Below are positions 1 to 64,000 of a stretch of 64,000 bases of DNA, in pieces. The DNA is from Methylobacter sp. GTDB taxonomy: Bacteria; Pseudomonadota; Gammaproteobacteria; Methylococcales; Methylomonadaceae. The DNA lies in contig NZ_JAUXVR010000005.1 of the NCBI RefSeq assembly GCF_030680395.1, positions 62,001 through 126,000 on the forward strand, in the 5' to 3' direction. Under the pieces are notes generated by a model. The model was not told where the DNA came from, made no database searches, and saw only the letters and a list, made by a program, of their open reading frames with translations. The position numbers were made by a program, and so were the translations under genes. Position 1 is the stretch's first letter; every line of letters begins with the position of its first letter.

Positions 1-2067
1 GGCATTTTGACAGGGATAGGCGCTCAAACCGCAAACCGCCTGCAAAAACTCGGCCTTTGCACACTTCAGGACTTGATTTTTCACCTGCCTCTGCGTTACG
101 AAGACCGCACCCGTGTTTATCCGATATGCTCGTTAAAGCCCGGCATGACGGTACTGATCAGCGGCAAGGTTGAGTTTATCGATATTTTACCCCGAGGCCG
201 AAAAAGTTTGATCTGCCGAATCAGCGACGGCACCGGCTTTATCAGCCTGAAGTTCTTCCACTTTTCCGCCAGCCAGCACAATGCGCTGAAACCCGGCACA
301 TCAATCAGTTGTTTTGCCGAAGTTCGCTACGGTTTTGCCGGACTGGAAATGGTTCATCCTGAATACAAGGTCATCGCCAATCCCGACGACTGCATAACGG
401 AAACGCGCTTGACCCCCGTTTATCCACTGACCGAAGGGCTTAGCCAGAATGTCGTACGCAAAGCGGTCAAACAGGCTTTAGAGCTTTGCAGCCATGAACC
501 CGAGTTGCTGACCGACTGGATACCCGAATCGATCTTAAAGCAATACCGTTACCCTGCCCTGGCAGATGCAATCCGGACCCTTCATGCGCCGGACGAATCG
601 GTGTCGATTGAAGCTTTGCAAAACGGCAGCGTACCCGCATTAAAACGGCTGGCCTTTGAAGAACTGCTTACGCATTATTTAAGCCTGAGAATAACCCGCA
701 ATAAAACCAAAGCATGGCAGGCACCCTCGTTCTTAGAAACTGCGACCGGCAAAGTTGCCGCAGAACATTTCATCCGCTCCCTGCCGTTTAAACTGACCGG
801 CGCGCAGCAACGAGTGATTGCGGAAATCGAAGCCGATTGCCGCTTGCAACATCCGATGATGCGACTGGTTCAAGGCGATGTCGGCTCAGGTAAAACCATC
901 GTCTCCGCCTACGCGGCGTTACTAGCCTTAACGGCAGGTTATCAGGTTGCGGTGATGGCTCCGACCGAGTTGCTGGCCGAACAACATAAGCGCAACTTCG
1001 ACGTCTGGTTTGACGGCTTTGAAACCCAAGTAACATACTTAACCGGACAACTCAAAGGCAATGCCAGGAAAGCCGTTTTACAAGCGCTGGAGGACGGCAG
1101 CGCGGGTATTATCATCGGCACCCATGCATTATTTCAGGACGCTGTGAACTTCCATCGACTCGGCCTGATTATTATTGATGAGCAACACCGCTTCGGCGTA
1201 CATCAGCGACTGGCGCTCAGGGAAAAAGGCCAACAGGGCGGCATCAGGCCGCACCAGTTAGTAATGACCGCCACGCCGATTCCGCGTACCCTGGCTATGC
1301 TGCAATATTCCGACCTGGATATATCCATCATCGACGAACTGCCGCCGGGTAGAAAACCGGTCGTCACCAGCGTGATTCCCGCCGAGCGACGCGCCGATGT
1401 GATCGACCGGATTAACGGCTGGGTCGACAAAAAAAAACAGGTCTATTGGGTCTGTACGCTGATTGAAGAATCGGAAGTTTTGCAATGCGAAGCGGCGGAA
1501 AAAACCGCAGAAACATTAACCCAAGCCTTGCCGAACGTACGCGTTGCGCTAATACACGGGCGCATGAAGTCAGCCGAAAAAGACGCCGTTATGCAGGCCT
1601 TTAAAAATCACCAAATTGATTTGCTGGTCGCCACAACCGTCATTGAAGTCGGTGTCGATGTGCCCAATGCCGGATTAATGATCATCGAAAACCCGGAGCG
1701 TCTCGGACTATCCCAACTGCATCAATTGCGCGGACGGGTCGGTCGCGGCAATGACGACAGTTATTGCCTGCTGATGTATCAAGCACCTTTGTCCGATACC
1801 GCCCGTCATCGTCTGGGAGTTTTACGGGACAGCAACGACGGTTTTGTCATTGCCGAAAAAGATCTTGAGTTGCGCGGCCCCGGCGAAGTCATGGGTACCC
1901 GGCAGACCGGACAAATGCATTTTAAAATTGCCGATTTGGCCAGGGATTCCGATTTGCTGGCTGTCGTTCAACAGATTGGCGACACCTTTTTCACCCACTC
2001 GCCCCAAGCCATACAACCCTTGTGTGACCGTTGGCTGGGCGCATCGACCGAATATTCCGAGGTTTAA
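1..2067 (+). CDS. recG: ATP-dependent DNA helicase RecG (5' end outside window)
   Basis: Frame is open to base 1; GILTGIGAQTANRL, QGDVGSGKT Walker A, DEQHRFGVHQR, LRGRVGRG motifs. Confidence 0.96.
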   Translation, partial: GILTGIGAQTANRLQKLGLCTLQDLIFHLPLRYEDRTRVYPICSLKPGMTVLISGKVEFIDILPRGRKSLICRISDGTGFISLKFFHFSASQHNALKPGTSISCFAEVRYGFAGLEMVHPEYKVIANPDDCITETRLTPVYPLTEGLSQNVVRKAVKQALELCSHEPELLTDWIPESILKQYRYPALADAIRTLHAPDESVSIEALQNGSVPALKRLAFEELLTHYLSLRITRNKTKAWQAPSFLETATGKVAAEHFIRSLPFKLTGAQQRVIAEIEADCRLQHPMMRLVQGDVGSGKTIVSAYAALLALTAGYQVAVMAPTELLAEQHKRNFDVWFDGFETQVTYLTGQLKGNARKAVLQALEDGSAGIIIGTHALFQDAVNFHRLGLIIIDEQHRFGVHQRLALREKGQQGGIRPHQLVMTATPIPRTLAMLQYSDLDISIIDELPPGRKPVVTSVIPAERRADVIDRINGWVDKKKQVYWVCTLIEESEVLQCEAAEKTAETLTQALPNVRVALIHGRMKSAEKDAVMQAFKNHQIDLLVATTVIEVGVDVPNAGLMIIENPERLGLSQLHQLRGRVGRGNDDSYCLLMYQAPLSDTARHRLGVLRDSNDGFVIAEKDLELRGPGEVMGTRQTGQMHFKIADLARDSDLLAVVQQIGDTFFTHSPQAIQPLCDRWLGASTEYSEV

Positions 2068-2073
2068 TTTAAG

Positions 2074-2637
2074 TTGGCAAGCAAAAGCTTTTTATTCAAG
2101 CGGGAACCCTTATGGCTGGAAAACCGGTCCGGCATCCGTCATACCCTGCCGAAAAATGTCCAGTCATGGACCTATGAACCAGGATCGCTGACCCAGCGTC
2201 TGCGTGATTATTACGGTGATGCGATTGGCGTTAAAATCCTGCTACAGCAATGGAATACGCCGTTTTTAACCGAGCGCAGACTGCTTAAATTACACGAAAA
2301 CAAATACAGCCTGATTCGTGAGGTTTTGCTGCATGCCGACGGCAAGCCGCTGATTTTAGCGAGAACCATCATCCCGACAAGAACCATCAAAGCGGCTAAA
2401 AGCAACTTGGCTCATCTCGGCAGTCGTCCACTCGGAGAAGTGATTTTTTCCTATCCAAAACTGGAACGCATAGAAATGGATGTTACTTTTATTGATCCGC
2501 CGATCTGGACCCAGCCTGCGATTGCTGAAGGCCATATCGACCAGCCGATCTGGGGCAGAAGAACCGTTTATGCAATTGCGCACCGGCAAATGCTGGTGAG
2601 TGAGTTTTTCTTGCCGGAGGTCTTGGAAGTTTTTTAG
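2074..2637 (+). CDS. ubiC: chorismate lyase (UbiC family)
   Basis: 187 aa, TTG start; SLTQRLRDYYGDAIGVKIL, ERRLLKLHENKYSLIREVLL, YAIAHRQMLVSEFFLPEVL. Confidence 0.85.
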   Translation: MASKSFLFKREPLWLENRSGIRHTLPKNVQSWTYEPGSLTQRLRDYYGDAIGVKILLQQWNTPFLTERRLLKLHENKYSLIREVLLHADGKPLILARTIIPTRTIKAAKSNLAHLGSRPLGEVIFSYPKLERIEMDVTFIDPPIWTQPAIAEGHIDQPIWGRRTVYAIAHRQMLVSEFFLPEVLEVF

Positions 2638-2821
2638 CTGGGCTAAGAGGGCATGTTCATCGAGATTTAACAAGAGTGCAAGCTTCGCCTAAAGCGCCTA
2701 CTTTTGGTGCTTGCAAGGCAGTACTCCAACTCTGTAGCACCACCCGGACTCGCCGGAATTACCACCTCACTCTAACGTCTTTCGACCAGCTCAGGACAGG
2801 CTTGGATGGTTTTATTTCGGC

Positions 2822-3847
2822 CTAAACCACATTCGCAATAACAACAGCCCGTTTCGGAGCCGGCAAGCCTTCGCAGGTCAGTTGCGGATTTTCCGCATCC
2901 AAAAAATCTTTCAGCGAATTAAAAGTCATCCATTCCGTAGTGCGCTGTTCTTCAATACTGGTTACGGTGACATCGACCAGCCGGATATTTTTAAAGCCGC
3001 ACCGCTTTAACCAGCTGATCAAGGTGTCGCAGCTGGGCAGAAACCAGACGTTGCGCATTCTGGCGTAACGGTCTTCGGGCAACAAAACCTGACCCAGGCC
3101 GCCGTCGATAACCAGGGTTTCCAGCACCAGTTCGCCGCCGGGTTTCAGGCAGTCTCTTAACTCCATCAGGTGATCGATAGGCGAACGGCGATGATACAGT
3201 ACGCCCATCGAAAATACCGTGTCGAATGCCTTGAGGCCAATGGGCATGTCTTCAATGCCCATTGGCAAGACGTAAACCGGAGCTTCGCCGTACAATTTCC
3301 TGACCAGCTGAAACTGCATTACATTGAGCAGCATGGGGTCGATGCCGACCACTGTTTTTGCACCTGCGCCCAGCATACGCCAGCAATGATAACCGTTGCC
3401 GCAACCTACATCCAATACCAGGCGATACTCTAACGGCGCGATATGGTCTTTTAGGCGGTTCCACTTCCAGTCTGAACGCCATTCGGTATCTATGTTGATG
3501 CCGAACAAGTTGTAGGGGCCTTTACGCCAGGGATGGAGTGCTTTTAATTGGCTGTGTAGAGCCGACTTTAGTCGCCCAGGGCGAATCAATTCGCCCTGAC
3601 AATGCTCTATTGTATCCATGCTGTCGTCGATCAAATCATCGGAACAGCCTATTTGCACCGCATCGGCATCAAGCGCTCGGTATGCGACGGGCAGTTCCGG
3701 CACGCTATCGACCAGCGCCTGCCACTGCGCTAAATCGCCATGTTTGGCTTGATCAAAGCCCCGTTCAAGCTGTTGCGGCAATATCTTTGCCCAGGCATCG
3801 GCTTTTGCTTCAATCAGCGCATCATATAAGGGTTGATAATCAATCAT
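2822..3847 (-). CDS. cmoB: tRNA U34 carboxymethyltransferase CmoB, with an apparent 18-aa in-frame insertion
   Basis: PWRKGPYNLFGINIDTEWRSDWKW, LDVGCGNGYHCWRMLGAG, FSMGVLYHRRSP. Confidence 0.96.
   Translation of the reverse strand: MIDYQPLYDALIEAKADAWAKILPQQLERGFDQAKHGDLAQWQALVDSVPELPVAYRALDADAVQIGCSDDLIDDSMDTIEHCQGELIRPGRLKSALHSQLKALHPWRKGPYNLFGINIDTEWRSDWKWNRLKDHIAPLEYRLVLDVGCGNGYHCWRMLGAGAKTVVGIDPMLLNVMQFQLVRKLYGEAPVYVLPMGIEDMPIGLKAFDTVFSMGVLYHRRSPIDHLMELRDCLKPGGELVLETLVIDGGLGQVLLPEDRYARMRNVWFLPSCDTLISWLKRCGFKNIRLVDVTVTSIEEQRTTEWMTFNSLKDFLDAENPQLTCEGLPAPKRAVVIANVV
3556..3600 (-). repeat. GTAGGGGCGAnTTTAnTCGCCC-type palindromic repeat inside cmoB
   Basis: GTAGAGCCGACTTTAGTCGCCCAGGGCGAATCAATTCGCCCTGAC. 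Confidence 0.8.
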
Positions 3848-4575
3848 TTCAAGGCAATGATGGAGGCAAAGTTGAAGTATTGGAACCAGACTTCCGCGCT
3901 GCTGAAACCAACTTGCCGCAAACGGTTTTGATGCTGGACAAAGGTTTCAGGAATCAGCACATTTTCCAACGCTGTGCGTTTTTGGCTGATTTCCAGGTCG
4001 CTGTAGCCTTGCGCTTTTTTAAAGGCATGATGCATTTCTATTTGCAGTTCCTGTTGCCGTTCGTCATCGAATTTGAGTTTTTCCGACAGGATTAAAATGC
4101 CGCCGGGCAAAAGTCCCTGATAGATTTTTTGCAAAAAATCGGATCGGTCTTCAAGCGGGATAAACTGAAGGGTAAAATTTAAAACTACCACAGAGGCATT
4201 TTCAATCGCAACCTCACGAATGTCAGCGCACAGCACATCGACTGCAACCGGTGCCTGATCTTTTTTTAACGTTTCCTGAAAGCGCGCCACCATTGCCTCG
4301 GAATTATCAACGGCAACAATGCGGCAATTTTCAGCTGCAATCTGGTGACGCATCGATAAGGTCGCAGCTCCCAGAGAGCAACCCAGATCGTAACAGACGC
4401 TATGCTCACGGGCAAAACGCCCGGCCAAAAGACCTATCGCAGAAATAATTGCGCTATAACCGGGAACAGACCGTTGAATCATGTCCGGAAAGACGCTGGC
4501 TACTGTTTCGTCAAATTTAAAAGCACCGACTTCGCCAATGGGGCTGGCATAAATGGAGTCTTTCGGGGAATTCAT
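3844..4575 (-). CDS. cmoA: carboxy-S-adenosyl-L-methionine synthase CmoA
   Basis: 243 aa; YDLGCSLGAATLSMR, LNFTLQFIPLEDR; overlaps cmoB by 4 nt. Confidence 0.95.
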   Translation of the reverse strand: MNSPKDSIYASPIGEVGAFKFDETVASVFPDMIQRSVPGYSAIISAIGLLAGRFAREHSVCYDLGCSLGAATLSMRHQIAAENCRIVAVDNSEAMVARFQETLKKDQAPVAVDVLCADIREVAIENASVVVLNFTLQFIPLEDRSDFLQKIYQGLLPGGILILSEKLKFDDERQQELQIEMHHAFKKAQGYSDLEISQKRTALENVLIPETFVQHQNRLRQVGFSSAEVWFQYFNFASIIALK

Positions 4576-4619
4576 GGATTAGGAAATAAAAATTGAGCGG
4601 GGTGGAACGGGCCGTAGCT

Positions 4620-4664
4620 GTAGGGGGAGTTTTATTCGCTCTGGGCGACTAAAGTCGCCCCTAC
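4620..4664 (+). repeat. same repeat type, intergenic cmoA-mlaC
   Basis: GTAGGGGGAGTTTTATTCGCTCTGGGCGACTAAAGTCGCCCCTAC. Confidence 0.8.
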
Positions 4665-4699
4665 AGGGATAAGCTTGGCGTAGCGTTTTTCGCAATGTT

Positions 4700-5344
4700 T
4701 CAGGAATTCGCTGCAGACTTTGCCGCTAGCGCTTCAGCATTACGCTTAACCAGTCCTTCAATAACCGCGTTTAATGAACCTTTGGTTTGAACTTCACTGG
4801 TGAAAGTGCTGCGATAGTTGGTCACTAAACTTACGCCTTCAATCATAATGTCGTAGGCTTTCCATTCGCCGCCACTTAGCAGCATCCGGTAGTTAACGCC
4901 GATAGGCTGTATGCCGGGTTGCAAAACTTCGGTTTTTACAATAACTTTTTTCTCATCGCTGCCCATTTCAAGAGGCAGAAAACGGACCGACCAGTCGTTA
5001 AATTCCACAAAAGCGCGGGAATAGGTTCTTACTAACAGCGTTTGGAATTCATGTTTAAAACGCTCACGTTCATCAATAGTTGCTGTTTTCCAGATTTTTC
5101 CCAAAACCAGTTCTGAAATTCTGTCGAAATCAGTATGCGGATAAATGACTTCATTAACGAATTGTGTGATCTTGGCAAAATCTTTGGTAAAAGATTTATC
5201 CTGCAGCTTTTCCTGTAATTTTGCAGAAGCGACTTGTATCGCCTGTTGTGGAGGCAACAAATCAGCCGCGACACCCTTAGCGACAGGCATCAAACTGAGT
5301 AATACAGCAAATAAACCGAACATTGTAACTTGCTTAGCTTTCAT
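4700..5344 (-). CDS. mlaC: MlaC/Ttg2-type phospholipid-binding periplasmic protein
   Basis: Signal peptide; LVRTYSRAFVEFNDWSVRFLP, YDIMIEGVSLVTNYRSTF; start chosen at MKAKQ. Confidence 0.85.
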   Translation of the reverse strand: MKAKQVTMFGLFAVLLSLMPVAKGVAADLLPPQQAIQVASAKLQEKLQDKSFTKDFAKITQFVNEVIYPHTDFDRISELVLGKIWKTATIDERERFKHEFQTLLVRTYSRAFVEFNDWSVRFLPLEMGSDEKKVIVKTEVLQPGIQPIGVNYRMLLSGGEWKAYDIMIEGVSLVTNYRSTFTSEVQTKGSLNAVIEGLVKRNAEALAAKSAANS

Positions 5345-5444
5345 AAAACCCTCTAAAATCAAACTGACGGATGCATTCACTCTTCAAATATCAGAATTGT
5401 ATTCACTGATACAATAAATCCTCTGTACTTAAATCTGTATTTAG

Positions 5445-6521
<1,077 letters not shown>

Positions 6522-6574
6522 TGCGAACATTTTAAATAATCCTTAATCTAACAACCTAAAGTGAGGCCTGTTTT

Positions 6575-7108
6575 ATGTCAGAAGATATTCTAATCGCCGA
6601 AAAAAGAAGATTTCACATTGAGGAAGCCATTTTGGTTTTACTGCTGATCCTGTCGCTAGTCGGTATCGGCATCATGGATTTTTCCCCTGCCGACGGCTAT
6701 GGTTATTGGCTCATTTTGGTTTTTGTATTTTGCCTGTTTGCAATGGTTATCGGCTGGCTGCAATCGAAGCACCGCAGTGATGATTTCAAGATTATCTTTC
6801 GTGAGCAATCGATACACTGGGCCACATCGTTACTGGTGGTTGGCGGGGTGTTTTTAATCCACCAGTCCGGACGGATACCCGAAGAAGATGCCGGCCTTAT
6901 TATCCTGCTGATTCTATCGCTTTCAACCATACTTGACGGCCTGCGCGTAGGCTGGCGCTTTAGCCTGGTTGGTCTATTCCTGGGGGTTGCCGCTGTGGTG
7001 TCGGTCTATACACCGCATTTTCTCTGGATAGAACTGGGCATTGCCCTTTTGATTGTTGCAGTGACCATTGCATGGGAATTATGGACGGAGAGAAAAGCAC
7101 AATTATGA
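6575..7108 (+). CDS. multi-pass membrane protein of unknown function
   Basis: 177 aa, about 5 hydrophobic segments; ATGA overlap with aroE. Confidence 0.7.
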   Translation: MSEDILIAEKRRFHIEEAILVLLLILSLVGIGIMDFSPADGYGYWLILVFVFCLFAMVIGWLQSKHRSDDFKIIFREQSIHWATSLLVVGGVFLIHQSGRIPEEDAGLIILLILSLSTILDGLRVGWRFSLVGLFLGVAAVVSVYTPHFLWIELGIALLIVAVTIAWELWTERKAQL

Positions 7109-7938
7109 CCTTAATCGACCGCTATGCCGTATTTGGCCATCCTATCAAGCACAGCAAATCGCCGCGCATTCATCGGCTTTTTGCCGAACAAACCGGACAA
7201 ACGCTTGAATATACTGCGGTGGAAGTACCTGCCGAACAGTTCCAAACAACCGTTGCGATGTTTTTTGCTGGAGGCGGCAAAGGCTTAAATTGCACCGTAC
7301 CTCTGAAAGAGCTCGCCTGGAACTACGCTGACTGTAGAACCGAACGCGCCCAACTGAGCAAGGCAGTCAACACGCTCGCATTTCAGGCGGACGGCTCTAT
7401 ATTAGGCGATAACACCGACGGCATAGGTCTGGTAACAGACTTGGTCACCAACCATGCCATCACCTTAACAGGCATCCGCATACTGATTCTGGGCGCCGGT
7501 GGCGCCAGTCGGGGCATCATAGCGCCTATTCTTGAGCAAGCCCCGCAAACCCTTGTTATCGCCAACCGCACCGTTGATAAGGCCGTCAAGCTGGCCGCTG
7601 AATTTCACGACAAAGGAGCTATCACCGGCTGCGGCTTTGATGGCTTGGAAAACCGGCAATTCGATTTGATTTTAAACGCGACATCAGCCAGTTTGAGCGG
7701 TCAGTTACCGCCGCTACCGCCCGGTTTACTGGCGGCAGGCGGCAACTGTTACGACCTCGCCTACGGTAACGAACCGACGGCTTTTGTGCGCTGGGGACTG
7801 GAAAATCATGCGGCAAAGAGCCTGGATGGACTGGGTATGTTGGTTGAGCAGGCAGCGGAAGCTTTTTTTACCTGGCGTGGCGTTCGGCCCAAAACCCGGC
7901 CTGTTATTGAACTGTTGAATTCAGAGCGGCAAGCTTGA
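7105..7938 (+). CDS. aroE: shikimate dehydrogenase
   Basis: YAVFGHPIKHSKSPRIH, LILGAGGASRGI, LILNATSASLSG; start at MTLIDRY. Confidence 0.95.
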   Translation: MTLIDRYAVFGHPIKHSKSPRIHRLFAEQTGQTLEYTAVEVPAEQFQTTVAMFFAGGGKGLNCTVPLKELAWNYADCRTERAQLSKAVNTLAFQADGSILGDNTDGIGLVTDLVTNHAITLTGIRILILGAGGASRGIIAPILEQAPQTLVIANRTVDKAVKLAAEFHDKGAITGCGFDGLENRQFDLILNATSASLSGQLPPLPPGLLAAGGNCYDLAYGNEPTAFVRWGLENHAAKSLDGLGMLVEQAAEAFFTWRGVRPKTRPVIELLNSERQA

Positions 7939-7976
7939 AAGGCAAAGGGCAAAGGGCAAAGGGCAAAGGGCAAAAA
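7938..7976 (+). repeat. tandem 7-mer GGGCAAA array after aroE
   Basis: AAAGGCAAAGGGCAAAGGGCAAAGGGCAAAGGGCAAAAA. Confidence 0.9.
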
Positions 7977-8025
7977 TAGCTTGTATTGAGATTTAAGGAG
8001 CCGTCAAATTTTTCGCCTTTAGCCT

Positions 8026-8562
8026 TTACTCCTTCACCTTCAAATACTTATTTTTCAACTGAATATACTGCTTGGACGAATATTCCAGAAACTCCTTGTC
8101 GGATTCCGTTAAAGGCCGGACCTGTTTGGCAGGTGCCCCCACATAAAGATAACCGCTTTCCAGCTTTTTCCCCGGCGGAACCAGCGCCCCGGCACCCAGC
8201 ATCACATAATCTTCAAGAACAGCCCCATCCATAATAATCGCGCCTATCCCTATCAGACAATAGTCGCCCACTGTGCAGGCATGCACCACCGCTCTATGCC
8301 CTATAGTAACGCCTTTGCCTATAATTAACGGATGGCCTTGAGCCGTGTACTTGCCGGCATGAGTTACATGCAACACGGAACCATCTTGTATATTGGTGCC
8401 GCCGCCAACAGTAATACTTTCAACATCGCCTCTGAGCACCGTCGTAGGCCATATGGAAACATCATCGCCCAAAGTAACGTCGCCGATCACCACAGCGCTG
8501 TCATCTATAAACACCGACTTGCCGATTGCCGGGTATTTATCATTAAACTTTCTAATTGCCAC
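8026..8562 (-). CDS. gamma-carbonic anhydrase-like protein (YrdA type)
   Basis: Left-handed beta-helix hexapeptide repeats; VLRGDVESITVGGGTNIQDGSVLHVTHAG. Confidence 0.9.
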   Translation of the reverse strand: MAIRKFNDKYPAIGKSVFIDDSAVVIGDVTLGDDVSIWPTTVLRGDVESITVGGGTNIQDGSVLHVTHAGKYTAQGHPLIIGKGVTIGHRAVVHACTVGDYCLIGIGAIIMDGAVLEDYVMLGAGALVPPGKKLESGYLYVGAPAKQVRPLTESDKEFLEYSSKQYIQLKNKYLKVKE

Positions 8563-8616
8563 TTTAACTCCCGCCTGTACATTTACTTACTGATTTTAAA
8601 GATTATTTACATAGCG

Positions 8617-9690
8617 TTATGCCTGCACCCGACTCAACGCAAATAGCGCCAGGGCTAATACAGTCAAACTGGGCGTAACTGCCATCAGCGGCGGATTAAG
8701 ATCGTAAATCAACCCGATATGGCCGACAATTTTATCGATAATATTAAATCCCATGCCGATGACGACGCCTATCATCATCCTTGCGCCGACGTTAATACCG
8801 CGTTTAACACCAATAACAAAGGGCGCAGACACCAGCAACATAACCAAAACAACCAAAGGATTTACCACGCGCCCCCAAAAAGCCAGTTCAAACTCGTGCG
8901 ATTTTTGATGATTATCTTTTAAAAAGTCGACATACATCGCCAGATCATACATGGATAAATCATGCGAGTTGACCACAACAATCTCCAATAAATCGGGCGC
9001 AACGGTTGATTGCCATACCTGCTCATTTTGGGCACTTGCGGTCATCTGCTCTGTTGAAATACTTGATTGCTTGATGCCCTCTAATTTCCACTGCTGGTTG
9101 CCTTGAAAAACAGCTTTCTCTGCATGGGTTGAATAACGCAAACGACGCTGGTCATCCAGTTCATAAATACTGATGTCCCCCAGATTTCCGTCATCCTGAA
9201 TTTTTCGTACATTGATGAATTTTTTGCCTTCACGCAGCCAGAGTCCGTATTTGACGTTCATGACAACCCGGCCTTCGTCCACGGCGTTGACCTTAACCAT
9301 CTGCGCCGCCCGTTCGGCTACCGGCGCGACAAATTCACCGACCAATATTGAGATCATGACTAAAATCATACCTGCCAGCATAACCGCCCTGATGATCCCC
9401 AAAATGGATAAGCCTGCAGCTCGCATGGCAATAAGTTCGCGGTTATTACCCATCGCACCCAATATAAACAGACTGCCTAATAAGGCGGATGCCGGCATCA
9501 ATTCATAAAAAACGGAAGGCGACGTCAGCGCAAGATAATAAAAGATCTCTGTTAAGCCGTAGTGCCCTTTGCCGAGATCCTTTAGCTGATCGCTGAAGGT
9601 AAACAAATTAAATAAGGTCAGTAATAATAAAGCGGCAACCAAAGACCCCTTTAATATTTCCCTGACTATGTAGCCTGTTAATACATTCAC
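8617..9690 (-). CDS. lptG: LPS export permease LptG
   Basis: VNVLTGYIVREILKGSL with GTG start at 9690; YjgP/YjgQ fold; 4-nt overlap with lptF. Confidence 0.92.
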   Translation of the reverse strand: MNVLTGYIVREILKGSLVAALLLLTLFNLFTFSDQLKDLGKGHYGLTEIFYYLALTSPSVFYELMPASALLGSLFILGAMGNNRELIAMRAAGLSILGIIRAVMLAGMILVMISILVGEFVAPVAERAAQMVKVNAVDEGRVVMNVKYGLWLREGKKFINVRKIQDDGNLGDISIYELDDQRRLRYSTHAEKAVFQGNQQWKLEGIKQSSISTEQMTASAQNEQVWQSTVAPDLLEIVVVNSHDLSMYDLAMYVDFLKDNHQKSHEFELAFWGRVVNPLVVLVMLLVSAPFVIGVKRGINVGARMMIGVVIGMGFNIIDKIVGHIGLIYDLNPPLMAVTPSLTVLALALFALSRVQA

Positions 9691-10862
9691 TTGCCCACCT
9701 TTTCCCTGACTTTCATAACCAGCCATTGCCATCCGTATAATCTTGCCAATAAAATCCCGCCTATCAACAACAAGAGTGTATTGACCCCAAACACGCCCAG
9801 CCACGCCGGAATAGTTTGGTTCATTACCCAGCTCTGGCTGACACGGATAAAATTTCCATAGCTAAAATAAATTAAAAAGCCGACCAGCATATTCCCGTAA
9901 ACACCCCCTCGAGGCGACATTTGCGCCAAAGGCACGGCAATAAAACTAAGTAACACGATCCCCATGGGTATAGAAAACCGACGCTGCAATTCGGCAATAT
10001 CGGTTATTTCACCGGAACTCGCCAAAGCATCGCTGGCGATCGACTCCTTTCCGAAATTTGCGGCTGATTCTTTGGTCTCCATTCTCACTGCGTATTCGGC
10101 GAACCGTTCAAGTACATAAGTTACGGTTCCAGGTTGCCCCTGTATACGCTCACCATTCTCCAAAACAATATAGCGCCCGTCAGGCAAATCCCTCATCCTG
10201 CCTACTTCGGCATTAATAATCGCCAAGCGGTCTCCCTGCCTGTGCTGTACAAAAACCTGGTGCATGGTTTTATCGTCATCAATCTTTTCCACATAAAAAA
10301 CCAAATCCCCTTGACTGTATTCACTAAATTTTCCGGCGGCAATACCTCTAAGATCAGCCGATTCCTTATCCTGATGCATCAGTTCCTCCATCATGGCTTC
10401 CGCCCAGGGTGAGACGTAAAATGACAAGCCGGCAGCCAAAATGCTTACAGAAAAAACCAGCAGAAATATAGCTCGATAAACTGTCCCGGCCCCACCTCCT
10501 GCTGAAGCCACTGCCGACATTTCCTGATCCCTGTACATTCTGCCCAAGACCATCAACACCGCCATAAACAAGGCGGCCGGCAAAAACGCGGCGCTGGCAA
10601 TGATCGTTTTCAAACCCAGAACAGTTAGCAAGGTTTGATTGGACACCTGTCCTTCAACAGCCTTGTCAAGAATCCTGATAAACTGTCGGCTGACGATAAT
10701 AACGACAATCACCGACCAAACCGCCAACAATGTCCTTAACAAATCCAAAGCAACCATTTTGTCCAGGACCGTAATTAACTTACGCCGCCCCATTTTATAG
10801 CCTTTAGTCCAATTCGCTTCCAAGCGTGTCTCCCCCATCAAAAAACGAGTATTGTTATACAA
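9687..10862 (-). CDS. lptF: LPS export permease LptF (start uncertain; Met at 10793 or 10757 also possible)
   Basis: YjgP/YjgQ-like: LGRMYRDQEMSAVASAG, FSIPMGIVLLSFIAVPLAQMSPRGG. Confidence 0.88.
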   Translation of the reverse strand: MYNNTRFLMGETRLEANWTKGYKMGRRKLITVLDKMVALDLLRTLLAVWSVIVVIIVSRQFIRILDKAVEGQVSNQTLLTVLGLKTIIASAAFLPAALFMAVLMVLGRMYRDQEMSAVASAGGGAGTVYRAIFLLVFSVSILAAGLSFYVSPWAEAMMEELMHQDKESADLRGIAAGKFSEYSQGDLVFYVEKIDDDKTMHQVFVQHRQGDRLAIINAEVGRMRDLPDGRYIVLENGERIQGQPGTVTYVLERFAEYAVRMETKESAANFGKESIASDALASSGEITDIAELQRRFSIPMGIVLLSFIAVPLAQMSPRGGVYGNMLVGFLIYFSYGNFIRVSQSWVMNQTIPAWLGVFGVNTLLLLIGGILLARLYGWQWLVMKVREKVGK

Positions 10863-11138
10863 CGAAAGTAAAAGGTGAAAAGCCGAAAGCGTATCGACTT
10901 CTACCTTGAGCCTGTAAATTATGAACTATTTTATAGAAACAGCGCTATTGGAAGTAGCTCATTGTGATTGAGCCAAGCATTTCACATATCTTAAAAAATT
11001 ACAGCTCCCATCAAAAATCAAATAACAACATATTGATTGGTATGCCGGAAAATTATGTCGCCGACCTTGATACCGCGGCACTGCCTAGGCATGAGTTGGT
11101 CTGGGCGAAGTGGAGAACCGGTAAGGCTTGAGGATCGG

Positions 11139-11193
11139 CTGTAGCCTGGAATAAACCTGTTTGAGCGGCAGAGAAAACGGGGGGTCTCCGGCG
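11139..11193 (+). repeat. REP-like degenerate repeat, shared with 17028..17080
   Basis: CTGTAGCCTGGAATAAACCTGTTTGAGCGGCAGAGAAAACGGGGGGTCTCCGGC. Confidence 0.55.
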
Positions 11194-11253
11194 CATATTG
11201 CTACTGGGCTGCATAGCTTCTTGCACGGGTTCAGTGAAAGGATAGGATAGATT

Positions 11254-11799
11254 TTAATTGCCAATGATTGCAGCCGAGCCCAGTGCTTGAAGTTGTGCAT
11301 TATCGGAATTAGCAGTCGTGAGCGTAAACAGCATCTTTCTTGCTGCGTTTGGAACTGACCATTCGTAAGAAATGGTATGAGTTGGACCGTTGCCCCCTGT
11401 TTGTGCGCGCTCGTCTTTTGCTAGCCTCGAGACAAACGGAGCGAGGGGACTGCCAACGAGCCCAATAAACATTTTTTCGGCTTTTCCTGTATCGGCTCTC
11501 CGCGCGTAAACCATACAAATATTCTTGTTGTTAGGTAGAGCAAGAACGAAAGCCCCATATTTGTCATGGACCGGCCATGCATCACCCGGACTCCCCGACA
11601 AGAACTGAACAGTTTTCTCTGGCGGAAGCTTTGGCATGTTTTTCAACTTCACCCGAAGTCCTTCTAAGTCAGAAAGGTTCTTCATGCAGAGTGACACATA
11701 GATATTTGCGAACGATTCAGCTTGATTGTCAGCATCGCTTGCAATGCAGGTATTCGATATTGCAACAAATAGCAAAATTAAAATAATCGAGGCGCGCAT
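11254..11799 (-). CDS. exported protein of unknown function
   Basis: N-terminal signal peptide MRASIILILLFVAISNTCIA; 181 aa. Confidence 0.65.
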   Translation of the reverse strand: MRASIILILLFVAISNTCIASDADNQAESFANIYVSLCMKNLSDLEGLRVKLKNMPKLPPEKTVQFLSGSPGDAWPVHDKYGAFVLALPNNKNICMVYARRADTGKAEKMFIGLVGSPLAPFVSRLAKDERAQTGGNGPTHTISYEWSVPNAARKMLFTLTTANSDNAQLQALGSAAIIGN

Positions 11800-12131
11800 T
11801 AGTTCTCCTGATGAAATCTAATGCGACATAAATGGTCTTATAAAGCCTGACCCGCCGTATATTCCTCATAAGCTCATCGTGCACTTGACTTGTTTGGATT
11901 AAGTGTAAACCAAATTCAATAGACCATAACACACAAACAGAAGATGTATTACGCCCTCCCAAAAAAGGCTTGATACACCAAGAGGCTTTAAGCCAATTTA
12001 CCGCCAGTCGTCTATCCTCAATCAAAAATCAATATTTGTGTTGTATAATCGCAATTAAACGGCCCATCTTGAGCCGATCCCTACAACAGGTTCAAGATAA
12101 TGCTCTATTCAACAAATAACCGAGTTAAGTT

Positions 12132-13637
12132 ATGGACTATTCAATAGAAACCGCGCCATTAGAAGAACTGCAATGTGATTGTATTATTGTCGGCGTTTAT
12201 CAAGACCGCCAACTCAGTCCGTCGGCAATTGCGCTTAACAACAGTACCCATGGACTTATAAGCAACATCGTCAACCGCGGCGACCTGAGCGGAAAAAATG
12301 GCGAAACCGTGTTAATAAACGCCATTCCAGACAGCAAGATTGAGCGTATTTTGCTGGTTGGATTGGGTGAGAACAAGCCTTTATCCGGCAAGGACTATAA
12401 AAAAGCCTTGCTGGCTGCCATCAATAGCCTGAAAAAGCCGCAAATAAAATCGGTCGTCTGCTGCCTGGCGGAATGCGATGTTACAGACCGCGACCGGCAA
12501 TGGAAATCTCAACAAATTATCGAAGTTTTTAACGATGCCGCGTATCAATTTACCCACACAAAGTCCGATAAAGAAACAGAAAGCAAGATTGAAAAAATTT
12601 CCATTGCTGCTACGGAAAACGAACGTGCTTTAGCGCACTCCGGCTTATTGCAAGGCAAGGCTGTTGCCGAAGGCATGAATTTGACCAAATATCTTGGCGA
12701 TTTACCCGGTAATATCTGCACACCGGCCTATCTTGCCGAACAGGCAATTGAACTGGGCAAAAAATACGCAGGCCTAACCGTTAAAATACTGGAAGAATCC
12801 GACATGACGGCACTGGGCATGGGCGCCTTTCTGTCCGTCTCGCGCGGCAGCCGTCAACCCGCAAAATTAATCACTCTGGATTATCAAGGTGGCGAGAAAA
12901 ACGCCAGGCCTATCGTGCTGATCGGCAAGGGGCTCACCTTTGACGCGGGCGGCATTTCATTAAAACAGGCGCCCGGCATGGATGAAATGAAATACGACAT
13001 GTGCGGCGGCGCGACTGTTCTGGGAACATTGCTTGCCGTAGCGCAAATGCAGCTGCCGCTGAATATTATCGGCCTGATTCCTTCGTCGGAAAACCTGCCC
13101 GATGGTGACGCCAATAAGCCGGGCGATATTGTGACCAGCATGTCAGGCAAAACCATTGAAATCTTAAATACCGACGCCGAAGGCCGCCTGCTGCTCTGCG
13201 ACACCTTAACCTATGCGGAACACTACAACCCCGAGGTAGTGATAGATATTGCCACGCTGACCGGTGCGTGCGGAGTCGCTTTAGGCCGTGTAGCCAGCGG
13301 CCTGCTCGGCAACGACGATACTTTGTGCAATGAACTGACAGCGGCTGGCGAGACCGCCAACGACAGCATCTGGCGTTTACCGCTCTGGGAAGAATACCAG
13401 GAACAACTTAAATCCAATTTCGCCGACATGGCCAATGTCGGGGGCAAAGATGGCGGCACCATTACCGCAGCCTGCTTCTTGGCACGATTTGCCGAAAAAT
13501 TCCGCTGGGCGCATCTGGACATTGCCGCCACGGCTTGGCGCACCGGCCCAACCAAAGGCGCGACCGGCCGCCCCGTGCCGCTATTAAGCCAATATCTAAT
13601 TAACCGGGCGCAACCTTCACAGAATATAAGTGGCTGA
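12132..13637 (+). CDS. pepA: leucyl aminopeptidase PepA
   Basis: [27 protein letters not shown]. Confidence 0.97.
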
Positions 13638-14064
13638 AGTCAGCTTTTACATACTGCCGTCGGAATCGTTACAGGACAGGTATTTTTTCGCCTGCAAACT
13701 GATCGAGAAAGCCTATCGTAGCGGCAGTTTTTGTTATGTGCTGACCGATTCTGCCGAACAAAGCCAGATTATAGACGACCTGCTCTGGACCTTCAGGCCA
13801 GGCAGTTTTATTCCGCACCAGATATACACGGGCGAACTGCCCGAGCTTGAAAAAGTCATTTTAATCGGCTCCCTGAATGCGCCTGAACACTGGCAAAAAG
13901 TCCTGTTCAATCTGTCTTCACGCTATCCTGCCGTAGGATCGCAAACCGAGCGTATTCTCGAAATACTGGATAATAGCGAGACTACCAAAGAAGCAGGTAG
14001 AAACCGTTATCGCCAATACCAACAGTCAGGCATGACGGTTACTACGCATAAAGATTGGCAGTAA
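13630..14064 (+). CDS. holC: DNA polymerase III chi subunit
   Basis: 144 aa; [27 protein letters not shown]; overlaps pepA. Confidence 0.9.
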
Positions 14065-14104
14065 AGCCCGCCTTTTCAACATTTAGCGCAAAACAAGGAA
14101 TACA

Positions 14105-16909
14105 ATGCAACTTCAGCTTGAAGACCTGCTTTATCAAAACAATGCCATACAAAGCGCGGTTCAGCTTTTCAAAGGCCAAAGCAGGAATGTCTCTGAGCGT
14201 ACGCTGCTATCCCAATCCAATGTCATCGACATCGCCCCGAACCAGTGTCTGCTCAGCCCGGAGCTGCTGCACAAAAATAAAATTAGCATCCTGCAACAAA
14301 ACGCCCTTGCAGAAAACGAGGCCACCTTAAGCGAAGAGCCACAAATCTGCATCGAAATGGAAACCGGTACCGGAAAAACACTGGTTTATATCCGCACCTT
14401 GTACGAACTTTATAAAGAATACGGTTACACCAAGTTCATCATCCTCGTGCCATCCATCGCGGTAAAAGAAGGCATCATCAACACGCTGGAAAGTTTTGCC
14501 GGGCAACTTAAAGACCATTATCAGCATAACATCCACTGGTTCGAATACGACAGCAAGCGCCTGAATCAACTCAAACACTTTATCAACGACGATCAGCCGT
14601 AAATCATGCTGACCACCGTTCAGGCCTTCACCGCAGAAGACCGCATACTCAATCAACCGGGCCGGGATGACAGCATCGGCGGTTTTAGCTATCTTGAAGC
14701 CCTGGGACAAACCCGCCCCATCATTATCATGGACGAACCGCAAGAAGGCATGGACACCGACTTGGCGCAAAAACGCCTGAACACTTTGACGCCTCTTTTT
14801 GTGTTTCGCTATTCGGCCACCCACAAACGCATCATCAACCGGCTTTATCGGCTGACGCCTTACGATGCTTACGCCGAAGGTCTGGTGAAGAAAATAGAAG
14901 TGCTCTCGGTTGCGGAAATCAACGACGAAGCCCTGCTGAAAATAGAGTTGCAGGAGATTCAGGCGCAAGCAGGGCAAGACCCAAAAGCCAAACTCAGCCT
15001 CTGGCATAACCTCAAAACGGGCTTTACGCTTAAACCCAGCAAATGGCTTAAAGTCGGCGATAATTTGGGCGCGATAACCAACAACATCAGCTACCAGGAC
15101 TTTACCGTAGAGCGCATCTACAAGGGCTTGCGGGATAAAAACTGGAAAATCCATTTCAGCAACGGCGTAGAAATAGAACAAAACCAGCGCCAGGGCGACA
15201 TAAGCGGCATATTCCGTCAACAACTGTACTGGCTAATTGACAGCCATTTTAACAAACAGCAAAAACTCAGCCCGCGCGGCATCAAATGCCTGGCGCTTAT
15301 TTTTATCGACAAAGTCGATAATTACATCGGTGCCGAGCCGCTGATAAAACAACTGTTTGCCGAAGAATATCAGCGCGTCCACCAGGAGCGCACCGGCAAG
15401 CAAGCCAGTCCCGAACAAATTACAGCCGTACAAGGCTATTATTTTGCGCGTACCGGCAAGGGCGAATTTACCGACAACGAAAGCGCCATGCTCAAGAACC
15501 GGGAAATCTACGATTTGATCCTCAAAGACAAGCAACAACTGTTGTCGCTGGACAATCCGGTCGAATTCATCTTCTCGCATTCCGCGCTGGGCGTCGGCTG
15601 GGACAACCCCAACATTTTCAACATTGCCACGCTTAACCAGACCTACAGCGAAATCAAAAAACGCCAGGAAATAGGCCGGGGCCTGCGTATCTGCGTTAAC
15701 CAGCAAGGCCAGCGCATTTACGATCCGGCCAGCGACGACGCCGACGATGAGATCAATGTGCTAACCCTGATCCCCAATGAAACTTACGAAACCTTCGCCT
15801 TGCAATATCAGGCGCAATTGGCGGACGAATTCGGCATAGACGGCAAAAAACCGCCCCTGCGTAAAAACAGCAAAGGCAACAAGAAGCAAAACAAACTGAC
15901 CCGGCATGAAACGCGGTTTAACAGCGACAGTTTCCGCAACTTCTGGAAGACCTTGGCAAGAAAAACCCAATACACGGTTAGCTTTGATGAAGCGGAAATC
16001 ATCAACCGCGGCATACAGGAACTGGGCAAAATAAAAATAGCCTCTTACGAAGCCGAAATACGCCTGACCCGCATCAAGGAGCTGCAAGACATCCAAGGCA
16101 AAGGCGAGGAAATCGGTCGGGAAATCGCCCAGCTTAAAGCCAGTTACTCGGCGGCGGATATTGTCGAACAAATCAGCGAAAACACCTCGCTCAGCTACAG
16201 CATGGTATTCAGGATCATCAAGGCGTTGGACAACAAAGCCCAAATACTGCGCAATCCGCCGCTATTTATCCAACAAGCCAGTAAAGCGCTCAAACGCATT
16301 GAACTGGCGGAAATGCTGCGCACCCTCAGTTATCATGAAACTGGCGACAGCTTTCCATTGGAACTGTTCAAAGAGGTAATTCATACCTACTCGCCGGTTG
16401 AACCAACGCCCAACAAAGGCATTTACGATTATGCCATTTGCGATGCGGATTCCCGGCCGGAACATGAATTTGCCCATAATGCCGACAACGACCCGAAAGT
16501 CGTCTGCCTGCTGAAACTGCCTGAGTTCTACAAAATACCCACGCCCATTGGCGAATACTACCGACCGGATTTTGGATTAGTGGTAAAACAGCGCAGCCTT
16601 AAAAACAGCGATGCCGATGGCCGCGCTCGTTCCTTACGAGCTAGCGGCATACACACCATCCCTGGCGATAAAGAACTGTATTTTGTCATCGAGACCAAAA
16701 GCACCAATGACATCAACGACGATAAAGCACTCACCGAACACGAGCGCAGTAAAATCCTATGTGCGGTTAAACATTTTGCGGCCTTGGGCATACACGCCGA
16801 AATTGGCGGTGACATACGCTACGAAGTCAAGGAAACGCCGGGAGATTATCAACAAACCAATGCCACTTTTCGAGCGCCGGTTAAAGATTATGGCGATATA
16901 AAGTTATAA
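14105..16909 (+). pseudogene. res: type III restriction enzyme Res subunit, split by in-frame TAA at 14600-14602
   Basis: ORFs 14105..14602 and 14606..16909 are in the same frame; METGTGKTL, IIMDEPQEGMD, RQEIGRGLRI; nuclease PDF...ETK; no mod gene nearby. Confidence 0.88.
16620..16671 (+). repeat. palindromic element family A, copy inside res
   Basis: GCCGCGCTCGTTCCTTACGAGCTAGCGGC + ATACACACCATCCCTGGCGATAA. Confidence 0.9.
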
Positions 16910-17027
16910 TTCACCCAACTTGGGAACGCCGAGCCCCAGCTCGGCAAGAACTGTTTATTGCTTTTTAATTATCGAAGTTATCACTCCCACGGTTGCCGTG
17001 GAAACGATACAATATATTTATAAGCTT

Positions 17028-17080
17028 TGTAGGCCGGAATAAGCCGGTTCGAGCGGCTGCGAGAACCGGCGTTTCCGGCA
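17028..17080 (+). repeat. REP-like repeat, shared with 11139..11193
   Basis: TGTAGGCCGGAATAAGCCGGTTCGAGCGGCTGCGAGAACCGGCGTTTCCGGCA. Confidence 0.6.
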
Positions 17081-17111
17081 AACACCACTAGAACACCTTG
17101 AGGTATACAAA

Positions 17112-17327
17112 ATGAACACAGCAGAAAAAGTTTATCAAGATGTAAAAGCGCTTCCAGAACCTTTAGCTCAAGAGGTTTTGCAATTCGTAGAGTTTTTAAA
17201 ATTCAAGCAACTCAACTTGGAAAAAACACCCAACGAAACCACCATAAAAGCAATGCAAGCCGCAGAACGTGGTGAATATGAAGCGGTCAGTTTGGATGAC
17301 CTGAAAAAGCAATGGAGCGATGCGTGA
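17112..17327 (+). CDS. antitoxin (DUF2281-like N-terminus, RelB-like C-terminus)
   Basis: 71 aa; VYQDVKALPEPLAQEVLQFVEFLK and MQAAERGEYEAVSLDDL; overlaps the toxin gene. Confidence 0.8.
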   Translation: MNTAEKVYQDVKALPEPLAQEVLQFVEFLKFKQLNLEKTPNETTIKAMQAAERGEYEAVSLDDLKKQWSDA

Positions 17328-17593
17328 GAGAAGTTGTACAAACTTCCCAGTTCAAACAGGACTTAAAGAAAATAAAGCATTCCGGTCGCTATAAAATCGA
17401 TGATTTGTTAGCGGTTGTTGAGTCCTTGGCTTCTAATAAACCGCTTCCCGTGAAAAATCAAGCGCATGATTTAACGGGTCATTGGCAAACTTATAAGGAA
17501 TGCCACATAAAACCAGACTGGTTACTTATTTATCATCTGCCAGACGATAAATTGATTTTAGTCAGGACAGGTTCGCATAGCGAGTTATTTTAG
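17324..17593 (+). CDS. YafQ-like (RelE/ParE superfamily) mRNA interferase toxin
   Basis: FKQDLKKIKHSGRY, HDLTGHWQTYKECHIKPDWLLIYH, LVRTGSHSELF; GTGA start/stop overlap. Confidence 0.88.
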   Translation: MREVVQTSQFKQDLKKIKHSGRYKIDDLLAVVESLASNKPLPVKNQAHDLTGHWQTYKECHIKPDWLLIYHLPDDKLILVRTGSHSELF

Positions 17594-17685
17594 GAATCGA
17601 CGCATCATTTATGCGATTGTTAATGTACGCCTTTTAGCCTCCCCTACCAACAAACGATAATCTTTTACAAAAATAGAGCCCATCC

Positions 17686-20532
17686 ATGGAAAAAACATAC
17701 GCCCCGCATTCAATTGAACAACGCTGGTATCAAACCTGGGAAGAAAAAGGCTATTTTGCGGCCAAGTCGGAGGGTGAATCCTATTGCATCATGATTCCGC
17801 CGCCCAATGTTACCGGCAGCTTGCACATGGGCCATGCGTTTCAGGACACCATCATGGATGCGCTTACCCGCTACCACAGGATGAAAGGCTACAGCACCTT
17901 GTGGCAGCCGGGCACCGATCATGCGGGTATTGCCACGCAAATGGTGGTAGAACGTTTGTGCAATGCGGAAGGAAAAACCCGTCATGATTATGGCCGGGAA
18001 AAATTTATCGAAAAAATCTGGGAATGGAAGGAAGAATCCGGCGGCACGATTACCCGCCAGTTGCGGCGCATGGGCTCTTCGCTGGACTGGAAAAAGGAGC
18101 GCTTCACGATGGATGACGGCATGTCCGATGCGGTGCAGGAAGTGTTCATACGCTTATATGAAGAGGGCCTGATTTATCGCGGCAAGCGCTTGGTCAATTG
18201 GGATCCTGTGCTGCATACCGCTGTTTCCGATCTGGAAGTATTGTCGGAAGAAGAAAACGGTTCCATGTGGCATTTGCGTTATCCGCTGTCGAACGGCCAT
18301 GGGCATTTGATTGTTGCAACTACCCGTCCTGAAACCATGCTGGGCGATGCCGCAGTCGCGATTCATCCCAACGATGAGCGCTATAAACATTTGCTCGGTG
18401 AATTTGTGGAACTGCCGCTAACGGGCCGCCGCATTCCGATTATTGCCGATGAGTATGTCGATCCTGAATTCGGTACGGGCTGCGTCAAAATCACGCCAGC
18501 CCATGATTTTAACGATTACGAAGTCTGGACGCGCCACCGCCATACTTCGGTTATTCAGGATTTGCCGCATGGCGGCTTGATTAATATTTTAACCGTCGAC
18601 GCGAGCATCTGTACCGATGAGTTAGTCCCCGTTCAATATCAAGGCCTTGACCGCTTTGAAGCGCGCAAACAGATTGTCGCCGATCTCGATGCGCAAGGTT
18701 TATTGGAAAAAATCGCCGATCACAAGTTGATGGTGCCGCGCGGCGACCGCACCAACAGCGTTATCGAACCGCTGTTGACCGACCAGTGGTATGTCAAGGT
18801 CGCGCCGTTGGCGGAACCTGCGATTGCCGCTGTTGAAAACGGCGACATCAAGTTTGTCCCCGACAACTGGAAAAACACTTATTTCGACTGGATGCGCAAT
18901 ATTCAGGACTGGTGTATCTCACGGCAAATCTGGTGGGGTCACCGCATCCCGGCCTGGTATGACGAGCTGGGCAATATTTACGTCGGGAGCTCTGAGCAGG
19001 ACATCCGGGAAAAACACAACCTGCCCGCCGGCTATGCGCTTAAGCAGGATGAAGATGTGCTGGATACCTGGTTTTCTTCCGCCTTATGGCCTTTTTCCAC
19101 ACTGGGTTGGCCGGAAAACACTGACGAACTGGCCAAGCATTATCCGACCAGCGTACTGGTGACCGGCTTTGACATCATTTTCTTCTGGGTGGCGAGGATG
19201 ATTATGATGGGACTGAAATTCCAGGGCGCCGTGCCGTTTAAGGAAGTCTACATCCACGGCTTGGTCCGCGATGCGGAAGGACAAAAGATGTCCAAATCCA
19301 AAGGCAATGTGCTCGACCCGATTGATATCATCGACGGCATAGAACTGGAAGCTTTGGTTGCAAAACGTATTTCCGGCATGATGCAGCCGCATTTGGCAAA
19401 GAAAATCGAGCAGGATACGCGCAAACATTTCCCGGACGGCATTCAGTCTTACGGCACCGATGCCTTGCGTTTTACCTTTGCTTCATTAGCGTCCACCGGT
19501 CGCGATATCCGCTTTGACCTTGCCCGCACCGAAGGTTACCGCAATTTCTGCAACAAACTATGGAACGCGGCGCGTTTCGTGCTGATGAATACAGAGGAAC
19601 AGGATAACGGTTTATCCGACGCACCTTGTAAATACAGCCAAGTGGATCGCTGGATTACGTCCCGTCTGCATCAGGTAACGGCTGTGACCTCGACCGCCAT
19701 TGATAATTACCGTTTTGACCTGGCGGCGCAAGCCATTTACGAATTCACCTGGAATGAATACTGCGATTGGTATCTGGAGCTGGCAAAAATATCCCTGCAA
19801 TCGAGTGATAAGGCATTGCAACGCGGTACGCGCAAAACCCTGCTGACAGTTCTGGAGTCGATTTTACGTTTGGCGCATCCGATCATGCCGGTTATTACCG
19901 AAGAGATCTGGCAACGCGTTGCACCTCTAGCCGGTATTATCGCTGGGGATGGTGTGTATGCCGCAGGCCAGCCGGGAGCTGGCGCGGCGCAGGCAAATAC
20001 CATCATGTTGCAGCCTTATCCGGTAGCAGATGAAGCGCGAATCGATAGTAAAGCCATCGCCGAAACCAACTGGGTAATGAACTTTATCCTGGGTGTACGC
20101 CGTATTCGCGGCGAAATGAATATTTCTCCGGGCAAACCGCTGCCGGTGTTACTGCAAAACGGCTCGTATACTGACCAACAAAGCCTGGACAACAACCTGA
20201 TTTATTTACGAAAAATGGCTAAGCTGGAATCGATAATCTGGTTAAACAGTACTGAAGTTGCACCGGAATCAGCAATGGCGCTGGTTGGCGAGATGCAAAT
20301 CCTGATTCCAATGGCGGGCTTAATCGACAAGGAAGCGGAACTGATACGACTGGAAAAAGAGATACAAAAAGTCAATAACGACCTGCCCAGAGTCGAAGGC
20401 AAATTAAATAACCCGGCATTTGTCGATAAAGCGCCTCACGAAGTTATTGATAAAGAAAAAGCCAAACTGGCTGATTTACGTTCAATGCTTAACAAGCTCG
20501 AAGAACAGCAACGTAAAATACGGGCACTGTAA
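17686..20532 (+). CDS. valS: valyl-tRNA synthetase with an apparent in-frame insertion
   Basis: [27 protein letters not shown]. Confidence 0.97.
19937..19988 (-). repeat. palindromic element family A, copy inside valS (antisense to the gene)
   Basis: Minus strand GCCGCGCCAGCTCCCGGCTGGCCTGCGGC + ATACACACCATCCCCAGCGATAA. Confidence 0.9.
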
Positions 20533-20542
20533 GAAAGACCGA

Positions 20543-20600
20543 CAAAAGGCGCAAGGTAAAGGTAAGCGGCCCCTTTAGCCTTGTACCTTGTACCTTTTTA
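20543..20600. repeat. AAGGY purine/pyrimidine hairpin repeat between valS and pilB
   Basis: AAAAGGCGCAAGGTAAAGGT...AGCCTTGTACCTTGTACCTTTTT. Confidence 0.8.
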
Positions 20601-20639
20601 ATCTATATTTATTTAAACAACTGACAAAGTAATCATCCT

Positions 20640-22352
20640 ATGAATACCGCATCAACGAATTTACAATTTAGTGGCCTTACACGGTGCTTGATTGAAAAAG
20701 GCTTGCTAACTGAGAGTGATGCGCAAATTCATAGCCAGGAAGCACAAAAAAAACAAGTCCCGTTAATCCACTATCTTGTTACCAATAAACTGATTAGCAG
20801 CAAAGTCTTGGCATCTCAAGCCTCACAAGAATTTGGCATGCCTTTTTTTGACCTGGATGCAATTGACTTCCGTAGACTCCCTATCAATCTGGTCAGTGAA
20901 AAGCTCATCCGAAAATGCCATGCGCTGCCCCTGTTCGCCAGAGGCAAAACACTGTTTGTCGCGGTATCAGACCCGACCGACTTTCGCGCTCTGGATGACA
21001 TCAAGTTTCACAGCCGCCTTAACCCCGAAGCCATTCTGGTTGAAGAAGACAAACTTATCAAAGCCATTGAAGCCTCCTTAGAGGCCGCCGATACATCAAT
21101 GACTGATATGCTTGATGAGGATCTGGACAACCTGGAAATCACCGGCGGCGAAGAAGATACCACTAAAGCCGATATTAACTCGGATATTGATGACGCCCCC
21201 ATTGTTCGTTACGTCAACAAAATACTGCTGGACTCCATAAAGCAAGGGGTCTCCGATATACACATGGAGCCCTACGAAAAAATCTTCCGTATCCGCTATA
21301 GATCGGATGGCATACTCCGTCAGGTTGCCACGCCACCCGCCAGCATCGCTGGCAGACTTGTCTCCCGCATCAAGGTCATGTCTAAAATGGATATTGCTGA
21401 ACGCAGGGTTCCGCAAGACGGCCGTATCAAAATGACCTTATCCAAAAACCGTGCGATTGATTTTCGGGTAAACACCTGCCCTACCTTGTTCGGTGAAAAG
21501 GTCGTAATGCGTATTTTGGACCCTACCAGTGCTCAGCTGGGTATCGAAAAACTGGGTTTTGAGCCTGAACAGCAACGAATATTTCTTGAGGCTATTAACA
21601 AACCCTACGGCTTAGTGCTGGTAACGGGACCAACAGGTAGCGGTAAAACGGTTACGCTCTACACGGGGCTAAACATCCTCAACACCATGGAGCGCAACAT
21701 TTCCACGGCCGAAGACCCTGTGGAAATTACCGTAGAGGGCATCAATCAGGTCAACATGAATCCCAAAGCCGGCCTGACCTTCGCCAGTGCTTTACGCGCC
21801 TTTTTGCGGCAAGATCCTGACATTATCATGGTGGGTGAGATTCGTGATTTGGAAACCGCCGAAATCGCCGTCAAAGCCGCACAAACAGGCCATTTGGTGC
21901 TATCGACCTTACATACTAACGATGCGCCGCAAACCTTAAACCGCCTCCTGCAAATGGGCATCCCCGCCTTCAATATCGTTGCAGCGGTCAATTTAATTAT
22001 GGCGCAACGTTTAGGCCGACGGCTATGTGAACATTGCAAAGTCCCCGCCGACTTTCCCGATAAAGTCCTCCTTGCTGCCGGTTTTAAACAAGAAGAGTTG
22101 CACGACCTTAAAATATTCAGTGCGGTAGGCTGCGAGTACTGTACCAATGGTTACAAGGGTCGAGTCGGTGTTTATCAAGTCCTGACGCTCACTGACAAAA
22201 TGCGCTCACTGATACTAAACGGGGGGAATACCGATCAGCTGGCAGAGTGCGCTCTGGCCGAAGGTTTTAATGATTTACGCAGGTCAGGGTTAAACAAAGT
22301 GCGGATGGGCATGACCAGCTTGGAAGAAATTGATCGCATCACCAAGGAATAA
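20640..22352 (+). CDS. pilB: type IV pilus assembly ATPase PilB
   Basis: GPTGSGKTVTLYTGL, IMVGEIRDLETAEIA. Confidence 0.96.
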   Translation: MNTASTNLQFSGLTRCLIEKGLLTESDAQIHSQEAQKKQVPLIHYLVTNKLISSKVLASQASQEFGMPFFDLDAIDFRRLPINLVSEKLIRKCHALPLFARGKTLFVAVSDPTDFRALDDIKFHSRLNPEAILVEEDKLIKAIEASLEAADTSMTDMLDEDLDNLEITGGEEDTTKADINSDIDDAPIVRYVNKILLDSIKQGVSDIHMEPYEKIFRIRYRSDGILRQVATPPASIAGRLVSRIKVMSKMDIAERRVPQDGRIKMTLSKNRAIDFRVNTCPTLFGEKVVMRILDPTSAQLGIEKLGFEPEQQRIFLEAINKPYGLVLVTGPTGSGKTVTLYTGLNILNTMERNISTAEDPVEITVEGINQVNMNPKAGLTFASALRAFLRQDPDIIMVGEIRDLETAEIAVKAAQTGHLVLSTLHTNDAPQTLNRLLQMGIPAFNIVAAVNLIMAQRLGRRLCEHCKVPADFPDKVLLAAGFKQEELHDLKIFSAVGCEYCTNGYKGRVGVYQVLTLTDKMRSLILNGGNTDQLAECALAEGFNDLRRSGLNKVRMGMTSLEEIDRITKE

Positions 22353-22354
22353 AT

Positions 22355-23575
22355 ATGGCAGAGCAAACTGAACAAATAGATTTCGTCTGGGCGGGAACCG
22401 ATAAAAATAAAAAGAAAGCCGGAGGAATCATCTCTGCAAAAAGCGAAATCATTGCAAAAACTGAACTGCGGCGGCAGGGATATCGCGTTATTAAATTCAA
22501 GAAAAAACCCAAGCCGCTATTCACTCAAAAAATCCAGGCTATCACGCCGGGCGACATAGCCGTTTTTTCCAGGCAATTAGCCACCATGCTTAAAGCGGGC
22601 GTACCGTTGGTTCAGTCATTCGATATTGTCGGCAAAGGCCACGATAATCCAAGCATGGAGGCTCTGCTCATGGGCATCAAAACTGATATTGAAGGCGGCG
22701 ACACCTTAGCCCAAGCGCTTAACAAAAGACCGCTGTATTTTGATGAATTAACTTGTAACTTGGTTGAAGCCGGTGAACAGGCAGGGGTATTAGAAACACT
22801 GCTGGATAAAATCGCCACCTATAAAGAAAAAACCGAGTCGATGAAGAAAAAGATCAAAAAGGCTCTGACCTATCCGATCGCGGTAATAGTCGTCGCCTTC
22901 ATCGTCACCACCATCCTCTTGATATTTGTGGTACCGGTATTTTCCGACATGTTCAAAAGCTTCGGCGCCGACCTGCCGGCTTTCACTAAAATGGTTGTCG
23001 CCATGTCTGAGTGGATGCAGGCATGGTGGTATATTGTTGTCGGCATTGTTGTCGGCATCGTTTACACATTTGGCTATTTTAAAAAACGCTCAAAGAAATT
23101 CAATCACTTCCTTGATAAAACCCTGCTAAAAATACCGGTAGTCGGCCTGATTTTACATAAGTCTGCAATCGCACGATTTGCCAGAACCTTGGCAACCATG
23201 TCGGCAGCCGGGGTACCTTTGGTAGAGGCACTGGAGTCAGTTTCCGGAGCCTGCGGCAATATTGTCTACGCCGAAGCCGTTTTAAAAATGCGCGATGAGG
23301 TGGCAACCGGCCAACGGCTTCAATTTGCCATGCAGCAGGCAAATCTTTGGCCCAATATGGTGATACAGATGGTGGCTATCGGAGAGGAATCAGGCTCTAT
23401 GGACTCTATGCTGTTAAAAGTTGCCGATTTTTTTGATGAGGAAGTCGATAATCTTGTCGATAATTTGAGCAGTTTAATGGAACCCTTCATCATGGTTGTT
23501 TTAGGCATTTTGGTCGGCGGCCTGATTGTCGCAATGTATTTACCGATATTTAAAATGGGTGCAGCTATTAAGTAA
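22355..23575 (+). CDS. pilC: type IV pilus inner membrane protein PilC
   Basis: FSRQLATMLKAGVPLVQSFDIV; two T2SSF domains. Confidence 0.96.
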   Translation: MAEQTEQIDFVWAGTDKNKKKAGGIISAKSEIIAKTELRRQGYRVIKFKKKPKPLFTQKIQAITPGDIAVFSRQLATMLKAGVPLVQSFDIVGKGHDNPSMEALLMGIKTDIEGGDTLAQALNKRPLYFDELTCNLVEAGEQAGVLETLLDKIATYKEKTESMKKKIKKALTYPIAVIVVAFIVTTILLIFVVPVFSDMFKSFGADLPAFTKMVVAMSEWMQAWWYIVVGIVVGIVYTFGYFKKRSKKFNHFLDKTLLKIPVVGLILHKSAIARFARTLATMSAAGVPLVEALESVSGACGNIVYAEAVLKMRDEVATGQRLQFAMQQANLWPNMVIQMVAIGEESGSMDSMLLKVADFFDEEVDNLVDNLSSLMEPFIMVVLGILVGGLIVAMYLPIFKMGAAIK

Positions 23576-23683
23576 CGTTGTACGCTACTGGTTAGACACG
23601 ACTGCTTATGCAGGAATAATTACTCTCAAATACCGTATTCATCAACGCTCCCGCCATGGAGCGCTCACTTCATCAAAAAACAG

Positions 23684-24589
23684 ATGCAACAGCTTAGTAT
23701 GATTTTAAATATACCTGTCCTATTTTCGGCTCTGGCCGGTGTTATCGGCTTGCTTGTCGGCAGTTTTCTCAATGTTGTTATCTACAGATTACCGATCATG
23801 ATGCAACGAGGATGGCGTAGGGAATGCCTGGAGTATCTGCAAATCGAGCCGGAACCTGTGCAGTCCGGCAACGACATGAATACAGCAGCGGTTGCCGAGG
23901 AACCCTTCAACCTAGTTTTCCCTTTATCCCGCTGTCCCGGCTGCAATACGCCCATCAAGCCTTACCAGAACATTCCAGTCATCAGCTACCTTTTTTTAAG
24001 AGGTAAATGTGCAAAATGCAACTGTCGCATTTCAATGCGTTATCCGATAGTAGAAGCTTTCACCGCACTGGCCTCAATCATAGTGGCTTGGCATTTTGGC
24101 TACACACCTCAAGCTGTTTTTGCTCTGATACTGACCTGGTCGCTGATTGCGTTAATTTTTATTGATATTGACCATCAGTTACTACCTGACTCCATCACCC
24201 TTCCCTTACTTTGGCTGGGGATGTGTCTAAGCCTGTTTAATGTATTTGCCGATGCTCACGCCAGCATCATCGGCGCAGTCGCCGGCTATATTGCTCTTTG
24301 GGCTATCTTTCATCTGTTTAAACTGGCAACAGGCAAAGAAGGCATGGGCTATGGCGACTTCAAATTGCTGGCTTTATTCGGTGCCTGGCTCGGCTGGCAA
24401 TACCTACCGATTATTATTTTATTATCATCGCTGGTTGGTGCGGTTATTGGCGTAAGCATGATCATTTTTGTCAAACACGATCATAACGTCCCTATCCCTT
24501 TCGGTCCCTATCTAGCTGCCGCGGGATGGATCGCATTATTATGGGGCAATGACCTCAACCAACTCTATTTAACCTCCGTAGGCCTATAA
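23684..24589 (+). CDS. pilD: prepilin peptidase/N-methyltransferase PilD
   Basis: GSFLNVVIYRLP, CPGC...C-C zinc motif, EGMGYGDFKLLA. Confidence 0.95.
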   Translation: MQQLSMILNIPVLFSALAGVIGLLVGSFLNVVIYRLPIMMQRGWRRECLEYLQIEPEPVQSGNDMNTAAVAEEPFNLVFPLSRCPGCNTPIKPYQNIPVISYLFLRGKCAKCNCRISMRYPIVEAFTALASIIVAWHFGYTPQAVFALILTWSLIALIFIDIDHQLLPDSITLPLLWLGMCLSLFNVFADAHASIIGAVAGYIALWAIFHLFKLATGKEGMGYGDFKLLALFGAWLGWQYLPIIILLSSLVGAVIGVSMIIFVKHDHNVPIPFGPYLAAAGWIALLWGNDLNQLYLTSVGL

Positions 24590-24592
24590 GGC

Positions 24593-25195
24593 ATGTTGAA
24601 AGTCGGATTAACCGGCGGCATAGGCTGCGGCAAATCGACTGTTGCCAGGATTTTCGCTGACTTAAATATCCCGGTGCTTGATGCTGATGAAATAGCCCAT
24701 CGGCTGGTCGAAAAAGGACAACCTGCACTGGCTCAAATACAACAGGAGTTTGGCACGGCCATTCTTAACCCGGACGGCTCGTTAAATAGACAAACTCTCA
24801 GAGAAATAGTTTTTTCCGACCCCAAGCAGAAACAGAAACTTGAATCGATACTTCATCCCTTAATCTATAAAGCGATACAAGCAGAACTTGAACAGCTGAA
24901 CGCTCCTTACTGCATCATAAGTATTCCATTATTATTCGAAACTGGCATGACTCATCTTGTCGACCGGATACTGGTTATCGACTGTCCTGTTGAAACACAG
25001 ATTGAACGGGTTAAAATCCGGGATAACCTGACCACTGAACGAATACAATCCATAATTGACAATCAAGTATCGCGTGCATACAGAAAAGCAAAAGCCGATG
25101 ACTTCATTGATAACTCAACGGCTGATTATAGACTTGCAGAACAGGTAAAAAAACTGCACAATTTATATCTTTCATTAAGCGCTTGCCGGGATTAA
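24593..25195 (+). CDS. coaE: dephospho-CoA kinase
   Basis: LTGGIGCGKSTVARIF; D-AD-IAH motif. Confidence 0.96.
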   Translation: MLKVGLTGGIGCGKSTVARIFADLNIPVLDADEIAHRLVEKGQPALAQIQQEFGTAILNPDGSLNRQTLREIVFSDPKQKQKLESILHPLIYKAIQAELEQLNAPYCIISIPLLFETGMTHLVDRILVIDCPVETQIERVKIRDNLTTERIQSIIDNQVSRAYRKAKADDFIDNSTADYRLAEQVKKLHNLYLSLSACRD

Positions 25196-25196
25196 C

Positions 25197-25973
25197 TTGT
25201 CTGTGAACACCACTATTACCTATGAATTTCCACTCAATGAACGCATCCGGGTTTTCATACGGTTAGAACAGCTTTTCCAACAATTCAGTCATTTTTTAAC
25301 GGGAGAGACCGTTGCCGATAAACGCGCCGCTATTAATGTGCTGCTCGATATCATGACAATTTTCAGACGCAATGATCTGAAATCAGAAATACTGAAAGAG
25401 CTGGATCGCCATGCCAAGGTGCTAAATAAAATTGCCCATAATCAGAGCGTCGATACCCAAAAACTGGAAGAACTACTTAACCAATTAAATGAAACCAGTA
25501 AAAAACTCTATGCCACTAACGGCAAGATCGGTACCCGTGTCATGGAAAGCGACCTATTCCAGAGCATAGCTCAACGCAGTTCCATCCCTGGTGGTACCTG
25601 CTCCTTCGATTTGCCTGAATTTCATTATTGGCTGGAACAGGATGAAGCCACCCGGCTAAAAGACCTGGAACACTGGAGCAAGCCCTTTGCCGACATTCGT
25701 ATTGCAATTGACCTGATTCTTAATTTTATTCGTAATTGCAGCTCGCCTACTCAAGAGGTTGCTGAAGCAGGCTTCTTTCAATTTTTGCTGGACACCAACC
25801 AACCTCACCAACTGCTTAAAATAAGCCTGGACAAATCCATACACTGCTTTGCAGAAATCAGCGGCGGCAAACACCGTTGCACCATCCGGTTCATGGCGCC
25901 ATCTTCCGACAACAAACGTCCGACACAAAGCCCTGATGACATTCCTTTTTCCTTAACCTGCTGCCTTTTCTAA
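25197..25973 (+). CDS. zapD: cell division protein ZapD
   Basis: [19 protein letters not shown]; context coaE-zapD-yacG. Confidence 0.93.
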
Positions 25974-26179
25974 TGTCGTCATCCAACAAACCGCTCATTG
26001 TAAAATGTCCCAACTGCGGATGTTCTGTGCCTTGGGTTCCTGAACAGCAATCCAAACCATTCTGCTCCGAACGTTGTAAATTGACTGACCTGGGAGAATG
26101 GGCAATGGAAGAAAAGAGGATTCCCGGACAATCAGTGTCGCTGGAAAGCGATAGTGAGGACGATACTTTCTTTCATTAA
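25973..26179 (+). CDS. yacG: DNA gyrase inhibitor YacG
   Basis: CPNCG...[18 protein letters not shown]. Confidence 0.94.
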
Positions 26180-26544
26180 CCGGGTGATCGCCTACCTGGA
26201 CCTGTAGAAACATTGCCCGGGACGACAAGATACGCCCGGCTACAAATCGTACGAAACTATATATTTATACTTCAAATAGCCCAGGTTACCGGTCAAAACA
26301 GGACCGGCGTCTATCGAGCTCATCTAAAAAATACTTAAGTTCGGTTTTGCAGTGCGGTCACACCCGCCTCTTGAATATTCTTGCATTACAAAGTAATTTT
26401 ATAGTTCTCTTTCCTTCAATTGACTTAGCACACAAAACTAACGCTCCTCTTGCGGCTATCGTTACCGCTGGGCAATTTTTCATACACGTATACCAAAAAA
26501 GACTAAACCTGCCCTATCGGCAGCCACTATAAGGAAATCTAATC

Positions 26545-27015
26545 ATGGCTATAGAAATAGAACATAAATTTTTGCTCGCCAACGATGACTGGCGCAAACA
26601 CGTTAGCCGTTCGGTAAAATATCGGCAAGGCTATTTAAGCTCTCAGGCAACCAGCTCAATCAGAGTGCGAATCAGTAATGACCATGCGTGGTTGAATATA
26701 AAAACTGCGACTATCGGTACTCACCGGCATGAATACGAATATGAAATTCCGATGACTGATGCAAACGAGATATTGGATAATCTTTGCAGAAAGCCATTAA
26801 TCGAAAAAATCCGTCATTTCGTTACTGATGACGCCAATCTTTGGGAAATAGATGAGTTTGAAGGTGACAATCAGGGATTGATAGTTGCTGAAATTGAATT
26901 AAACGAAACAGGACAATCTTTTTCAAAACCGCTCTGGTTAGGCTTGGAAGTTACCGACGATTTGCGTTATTACAACAACAATCTCGCAATCCATCCGTAT
27001 TCAGAATGGCATTAA
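26545..27015 (+). CDS. CYTH domain protein
   Basis: MAIEIEHKFLL start motif (EXEXK-type). Confidence 0.9.
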   Translation: MAIEIEHKFLLANDDWRKHVSRSVKYRQGYLSSQATSSIRVRISNDHAWLNIKTATIGTHRHEYEYEIPMTDANEILDNLCRKPLIEKIRHFVTDDANLWEIDEFEGDNQGLIVAEIELNETGQSFSKPLWLGLEVTDDLRYYNNNLAIHPYSEWH

Positions 27016-27072
27016 GACTATATATTTCATAGATATATTGAAATATAATGAGTTTTGTTTTATATTTTCCAC

Positions 27073-27759
27073 ATGAAAAAATTAGTTTTTGTTGTTTTAT
27101 TGCTACTATCGATTCAATGTTTTGCAGAGAACCTTGAAGACTCTTTAAAAAACATTGAAGCTGAATGGGCTTCTATTTACTACAGCACGCCCAAAAGCAA
27201 GCAAGGGCCTGCTTATGCTCAACTGCTCGATAGAATCACCAACTTAGCCCGACAATACCCGAACGCCGCCGAACCCGTTTTCTGGCAGGCCGTGTTGAAA
27301 GCGACTTATGCCGATCAACAAGATGCTTTTTCTGCGCTTGGCGCCATTCATGAGGCGCGTGATTTACTGATCAAAGTCATTAAAATCAACCCGAAAACCA
27401 TGGGCGGGGCAGCCTATGTGACTTTAGGCACGCTTTATTACAGGGCACCCAAATGGCCTATCTCATTTGGCGATGACGATGCCGCCAAGCAAATGCTGGA
27501 AACCGCACTTAAAATCAATCCTGACGGCATTGATGCCAATTATTTTTACGGCGAATTTCTGTTGTTACATAATAAATTTAACGATGCGGCCATTTATTTG
27601 GAAAAAGCAGCCGCTGCTCCAGTCCGTGCTGAACAGCTTTATGCTGATAATCAGCTAAAAGCGGAAGCAAGACTCGCCTTACAAAATACTCAAAAACGGA
27701 AAATCAACGGCGAAAAAAGCATATTTTTGTCTGTATTTAATTCGGCAAGCGCAAGGTAA
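27073..27759 (+). CDS. exported TPR-like protein
   Basis: Signal peptide MKKLVFVVLLLLSIQCFA; TPR-like segments. Confidence 0.75.
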   Translation: MKKLVFVVLLLLSIQCFAENLEDSLKNIEAEWASIYYSTPKSKQGPAYAQLLDRITNLARQYPNAAEPVFWQAVLKATYADQQDAFSALGAIHEARDLLIKVIKINPKTMGGAAYVTLGTLYYRAPKWPISFGDDDAAKQMLETALKINPDGIDANYFYGEFLLLHNKFNDAAIYLEKAAAAPVRAEQLYADNQLKAEARLALQNTQKRKINGEKSIFLSVFNSASAR

Positions 27760-27886
27760 GCTTTATATCCGCAATCGTATCCGATCCTGCTAAATGACAC
27801 CTTTAACAAACTCAAGATTCAATCATGTAATGCTTTCTGCTAGAATAACGCCCTAAATTAAAAAACTAACTTTCGTGGTAATAATT

Positions 27887-28210
27887 ATGACTTTTGTAGT
27901 CACCGAAAACTGTATTAAATGCAAATTTACTGATTGTGTAGATGTATGCCCTGTAGATTGCTTTCGTGAAGGCCCTAACTTTCTGGTTATTGATCCAGAT
28001 GAGTGTATAGATTGCACGCTATGCGAACCTGAATGCCCTGCCAACGCAATTTTTGCAGAAGATGAATTGCCGGAAGGACAAGAAAATTTTATCGCATTAA
28101 ATGCAGAACTAGCTAAACAATGGCCTGTTATTACGGATGTAAAACCACCCTTACCTGATGCTGATGAGTGGAATGGTAAAGAAGGTAAACTCGATCTATT
28201 GGAAAAATAA
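27887..28210 (+). CDS. fdxA: seven-iron ferredoxin FdxA
   Basis: [34 protein letters not shown]. Confidence 0.95.
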
Positions 28211-28476
28211 GTAAAATTTGTTCCAGCCATTTATCCTTTATGCCTGGAACTCTGATAAGAACGACCAGGCGGATAGATACAGCGCGACAGCAAAAATTGA
28301 AGGACACGCACACAAAAACCGCTTTCGTCTGATACATCACAAGATAAAGACTCCGAGTCACCGGGCAACTGCTTTTCGTTGCCCGGCATCGGATGACGAA
28401 CTGGTTATGGACGAATCAAACCCCCCCCATGAAAAATGGGAATGTCGAACATAAACAGCATGCCCATCCCACAGGA

Positions 28477-28764
28477 CTACAAGACAGAAACGACTAAAGC
28501 AAACACAAAGACAAAAATTACAAAAAGCGCGAACATTCCTCTCTTAGTCAACCTCGACCTTATCAGCCTCAATTCGGCCAGCAGTTCATGCTTAATATCA
28601 TCCGAGTTAAGGATTCTTTTGCATTGCCCACGAAATGTTTGCATTTCCTCCTGCGCTTCCTGCTCGGCAATAATCTCGGCAATTTTTGAATAATAACTGC
28701 CGCATTCAGGACATTTCATATCGCGGTCATTACGTTCATGACCACATACTGAACATTTATTCAT
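28477..28764 (-). CDS. small zinc-ribbon protein with C-terminal TM helix
   Basis: CSVCGHERNDRDMKCPECG and C-terminal hydrophobic helix. Confidence 0.65.
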   Translation of the reverse strand: MNKCSVCGHERNDRDMKCPECGSYYSKIAEIIAEQEAQEEMQTFRGQCKRILNSDDIKHELLAELRLIRSRLTKRGMFALFVIFVFVFALVVSVL

Positions 28765-28875
28765 TTAATCCTCCACAAAAATCATTTCTTCAGCATTTTT
28801 CGGCACACCGCTACGCTGCTCCTGCATCGCCTAAAGCGCATACTACTGATGGCGTTATGCAACACATCTGTCCAT

Positions 28876-29190
28876 TCAACCATCAAACCGGTACGGCTCC
28901 ATCTGAATGGATTCGACTCCTCGTCCCAACATAATGCAAACGCCGTTATAACGTTCATTTCCGGTTGAAGAAAATTCAAATAAAAATACCCGTCGCACCC
29001 GTACTTTTCCGGCGTGATCTCTTTTCAACCGGATGCTGTTTAAAGCGACATACTCATCCAGCATCTGGACGTCCAGATCCAGGCAATTCGCCCTGACAGC
29101 CCTAAGCGCAACTTCTTTCGCCTGCTGCCCGTTAAACCAGTATAGGTATGCGCTCAGCAATAAAGCTATTAAAATAAGATCATCCAACAT
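28876..29190 (-). CDS. DUF3301-like protein
   Basis: N-terminal TM; QMLDEYVALNSIRLKRDHAGKVRVRRVFLFEFSSTG. Confidence 0.75.
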   Translation of the reverse strand: MLDDLILIALLLSAYLYWFNGQQAKEVALRAVRANCLDLDVQMLDEYVALNSIRLKRDHAGKVRVRRVFLFEFSSTGNERYNGVCIMLGRGVESIQMEPYRFDG

Positions 29191-29260
29191 TGTTTATGTT
29201 TTAGTGGTGTTAAACAGAGTTTAGGCATGTCTGCGCTATTGTACTAAGATTTACCGACAA

Positions 29261-29346
29261 ACATGCTCGGTAATTGCTACTGCACTCGCCACATTCCCGT
29301 GGAAGGTGCAGGAGATAAGGAATACAGGAGTAATTACTGCCCATGT
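29261..29346. repeat. family B MITE-like element, divergent copy upstream of the GFA gene
   Basis: ACATGCTCGGTAATTGCTACTGCAC...GGAGTAATTACTGCCCATGT. Confidence 0.6.
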
Positions 29347-29362
29347 AGTCAAAGGAGAAAAA

Positions 29363-29776
29363 ATGAAACTTCCCATTACCGGCGGTTGCCTTTGCGGCGC
29401 AGTCAGATATGAAATCTCAGCCCAACCCATCGGCGGCTTCAACTGCCATTGCCGAACCTGTCAAAAAGCTATTGGAGCACCCTATTTTGCAGGCATGTTC
29501 GTTCCAACCTCAGCCCTCGCCATAACCGGAAACTATAAAGAATACCCAACCATTGCGGCAAGCGGCCACACGGTTTACCGCGCTTTTTGCCCCGAATGCG
29601 GAACCTCCCTGTTTGGCAGGAACAGCGCCTTTATCGACATAAGGCCGGTCGCCGCCGCAACGCTTGATGATCCCGGTATTTTTCATCCGCAAAAAGACAT
29701 CTGGGTGACGGATGCCCAACCATGGGACTATATGAACCCTAATTTACCAAAATTTGACGGTAATCCCTGGCATTAA
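29363..29776 (+). CDS. GFA-family (CENP-V domain) protein
   Basis: GGCLCGAVRYEI, NCHCRTCQKAIGAPY, FCPECGTSLF. Confidence 0.9.
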   Translation: MKLPITGGCLCGAVRYEISAQPIGGFNCHCRTCQKAIGAPYFAGMFVPTSALAITGNYKEYPTIAASGHTVYRAFCPECGTSLFGRNSAFIDIRPVAAATLDDPGIFHPQKDIWVTDAQPWDYMNPNLPKFDGNPWH

Positions 29777-29815
29777 GTTAAGCTACCTGCAATTTTTATT
29801 TATCTTGGAGAATTT

Positions 29816-30487
29816 ATGAATTCCGGACAACTTAGCACTATCGAAATACAACCTGAAGCAGCGCATAAATATTCTGTGATATGGCTGCATGGATTAGGCG
29901 CGGATGGTCATGATTTTGAAAGTCTTATTCCCGAACTGCATTTAACCGCAGAAGCGAATATCCATTTTATCTTTCCCAATGCCCCTGTTCAGGCTGTTAC
30001 CATCAATGGTGGAATGTCCATGCGCTCTTGGTACGATATTTTAGATATGTCGCTGGAACGCAAAGTCGATATTGACGGCATCTATCAATCAGCCGGCTTG
30101 ATTGAACCTCTGATTTTACAGGAACTTGACAAGGGTATTCCATCGACAAATATTTTATTGGCAGGGTTTTCTCAAGGGGGGGTAATCGCACTTCATGCAG
30201 GACTAAGGCACCCACACAAACTGGCCGGAATTGTCGCATTGTCGACTTATTTACCAACCATCAATCAATTAAAAACCGAGCGTTCAGCCGCCAACAACAA
30301 TACGCCGATATTTATGGCCCACGGCATCATTGACCCTATCGTAGCGGTTGAATCCGGTAAGGCCGCATTCGATAAACTAAAGTCACTGGACTACAATATT
30401 GAATGGCATGATTACCTGATGGAACATAGACTTTGCGTTGAAGAAATCGAACATATTTCGGCGTTTATGAATGCAATTTTTATATGA
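29816..30487 (+). CDS. alpha/beta hydrolase, phospholipase/carboxylesterase family
   Basis: IWLHGLGADGHDFESL, GFSQGG. Confidence 0.9.
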   Translation: MNSGQLSTIEIQPEAAHKYSVIWLHGLGADGHDFESLIPELHLTAEANIHFIFPNAPVQAVTINGGMSMRSWYDILDMSLERKVDIDGIYQSAGLIEPLILQELDKGIPSTNILLAGFSQGGVIALHAGLRHPHKLAGIVALSTYLPTINQLKTERSAANNNTPIFMAHGIIDPIVAVESGKAAFDKLKSLDYNIEWHDYLMEHRLCVEEIEHISAFMNAIFI

Positions 30488-30586
30488 CGAACAGTCATGC
30501 TTGATAAATTCATTCTTTGCAACCGCCCGGCAAAGACTGCCTTTACCGGGACTTGAGCCCTAATCAGCTCTGATCTTGCGGACGAT

Positions 30587-31885
30587 CTAACCCTTTTTAA
30601 TATGCTGCGGTACATCGCGTCTTGTTGTGCCGGTATAAAGCTGCCTTGGCCGCCCTATCTTTTGATCCGGATCCGCTATCATTTCATCCCAATTGGCAAT
30701 CCAGCCCACGGTTCGACCCATTGCGAACATGGCGGTAAACATGTTGCTGGGAATGCCTAATGCGTGCAACACGATGCCCGAATAATAATCGACGTTCGGG
30801 TAAAGTCTTTTCTCGATGAAATACTCGTCCTCAAGAGCAATGCGCTCCAGCTCCAGCGCCAGTTTAAATATCTTGTCGTCATGCAGGCCAAGCTCGGTGA
30901 GCACTTCATGACAGGTTTCGCGCATTAATTTGGCGCGCGGATCGTAATTTTTATAAACCCGATGGCCGAAGCCCATCAGCCTGAACGGATCGCTTTTATC
31001 CTTGGCCTTGTTGATAAACTTATTGATATTCGAGACATCGCCAATCTCCTCAAGCATGTTGAGAACAGCTTCATTGGCGCCGCCATGAGCAGCCCCCCAA
31101 AGGCAGGCGATCCCGGCAGTAATGCAGGCATAAGGGTTAGCGCCGCTGGAGCCCGCTAAACGCACTGTCGATGTCGATGCATTTTGTTCATGATCGGCAT
31201 GCAGGATCAAGATTCTGTCCAGTGCTTTGACCAATACCGGATTAGGCTCGAAGTCGTCACACGGCGTACCAAGCATCATCCGCATAAAATTTTCAACGTA
31301 ACTCAGCTTGTTTTGCGGATACATAAACGGCAAGCCGGTACTGTATTTATGACACATTGCCACAATGGTCGGTACTTTGGCAATCAGGCGGATAGCGCTC
31401 AGATCACGATCCTTTTTAGATTTAATGTCCAGCGCATCATGATAGAACGCTGACAACGCACCAACGACAGCGACCATAATGGCCATCGGGTGAGCATCTC
31501 GACGAAATCCTTTAAAAAAATTGGTCAGTTGATCATGCACCATCGTGTGCATGGTTATGGTGCTTTCGAACTGCTGCATTTCATCAGTGTTAGGCAATTC
31601 GCCATTCAGCAACAGATAGCAAACCTCCAAAAAAGTACAATGTTCTGCAAGTTGTTCAATAGGATAACCGCGATAAAGCAATATCCCTTTTTCACCATCG
31701 ATATACGTTATCGATGAACTGCAACTAGCCGTGGAAGTAAATCCGGGATCATAGGTAAACATGCCGGTCTGTTGATACAGTGATTGGATATCTATTACAT
31801 CGGGGCCCGTAGTTCCAGATAAAATAGGCAACTCACATAAAGACTGAGTTTTCTCATTTAAGGTAACACTGCGCAATTTAGTCAT
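30587..31885 (-). CDS. gltA: citrate synthase
   Basis: 432 aa; [43 protein letters not shown]. Confidence 0.97.
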
Positions 31886-32018
31886 GGTTTTTCTCAGTTT
31901 TGAAACAGGGGCTGTAGCGTCATCAGAAGGCCGGCTAAATTGCGAAGTTCACAGTTTAGCCGGCCAATTGAGTGTGATATTTGCTTATACAATAACAAAT
32001 TCCGAAAAATCTTTCATT

Positions 32019-32055
32019 CTCGGCAATTGCTCCTGCATCCACGCAGTCATATCAG
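32019..32055 (+). repeat. family B partial copy lacking the centre
   Basis: CTCGGCAATTGCTCCTGCATCCACGCAGTCA. Confidence 0.65.
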
Positions 32056-32074
32056 TGACAACATAAATGCGCTA

Positions 32075-32725
32075 TTAAACCGAAATCACTCTATCTATAG
32101 TTTGTTTTGCCAGTTCAGTCACTCTAGCCCAGTTTTTTGATTTTATCACATCCGCAGGCACCAACCATGATCCGCCAACGCAGGCAACATTGCTTAACTG
32201 TAAATAACTGTTGTAGTTTTCCGGAGAAATGCCGCCGGTCGGGCAAAAAGTCACATTGGGAATAGGCCCTGCAATAGATTTCAGCATCGGTATGCCGCCT
32301 GCCGCTTCGGCCGGAAAGAACTTGAAATGATCCAACCCATACTCCATGCCCAACATCAGCTCCGACAGCGTTGATATACCTGGAATCAATGCTATATTTC
32401 CAGTCTTGGCAGCCGCTAAAAGCTTCGGTGTTAATCCGGGACTAATGGCGAAAACAGCGCCGGCATCTTCCGCCGCTTTTAATTGCTCGGGCGTAGTAAT
32501 AGTGCCTGCACCGACAATGGCGTCTTTAACTTCCTGGCTGATAAGTCTGATCGCATCAAGTGCGATGGGAGTACGCAGTGTAATTTCCAACACTTTAATG
32601 CCGCCTGCGACCAAGGCCTGCGCCAATGGAACGGCGTCTTCCAAGTTCTGGATGACCATTACAGGCATTACCGGACCGGCGTTTAAAACTTCATCAGGTT
32701 GAATTTTCCAATTATTTTTAATCAT
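32075..32725 (-). CDS. eda: KDPG/KHG aldolase
   Basis: [32 protein letters not shown]. Confidence 0.95.
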
Positions 32726-32752
32726 TAGTTTTTACCAATTTTTTTATAGTTA

Positions 32753-34573
32753 TTAGTCGGCGACAAACAGGTTGGTAGCGCCAGTTTCAGCAGAAGACGC
32801 ACCCAGACGGAAAGCGCCGAACAATTCGCGGCCCATGCCGAAATGATGGCCCTTGGCGCTATTTGCTGCCGGAATGCGGGCATTAAATTCATCCGTATCT
32901 ACCTGCACATTGACCTCGCCGGTTTGGGTGTTCAAGTGAATAATGTCACCGGTGCGCACTTTCGCCAACGGCCCGCCCTCTTCACATTCAGGACACATGT
33001 GGATAGCTGAGGGTACTTTACCCGAAGCGCCGGACATCCGTCCATCCGTCACCAGCGCGACCTTAAAGCCTTTATCCTGCAATACACCCAGAGGCGGCGT
33101 CAATTTGTGCAATTCAGGCATACCGTTGGATTTCGGCCCCTGGAAGCGGAGCACCACAATAACATCTTTCTCCATTTCGCCGCGTCTGAAGGCCGCAACC
33201 ACATCGTCCTGATCGTCAAAGACCATCGCAGGCGCCTCAACGATCTGGTGTTTTTCCGCTACCGCAGAAACTTTGGATACGCCGCGTCCCAAATTGCCGT
33301 GCATCACATGCAAGCCGCCACCGGCTGCAAAAGGCTTGGCGACAGTACTGATAACGTCCGCGTCCAAAGAAGCTTCAGGGCAAGGTTCCCAGATTAACTT
33401 ACCGTCAACCAGCTTGGGCTCCTGATGATAATGACTCATGCCGCGCTCGTCTGCTATTGTCAGAATATCCTCATGCAAAAGACCGTTTTTTAACAGTTCG
33501 GCAATCAATACGCCCATGCCGCCGGCGGCCTGGAAGTGATTGATGTCCGCTTGACCGTTCGGATAAATACGAGTTAACAACGGTACCGCTCTGGACAGCT
33601 TATCAAAATCATCCCAATTGATAATGATACCCGCTGCACGCGCAATGGCGACCAGATGAATCGTGTGATTGGTGGATCCGCCCGTTGCCAATAAGCCGAC
33701 AATGGCGTTCACAATCGCTTTTTCATCGATCGCATGTCCAATCGGACGGAAATCATTGCCCAGCGCAGTAAACTTTAAAACCTGTCTGGCTGCGGCTTTA
33801 GTCAGTTCATCGCGCAATGGCGTGTAAGGATTGATAAATGAACTGCCCGGCAGATGCAGCCCCATAATCTCAACCATCATCTGGTTACTGTTGGCGGTGC
33901 CGTAGAACGTACAGGTACCGGCACTGTGATAGGACGCAGACTCGGACTCCAGCAGTTCTTTACGGCCGATTTTACCCTCGGCGTAAAGCTGGCGGATACG
34001 CACTTTTTCCTTATTGGGCAAACCGCTGGGCATCGGTCCGGCCGGTACGAACACGGCGGGCAAATGACCGAAACTCAACGCGCCGATCAACAATCCCGGC
34101 ACAATCTTGTCGCAGACGCCCAAGTACAGCGCGCCGTCAAACATGTTGTGACTTAAGCCCACGGCCGTCGCCATCGCAATCACATCGCGACTGAACAACG
34201 ACAGCTCCATGCCGGGGCGGCCTTGCGTGACCCCATCGCACATAGCCGGTACGCCGCCGGCGAATTGGGCAACGCCGCCGGCTTCCTTAATGGCGGCCTT
34301 GATCAACGACGGCGCATCTTTGTACGGTTCATGCGCCGACAACATATCGTTATAAGAAGAGATAATGGCGATGTTGGCTTTTTTATGTCCGGTTAAATCG
34401 CTTTTTTCACCGGCTCCGCAAGCGGCAAACGCATGGGCCAAATTGCCGCAAGCCAGCTCGCCGCGGTGCGGCTCTTTCTTCGCTGCCGCATCAACTCGCG
34501 CCAGATAGGCTGAGCGGGTTTCGCGGCTGCGTTCAATAATTTCGTTAGTCACTTTTTCTAATACAGTATGCAT
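32753..34573 (-). CDS. edd: phosphogluconate dehydratase
   Basis: [53 protein letters not shown]. Confidence 0.97.
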
Positions 34574-34607
34574 AGTTGTTCCTTTTCAGTTAATTGATGC
34601 GCATCGT

Positions 34608-34678
34608 AGGGGCCGGCCTTGTGCCTGCCCTTTTGGCCTATACCCTATCAGCGGCAACCACAAGGGATTGCCTCTACA
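34608..34678. repeat. degenerate palindromic repeat abutting the zwf stop
   Basis: GTAGGGGCCGGCC...GGCAACCACAAGGGATTGCCTCTAC. Confidence 0.55.
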
Positions 34679-36148
34679 TTATTCTTCCCAAGCTCTTTCG
34701 TCCCTGGCAATTAATTCGTCCGCCTCAGCAGGCCCCCAGGTACCGGCCGGGTACGGTTTTGGCGCGGCATTGGTATGCGCCCAGGCATCCTGTATCGAAT
34801 CGATCCAGGTCCAGGCTTGTTCGATTTCCTCGCGGCTCAGAAACAGCGTGGGATTGCCGCGCATCGCTTCAAGCACCAATTTCTCATACCCGCCGAAAAT
34901 CTTGCTGTTTTTAAAGGTGTCGGAAAAACTCAAATCCAACTTGGTTTTTTGCAGCTTAATGTTTTCGTCAATGCCCGGTATTTTGTTGAGCACCTGAATT
35001 TCCACGCCTTCATTCGGCTGCAAATGAATGATGAGCTTATTCGACGGCAGATCCTCGAAGCTTTCCTTAAAGATATTGTGCGGCAGTTGCTTGAAATTAA
35101 CGACGATTTCAGTACGTTTATATTTCATGCGTTTTCCGGTGCGTAAGTAAAACGGCACGCCGGCCCAGCGCCAGTTATCAATAGCCACTTTCACGGCGAC
35201 AAAGCTTTCCGTAGTGCTCTCAGTATTAGCGCCTTCTTCTTCAAGATAGCCCGGCACCTGCTTACCCTTGAGCTCTCCCGCCGTGTACAACCCACGAACG
35301 GTTTTTTGTGCGACATTTTCTCTAGTAATGGGCCGTAGCGAAGAAAGAACCTTTATTTTCTCATTGTGTATACTGTGTGCCTCCAGATTGACCGGCGGTT
35401 CCATCGCCACAAAGGTCAGAATCTGCAACAGGTGATTTTGCAGCATGTCACGCAGCTGGCCGGTTTTATCGAAATAATCCCAGCGCCCTTCAATACCAAC
35501 TTCTTCAGCGACGGTAATCTGAATATGATCGATGGTGTTGTGATTCCAGTTGGTAGTAAAAATGGAATTGGCAAAACGCAACGCCAATAAATTAAGTACT
35601 GTTTCCTTGCCCAGATAATGATCGATACGATAGACCTGTTTTTCGCTGAACACCTCGGCAACGGCATCGTTAATTTCTTTTGACGATTTAAGATCGTGGC
35701 CTATCGGCTTTTCCATCACCATGCGCGATTCTTCATTCAAAACCCCGCACTTGGCCAGTCCCTGACAAATATTGGTAAACAAGAAAGGAGCGACGGCAAA
35801 ATAATTCACCATAACCCTGGATTGCCCGTTAATGGCGGTATTCAACAGCTGGTATTGATCCAGTTGAGTTAAATCTATTTTCAGGTAGGAAAACCGTGCC
35901 GAAAACCGCGCCCATATTTGTTCATCAAGGGTCTCATTTAAAAACTCTTGCAAACTGTTATGAATAGTCCCGACAAATCCTGAACTATCGCTCTCGTGTT
36001 GATCTATGCCGATGATGCGGGTATCGACTTCGATCAAATTGGCTTTTTCAAGTCGATACAGGGAAATAAGCAACTTGCGGCGGGATAAATCACCCAAAGC
36101 GCCAAAGATAACCAGGTCACAAGGTTTAAATGTTGTTTTTTCGTTCAT
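34679..36148 (-). CDS. zwf: glucose-6-phosphate 1-dehydrogenase
   Basis: FGALGDLSRRKLL, RIDHYLGKETV. Confidence 0.97.
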   Translation of the reverse strand: MNEKTTFKPCDLVIFGALGDLSRRKLLISLYRLEKANLIEVDTRIIGIDQHESDSSGFVGTIHNSLQEFLNETLDEQIWARFSARFSYLKIDLTQLDQYQLLNTAINGQSRVMVNYFAVAPFLFTNICQGLAKCGVLNEESRMVMEKPIGHDLKSSKEINDAVAEVFSEKQVYRIDHYLGKETVLNLLALRFANSIFTTNWNHNTIDHIQITVAEEVGIEGRWDYFDKTGQLRDMLQNHLLQILTFVAMEPPVNLEAHSIHNEKIKVLSSLRPITRENVAQKTVRGLYTAGELKGKQVPGYLEEEGANTESTTESFVAVKVAIDNWRWAGVPFYLRTGKRMKYKRTEIVVNFKQLPHNIFKESFEDLPSNKLIIHLQPNEGVEIQVLNKIPGIDENIKLQKTKLDLSFSDTFKNSKIFGGYEKLVLEAMRGNPTLFLSREEIEQAWTWIDSIQDAWAHTNAAPKPYPAGTWGPAEADELIARDERAWEE

Positions 36149-36585
36149 AGATGCGTTGTTGAATAAATAGTTATGCCGACATCAGTCCGGCACTTTATAG
36201 GCGGAAAACTTAGGCTTATTATCGCAGAATTTGCTTCAGGATGCAGTTCTGGATACAGCCTTAGCGCTGAGCCTGTTACTTTAGGTTTAAAGAAGGCTAA
36301 ACAGTTTGATATGCATATATCGTATCGAATCGATATTTAGTTGACAGCTTTCTCAAGCTTCTTTTATAGTATTGATCCGCTACTATCACAAAAAGAGAAT
36401 ATTTTAAGCGTCGCACGACTGCCGACATGCATCACAACCTGGCGGTCGAAATTGCCGATCGCTCAAAAATGTCAAGGTGAAGTAGTTTATCAGGAGAAAG
36501 CAACCCCAACATTGATGAAGCCATAATTTTCATATCAACCTTGGCGCATCCATTGATGATTTAAACCAACAAGAGGTATAAAAAA

Positions 36586-36774
36586 ATGAGCAAAGAAGCC
36601 CAAATAGAAGAAGTACAAATAAAAGACAAATTCTGGCTGTACGTTAGCGGCACAATAATTACTTTATTGATCGTCATTGCAATGGTCAAACAAAGCGAGA
36701 ATGAAAAATTTGCACCCATCAAACAGCAGTTGGAAGAGGAGACGGCCCTCATGAATATCCGTGTATTGAACTGA
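36586..36774 (+). CDS. small single-TM protein, unknown
   Basis: 62 aa, preceded by AAGAGGTATAAAAAA (SD-like). Confidence 0.5.
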   Translation: MSKEAQIEEVQIKDKFWLYVSGTIITLLIVIAMVKQSENEKFAPIKQQLEEETALMNIRVLN

Positions 36775-36910
36775 ACGGCCATTATGCTCATGCCAAGGCG
36801 TTATGCCACATCGGGCTTTGATGGGTTCGCGCACTTGCCTATGGGTAAGCCGCCGCTTTGTCAACCTTAGCGTGATCATGCACCACTTAAAATAATCATC
36901 AGGAGAAAAT

Positions 36911-37273
36911 ATGAAACTTAATTTGATATGCCTTTGGGCGGCGTTAACTTTGTTTTCCGGAACAACGTTCGCGGCAGAATATATATACCGGGACCTCATG
37001 GCTAACACGCTGCCCTCGGCGGGGTGTGAAGTAGAATCAGAAGCCATGGCGACCGCGTCAAAACCCTACAACATCACCCGATACAGCAAAACATTTTGTC
37101 AGTCGCAAGGTTACGGCTGGCATGTCGAAAAAGTGAAGGATGAAGGCAAGGCTGCCTGCACCCCCTGCACTGGCGCTAATCAAGGTAAAAGCCAGTGCCA
37201 TCTGGAAGATGTAGTCGTTACCTGCAAACGCATCAAGCCCGGCTCGGTCGGCATGTTGCCTGGAAAAAGTTAA
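36911..37273 (+). CDS. secreted Cys-rich protein, unknown
   Basis: Signal peptide, 6 Cys in the mature part; SD-like AGGAGA. Confidence 0.6.
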   Translation: MKLNLICLWAALTLFSGTTFAAEYIYRDLMANTLPSAGCEVESEAMATASKPYNITRYSKTFCQSQGYGWHVEKVKDEGKAACTPCTGANQGKSQCHLEDVVVTCKRIKPGSVGMLPGKS

Positions 37274-37423
37274 TTGCAATCGCGTGAGCAAGAGATACAC
37301 CAACCTGCTTGCTCACGCTCATCCTGACTTAGTCATATTCATTCGGTACACCGGGATGACAGAGCATGACGCTCATGGGTTCCAGGGAGGTAGATACACC
37401 CTCATCAGCCTATAAACTTAAAG

Positions 37424-38320
37424 CTAAGCCCACACTCTCCGCCTGCTCCAGCACCCCAGTTGAATGGCCTCTTCCCGTTTGGTGGGCGGGTATTTGTATT
37501 TGCGCAATATCCCCTTCACCATCAATCTTAGGTTGAAACGGACACCTTCACGCACAGCCCAATCCACGCTGCTGGCGCTTTTGCGTAATTTTTCCGCCAG
37601 TTCATGGGCGATTTTCTTGACCATTGTGCCGTCATCTTCAAACAGCACAAAAAAGCGCAGAAAATCCAGCAGATAAGCCGGAGCCAACACACCACGCACC
37701 AGCGTTTCCAGCTCATTGAACTGGCCGAGCGGATCAAGTGCCACACCGTCAATAGTACGCCACGCCATAAAACGCTCTTTGTCGGTAGAAAGCGAGCCCA
37801 TCAGCGCTTCGGTCGTCCGAAATCACCAACACTTTGTTGTACTGGAATACGTCCGGGATTTGCTCTTTGTAAGTATCGATCTGGTCGTAGGCTTTCCAAA
37901 CATCAGCAGTGAGGTCGACAGGGTTCTTCAGCTCCAGCAGCACCAGGCAGGCCGTTGACGAATAGGATAATGTCGGGGCGGCGGGTATGTTTGGGGCCCT
38001 TGATCGAGAACTGATTGACCGCCAGCCATTCATTGGCAGCGGCATCTGCAAAGTCGATCAGCCGCCAGTAGCACCGGCGTATCCGGATTCAGAACCTGCT
38101 GTAAGGCATCTTCACGAGCGATCAGAGGAACAAGCGAATTAAGCTGATTAATGGCGTTGCGCAAGCGTTTGACCAAAACCACCTGAATGTAATTGCTGCG
38201 CTCGGGCGTGTTACCGTCTACGGCAATGTCCGGGCCATAGATAGAGGTATAACCGACATCGGCCAGCCAGCTCAGGGTTTCTTGTTCCAGTTGATCTTCG
38301 GTTATCCGTTTACTTCCCAA
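37424..38320 (-). pseudogene. hsdR: type I restriction subunit HsdR remnant (frameshifts plus internal deletions)
   Basis: Three ORFs carry consecutive HsdR segments: [90 protein letters not shown] joined to DWAVREGVRFNLRLMVK. Confidence 0.88.
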
Positions 38321-39264
38321 TGCCCACCGTTGGCTGGCCCGATACGTGACAGACGGTGTTCGACTTGCAGTTTTTTGAGGTTACGTTCAATAGATCGCTC
38401 ACTTACACCAATCGAAACCGCTAGTTCCGGGATCGTTACTGAAGTATTTTCTCGAATCAACGCAAGAATTTTCCCCGACGTTTTTACCGACCTTTTCCCC
38501 GACGTTTTTACCAGCACGTCTGTCATCGCATCAAGCAAGGCTTGCAGCATAAACTCGATGAAAGGCGTTGAATCCGCCAGACTGTCTGCATCTGCCAAGG
38601 CTTGGTAATAAGCCGTTTGCCTAACCCTGATGACCGATTCAACTGGCAAATAAGCCAACAGCGGTTGCCACTGGCTCAATATCAGCGTTTGCCATAAGCG
38701 ACCCATGCGGCCATTACCATCGGCGAACGGGTGGATAAACTCAAATTCGTAATGGAACACGCAGCTGGCTATCAACGGGTGTACCGGAGCCGATGCCAGC
38801 CAGGATAACAAATCAGCCATCAGCGCAGCAACCCGACTGGCGGGCGGGGCCACGTGTATCAAGTCCTGAGCATTGTAGATACCTACGCCACCGGTGCGAA
38901 AGCACCCCGCGTCATCGACCAGTCCAGCCATCAATAAACCTTGTGCTGTTAATAAATCGGCACAGGAATACGCTTGCCAATTCGGCAGTTGTTCATAAGC
39001 GGCAAAGGCGTTGCGCACCTCCTGGATTTCACGCGGCAAGCCTAAAACCTGCTTGCCTTCCAGTACGGCGGTCACTTGCTCGATGCTCAGGGTGTTATTT
39101 TCGATAGCCAGCGAGGCCTGAATGGTACGGATGCGATTGTTACGGCGCAACTACGGCGACAGAGCGTTATCACCGGCCACCTCCCAACGGGTTAACAGTT
39201 CGACAATTTCTGCGGCCCGCTGCAATATCAGTGGCGTGATGGTGTAAGGCGGTTGTTAGCTCAT
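38302..39264 (-). pseudogene. Fic/AMPylase-like protein with two in-frame stops near the N-terminus
   Basis: HPFADGNGRMGR motif; the same frame continues upstream through TAG (39151-39153) and TAA (39256-39258) to ATG at 39264. Confidence 0.82.
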
Positions 39265-39582
39265 GGGCCAGTACCTTCAAATTGGCGACGATGTTTAATT
39301 CTCCAAGTGTGGTCACACTTTAAGCATTGCCGCTGTGCACCACCTATTTCTAAACAGCAACCACCTATTGCTACCTCGCCTCGTTCTGCTGTGGCCCAGA
39401 GTGTTTTCTTGATGCCTTCGATCATTGCGTTTTTACTTAAAAAATTTGACTTGGTTTGTAATGCCGCATTTATGACCGGCAAAATCGGCGCTAATGCTCC
39501 GCACTTAATGCGACTTGTTGCGTTGACAATGATTTATAATACAGCAATTGACCCCATCAAGCCCGCACCCCTATATTACAAA

Positions 39583-39873
39583 ATGGCAGACTCGAAAATT
39601 TATCTGAATGTACCTTTTGCCCAGAAGGATGAGGCAAAAGCGCTTGGAGCAAGGTGGGATGCAATCCAAAAGAAATGGTTTGTCCCGGCAGATAAGGACA
39701 TTATCCTTTTTGCCCGATGGCAAGCTGAATCCGGTACTGTGGAATCGCCTGGATCGAAAACTTCACCCGCCAAAGTCAGTTCTTCATCCAGGAAGACCGC
39801 CGCCGGTGTCAAAACCCATGCAACGGTTAAAGATTTTATTGCCTATAACGGCGATACACCGCCATGGCATTAA
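39583..39873 (+). CDS. DUF5710-like small protein
   Basis: IYLNVPFAQKDEAKALGARWDAIQKKWFVPA. Confidence 0.75.
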   Translation: MADSKIYLNVPFAQKDEAKALGARWDAIQKKWFVPADKDIILFARWQAESGTVESPGSKTSPAKVSSSSRKTAAGVKTHATVKDFIAYNGDTPPWH

Positions 39874-39885
39874 CGTTTGCTTCAG

Positions 39886-40923
39886 TTAATCATCCTCATT
39901 CGGGATTTGCCCCCTGAATTCTTCCGACAGCAGCATTTGCCCTCCGGTGACAACCAGCTGTTCACCGGCATTGATGCCGCTGCCGACAAAGTAACCGCCG
40001 TTCGTTGCCGAATACTGATCTATAGTGCGGCGAGTAAATTGTTCGGCATCGGTTTTAATGTAAACAAAAGCCTGATCCATGTACCAAACTAAAGCAGACT
40101 TCGGGATAATTACGCCGGACCGGTTTTCACTTTGTTCAGGTATCCACGCCGCAACGCGCATGCCGGTTCTGATAGGGTTATCACCAGGAATGGTGTGTAC
40201 GCCGCAAGACTGCCGGGAGCAGTTGCGGCGACCGTCGGTTTGGAAAAAATAGCTTTCGCCTTGTGCGGTGTTATCTGTTTGCGGAGCCGCTGAAATCAGC
40301 TCGGCTTTAGTAGCCGCACTGCGGTTGCCCGATGCTTCGACATAAATACTCTGAATCTCGTTGGCCAGCTGTTTATTAACCGGTAAGGTAATTTGCAACA
40401 GCGTTTTCTGTCCGGATAAGAAACCGTTCAACTGCTCGGAGTCGGTAGATAACGCCCATTCAGTCAGCTTTTTACCCCAGTTGAGCCGGGCTTCATCAAT
40501 GATAGCCTTGCCTTGAAAGCCACTGGCATCAACCAGGGCTTTATCGGTTTGCCATTGCGCTTGCTGAACTTGCAAGTTACGTTTTGATGTCGCGCCGTCA
40601 CTATACAAGTCTTGCTGGCGCTTGATGTTCTGCTCAGCCTGCCTGAACCTTGCCGTAGCGCTGCTGCGCTCAGTGAGCGCGACCGAATACCGGTGTCGTA
40701 ACTCGATCAGCGGCTGTATATTGACCGCTTTTCCATAAGCCGTGAATTCAGGATGATCGCTGATAGAGGTAAGCGTTATTGTCTGCAAGCCCGATATCGA
40801 CTGGGCTTTAGCGGCCAGGAAAATAGTTCCCTGCCCTGCGTTGGCGACCGGCTTATCGTCATCATCCGCGATAACGGGAGCGACACTGAGCATAAAAAAG
40901 CAGGCTATTAAAAGAGCATTCAT
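39886..40923 (-). CDS. HlyD/RND periplasmic adaptor-like protein with an apparent in-frame insertion
   Basis: Signal peptide; GVIIPKSALVWYMDQAFVYIKTDAEQFTRR; coiled-coil region. Confidence 0.82.
   Translation of the reverse strand: MNALLIACFFMLSVAPVIADDDDKPVANAGQGTIFLAAKAQSISGLQTITLTSISDHPEFTAYGKAVNIQPLIELRHRYSVALTERSSATARFRQAEQNIKRQQDLYSDGATSKRNLQVQQAQWQTDKALVDASGFQGKAIIDEARLNWGKKLTEWALSTDSEQLNGFLSGQKTLLQITLPVNKQLANEIQSIYVEASGNRSAATKAELISAAPQTDNTAQGESYFFQTDGRRNCSRQSCGVHTIPGDNPIRTGMRVAAWIPEQSENRSGVIIPKSALVWYMDQAFVYIKTDAEQFTRRTIDQYSATNGGYFVGSGINAGEQLVVTGGQMLLSEEFRGQIPNEDD
40178..40229 (-). repeat. palindromic element family A, copy inside the HlyD-like gene
   Basis: Minus strand GCCGCAACTGCTCCCGGCAGTCTTGCGGC + GTACACACCATTCCTGGTGATAA. 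Confidence 0.9.
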
Positions 40924-41021
40924 GTGGACAGGAAAGTGAGTATATAGGTTTGTTCATGTTATAAGATTTCCATTCTTAAATGCATTTTTTTGTTGTTTTT
41001 AAAAAATTGCACGTTATCCTT

Positions 41022-41070
41022 CGACTGTATGAATACAGGAAGTAGAGCAATGCATGGAGCAGTTGCCGAT
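41022..41070 (-). repeat. family B element, upstream of gcvH
   Basis: CGACTGTATGAATACAGGAAGTAGAGCAATGCATGGAGCAGTTGCCGAT; near-identical to 59117..59164. Confidence 0.9.
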
Positions 41071-41107
41071 AAAATAAAGTAACTAACTATAATATTTGGA
41101 GATTATC

Positions 41108-41491
41108 ATGAGCGATGTACCGGATAACTTAAAGTACGCAAAAACCCACGAATGGGTGCAAATGGAAGACGATAATATCATTCGTGTCGGTATAACTGAT
41201 TTTGCGCAGGAAGAATTAGGCGATTTGGTTTATATTGAGCTTCCTGAGCTGGGCCGCAAAGTAACAGCGCAAGAGCAATGCGCCGTAGTCGAATCGGTTA
41301 AAACCGCATCCGATTTGTTCAGCCCGGTTTCCGGAGAAATAGTCGCCGTCAACGAAGCCTTGGCAGATGAACCCGAGCAGGTCAATGATGACGCTTATGG
41401 AGCTTGGCTGTTTTGTATAAAAGCGGATGACCTGTCTGAACTGGATGCATTAATGAGTGCGGATGCTTATCAGCAAATGATCGAGCAATAA
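41108..41491 (+). CDS. gcvH: glycine cleavage system H protein
   Basis: KTHEWVQ, ESVKTASDLFSPVSGEIV lipoyl site. Confidence 0.96.
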   Translation: MSDVPDNLKYAKTHEWVQMEDDNIIRVGITDFAQEELGDLVYIELPELGRKVTAQEQCAVVESVKTASDLFSPVSGEIVAVNEALADEPEQVNDDAYGAWLFCIKADDLSELDALMSADAYQQMIEQ

Positions 41492-41575
41492 TCCGGATTT
41501 ATCCTGCTTGTAACGAAACTGACACATATCTGTGTAATATTTACTTTTTCAATAACAGATAATCGTAAACAAATA

Positions 41576-41935
41576 ATGGCCAATCAAAATGCAAAAGGCT
41601 TTAAACGTCTGATGAATGCCTGCATCTTCTCTGTTGCCGGTTTTAAAGCAACCTGGACACATGAAGAAGCATTCAGACAGGAAGTCATCCTGTTTGTGGT
41701 AACGACCCCTCTGGCAATCTGGCTGGGGCAAAGCAATATCGAAAAACTACTGTTGATCGGCAGTATCGTTTTAGTCATGCTGGTCGAATTATTAAATTCA
41801 GCGGTTGAGGCTGTAGTCGATAGAGTGGGGCTTGAGCATCATGAATTATCGGGTCGCGCCAAAGATATTGGCTCCGCTGCTGTTATGATGTCACTGGCTT
41901 GGGCTGCGGTAACCTGGGCATTAATTTTACTTTAG
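41576..41935 (+). CDS. dgkA: diacylglycerol kinase
   Basis: KATWTHEEAFRQE, VELLNSAVEAVVDRVGLEHHELSGRAKD. Confidence 0.95.
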   Translation: MANQNAKGFKRLMNACIFSVAGFKATWTHEEAFRQEVILFVVTTPLAIWLGQSNIEKLLLIGSIVLVMLVELLNSAVEAVVDRVGLEHHELSGRAKDIGSAAVMMSLAWAAVTWALILL

Positions 41936-41990
41936 CCGCAACTGCTCCCGGCAGTCTTGCGGCATATCCACACACCATCCCTGGCAATAA
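41935..41990 (+). repeat. palindromic element family A, intergenic copy
   Basis: GCCGCAACTGCTCCCGGCAGTCTTGCGGC + ATATCCACACACCATCCCTGGCAATAA. Confidence 0.9.
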
Positions 41991-42006
41991 AGAGGAACAC
42001 AACACA

Positions 42007-42939
42007 ATGAGTGCATTAATATGCGGGTCTATGGCTTACGATACCATCATGGTTTTTCATGATAAATTTAAGCATCACATTTTGCCGGAAAAAATCCATA
42101 TACTGAATGTATCATTCCTGGTGCCGGTAATGCGCCGTGAATACGGCGGTTGTGCGGGTAACATCGCCTACAATCTCAAATTATTAGGCGAAGAGCCGTT
42201 AATTATGGCTACAGTCGGCCATGATTTTGAACCGTATGCCCAATGGATGGCTCAAAACCAATTATCCAGCGAATTTATTCAGATTCTGGACAACAGCTAT
42301 ACCGGCCAAGCCTATATCACTACCGATGAAGAGGCCAATCAAATTACCGCATTCCATCCCGGCGCAATGAATTCTTCGCATTTAAATTCGGTGCCGACTG
42401 ACCGGAAAATCAGCATCGGCATCGTATCACCGGATGGCAAGGAAGGTATGCAATTGCATGCCGAGCAGTTCGCAGAACTGGATATCCCTTTTATTTTCGA
42501 TCCGGGTCAGGGCATGCCGATGTTTAATGGCGAAGAACTGCTCAAGTTTATCGATCAGGCCACCTGGGTGACATTGAATGACTATGAGTCCGAGTTAATG
42601 CAGGAACGCACCGGCCTGTCACTGGAACAAATGGCTGAGCGGGTTGAGGCGCTGATCATTACTTTGGGCGGCCAGGGTTCTCAAATTTACACCCACGGCG
42701 AGTGCATTACCATTCCTGCTGCAAAACCCAAAGCGATACTTGACCCAACGGGTTGCGGCGACGCCTATCGTGCAGGGCTTTTATACGGCCTGATAAATGA
42801 ATTGGACTGGGAAGTGACCGGCAGAGTTGCCTCATTAATGGGCGCCATTAAAATCGAAAATAACGGCACCCAGAATCATTCATTTGATATGGATAGCTTC
42901 AAGCAACGCTACCGCGAGAATTTCGGCTCTTCGTTTTAA
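42007..42939 (+). CDS. PfkB-family carbohydrate/nucleoside kinase
   Basis: GGCAGNIAYNLKLLGE, DPTGCGDAYRAG. Confidence 0.93.
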   Translation: MSALICGSMAYDTIMVFHDKFKHHILPEKIHILNVSFLVPVMRREYGGCAGNIAYNLKLLGEEPLIMATVGHDFEPYAQWMAQNQLSSEFIQILDNSYTGQAYITTDEEANQITAFHPGAMNSSHLNSVPTDRKISIGIVSPDGKEGMQLHAEQFAELDIPFIFDPGQGMPMFNGEELLKFIDQATWVTLNDYESELMQERTGLSLEQMAERVEALIITLGGQGSQIYTHGECITIPAAKPKAILDPTGCGDAYRAGLLYGLINELDWEVTGRVASLMGAIKIENNGTQNHSFDMDSFKQRYRENFGSSF

Positions 42940-42950
42940 TTCTTTTTTAT

Positions 42951-43020
42951 TCACACGAAGACACGAAGGACACGAAGTTTTATATTTTTCTTCGTGATCT
43001 TCGTGTCTTCGTGGTGAAAC
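42951..43020. repeat. CACGAAG-type palindromic repeat
   Basis: TCACACGAAGACACGAAGGACACGAAG...CTTCGTGATCTTCGTGTCTTCGTGGTGA. Confidence 0.85.
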
Positions 43021-43038
43021 AATTACAACAATCTATTC

Positions 43039-43839
43039 ATGCTAAAACACACCCAAAACCTTTTAGACATCATGTCGCGCCTGCGCCACCCGGAACAGGG
43101 CTGTGCGTGGGATGTTAAACAGGACTTCACCAGCTTGATTCCTTACCTGATTGAAGAAGCCTACGAAGTCGTCGATGCGATTGAACGCAATGACCTGGAT
43201 GATTTGCGCTTGGAGTTAGGCGACTTGCTGTTGCAGGTAGTATTTCATTCCCAGATCGCCGAGGAGCAAGGGCTGTTTAACTTTGAACAGGTTTCAGCAG
43301 GCATCTGCGACAAATTGATCCGCAGGCATCCGCATGTTTTCTCCGATGCCGTCTTCAATACCGATGAAGAACGTCATCAGGCCTGGGAACAGGAAAAAGC
43401 AATCGAGCGCCAGAAAAAAAACAAAACAGAAGAGCAAGGCAGCGTGTTATCAGGCGTAGCCCGCAATCTTCCGGCATTGATCGAGTGCGAAAAAATACAG
43501 GATCGCGCCGCAAATTACGGCTTTGATTGGCCGGATGCATTGCCGGTTTTCGATAAAGTGCTGGAAGAACTGGACGAGGTGAAAGAAGCCTGGCAATCCG
43601 GGGATCAGGCGCATATTCAGGAAGAAATCGGCGATTTATTGCTGGTTGCGGTTAATTTGGCCCGTCATTTAAACGTCAATGCTGAAGTCGCGCTCAAGGA
43701 AAGTACAAAAAAATTCTCCAGACGTTTTCAATACATAGAACAACAGGTTAAAGCGTCCGGCCTGAATCTGAAAGACTGCGAATTGGCCGAATTGGATGTT
43801 TTATGGGATCAGGCAAAACAAGCTTTAAACAAAAAATAG
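43039..43839 (+). CDS. mazG: nucleoside triphosphate pyrophosphohydrolase MazG
   Basis: CAWDVKQDFTSLIPYLIEEAYEVVDAIE. Confidence 0.96.
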   Translation: MLKHTQNLLDIMSRLRHPEQGCAWDVKQDFTSLIPYLIEEAYEVVDAIERNDLDDLRLELGDLLLQVVFHSQIAEEQGLFNFEQVSAGICDKLIRRHPHVFSDAVFNTDEERHQAWEQEKAIERQKKNKTEEQGSVLSGVARNLPALIECEKIQDRAANYGFDWPDALPVFDKVLEELDEVKEAWQSGDQAHIQEEIGDLLLVAVNLARHLNVNAEVALKESTKKFSRRFQYIEQQVKASGLNLKDCELAELDVLWDQAKQALNKK

Positions 43840-43850
43840 ATCCTGCAAAA

Positions 43851-43874
43851 GGGGCGGCCAACTGGCCGCCCCCT
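43851..43874 (-). terminator. probable intrinsic terminator of the chemoreceptor gene
   Basis: GGGGCGGCCAACTGGCCGCCCC palindrome; T-rich exit on the minus strand. Confidence 0.6.
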
Positions 43875-43882
43875 CATATGTA

Positions 43883-46800
43883 TTAAAACTCTTCCCACTC
43901 ATCAGCACTTGCTGTCATTGTTTGAGGTTTTGACTTGGCAACAGGAGCGCTTGCCAAAGCATTGAAATCTTTTTTCAAGCGCATAATTGCAACCCCGACT
44001 GCCGTTGACGCGGCAATGAACGCGGATCCGTTACCCAGCAGTGTTTCCGCCTCGTTGAATTTTTTTGCGTTGATCATATTTGCTATTCTGCCGGCCTCGA
44101 TATGAAAGGCCGCATGCTTGGTCACACAATCTGCATAACTCGGCTCATGAGCAAGGTGAGACTTAACGTCCTGGTGCAGCCATTTACCGAAATCACAACA
44201 ATCATCTCTTGAAATCGTTGCCGCATCCATTTCTTCGCGTTTTGATATGGCAGTACGAAGCTTCACCTTCCACTCGGAATGTTTCTCAAGCGCCTTATCC
44301 AGGTCTATACCGACGTTATTGGGTAGGGGCGTATTTTGATAAGACTGTTTCTTGGCAGGAGCGGTTTTTCTGCCGGTTTGACTGCGCGTGTTTGCCGGTT
44401 CAGCATTAACAAATCCGGTAAAACTGCTTGAGCTGCCATCCAATTTAAAATGCGCCACCGTAACCGCCAGGCTTTGCGTTTGCTCTTCCAGCGATTCCGC
44501 TGCCGCTGCCGCTTGCTCCACCAACGCGGCATTCTGCTGGGTCACGTCGTCCATTTGACCGATCGCCTGATTAACCTGCTCAATGCCGGATGTTTGTTCC
44601 ATAGAAGCAGCGCTGATCTCGGACATGATGACCGTCACACCACGGATGGCGCCAACGATTTCTTCCATGGTTTTGCCGGCTTGAGCAACCAGCTTGGTGC
44701 CGTCTTCAACTTTTTCCACCGAATCGCCAATCAAACCTTTAATTTCCGCTGCTGCGGCGGCAGCGCGTTGCGCGAGATTGCGCACCTCGACCGCCACCAC
44801 GGCAAAACCCCGGCCTTGCTCACCGGCACGGGCAGCTTCCACCGCAGCGTTGAGCGCGAGGATATTGGTTTGAAAAGCGATGCCGTCGATCACGGAGATG
44901 ATATCTACAACCTTGCGTGAAGATTCATTAATGCCTTCCATTGTCGATACAACCTGACCAACCACTTTAACGCCCTTACCGGCGATGTCCGTTGCGCCGA
45001 CGGCAAGCCGATTGGCATGTTTGGCATTTTGGCTATTGGCCTGTACGGTAGAGGTCAACTCTTCCATGCTGGCGGCGGTTTCTTCCAGGCTGGCGGCCTG
45101 CTCTTCAGTACGGTGCGACAGGTCATTGTTACCTGCGGCAATTTCTTTTGCCGCAGTATTAATCATCTCGGAAGCCTCCTTAATTTGACCAACAATCTCT
45201 TTCAGTTTTTCCACTGTAGAATTGGAGTCATCTTTAAGCTGGCCGAAAGTCCCCGAATAATCGTTAGTGATGGTTTCAGTCAGGTCGCCACGGGACAGTG
45301 CGTCAAGTACTCGTACCACTTCATTCAGGCTGGTAGAACTGGTTTCCATCAGCTCATTAACACTCTCCGCCAATTGCAGAAAGAAGCCTTCTTTATCACT
45401 TTCGCTAATGCGTTGATTGAAATCGCCTAACACCGCACCACTGACCACTCTGGCGACTTCCTGTTCGATGCTCACTTCAGCCGTTCTATCCCTCCATTCC
45501 ACCACCGAGCCGATTCTCTGCCCTTGCCCGTTATTGATAGCATTGGCTATCACATAAAAAGTACGCATTCCAATCACAAGCTCACTGCGAAAAGTCGAGG
45601 TTAAATTAGCAAGCAATTGTTTCTGGTACTCAGGATTCTTGTGAAAAGTATCTACATTTGCCCCTAATAATTTGCTGGAATCGAACCTGGGCAAAACCTT
45701 GCGCAGGTCAGCCTCAGCGTGTTGCATCATAGCGATGACCGCCGGATTTATATAAATAATGTTACGCTCATTATCAGTCACCATCACGTTAGCGGTAATA
45801 CTGTCCAGAGCAGTTTTAAGACGCAGGGCTTCGTCATGCTCTTTGTGATCTTTCGTTGCACGTGCCAGCAATTGCTGCTGCATGATATTCATGGAGCGGA
45901 ATAATTCCCCCAACTCATCCTTTTGCGAAAGATCGATACTGGAGCTCAAATCGCCATTTGCAATAGCGCTAGCGGTCTGATGAAGCGAGTTAAGCGAACG
46001 TAAAATCCCCTTGCTAATAAAAACAGTCAATACAACAGTGATGAGTACAGACAAGATAGTCAGCACGATAAAGAATATCGCCATCCGCTCGGCATTGTTC
46101 TTGAATTTGCTCGAAGCATCGAGAAGATCGCCGGAGAGTTTATTTTCGACGTCTTTGATCAGATCAATTTTTTCAGTCACCGTTTTGAACCAGTAGAGAG
46201 GATCAATGCCTAACCCAGGTTCAATGCCTTTGTCCATGGCGATTTTTTTTATTTTGGCAACTTCGTCGACCGCAGAACCCGATACCTTAGCCTTGTAAAA
46301 CTCCTTTTGGCTGTCCAGAGCATAAGCAAAGAACATATCGGTATAAACATCCTGAGCGGAAAAAATTTTTAGAAATCGGTTCAAGGTGTCAGGCGTAAAA
46401 TGATCTACGGCAAATACCGTCGCCAATAAAGCCCGCTCCATGCCGGCACGCTCCTTAGCTTTGAGCAAACTTGAATACGAAGAGGCCAGACGGGAAATTT
46501 CGCTGTGACTGCTAAGAGTGGAAACCTGGGCAGGAAAATCGAGTAGGGAACCGATGGTTTTACTGTAATAAGCGCTCGATTGTATTCCATCCATGCCAAG
46601 AGCATTAATGATGCTGCGCTGGGTGCCAAGCTCGCCCAGATTGTTCATAGCAGCACTCAGCAGGGCGTTTAATTGGTCACTGTAGCTGCCGGCATCAAAG
46701 CTTTTAAGTGTCGTTTGGAGCGTCTCAACCGTTTTATCGGTTTTTGCGCGTTGCACTGGTAATTCGGCGGCAAACTTAACGCCCTTGCTGCCGATGAAAG

Positions 46801-47017
46801 AGGCGCTCATGCCGCGCTCTTTCTGCATTTCATGCACCAAAGCGCCGATTTTAACCGAAACATCAACCAGAGATTCCAGCTTAACCATTTCTTTCGAAAG
46901 CGATAGTCTCTCAGAAACTCCCGACCCGGCAAAATAAAGCAGGGCGAGAGCCGGAATGGTTACCATCAGGATTAATTTTGACCTTAGGCTCGACGTGAAG
47001 GCGATATTGTTTGACAT
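43883..47017 (-). CDS. methyl-accepting chemotaxis protein: NIT, HAMP, PAS, MCP signalling and CZB domains; C-terminal EWEEF
   Basis: [49 protein letters not shown]-like C-terminus. Confidence 0.93.
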
Positions 47018-47168
47018 GCTACATTCCTTGAATGATATTTCTTGAAGTATTTTGCGGTGTTTAATAGACGTCAGGTTAAGCTTTTGTACCCTTTAGGGCG
47101 AGTCCCCGGCTCACTCAACTGCATCCTAAATAATCTAACTCATACTAAAAATTATAACATTTAAAAAG

Positions 47169-47612
47169 CTAATCATTCAGCAATCGAATCGCCATCACAT
47201 CACATCCGGCGTAATGCAGGATACTATTTGCCGTTGAACCCAACAATAACGACAAGCCGTGTCGTCCATGAGAGCCGACAACGATTAAATCAATATTCTC
47301 CCGCTCGGCAAACTGGACAATCTCCTGCTTGGGCGTACCCCAAATCATCCAACGATCAGCCTGAGCAACACCTAGCTGATCGCCAATCTGCATTAACCGG
47401 ACTTTCTCCGCTTCCAGTAGCTCATAGCCTGAATCTTCAGCTAGTGGAACCACTGCTCCATAACCGGTATCCGGCATGGGAATATTATCCAGCACATGAA
47501 TTATGCTCAATTTAGCTTGATATTTTTCGGCCAAATCTTTTGCCCTTCGCGCAACCACGTCGCCATGCCCCGAATAATCTACGGCCAGTAAAATATGTTG
47601 ATAAGCGCTCAT
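47169..47612 (-). CDS. universal stress protein, UspA family
   Basis: YQHILLAVDYSG, IDLIVVGSHGRHGLSLLLGSTANSILHYAGCDVMAIR. Confidence 0.93.
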   Translation of the reverse strand: MSAYQHILLAVDYSGHGDVVARRAKDLAEKYQAKLSIIHVLDNIPMPDTGYGAVVPLAEDSGYELLEAEKVRLMQIGDQLGVAQADRWMIWGTPKQEIVQFAERENIDLIVVGSHGRHGLSLLLGSTANSILHYAGCDVMAIRLLND

Positions 47613-47759
47613 TGTTTTTCCTTGTTTTATAAGCAGGCCGCGCAATGCGTCCCTCATACTAATGCCAGTGATTAATTTACCACGAATGACTGCGCGGATG
47701 GAGGAGGTAGAGAGCACCAACAGTAGGCGCTTTACGACTGCAAGGACAGATATTTGCTC

Positions 47760-47861
47760 CTCGGTAATTGCTCCTGCATTACTCTACCTCCTGTATCCAT
47801 ACAGTCGTGCAAAATCCGCATTTCCCACTTCCATGTGAGTTATGCAGGAGCAGTTGCCGAG
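47760..47861. repeat. family B MITE-like element with about 25-bp terminal inverted repeats
   Basis: CTCGGTAATTGCTCCTGCATTACTC ... GAGTTATGCAGGAGCAGTTGCCGAG, 22/25 matches between arms. Confidence 0.8.
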
Positions 47862-47906
47862 ACACGAAGAGCACGAAGATAAAAACTTCGTGTCCTCGTA
47901 GTGATA
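47862..47906. repeat. CACGAAG-type repeat, abutting the MITE-like element
   Basis: ACACGAAGAGCACGAAGATAAAAACTTCGTGTCCTCGTAGTG. Confidence 0.75.
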
Positions 47907-47923
47907 GCTGTTAAATTTTGCGT

Positions 47924-49946
<2,023 letters not shown>

Positions 49947-50289
49947 CCTTTACGGATGTATTCCTACGTTAAAGGATAATGCCCAAGATTGCAAGCTAAG
50001 ACCGCTTCGCTGGAACAACAAACACCATATAAAACAAATGGTTTTGATAACCAAGGCTATTTACAAGGCATTCTTTACAATCACCATCAGTCCATCTACT
50101 GCCGTTAAGATAAAATCTCGGTTTCTTGAAATGTCCTGGGGATAGAATTACTCGGAAGATTTTTAGTCGAACGCTTATCTCAGAAGCGCTCCGACCTATA
50201 GAAGAAATTGTCTATCAACACTGTAAAAATGATTTTTTTTACCAGCAATGTTAGAATCAATACAATCCCTGACTAACCAGATTTAACGG

Positions 50290-51027
50290 ATGTCAACAGA
50301 CTCTCAACAGAACGCTCATCACTCACCGACACTGGAATTCAAAAGCAGCACTTTTTCTGTGCCTGTTTTAGTTTTAGCCAGTAATGATGTCATTACTATC
50401 GAACAACAATTACAAGAAAAAATCCATCTGGCACCTGAGTTTTTCAAAAACTCGCCGCTGGTGTTTGACTTACAGGAACTGAATAGTCTCGATCTCGACA
50501 TTGATGTTACTGAACTCATCAACATCATCCGCAAGCTGGGCTTGTTACCGATAGGAATACGCGGCGGCGCTGCCCAACAGAATCAACAGGCGTTGGAACT
50601 TGGAATCCCCATACATTCCGGTTATAGCACTGCGGTATCTTCCGGAACACAAAAACAACAAACTCCTGAACCTGAAGCAACAACCGAGCTACAAGTCATA
50701 GCAGCCACCAACACACTGATCACCCACCCTGTCCGTTCCGGTCAACGCATTTATGCTGCAGGCGATTTGATCATTTTAGCTCAGGTCAGTGCCGGGGCTG
50801 AAATCCTGGCCGAAGGCAATATTCATGTCTACGGCTCGCTGAGAGGCCGGGCTCTGGCAGGCGTACAAGGCAACACGGAAGCGCGTATTTTCTGTTCCGA
50901 TTTACAGGCCGAGCTTATTTCGATTGCCGGAAATTACAAGATCAGTGAAGATTTGAATGGCGCTGTTCTCAACCAGCCCGTTCAGATCTATTTACAAAAC
51001 CATACTTTAGTTATTAAAGATATTTAA
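50290..51027 (+). CDS. minC: septum site-determining protein MinC
   Basis: HPVRSGQRIYAAGDLIILAQVSAGAEILAEGNIHVYGSLRGRALAG. Confidence 0.96.
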   Translation: MSTDSQQNAHHSPTLEFKSSTFSVPVLVLASNDVITIEQQLQEKIHLAPEFFKNSPLVFDLQELNSLDLDIDVTELINIIRKLGLLPIGIRGGAAQQNQQALELGIPIHSGYSTAVSSGTQKQQTPEPEATTELQVIAATNTLITHPVRSGQRIYAAGDLIILAQVSAGAEILAEGNIHVYGSLRGRALAGVQGNTEARIFCSDLQAELISIAGNYKISEDLNGAVLNQPVQIYLQNHTLVIKDI

Positions 51028-51055
51028 TTTATATTGCTCTTTGGAGGAAAAATTT

Positions 51056-51865
51056 GTGGCACGAATCATAGTCGTAACATCGGGTAAAGGCGGCGTTGGT
51101 AAAACAACCACAAGCGCCGCTATAGCCATGGGGCTTGCAAAAAAAGGTCACAAAACAGCAGTCATTGATTTTGATGTGGGGTTGCGTAACCTGGATTTAA
51201 TCATGGGTTGCGAACGCCGCGTTGTTTATGATTTTGTCAACGTCATCAACGGCGAGGCGACTCTTAATCAGGCATTGATACGCGATAAAAATTGCAATCT
51301 GCTTTATATTCTGCCTGCCTCGCAAACCCGGGATAAAGATGCCCTAAGTCAGGAAGGTGTAGGAAAAATTTTAGATGAGCTTAAAAAAGATTTTAAATAC
51401 ATCGTCTGCGATTCCCCTGCCGGTATCGAAAAAGGCGCTCATCTAGCCATGTATTTTGCTGATGATGCGTTTATTGTAACCAACCCGGAAGTTTCTTCAG
51501 TGAGGGACTCTGATCGTATGCTAGGTATTTTATCAAGCAAATCACGTCGGGCCGAACAAAACGAAGAACCTATCAGGGAATACCTGCTGCTGTCACGCTA
51601 CTCGCCGGACAGAGTGAAATTAGGCGAAATGTTAAGCGTGGACGATGTACAGGAAATTTTATCGCTGCATTTGCTGGGCGTTATCCCGGAATCAAAATCA
51701 GTACTGAATGCGTCGAATTCCGGCACGCCTGTTATTCTTGACGAAAAAAGTGACGCGGGCCAAGCTTATGCGGATATTGTTGCCCGCTATTTGGGCGAAG
51801 ATAGACCACATCGATTCATTGATGAGAAGAAAGGCCTATTTGGGAAGCTTTTCGGAGGCAAATAA
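51056..51865 (+). CDS. minD: septum site-determining protein MinD
   Basis: ARIIVVTSGKGGVGKTTTSA; GTG start. Confidence 0.97.
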   Translation: MARIIVVTSGKGGVGKTTTSAAIAMGLAKKGHKTAVIDFDVGLRNLDLIMGCERRVVYDFVNVINGEATLNQALIRDKNCNLLYILPASQTRDKDALSQEGVGKILDELKKDFKYIVCDSPAGIEKGAHLAMYFADDAFIVTNPEVSSVRDSDRMLGILSSKSRRAEQNEEPIREYLLLSRYSPDRVKLGEMLSVDDVQEILSLHLLGVIPESKSVLNASNSGTPVILDEKSDAGQAYADIVARYLGEDRPHRFIDEKKGLFGKLFGGK

Positions 51866-52131
51866 TGAGTTTACTGGATTATTTTAAGAAATCTAAAGCC
51901 AGCTCGGCGTCACTGGCCAAGGAAAGACTGCAAATTCTGGTAGCTCACGAGCGCAGCTCCAGAAACCAGCCTTCTTACCTTCCTCAATTACAAAAAGAAT
52001 TGCTGGAAGTTATTCGAAAATACGTTAACGTAGAGCAAGATGCTATATCCGTTAATTTTGAACAAAACGATACTCAGGAGACGCTGGAATTAAATATCGT
52101 TCTGCCTGAGCATCAAACCAAGATTTCTTAA
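51865..52131 (+). CDS. minE: MinE topological specificity factor
   Basis: LDYFKKSKASSASLAKERLQILVAHER. Confidence 0.95.
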   Translation: MSLLDYFKKSKASSASLAKERLQILVAHERSSRNQPSYLPQLQKELLEVIRKYVNVEQDAISVNFEQNDTQETLELNIVLPEHQTKIS

Positions 52132-52160
52132 CACAACAATCCAAGCTAAAGGTGACCACC

Positions 52161-52358
52161 ATGTCTAATACAATCGGCGATACAGCGGGAGTAATCTGGA
52201 ACTATCTGGATAAAAACGGACCGTCCAGTGTCAATAAAGTTACCACTGAAACAGGTATCAACAGGAATGATGTTCAGCGCGCCATAGGCTGGCTGTGCAA
52301 GGAAGACAAGCTGTCCATTGAGATGATAGGCCGGGCTGAAACGCTATCGTTGAAATAA
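52161..52358 (+). CDS. winged-helix (DUF2582-like) protein
   Basis: IGDTAGVIWNYLDKNGPSSVNKV...RAIGWLCKEDKLSIE. Confidence 0.8.
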   Translation: MSNTIGDTAGVIWNYLDKNGPSSVNKVTTETGINRNDVQRAIGWLCKEDKLSIEMIGRAETLSLK

Positions 52359-52365
52359 ATCAGCG

Positions 52366-52394
52366 GTAAAGACGTTGCAGTGCAACGTCTTTAC
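52366..52394. repeat. perfect 29-nt palindrome, GTAGAGACGTTGCA type
   Basis: GTAAAGACGTTGCAGTGCAACGTCTTTAC. Confidence 0.9.
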
Positions 52395-52459
52395 ACTACT
52401 ATGATGTGATAGGCTTGCAAACTTAATTTTGAACTGACAAACAACGTCCAAAAAGAAAT

Positions 52460-53317
52460 TTATTGTAATTCCCGGTGACGGACAATTACATTCAAGAAAG
52501 GGCCTTTGAACTGCTTGGCAAACGCATCCACCAGATAGACCGAACGATGCTGTCCACCTGTACATCCTATAGCCACAGTCAAATAGCTGCGTCCTTCAGC
52601 CTCAAATCGGGGAATCCAGCGCTCAAGAAAACTCGTAATATCTTTAAAAAACTCGACAACCAGCTCTTGTTCTGCAAGAAATTCGATTACCGGCTTGTCT
52701 TTTCCTGTTAATCCGCGCAATTCCGGAATCCAATAAGGATTTGGCAGACTGCGGGCATCAAATACGAAATCGGCATCCAACGGAACGCCATGCTTAAAAC
52801 CAAATGATTGAAATTGCAAGGAAATATGCCTGACATCCCTTTCGCCGACCTGACCCCGGATAAGTTCACGCAACTCATGATAATGCGTTCGACTGGTATC
52901 AATGACTACGCTGGCGTGCCTGGCAACCTGTGTCAACATTTCCTTTTCAATTTTTAACGCTTCTCTTAACGGCACGTTGGAATCCGTCAATGGATGTCGT
53001 CGTCGGGTTTCACTATAACGCTTCAACAAGGTAGACTCTTCAGCCTGCATGAAGATAATTTCGCAATCAATCTGTTTATTGCGTATTAGCTCCAGGCTTT
53101 CGGAAAAATTGGCCAAGCTTTCGCTCTGGTTTCTGGCATCTATTCCTATGGCCGTTTTTGCATAGGTAAGCTTATCCACCAACATGACATGGTTAATAAA
53201 ATCTTCCAGCAAGGTCACGGGGAGATTATCGATACAGTAATAGCCGCAATCTTCCAACGTATCCAGGGCGATACTTTTACCCGAACCGGAAAGACCGCTG
53301 ACGATTAATAGTTTCAT
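52460..53317 (-). CDS. rapZ: RNase adapter protein RapZ
   Basis: LIVSGLSGSGKSIALDTLED, IGCTGGQHRSVYLVD. Confidence 0.96.
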   Translation of the reverse strand: MKLLIVSGLSGSGKSIALDTLEDCGYYCIDNLPVTLLEDFINHVMLVDKLTYAKTAIGIDARNQSESLANFSESLELIRNKQIDCEIIFMQAEESTLLKRYSETRRRHPLTDSNVPLREALKIEKEMLTQVARHASVVIDTSRTHYHELRELIRGQVGERDVRHISLQFQSFGFKHGVPLDADFVFDARSLPNPYWIPELRGLTGKDKPVIEFLAEQELVVEFFKDITSFLERWIPRFEAEGRSYLTVAIGCTGGQHRSVYLVDAFAKQFKGPFLNVIVRHRELQ

Positions 53318-53325
53318 AAGAAATC

Positions 53326-53391
53326 AGGCGAAGGGCCAAGGGCGAAAGGCGAAGAAAGCTTTTTCAGCCCTTCGCCTTTCGTCTTTTGCCT
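53326..53391. repeat. AAGGC purine/pyrimidine hairpin repeat between rapZ and hpf
   Basis: GGCGAAGGGCCAAGGGCGAAAGGCGAAG...CCCTTCGCCTTTCGTCTTTTGCC. Confidence 0.8.
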
Positions 53392-53394
53392 ATC

Positions 53395-53685
53395 TTATCT
53401 ATGCTGTCCGGTTTTTTCTTTATGCTTGATAATTTGACGATCTAACTTATCCACCATAGCATCAATAGCTGCATACATATCTTCCTGATGATCTTCGGCA
53501 AACAATTTAGCGCCACTCAATTGCAGCGTTGCTTCAGCCTTTTGAATTAACTTTTCCACACTTAAAATGACGTGTACATCGGTAACATTATCAAAATGAC
53601 GTGCTAATTTTTCAAATTTTGAATCGATGTGCGCTTTTAATGCGTCGGTTACTTCAAGATGATGGCCTGTTACGATGACTTGCAT
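53395..53685 (-). CDS. hpf: ribosome hibernation-promoting factor
   Basis: MQVIVTGHHLEVTDALKAHIDSKFEKLARHFD. Confidence 0.94.
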   Translation of the reverse strand: MQVIVTGHHLEVTDALKAHIDSKFEKLARHFDNVTDVHVILSVEKLIQKAEATLQLSGAKLFAEDHQEDMYAAIDAMVDKLDRQIIKHKEKTGQHR

Positions 53686-53738
53686 GAGATAAACTCCTTT
53701 AATGGTGAATGATTGGTTTTTTATGGGCGCCAGAAGCA

Positions 53739-55184
53739 TTATAAAATGCGTTTACGCTGACTTGATGATGAAATGAGCATCGCTTCACGATACTTGGCAA
53801 TTGTCCTTCTAGCAACATTAATGCCCTTTTCTTTTAATAGCTCGGCTATTTTACTATCACTTAACGGTTTTGCCAGATTTTCATTGCTAATTAGCTCTTT
53901 AATAAACGCCCTTATGGCCGTAGATGAACACTCCCCCCCCCCTTCTGTTGAAACGTGACTGGAAAAAAAATATTTAAACTCGACGATTCCGTTGGGGGTA
54001 TGCATAAATTTTTGCGTGGTCACTCTGGATATGGTTGACTCATGCAATTCCAGCTCTTCAGCAATATCCCTCAACACCATGGACTTCATGGCAATAGAAC
54101 CGTGTTCAAGAAACCCGGTTTGCTTTTCCACGATACACCGGGCAACACGCAATAAGGTATCGTTACGACTCTGGAGACTTTTAATAAACCATCTTGCTTC
54201 CTGCAAGTGATCTTTCATACAGGTATTGTCCTTGCTGTTATCCGCTCTTTTTATCATGCTTGAATAAAAAGGATTGATACGCAATCTAGGCGCTATATCC
54301 GGATTCAGGTTAACTTGCCATTTATCGTTTCGTTTAACCACGTAGACATCGGGAATAACATATTCGGAATCCGAATCCTGTATCTGCGCGCCCGGCTTCG
54401 GATCCAGAGTTCTGATTAACGCCACCACCTCATCCAGTTGCCGCTCCGTCACGCCCAGTTTACGCATCAGTTTTGACTGCTCATGCGTAGCTAACAAATC
54501 CAAATATCGGGTAACAAGAGTCAGCGCCTCCTCTTTATAAGGCGTACCCTCCGGCAACTGCTGTATCTGCAATCTCAAACAATCTTTTAAATCAATGGCT
54601 GCGACGCCGGCCGGGTCAAAATTTTGCACCCGGTGCAGTACCGCGTTCACCTCATCAAAATCCAGATCGTCTAACTGGCTCTGCAAGCCCTGAAAAATTT
54701 CTTCGGGGCTACTCATGAGATAGCCGTCCTCATTGATAGAGTCAATAATAGCCATGGCAATGGCATGATCCCGCTCTGAAAACGAAGTCAATTCCACTTG
54801 CCATAACAAATGATCCAGCAAGGTTGAGGATTTACTACGCTGCGTTTCAAATTCAATCGTTTCAGCAGAATTGCCACCCGACTCCATCGCGTATTCATAA
54901 ACATCATCCCAGGAAGAATCAATGGGCAACTCATCCGGCATATCTGTTTGTGAACCTTGACTGGTCAATAAGTCCGCATTATCAACTTTTTTCTCTGGCG
55001 TTATTTCGGCTTCCTGAACGGTACTTTCTTCCTCATTAACTTCCAGCATCATATTAGACTCAAGAGCCTGTTGAATTTCCTGCTGCAACTCTAATGTCGA
55101 CATCTGCAACAACTTGATCGCCTGCTGCAATTGCGGCGTCATAGCCAGTTGTTGACCCAGTCGAAGATGTAAGGATTGTTTCAT
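53739..55184 (-). CDS. rpoN: RNA polymerase sigma-54 factor
   Basis: QLAMTPQLQQAIKLLQMS; RpoN box ARRTIAKYRE. Confidence 0.97.
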   Translation of the reverse strand: MKQSLHLRLGQQLAMTPQLQQAIKLLQMSTLELQQEIQQALESNMMLEVNEEESTVQEAEITPEKKVDNADLLTSQGSQTDMPDELPIDSSWDDVYEYAMESGGNSAETIEFETQRSKSSTLLDHLLWQVELTSFSERDHAIAMAIIDSINEDGYLMSSPEEIFQGLQSQLDDLDFDEVNAVLHRVQNFDPAGVAAIDLKDCLRLQIQQLPEGTPYKEEALTLVTRYLDLLATHEQSKLMRKLGVTERQLDEVVALIRTLDPKPGAQIQDSDSEYVIPDVYVVKRNDKWQVNLNPDIAPRLRINPFYSSMIKRADNSKDNTCMKDHLQEARWFIKSLQSRNDTLLRVARCIVEKQTGFLEHGSIAMKSMVLRDIAEELELHESTISRVTTQKFMHTPNGIVEFKYFFSSHVSTEGGGECSSTAIRAFIKELISNENLAKPLSDSKIAELLKEKGINVARRTIAKYREAMLISSSSQRKRIL

Positions 55185-55187
55185 TTA

Positions 55188-55284
55188 AGATTAAAGGTTA
55201 AAGGTTAAAGGCACAAGGCTAAAGGCGTAAGGTTAAAAAAGCTTTTTCTCAACCTTTTACCTTGCACCTTTTACCTTGCGCCTT
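55188..55284. repeat. AAGGT purine/pyrimidine hairpin repeat between rpoN and lptB
   Basis: AGATTAAAGGTTAAAGGTTAAAGG...CCTTTTACCTTGCACCTTTTACCTTGCGCC. Confidence 0.85.
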
Positions 55285-55291
55285 AATTACA

Positions 55292-56017
55292 TTAAAGACT
55301 AAAGTTATTGCCTAAATAAACTTTACGCACTTCCTCATTGGCAACGATAGCCTCCGCGCCGCCTTCGGCAATCACCCTGCCATCGTTAAGTATATACGCC
55401 CGATCACAAATGCCTAGCGTTTCCCTGACATTATGTTCGGTAATTAATACGCCAATGCCCCGATATTTCAAATGCTCAATGATTTTTTTTATATCATCTA
55501 CCGATATTGGATCAACACCTGCAAAAGGCTCATCCAGTAATATAAACTGAGGATTAGTCGCCAATGCCCTGGCAATTTCGACACGCCGCCGTTCACCGCC
55601 CGACAAGCCCAAGGCAATTTGGTCGCGTAGATGAAGAATATGAAATTCCTGCAACAATTCCTCAATCACCAATTCAGCCTGCCCTTGAGTTAAATCAGAA
55701 CGGATTTGTAAAACTGCGCGCAAGTTATCAGCCACACTCAACTTTCGAAAAACCGAGGGCTCCTGAGGCAAATAACCTATCCCTAATTGCGCCCTCAAAT
55801 GCATCGGATGATGGGTAATGACTTGTGAATCCAGTGTAATTTCACCCTCATCCGCCTTAATCAGGCCTACCATCATATAAAAACTGGTGGTTTTTCCTGC
55901 ACCGTTAGGTCCCAGTAGACCAACAACTTCACCGGTATCAACATGCAATGAAACACCGTTAACCACATTGCGTTTATTGTAGCTCTTAATCAGCTGTTTT
56001 GCGGCTAGTCTGGTCAT
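55292..56017 (-). CDS. lptB: LPS export ABC ATPase LptB
   Basis: [35 protein letters not shown]. Confidence 0.97.
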
Positions 56018-56102
56018 GTTTAAAGAGTAAAAGGTGAAAAATAAAAAGAACATCGTTTAGCATGTTGCGCCCCGCACTTCATACCATCAACCCTGCGCAC
56101 CA

Positions 56103-56675
56103 TCATTTGCCATTGTCCTTCGCGGCCGGTTTTTCCTCTGCTGGCGATTGTTCCTTAGATTTCGGCTGCAATACAACATGGACGCGTTTGCTGGCTGATT
56201 CTTTTTCTCCTGCTTTAACCAGTGAAGTTTTCAAATCGTATTCAATAAAGTCGCTGGAATAAGCTCCGCTGCCTTGCCACACGGTAGCTTTGCCGATCAA
56301 AATCAACAAATTCTTTTTAGGGTAATATTCGCCTGTTAACGCCTCACCGGTTATATCCTGATCGCCCTCGTTAGGCGTTTGTTTAAATTTTGCAAGATTA
56401 CCTGTAAACACCATTTTATCAGCTTCGCCGTCTACAAAATAAACCACCAGCTTATCTGAGTTCACCCGAATACTGCCCTGAATTGATATCACATTACCCG
56501 TATAAGTACTGGTGGCTTTTACATCATCATAAGTCGCCGTATTTGAATCGATGATTATCGGCTGATCGCCGTCGCTTTCCAAAGCGTAAGCACCCGCACT
56601 ATAAAGCGCCAATAACAGTAAACAGTAGCCGCTCCCACGTAACATGCGGCAGCGAAGGTTTTTATTTTGTTTCAT
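56103..56675 (-). CDS. lptA: LPS transport periplasmic protein LptA
   Basis: QPIIIDSNTATYDDVKATSTYTGNV; context. Confidence 0.93.
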   Translation of the reverse strand: MKQNKNLRCRMLRGSGYCLLLLALYSAGAYALESDGDQPIIIDSNTATYDDVKATSTYTGNVISIQGSIRVNSDKLVVYFVDGEADKMVFTGNLAKFKQTPNEGDQDITGEALTGEYYPKKNLLILIGKATVWQGSGAYSSDFIEYDLKTSLVKAGEKESASKRVHVVLQPKSKEQSPAEEKPAAKDNGK

Positions 56676-57231
56676 AGTTACCCTTTACATTAGAGAGCAA
56701 TTCCAGATGAATCGGTTTCGCAAAAGTCAGCTTCATACCGACGCCTGTAGTCCAATTTGGCAAGCTGATCAATTCTGCCCACGCATCCGTTTCCGCATAA
56801 CTGATTTCCGGCTTTACTTTTAAGTTAAAAGTATGGATTTTAAGCGCCCTGACACCCTCAGCAGCAGGCCGGTCAACATAGACCTTACCGTTTAACAACA
56901 AATCCTTGCCATCAGCAGACAAAACTCCGGTTTCTGACTTAATTATCCACGGCGGTGTTTCTTCGTTATAAAAAGACATTAATGGGTTTACCATATGCGT
57001 AGTGCCGTCATCGCTGTAATGAATCATTTCATCAGCAATCAGTTTACTTTTCGGCCTGCCAAGCTCACTCATTTCCCATTTCGTATAGCCCTTACTGAAA
57101 TAATCAGGACTATGGACTGGAACCGCTATACGACCAAGCTCATCCGAACCGGTCAATTTAATCAGCCACCAGCTCATTACCGCGATAATGATCAGGTATA
57201 AATAACTATAGTTTCCATTTAGTCTAGTCAT
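56662..57231 (-). CDS. lptC: LPS export protein LptC
   Basis: N-terminal TM, LptC fold segments; context. Confidence 0.88.
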   Translation of the reverse strand: MTRLNGNYSYLYLIIIAVMSWWLIKLTGSDELGRIAVPVHSPDYFSKGYTKWEMSELGRPKSKLIADEMIHYSDDGTTHMVNPLMSFYNEETPPWIIKSETGVLSADGKDLLLNGKVYVDRPAAEGVRALKIHTFNLKVKPEISYAETDAWAELISLPNWTTGVGMKLTFAKPIHLELLSNVKGNYETK

Positions 57232-57773
57232 ATCAGGTATGCGTTCAAGACTTCATCAAAACTCCCTTGCGCCTGCATAATAAAATCACAGACTTCCCTC
57301 ACTGCACCCTGCCCTCCAGGCAATGTCGTACACCAATCGGCGCGTTGCTTAACGGCAAAGTTGGCATCATTAACCGCAATCGACAGCCCCACTCTAGTCA
57401 TTATCGGCAAATCCAACAAATCATCGCCGACATGTGCCGCCTGTTCGTGCGTTATGCCCATAAGCTCAATAATCTCATTAAACGCAGCGATTTTATTTTC
57501 ATGGCCCTGATATACATGTTCAATACCCAGATTTTTCATTCGTAGCGCAACCGAGCTTGATTTTCTCCCGGAAATAACCGCAACCTCAACGCCGGTCTGC
57601 CGCAACAACTTGATACCGTGACCATCCCTCGCGTGAAACGACTTGTATTCGTTGCCCTCACTATCGAAAAACAACCTGCCATCAGTCAATACCCCATCCA
57701 CATCGAGAATCAGCAATTTGAGTTTCCTGGCTTTTTCCAAAACGACCAAGCCGTGGCCTATGTCGGTCATCAC
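57228..57773 (-). CDS. kdsC: KDO-8-phosphate phosphatase KdsC
   Basis: LLILDVDGVLTDGRLFFD, HVGDDLLDLPIM. Confidence 0.95.
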   Translation of the reverse strand: MMTDIGHGLVVLEKARKLKLLILDVDGVLTDGRLFFDSEGNEYKSFHARDGHGIKLLRQTGVEVAVISGRKSSSVALRMKNLGIEHVYQGHENKIAAFNEIIELMGITHEQAAHVGDDLLDLPIMTRVGLSIAVNDANFAVKQRADWCTTLPGGQGAVREVCDFIMQAQGSFDEVLNAYLI

Positions 57774-58747
57774 ACGATTCCTGCGCGAATCAGGTCATGC
57801 ATATTCAAAGCGCCTATTGCTCTTTGCTGCCCATCAACAACAATTAATGCATTAATCTTTTTCCGCTCCATAATTTGCATGGCTTCAGCCGCCAGAATAT
57901 CCGCCGAAATAACCGCACAATTCGGAGTCATAACCTCGGTGATAGCTGTCTTATGCACATCAAGATTTCTGCCCAGCATGCGCCGCAAATCGCCATCGGT
58001 AAAAATGCCGGTAACGCGATTATCCGCATCGACAATCGCCGTCATGCCCAGTTTTTTTTCGGTCATTTCCAGCAATGCATGACTGATAAGCGCAGACTCC
58101 GGAATGATAGGCACTTTTTCATCGGCATGCATAATATCGCCTACCATCAACAACAGTCGTTTCCCTAAACTGCCGCCGGGATGAGACAAGGCAAAATCAT
58201 CGCGGGTAAAGCCCCGCGCTTCGAGCAAAGAAACCGCCAATGCATCGCCCATCACCAATGCCGCGGTGGTGCTGGAGGTAGGCGCGAGTCCCAGCGGACA
58301 AGCTTCTTGCTCAACAGCCACGTTGATATGAGTGGAGGCAAATTTGGCCAGCGTTGAGGTCGGGTTTCCGGTCATCGCTATTAACGGTACGCCCAGCCGT
58401 TTAATAATCGGCAATATCGTTAAAACTTCCTCGGTCTCCCCGGAATTTGATAACGCCAACACGACATCCTGCCGGGTAATCATGCCCAAATCACCGTGAC
58501 TGGCTTCGCCCGAATGCACAAAAAAAGCAGGCGTTCCAGTACTAGCTAAGGTCGCGGCAATTTTACCGGCAATATGTCCTGATTTACCCATACCAGTAAC
58601 CACAACACGACCCTTGCAATTGAACATCAACTTGCAGGCAACCACAAAATCATCATTAATTTGATCGGCTAATGCGGCAATCGCCTGTGTTTCCACTTGA
58701 ATAACAGCTAAGCCCAATTTACGGAGCTTTTCATCATGTAATTTCAT
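57770..58747 (-). CDS. kdsD: D-arabinose-5-phosphate isomerase KdsD
   Basis: SIS domain VTGMGKSGHIAGKIAATLASTGTPAFFVH plus CBS pair. Confidence 0.95.
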   Translation of the reverse strand: MKLHDEKLRKLGLAVIQVETQAIAALADQINDDFVVACKLMFNCKGRVVVTGMGKSGHIAGKIAATLASTGTPAFFVHSGEASHGDLGMITRQDVVLALSNSGETEEVLTILPIIKRLGVPLIAMTGNPTSTLAKFASTHINVAVEQEACPLGLAPTSSTTAALVMGDALAVSLLEARGFTRDDFALSHPGGSLGKRLLLMVGDIMHADEKVPIIPESALISHALLEMTEKKLGMTAIVDADNRVTGIFTDGDLRRMLGRNLDVHKTAITEVMTPNCAVISADILAAEAMQIMERKKINALIVVDGQQRAIGALNMHDLIRAGIV

Positions 58748-58869
58748 TTATCTGTATAAAAGTATGTTTAATCCGCTCAAGTTCAGCGTTTCAAACGAGC
58801 TTACCCTAGAAGGCTTATAACTGCATAATGATAAAGCATTTACTGCTTTATGGGACAGTTGAATGTAAA

Positions 58870-59889
58870 TTAAAGCGAATTCTGACTATCGTCATCGTGC
58901 CCTGCAAACCTGTCGGTTGCAGCAACTAATGCATTGATCATTTCCTTACCTTGGGCAATATGCCCGGCATTGGGCAATACCACATATTCGGCATTCGGCA
59001 ATACTTTATGCAGGCTGTAGCCGGCTTCAACCGGACAAACAAAATCATGGCGTCCATGAATGATAACCGTTGGAATTTTATCCAAGCAGGCGCAATTTTC
59101 CAGAATCCGGTTTTCTTCGGCAACTGCTCCATGCATTGCCCTACTTCCTGTATCCATGCAGTCACCAATAAAATAATGATGATTGGCATAATGTAATTCC
59201 ATTCGTACCTGCTTAACCATTTCCTCCGTTGCATGTTCGCCTCTCGGACCCGGCTGATAATCATTACCTAATGATACCTGCGCGCCCCAAGCCATCCATT
59301 CCTTGGCAGCTCGCCTTTGCGCCAGCTCGTCTTCTCCCCATAATACATCGCATAGCCCTTGCACCAGATTACTGCCCCGACTTTGTTCCGGGATACTTTC
59401 AATCAACCGCTGCCATTGCTCGGGATAAATTTTACCTGCGCCATCTTTGGCAAACCAGTCCAAATCCTGCTGCCGCGCCAGAAATACCGCACGGATAATT
59501 AAACCCATTACTTTAGTTTTATGTTGCTGGGCATACAGTAAAGCCAGCGCTCCGCCCCACGAACCGCCAAACACCAGCCATTGATCAATAACCAGCTGAT
59601 TACGAATACGCTCCATATCATCGATTAAATCCTGGGTAGTATTGTTTTCCAGCTCGCCAAAAGGCAACGACAAACCGCAGCCGCGCTGATCGAACAGAAT
59701 AATGCGATAAAGTTTGGGATTAAAAAAACGCCGGTGATCGGGCTTGGTCCCGGAACACGGCCCACCGTGCAGAAAAATAACAGGAATGCCGTCAGGATTA
59801 CCGCTTTGCTCTACATACACAGCATGTTTACTGCCGGTTTCAAGGAAAAACGTTTGATAAGGTGCAATCTCAGGATAAAGGATTTTCAT
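58870..59889 (-). CDS. pip: proline iminopeptidase with an apparent in-frame insertion
   Basis: VIFLHGGPCSGTKPDHRRFFNP, DQRGCGLS, FGGSWGGALALLYA. Confidence 0.94.
   Translation of the reverse strand: MKILYPEIAPYQTFFLETGSKHAVYVEQSGNPDGIPVIFLHGGPCSGTKPDHRRFFNPKLYRIILFDQRGCGLSLPFGELENNTTQDLIDDMERIRNQLVIDQWLVFGGSWGGALALLYAQQHKTKVMGLIIRAVFLARQQDLDWFAKDGAGKIYPEQWQRLIESIPEQSRGSNLVQGLCDVLWGEDELAQRRAAKEWMAWGAQVSLGNDYQPGPRGEHATEEMVKQVRMELHYANHHYFIGDCMDTGSRAMHGAVAEENRILENCACLDKIPTVIIHGRHDFVCPVEAGYSLHKVLPNAEYVVLPNAGHIAQGKEMINALVAATDRFAGHDDDSQNSL
59117..59164 (+). repeat. family B element inside pip
   Basis: TCGGCAACTGCTCCATGCATTGCCCTACTTCCTGTATCCATGCAGTCA. Confidence 0.9.
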
Positions 59890-59990
59890 GTCTTGTAGCG
59901 TCAAATTTGATTGATTTTCCGGCAAGAACCGGAAATGATGCTATTTTACCTTGAGCCTTTACCTTGCACCTCTTTTTAATTCACCAAGCA

Positions 59991-60025
59991 TAAAAAAAGG
60001 GAGGGGTTTGAAACCCTCCCTTTAT
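59991..60025 (-). terminator. intrinsic terminator downstream of the OMP gene
   Basis: Minus strand AAAGGGAGGGTTTCAAACCCCTCCCTTTTTTT. Confidence 0.9.
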
Positions 60026-60056
60026 GCCCTTTTCGGGTTTCGCTAAGTATTTAAGC

Positions 60057-60944
60057 TTAGAATTTGAAACCTACAGAACCGCCCAATGTAAAGCCATCGG
60101 TATCAACGCCGTCAACATCATCAAAAGAATGATGGTAACGACCATCCGCACCAATGACAATACCTTTAAATAATTCATATTCTGCACCAGTACCGAACTG
60201 CATGCCGGTGTTCAGTACAGTGATCGCATCAGATGGAGGACTGATGATATTCATATCCAAACCAACTGGGATCAACCAAGGTCTGAATTTGCTGCCGTGC
60301 ATGAATTTGATTTTTGGTGATGCACTGATTCTTAATTGGTTAACAGTCACGCGTTGCAATGATGGGGTTCCATGAAGAGCTGTAAGGGCTGTTCCCAAAC
60401 CATTCACTTTATTGTCTGTTATTTCCGCATATTCAAGACCCAGTTCGATACCGAAAGAGGTATGATCCATCAAGCCAAACAAGTTATTGTTCATATTGAA
60501 ATCGATAGCACCACCGTAATAAAACGCATCCTTATCAGTTTCACTGGTTAAAAGATCAGTACCTAGCCCTGAGCCAGCGACACCAGTAGTCGAGCCGCGG
60601 TTATCATTAAAATGCATCCAGCCGCCACGAACAGAGAACGTATGGTCTTTTGCTGCTACCGGTGCAGGCGCAGATTTAACGGACGTCATCCACTGATCCA
60701 GCTCTTGAACTTTACCGGCTTCTGCACTAGAACGAGGACGGCTTGTTTCCGCTCTTAAGCGGCTTATTTCGGCTTGCATGGCTTGCAGTTGTGCTTCCAA
60801 TGCGTCAACTTTATTGTTCATACCCGCTACGTCAGCGTGATGCTGCGCCTTTGAGCCCGCAACAGCTTGCGGAGAAACCAATGCACCGGTCATTGTTAAT
60901 GTTGCCGCCGCAATGCCCAGCGCTAATTTAGTTTTATTGATCAT
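60057..60944 (-). CDS. outer-membrane beta-barrel-like protein with N-terminal coiled coil
   Basis: Signal peptide, VDALEAQLQAMQAEISRLRAE coiled coil, C-terminal GGSVGFKF. Confidence 0.75.
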   Translation of the reverse strand: MINKTKLALGIAAATLTMTGALVSPQAVAGSKAQHHADVAGMNNKVDALEAQLQAMQAEISRLRAETSRPRSSAEAGKVQELDQWMTSVKSAPAPVAAKDHTFSVRGGWMHFNDNRGSTTGVAGSGLGTDLLTSETDKDAFYYGGAIDFNMNNNLFGLMDHTSFGIELGLEYAEITDNKVNGLGTALTALHGTPSLQRVTVNQLRISASPKIKFMHGSKFRPWLIPVGLDMNIISPPSDAITVLNTGMQFGTGAEYELFKGIVIGADGRYHHSFDDVDGVDTDGFTLGGSVGFKF

Positions 60945-61467
60945 TTATCCCCCTCATGAGGTTATTATTTTATAATAAATTTGCTTTAATACAACAAATC
61001 TCATCTTCCGGAGATAATAGTAGCAGCTAAACCAAATCCCTACAAGTTTTAACGACATTTTTTTAATATTAATTAATCCTTATTTTTCAATGAGTATAAA
61101 GGATATTTTAACCTTAAATATTTTTCTGTATGCAAAAAACAACAAATTATTCAACTTATGCCTCCAAACCACAGTTAAAGATTCTTCGCACTTCTTTGCG
61201 CTAAATAAAATGAATTTATTGCCGAGCAATATGACAAAATTCGGTCACATCAAAATAATTACGACTTAGCTATTGATTCAATCAATTTTTAATCGCAGCT
61301 CACGCACTAAGTCAAAACCATATATATTGGCTTCAATAATTTATTTGAATCCGGGCAAATAGCTTGCTAATAGAAAGTTGGCCATAGCCGCGATTAGTTA
61401 TAATTAACATTTTAGATCTACCCACCAACAAGAATATTTATTTTTGCATTAATTTTTACCAATACAC

Positions 61468-62568
61468 ATGACCAAAATCCCGGATATTACCATCATTGGC
61501 GGCGGCATTATCGGCTTGCTAACTGCCCGCGAATTTATTAAGACTGGCGCTACCGTCACGATTATTGAAAAAAATGAACTGGGTCAGGAGTCATCTTGGG
61601 CAGGTGGCGGCATTTTGCTGCCGCTTTATCCGTGGCGACAATCGGATGCGATCACCCGTCTGGTGTTACAAAGCCTAAAACTGTATCCGGCCTTGGCCTC
61701 GCAACTGACTGACGAAACCCTGATAGACCCGGAATGGAATCCCTGCGGTTTACTGATTGTTAAAAATCCTGATGTTACTGCGGCTGTTAACTGGTGCGAT
61801 GCTAACGACATTTCATACCGACCCGCGGGTGCGGATTTTTTTAACATGCTTAATACAGTCCCCGACCAGCCGCTTTGGCTACCCGAGATTGCCCAGGCGC
61901 GCAATCCAAGACTGGTTAAATCGTTAAAACAAGACCTGCTTAACAAGGGTGTTACGCTAGTAGAACATTGTGAGTTAATGTCCATTAACCTCACTAAAAA
62001 TCGCATTACCTCTCTCTATACCTCATCCGGTCAGTTCGCTGTCAATCAATTGATTGTTACTGCGGGCGCCTGGACAGGTCAATTATTCCGGCAGTTCTTT
62101 CCCGCCGCCATCGACGATGCCCCGAAAATAGCTCCCGTTAAAGGACAAATGCTGTTATTTGATGCCCAGCCGGAAACGCTGAGTTATATGGTATTGGATA
62201 ACGATCAATATCTTATTCCGCGACGCGACGGCAAGATTCTGGCAGGCAGTACGGTAGAACAGGATGATTTTAATAAAACAACTACGACACAAGCCCGAGA
62301 CCAGTTGAATGCATTTGCATTAAATTTGTTGCCATCGCTTAAAAATGCCCCACTGATTAAGCACTGGGCCGGATTAAGGCCGGGCACTGAGCACGGTATC
62401 CCGTATATCGACAAACATCGCGAGATCAGAAATTTATACATTAATGCCGGTCATTTTAGAAACGGTTTGGCGATGGGACCTGCATCGGCGCAGCTGATGG
62501 TCGATCTTGTTTTGGATCGGCCTACTGCGATAGCTCCGGAGCCTTATAAGCTAACCAGCGAACACTGA
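61468..62568 (+). CDS. thiO: FAD-dependent glycine oxidase ThiO-like
   Basis: ITIIGGGIIGLLTAREF, ESSWAGGGILLPLYPW, WAGLRPGTEHGIPYID. Confidence 0.88.
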   Translation: MTKIPDITIIGGGIIGLLTAREFIKTGATVTIIEKNELGQESSWAGGGILLPLYPWRQSDAITRLVLQSLKLYPALASQLTDETLIDPEWNPCGLLIVKNPDVTAAVNWCDANDISYRPAGADFFNMLNTVPDQPLWLPEIAQARNPRLVKSLKQDLLNKGVTLVEHCELMSINLTKNRITSLYTSSGQFAVNQLIVTAGAWTGQLFRQFFPAAIDDAPKIAPVKGQMLLFDAQPETLSYMVLDNDQYLIPRRDGKILAGSTVEQDDFNKTTTTQARDQLNAFALNLLPSLKNAPLIKHWAGLRPGTEHGIPYIDKHREIRNLYINAGHFRNGLAMGPASAQLMVDLVLDRPTAIAPEPYKLTSEH

Positions 62569-62637
62569 TTTTTAATGGACGGCCAGTCGGTCGGCCGTTC
62601 TTTCCATGCCACCTTGCCTAACAACACGGTCACACAG

Positions 62638-63651
62638 ATGAATCTTTATCCATTGCTACGCCCTTTGTTATTTTCCCTGGACCCGGAAACTGCTCACGAA
62701 GTGACGCTTAAACTGTTAAATGCGGCCTATATTTCGGGCCTATCAAAACTCATCTATCCGGAAATTGATAACAAATCCGTCAAGGTCATGGGACTGGACT
62801 TTAAAAACCCGGTCGGCCTTGCCGCCGGACTGGATAAAAACGGTGATTATATTAATGCGCTGGCCGCATTGGGCTTCGGCTTTGTGGAAATAGGCACGGT
62901 CACACCGCGGCCGCAACTGGGCAACCCGAAACCGCGCTTGTTTAGGCTGCCTGAGCATCAGGCGATCATCAACCGTATGGGTTTTAACAACTTGGGCATA
63001 GACCACCTGCTCACCCAAGCAAAACAAAGCCGTTATTCCGGCATTTTGGGCATTAATATCGGCAAGAATTTCGACACGCCGATCGAAAATGCAGCTGACG
63101 ATTATTTGATCGGTTTACGCAAGGCCTATACCGCTGCCAGCTATATCACCATTAACATATCTTCGCCGAACACCAAGAACCTACGCCAGTTACAACAGGG
63201 CGATGAAATCAAAAGCCTGATTTTCGCTTTAAAAGAAGAGCAACTGAAACTGCAACAGGAACACGGCAACTACGTACCTTTAGCCCTGAAAATTGCTCCC
63301 GATCTGACAGCCGATGAAATAACCCATATTGCCAAGCTATTGTTGGAATTTGAAATTGACGGCGTGATTGCAACTAACACCACCATTGCCCGCGACATGA
63401 TTGCCGACCACCCCCTTGCCAATGAAGCAGGCGGTTTAAGCGGCGCACCGGTTAAGGACAAGTCTACGTTTGTCGTGCGGGGATTGGCGGCGGAACTGAA
63501 TGGCAAGATTCCGATTATTGCGGCAGGCGGGATTTTGAGTGCGGACGATGCGCAGGAAAAATTAGCAGCGGGAGCGAGTCTGGTGCAGATTTACAGCGGG
63601 CTTATTTATCGGGGTCCGCAGCTGATAGAAGATATTGTTAAGAGCTTATGA
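62638..63651 (+). CDS. pyrD: dihydroorotate dehydrogenase (quinone)
   Basis: [51 protein letters not shown]. Confidence 0.97.
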
Positions 63652-63661
63652 TATAAAACCT

Positions 63662-63718
63662 ATCACCACGAAGTTCACGAAGAAAACCAAGAAAAAACTT
63701 CATGTCTTTGTGGTGAAT
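63662..63718. repeat. CACGAAG-type repeat downstream of pyrD
   Basis: ATCACCACGAAGTTCACGAAG...CTTCATGTCTTTGTGGTGAAT. Confidence 0.8.
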
Positions 63719-63743
63719 TTATCAATCCAGCTTTTTTATCCGG

Positions 63744-64000
63744 TTATTCCCCGGCAATCGACATCCGTTCAACCAGTATCGAACCGGTACGGATATTGCC
63801 GCGATAATCGACATCATTACCCACGGCAACAATATTTTTAAGCATGTCTTTCAGATTACCGGCAATAGTGATTTCCTCAACCGGATATTGGATCTCGCCG
63901 TTCTCGACCCAGAACCCGGCGGCACCGCGCGAATAATCGCCGGTTACCATATTGACTCCCTGCCCCATCAGCTCGGTGACCAGCAAACCGGTATTCAGTT
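63744..64000 (-). CDS. pmbA: PmbA/TldE metalloprotease C-terminus (5' end outside window)
   Basis: [44 protein letters not shown]. Confidence 0.93.

Follow-up and report, generated by a model that had tools for sequence, protein, structure and literature searches.

A 51-nt repeat with two TCC-loop hairpins, found in frame within protein genes of Methylobacter

Introduction

The window, a stretch of 64,000 nt from a genome of Methylobacter, a type I (methane-eating) methanotroph, carries four copies of a short palindromic sequence, some of them in frame within genes of conserved proteins. The question raised by this locus is what kind of element the sequence belongs to, and how it enters genes and leaves them readable.

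Copies in the window and their host genes

All four copies named by a sequence-only reading of this DNA are present (Table 1). In the window part of contig C12, the covariance model R1, whose training set was 28 copies from the same genome, detects these four and no others; the number of tail-motif matches expected by chance, from shuffled sequence, is 0.00. Copies 2 and 3 lie on the minus strand. The tail-motif scan also pointed to a fifth copy, near 3521; this is rejected, as the site reads as ordinary methyltransferase (CmoB-like) coding sequence, LKALHPWRKGPYNLFG.

Table 1. Positions of the repeat copies, their parts, target motifs and host genes in the window
Feature	Position	Strand	Description
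res ORF with copy 1	14606-16909	+	RE_endonuc domain
Target motif C-N-N-N left of copy 1	16615-16618	+	CGAT; AA then at 16670-16671
Copy 1	16619-16669	+	51 nt, in frame in type III restriction endonuclease gene res; encodes GRARSLRASGIHTIPGD
Hairpin H1 of copy 1	16620-16648	+	11 bp, 2-nt bulge, 5-nt TCCTT loop; DNA fold z = -4.2
Hairpin H2 of copy 1, inside the former "tail"	16654-16667	+	CACCA-TCCC-TGGCG, usually one A.C mismatch
valS (valine--tRNA ligase) with copy 2	17686-20532	+	Sole valS match in the genome
Copy 2	19939-19989	-	51 nt, antisense and in frame in valS; encodes a 17-residue peptide
Target motif C-N-N-N beside copy 2	19990-19993		
RND efflux periplasmic adaptor (HlyD-like) gene with copy 3	39886-40923	-	
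Copy 3	40180-40230	-	51 nt, in frame in the adaptor gene; encodes RRNCSRQSCGVHTIPGD
Target motif C-N-N-N beside copy 3	40231-40234		
Target motif C-N-N-N beside copy 4	41930-41933		
Copy 4	41934-41988	+	Intergenic, with the PfkB-family kinase start just downstream; 55 nt (51 + TCCA); R1 score 61.5 bits

The res ORF has an in-frame stop upstream, so the res gene of the window is possibly damaged. As valS is matched only once in the genome, the interrupted ValRS is presumably the working enzyme. Compared with the solved chain 1gax, its insert falls in a poorly aligned, variable stretch, which may be a loop. The site of copy 4 is occupied in another species (L135) by a copy of 51 nt; the 4-nt insertion of copy 4 is lineage-specific.

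Structure of the unit

Unit length is exactly 51 nt in 209 of 215 copies, genic or not. The consensus is CGCCGCGCCTGCTCCCGGCAGGCTTGCGGCATACACACCATCCCTGGCGAT, preceded by T and followed by AA; five of its six reading frames are free of stops. The extra TCCA, seen in the intergenic copy only, had been taken as a sign that selection maintains frame in genes. Since nearly all copies have 51 nt wherever they lie, length alone is no evidence of frame selection; what mainly preserves the frame is the unit's own length of 51 nt.

The unit consists of two hairpins, H1 and H2, both with loops starting with TCC. H1 has an 11-bp stem, a 2-nt bulge and a TCCNN loop. Its pairing extends to 89.6% of cells, and 8 of the 11 pairs show two-sided changes. 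Stems that vary while pairing is kept had been described from the four copies; the covariation is real, with 38 two-sided changes against 12.9 in shuffles, and slid controls are 24-46% paired. H2 has the form C-N-CCA-TCCC-TGG-N-G. At positions 37/48 of the unit it carries an A.C mismatch in 176 of 209 copies; departures from the mismatch mostly restore a pair (TA 10, GC 9, AT 7, CG 2) and are compensatory. Of the hairpin with conserved tail proposed earlier, the hairpin stands as H1, and the tail is not unstructured, since it holds H2; the 52-nt core (29+23) is likewise a shared unit, with a length of 51 nt according to alignments of filled and empty alleles.

Target sites and alleles

The target rule, drawn from about 60 loci with independent flanks, is C-N-N-N^A-W. 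Position -4 is C at 80% (1.02 bits) and T at 14% of these loci; on the right, +1 is A at 98%, +2 is A at 84% or T at 16%, and +3 is A at 60%. All four window copies obey CNNN^AA. Empty alleles read CTTC^AA in valS, CGGT^AA in the DUF58 gene, CGGC^AA in waaF, CTTC^AT in slt and CGAT^AA in res. Because most empty alleles also have the C, this base is part of the target site, not of the element. The end of the unit, CGAT^AA, itself matches the rule; a finished insertion would therefore re-create its target, which fits the exact spacing of head-to-tail arrays.

Eight checked genes have orthologues without the element (res, valS, hlyD, waaF, waaC, DUF58, slt and capD). Filled and empty alleles are also found for ntrCD and fit, though the linker is variable; the junctions in comEC are too mosaic for a clean empty site. 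The alignments define the boundaries of the element: an intact single insertion adds 51 nt, exactly 17 codons, in frame, and no target duplication is seen at the checked empty/filled junctions. GAT was considered as a target duplication and rejected, the 3' GAT being constant whatever the left flank. For res, the gene is element-free in G008 and filled in G009; its filled/empty pair differs by 54 nt, comprising the 51-nt element and a separate, adjacent 3-nt change. At the valS site of 20 relatives, G021, G001, G007, G006 and G009 are filled, G010 holds a remnant and the rest are element-free. Both empty and filled orthologues exist for hlyD.

Head-to-tail arrays of 2-4 copies hold the 51-nt period. 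Gains of 102 nt (34 codons) occur in ntrCD, waaF and slt, and a gain of 204 nt (68 codons) in ntrCD of G008. Decayed copies have lost nucleotides in multiples of three, among them hlyD copies with in-frame internal deletions (G002, G008, G015). Some alleles of comEC and waaC carry another palindrome (GGCGACCGGCCGGTCGCC..TACAA) within the element. Occupancy is patchy over the species tree of the genus (the DUF58 column of the occupancy table reads 13 instead of 17, the flank there being short); the pattern could arise by insertion more than once at the same site, by precise loss or by species exchanging alleles.

Distribution

The 4.36-Mb assembly of the same genome yields 54 R1 matches at E<0.1, the four window copies included. 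R1 also matches in 22 of 22 other Methylobacter genomes, from at least 3 to at least 89 times each among the 94 candidates scored per genome; G004, G014, G016 and G017 form a low-copy clade. Most other genera of the family have few matches, and no match falls in the 24 genomes from other families of the order (0/24). Searching named genomes for an exact 28-mer returns 78 stretches; almost all belong to Methylobacter and a few to Methylovulum, Methyloglobulus and other Methylococcales. G032, of another genus, has a high-copy, divergent relative. Phages and plasmids gave no match; four IMG/VR matches, considered as a sign of virus carriage, resemble chance similarity to coding sequence. A cluster of copies on contig C2 (23.9-29.8 kb) was considered as a source locus and rejected: inspected by eye, it is a pyrC-pyrB-pyrR-ruvX-algH-tonB-gshB region with no transposase. 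Genome scan, covariation and empty orthologues together uphold the proposal of a protein-invading palindromic element that parallels the Rickettsia palindromic elements (RPEs) and belongs to no named family; no report of the family was found in the literature searched.

Placement in genes and encoded peptides

A frame open for 50 or more codons on each side contains 39 of the 63 independent loci (62%) and 63% of random positions from this DNA; when 100 codons are required, the values are 44% and 42%. The random control scores open frames, not curated genes. Genes are not avoided by the element; its genic fraction is that of chance. Family B, a sister family in the same genome, tends to lie outside open frames under the same test (7 of 32 loci against 58%, one locus being counted twice and B often lying within another palindromic repeat).

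Host genes include those for valine--tRNA ligase, heptosyltransferases I and II, RapA, ComEC, an NtrCD-type ABC ATPase, an SLT transglycosylase and a polysaccharide biosynthesis (CapD-like) protein. Frames used in genes are +0 (GIHTIPGD) at 10 loci, -0 (IARDGVYA) at 15, +2 (AAYTPSLAI) at 7, -2 (SPGMVCMPQ) at 5, and -1 and +1 at one each. The evidence against an even use of the five open frames is modest (chi-square about 14.6, 4 d.f.); the unevenness suggests selection against some peptides. The predicted peptides probably sit as neutral passengers in loops and linkers that tolerate them, and would be kept or lost through drift and purifying selection, with a bias to flexible versions.

Mobilisation

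These data are best explained by a Methylobacter family of non-autonomous mobile elements, 51 nt long, with two TCC-loop hairpins. That the element is mobile, invades genes and adds 17 codons without shifting the frame is very probable. A trans-acting enzyme would recognise the hairpins as single-stranded DNA and join the unit 3' of CNNN; arrays would grow by insertion next to an older copy.

Ends of IS200/IS605 elements and RAYT-mobilised REPINs have subterminal hairpins and no terminal inverted repeats, and they insert strand-specifically by a short conserved target without duplicating it. Like elements of the IS200/IS605 type, the unit inserts on a fixed strand, 3' of a short conserved sequence, with no target duplication. 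Y1/HUH single-strand transposition is suggested by the fixed strand, the lack of duplication, the pair of TCC-loop hairpins and the short target on one side only. A Y1/HUH transposase of the RAYT or IS200 kind is the best guess for the mobilising enzyme, with a chance a little short of even. Unlike the IS200/IS605 type, the element has a target, CNNN^AW, with just one strongly fixed base on the left, and no transposase gene with the element's ends occurs in the genomes searched.

A RAYT/TnpA_REP-like transposase had been suggested as something to look for; none is consistently linked to the element among the Y1 loci of the genome and the genus. Y1 transposases are present in all genomes. The 10 Y1_Tnp loci of the same genome show one weak R1-like match only, and 29 Y1 loci of the genus one more, adjoining an unrelated Y1 gene. 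Considered as signs of a RAYT or IS200 partner, the weak matches at these two unrelated loci prove to be family C inserted nearby. No autonomous TnpA (Y1) copy with the element's ends is found among the Y1 loci examined. Copy number is not significantly correlated with Y1 gene count (rho 0.30, p 0.16, with copy counts taken as "at least" values).

Relation to known repeats and alternative explanations

RPEs are palindromic repeats in frame within conserved protein genes and also intergenic; 19 genic RPEs have been described, and one RPE-interrupted guanylate kinase has been shown to be translated and active (PMC2229807). The Methylobacter element likewise lies in frame in ORFs of conserved proteins and between genes. 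RPEs occur in intracellular alphaproteobacteria as stem-loops of 105-146 bp bounded by 12-bp terminal inverted repeats (PMC2229807). By these descriptions the element differs from them in its 51-nt length, 4-bp inverted match, two TCC-loop hairpins, CNNN^AW target, head-to-tail arrays and free-living gammaproteobacterial hosts.

Among other explanations, the likeliest is a classical intergenic REP/BIME moved by RAYT, with genic copies incidental; it is unlikely, though it has in its favour short strand-specific hairpins without target duplication, Y1 transposases in every genome, and TCC loops common to the related two-hairpin families B, C and that of G032. GTAG/CGTC REPs are short hairpin repeats, some in frame in genes, and also form dimers (Di Nocera et al. 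2013, PMC3733652), and the element resembles them in being a short hairpin repeat with some copies in frame in genes, and in loop size, loops of the CGTC type having 4-5 nt (PMC3733652). Their single stem, of 5-13 bp, carries the tag at one end; they occur mainly as head-to-head dimers and are mostly intergenic (PMC3733652). The element, in contrast, has two hairpins and head-to-tail arrays, and neither a GTAG nor a CGTC tetranucleotide stands at the stem foot of its consensus, TCGCCGC...GCGGCATACAC. It does not avoid genes, its genic fraction equalling chance while family B is depleted in open frames. Unlike GTAG-type REPs, it is not associated with RAYT genes (10 Y1 genes of the genome, 29 loci of the genus), and no RAYT has flanking copies.

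A DDE transposase spreading the family as miniature elements (MITEs) with terminal inverted repeats would account for the tiny size and for CGCC/GGCG at the two ends of the unit. This reading is very unlikely: the inverted match is only 4 bp, the checked sites lack target duplication, and each end has its own rule (on the left CNNN, outside the unit; on the right GAT^AW). That the hairpins are RNA regulators (riboswitch, terminator or processing site) whose copies are kept for function agrees with the conserved pairing of H1 and H2 and is highly improbable, given genic insertion at random frequency in both orientations and no Rfam 15 match at gathering score over the copies, the only match in the window being a TPP riboswitch elsewhere. 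Ancestral 17-residue segments deleted in some species would explain patchy presence and the in-frame deletions inside the three hlyD copies, and are refuted to near certainty, since the same DNA occurs in unrelated proteins, in both orientations, in at least four frames and between genes, encodes different peptides in different genes, and is missing at most checked sites from early-branching, low-copy species.

A mobile element of the kind described above has sister families: B in the same genome, C (L170, L431) and that of G032 share its order of H1 with a TCC loop followed by H2 with a TCCN loop (H2 examples CTGCA-TCCA-TGCAG and CGCCA-TCCT-TGGCG) and differ from it in stems and spacers. Because unit size, tags and architecture differ, the element is taken as a variant of its own and not as a member of the RPEs or REPs. 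As a kind it is already known, from Rickettsia RPEs and intragenic REPs.

Significance

The inserts account for odd 17-residue blocks in Methylobacter proteins, such as GIHTIPGD and IARDGVYAASLPGAGAA. The element may, on a tentative reading, be shaped for life in genes, its length being a multiple of three, its target loose and five of its frames open; it would then spread through coding DNA at chance frequency and keep producing 17-residue linker insertions, arrays and length variants in the core enzymes of a free-living genus, moved by an enzyme for which such activity is not yet known. Protein-invading repeats are best known from Rickettsia, where experimentation is hard. Methylobacter provides a fast-evolving case in free-living bacteria, some of them cultured, where more than 20 species offer the same genes in filled, empty, doubled and decayed form. 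It becomes directly testable how often selfish DNA can enter proteins harmlessly, which peptides they tolerate and by what means a 51-nt element moves.

Repeats related to element A

Family B, a sister two-hairpin repeat, has 52 matches to its tail in the source genome. These are frequently enclosed by TTCGTG-type palindromes, and at some places family B is arranged in tandem with a period of 48. The family C element is enclosed by an outer palindrome; two unrelated Y1 transposase genes lie close to its copies. A high-copy relative, GGCAGATTTTTGCTCCATGCAAAATCTGCATTCACGCCATCCTTGGCG, is present in a genome of another genus of the same family (G032, stretches L357-L382), often surrounded by a larger inverted-repeat element.

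Copies of element A in comEC (stretches L295, L301, L302) and waaC (stretch L242) contain a GGCGACCGGCCGGTCGCC-type palindrome terminating in CTACAA, with the reading frame preserved; in one case it replaces the main hairpin.

Repeats and riboswitch in the window and in two other stretches (L170, L431)
Feature	Location	Strand	Sequence	Remarks
Family B, two-hairpin	window 41023-41074	(-)	GGCAACTGCTCCATGCATTGCTCTACTTCCTGTATCCATGCAGTC	
Family B, two-hairpin	window 47745-47806		GGCAACTGCTCCATGCATTGCTCTACTTCCTGTATCCATGCAGTC	
Family B, two-hairpin	window 59112-59163		GGCAACTGCTCCATGCATTGCTCTACTTCCTGTATCCATGCAGTC	
Family C	L170 795-846		CTGGAGCYGCTCCCGGCRGCTCCARCACTTCCGCCATCCATGGCAGTC	near Y1 transposase gene
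Family C	L431 2015-2066		CTGGAGCYGCTCCCGGCRGCTCCARCACTTCCGCCATCCATGGCAGTC	near Y1 transposase gene
Palindrome	window 3555-3601	(-)	GGGCGAATTGATTCGCCC + GGCGACTAAAGTCGGC	in frame within CmoB-like methyltransferase gene; sister copy close to 4631
TPP riboswitch	window 49834-49954	(-)		score above Rfam gathering score

State of the res gene

The type III restriction endonuclease gene (res) of the window may be damaged, since its ORF (14606-16909) is cut off by an in-frame stop (14600-14602) from the one at 14105-14602, and the orthologue in a relative (G009) is open over 939 codons.
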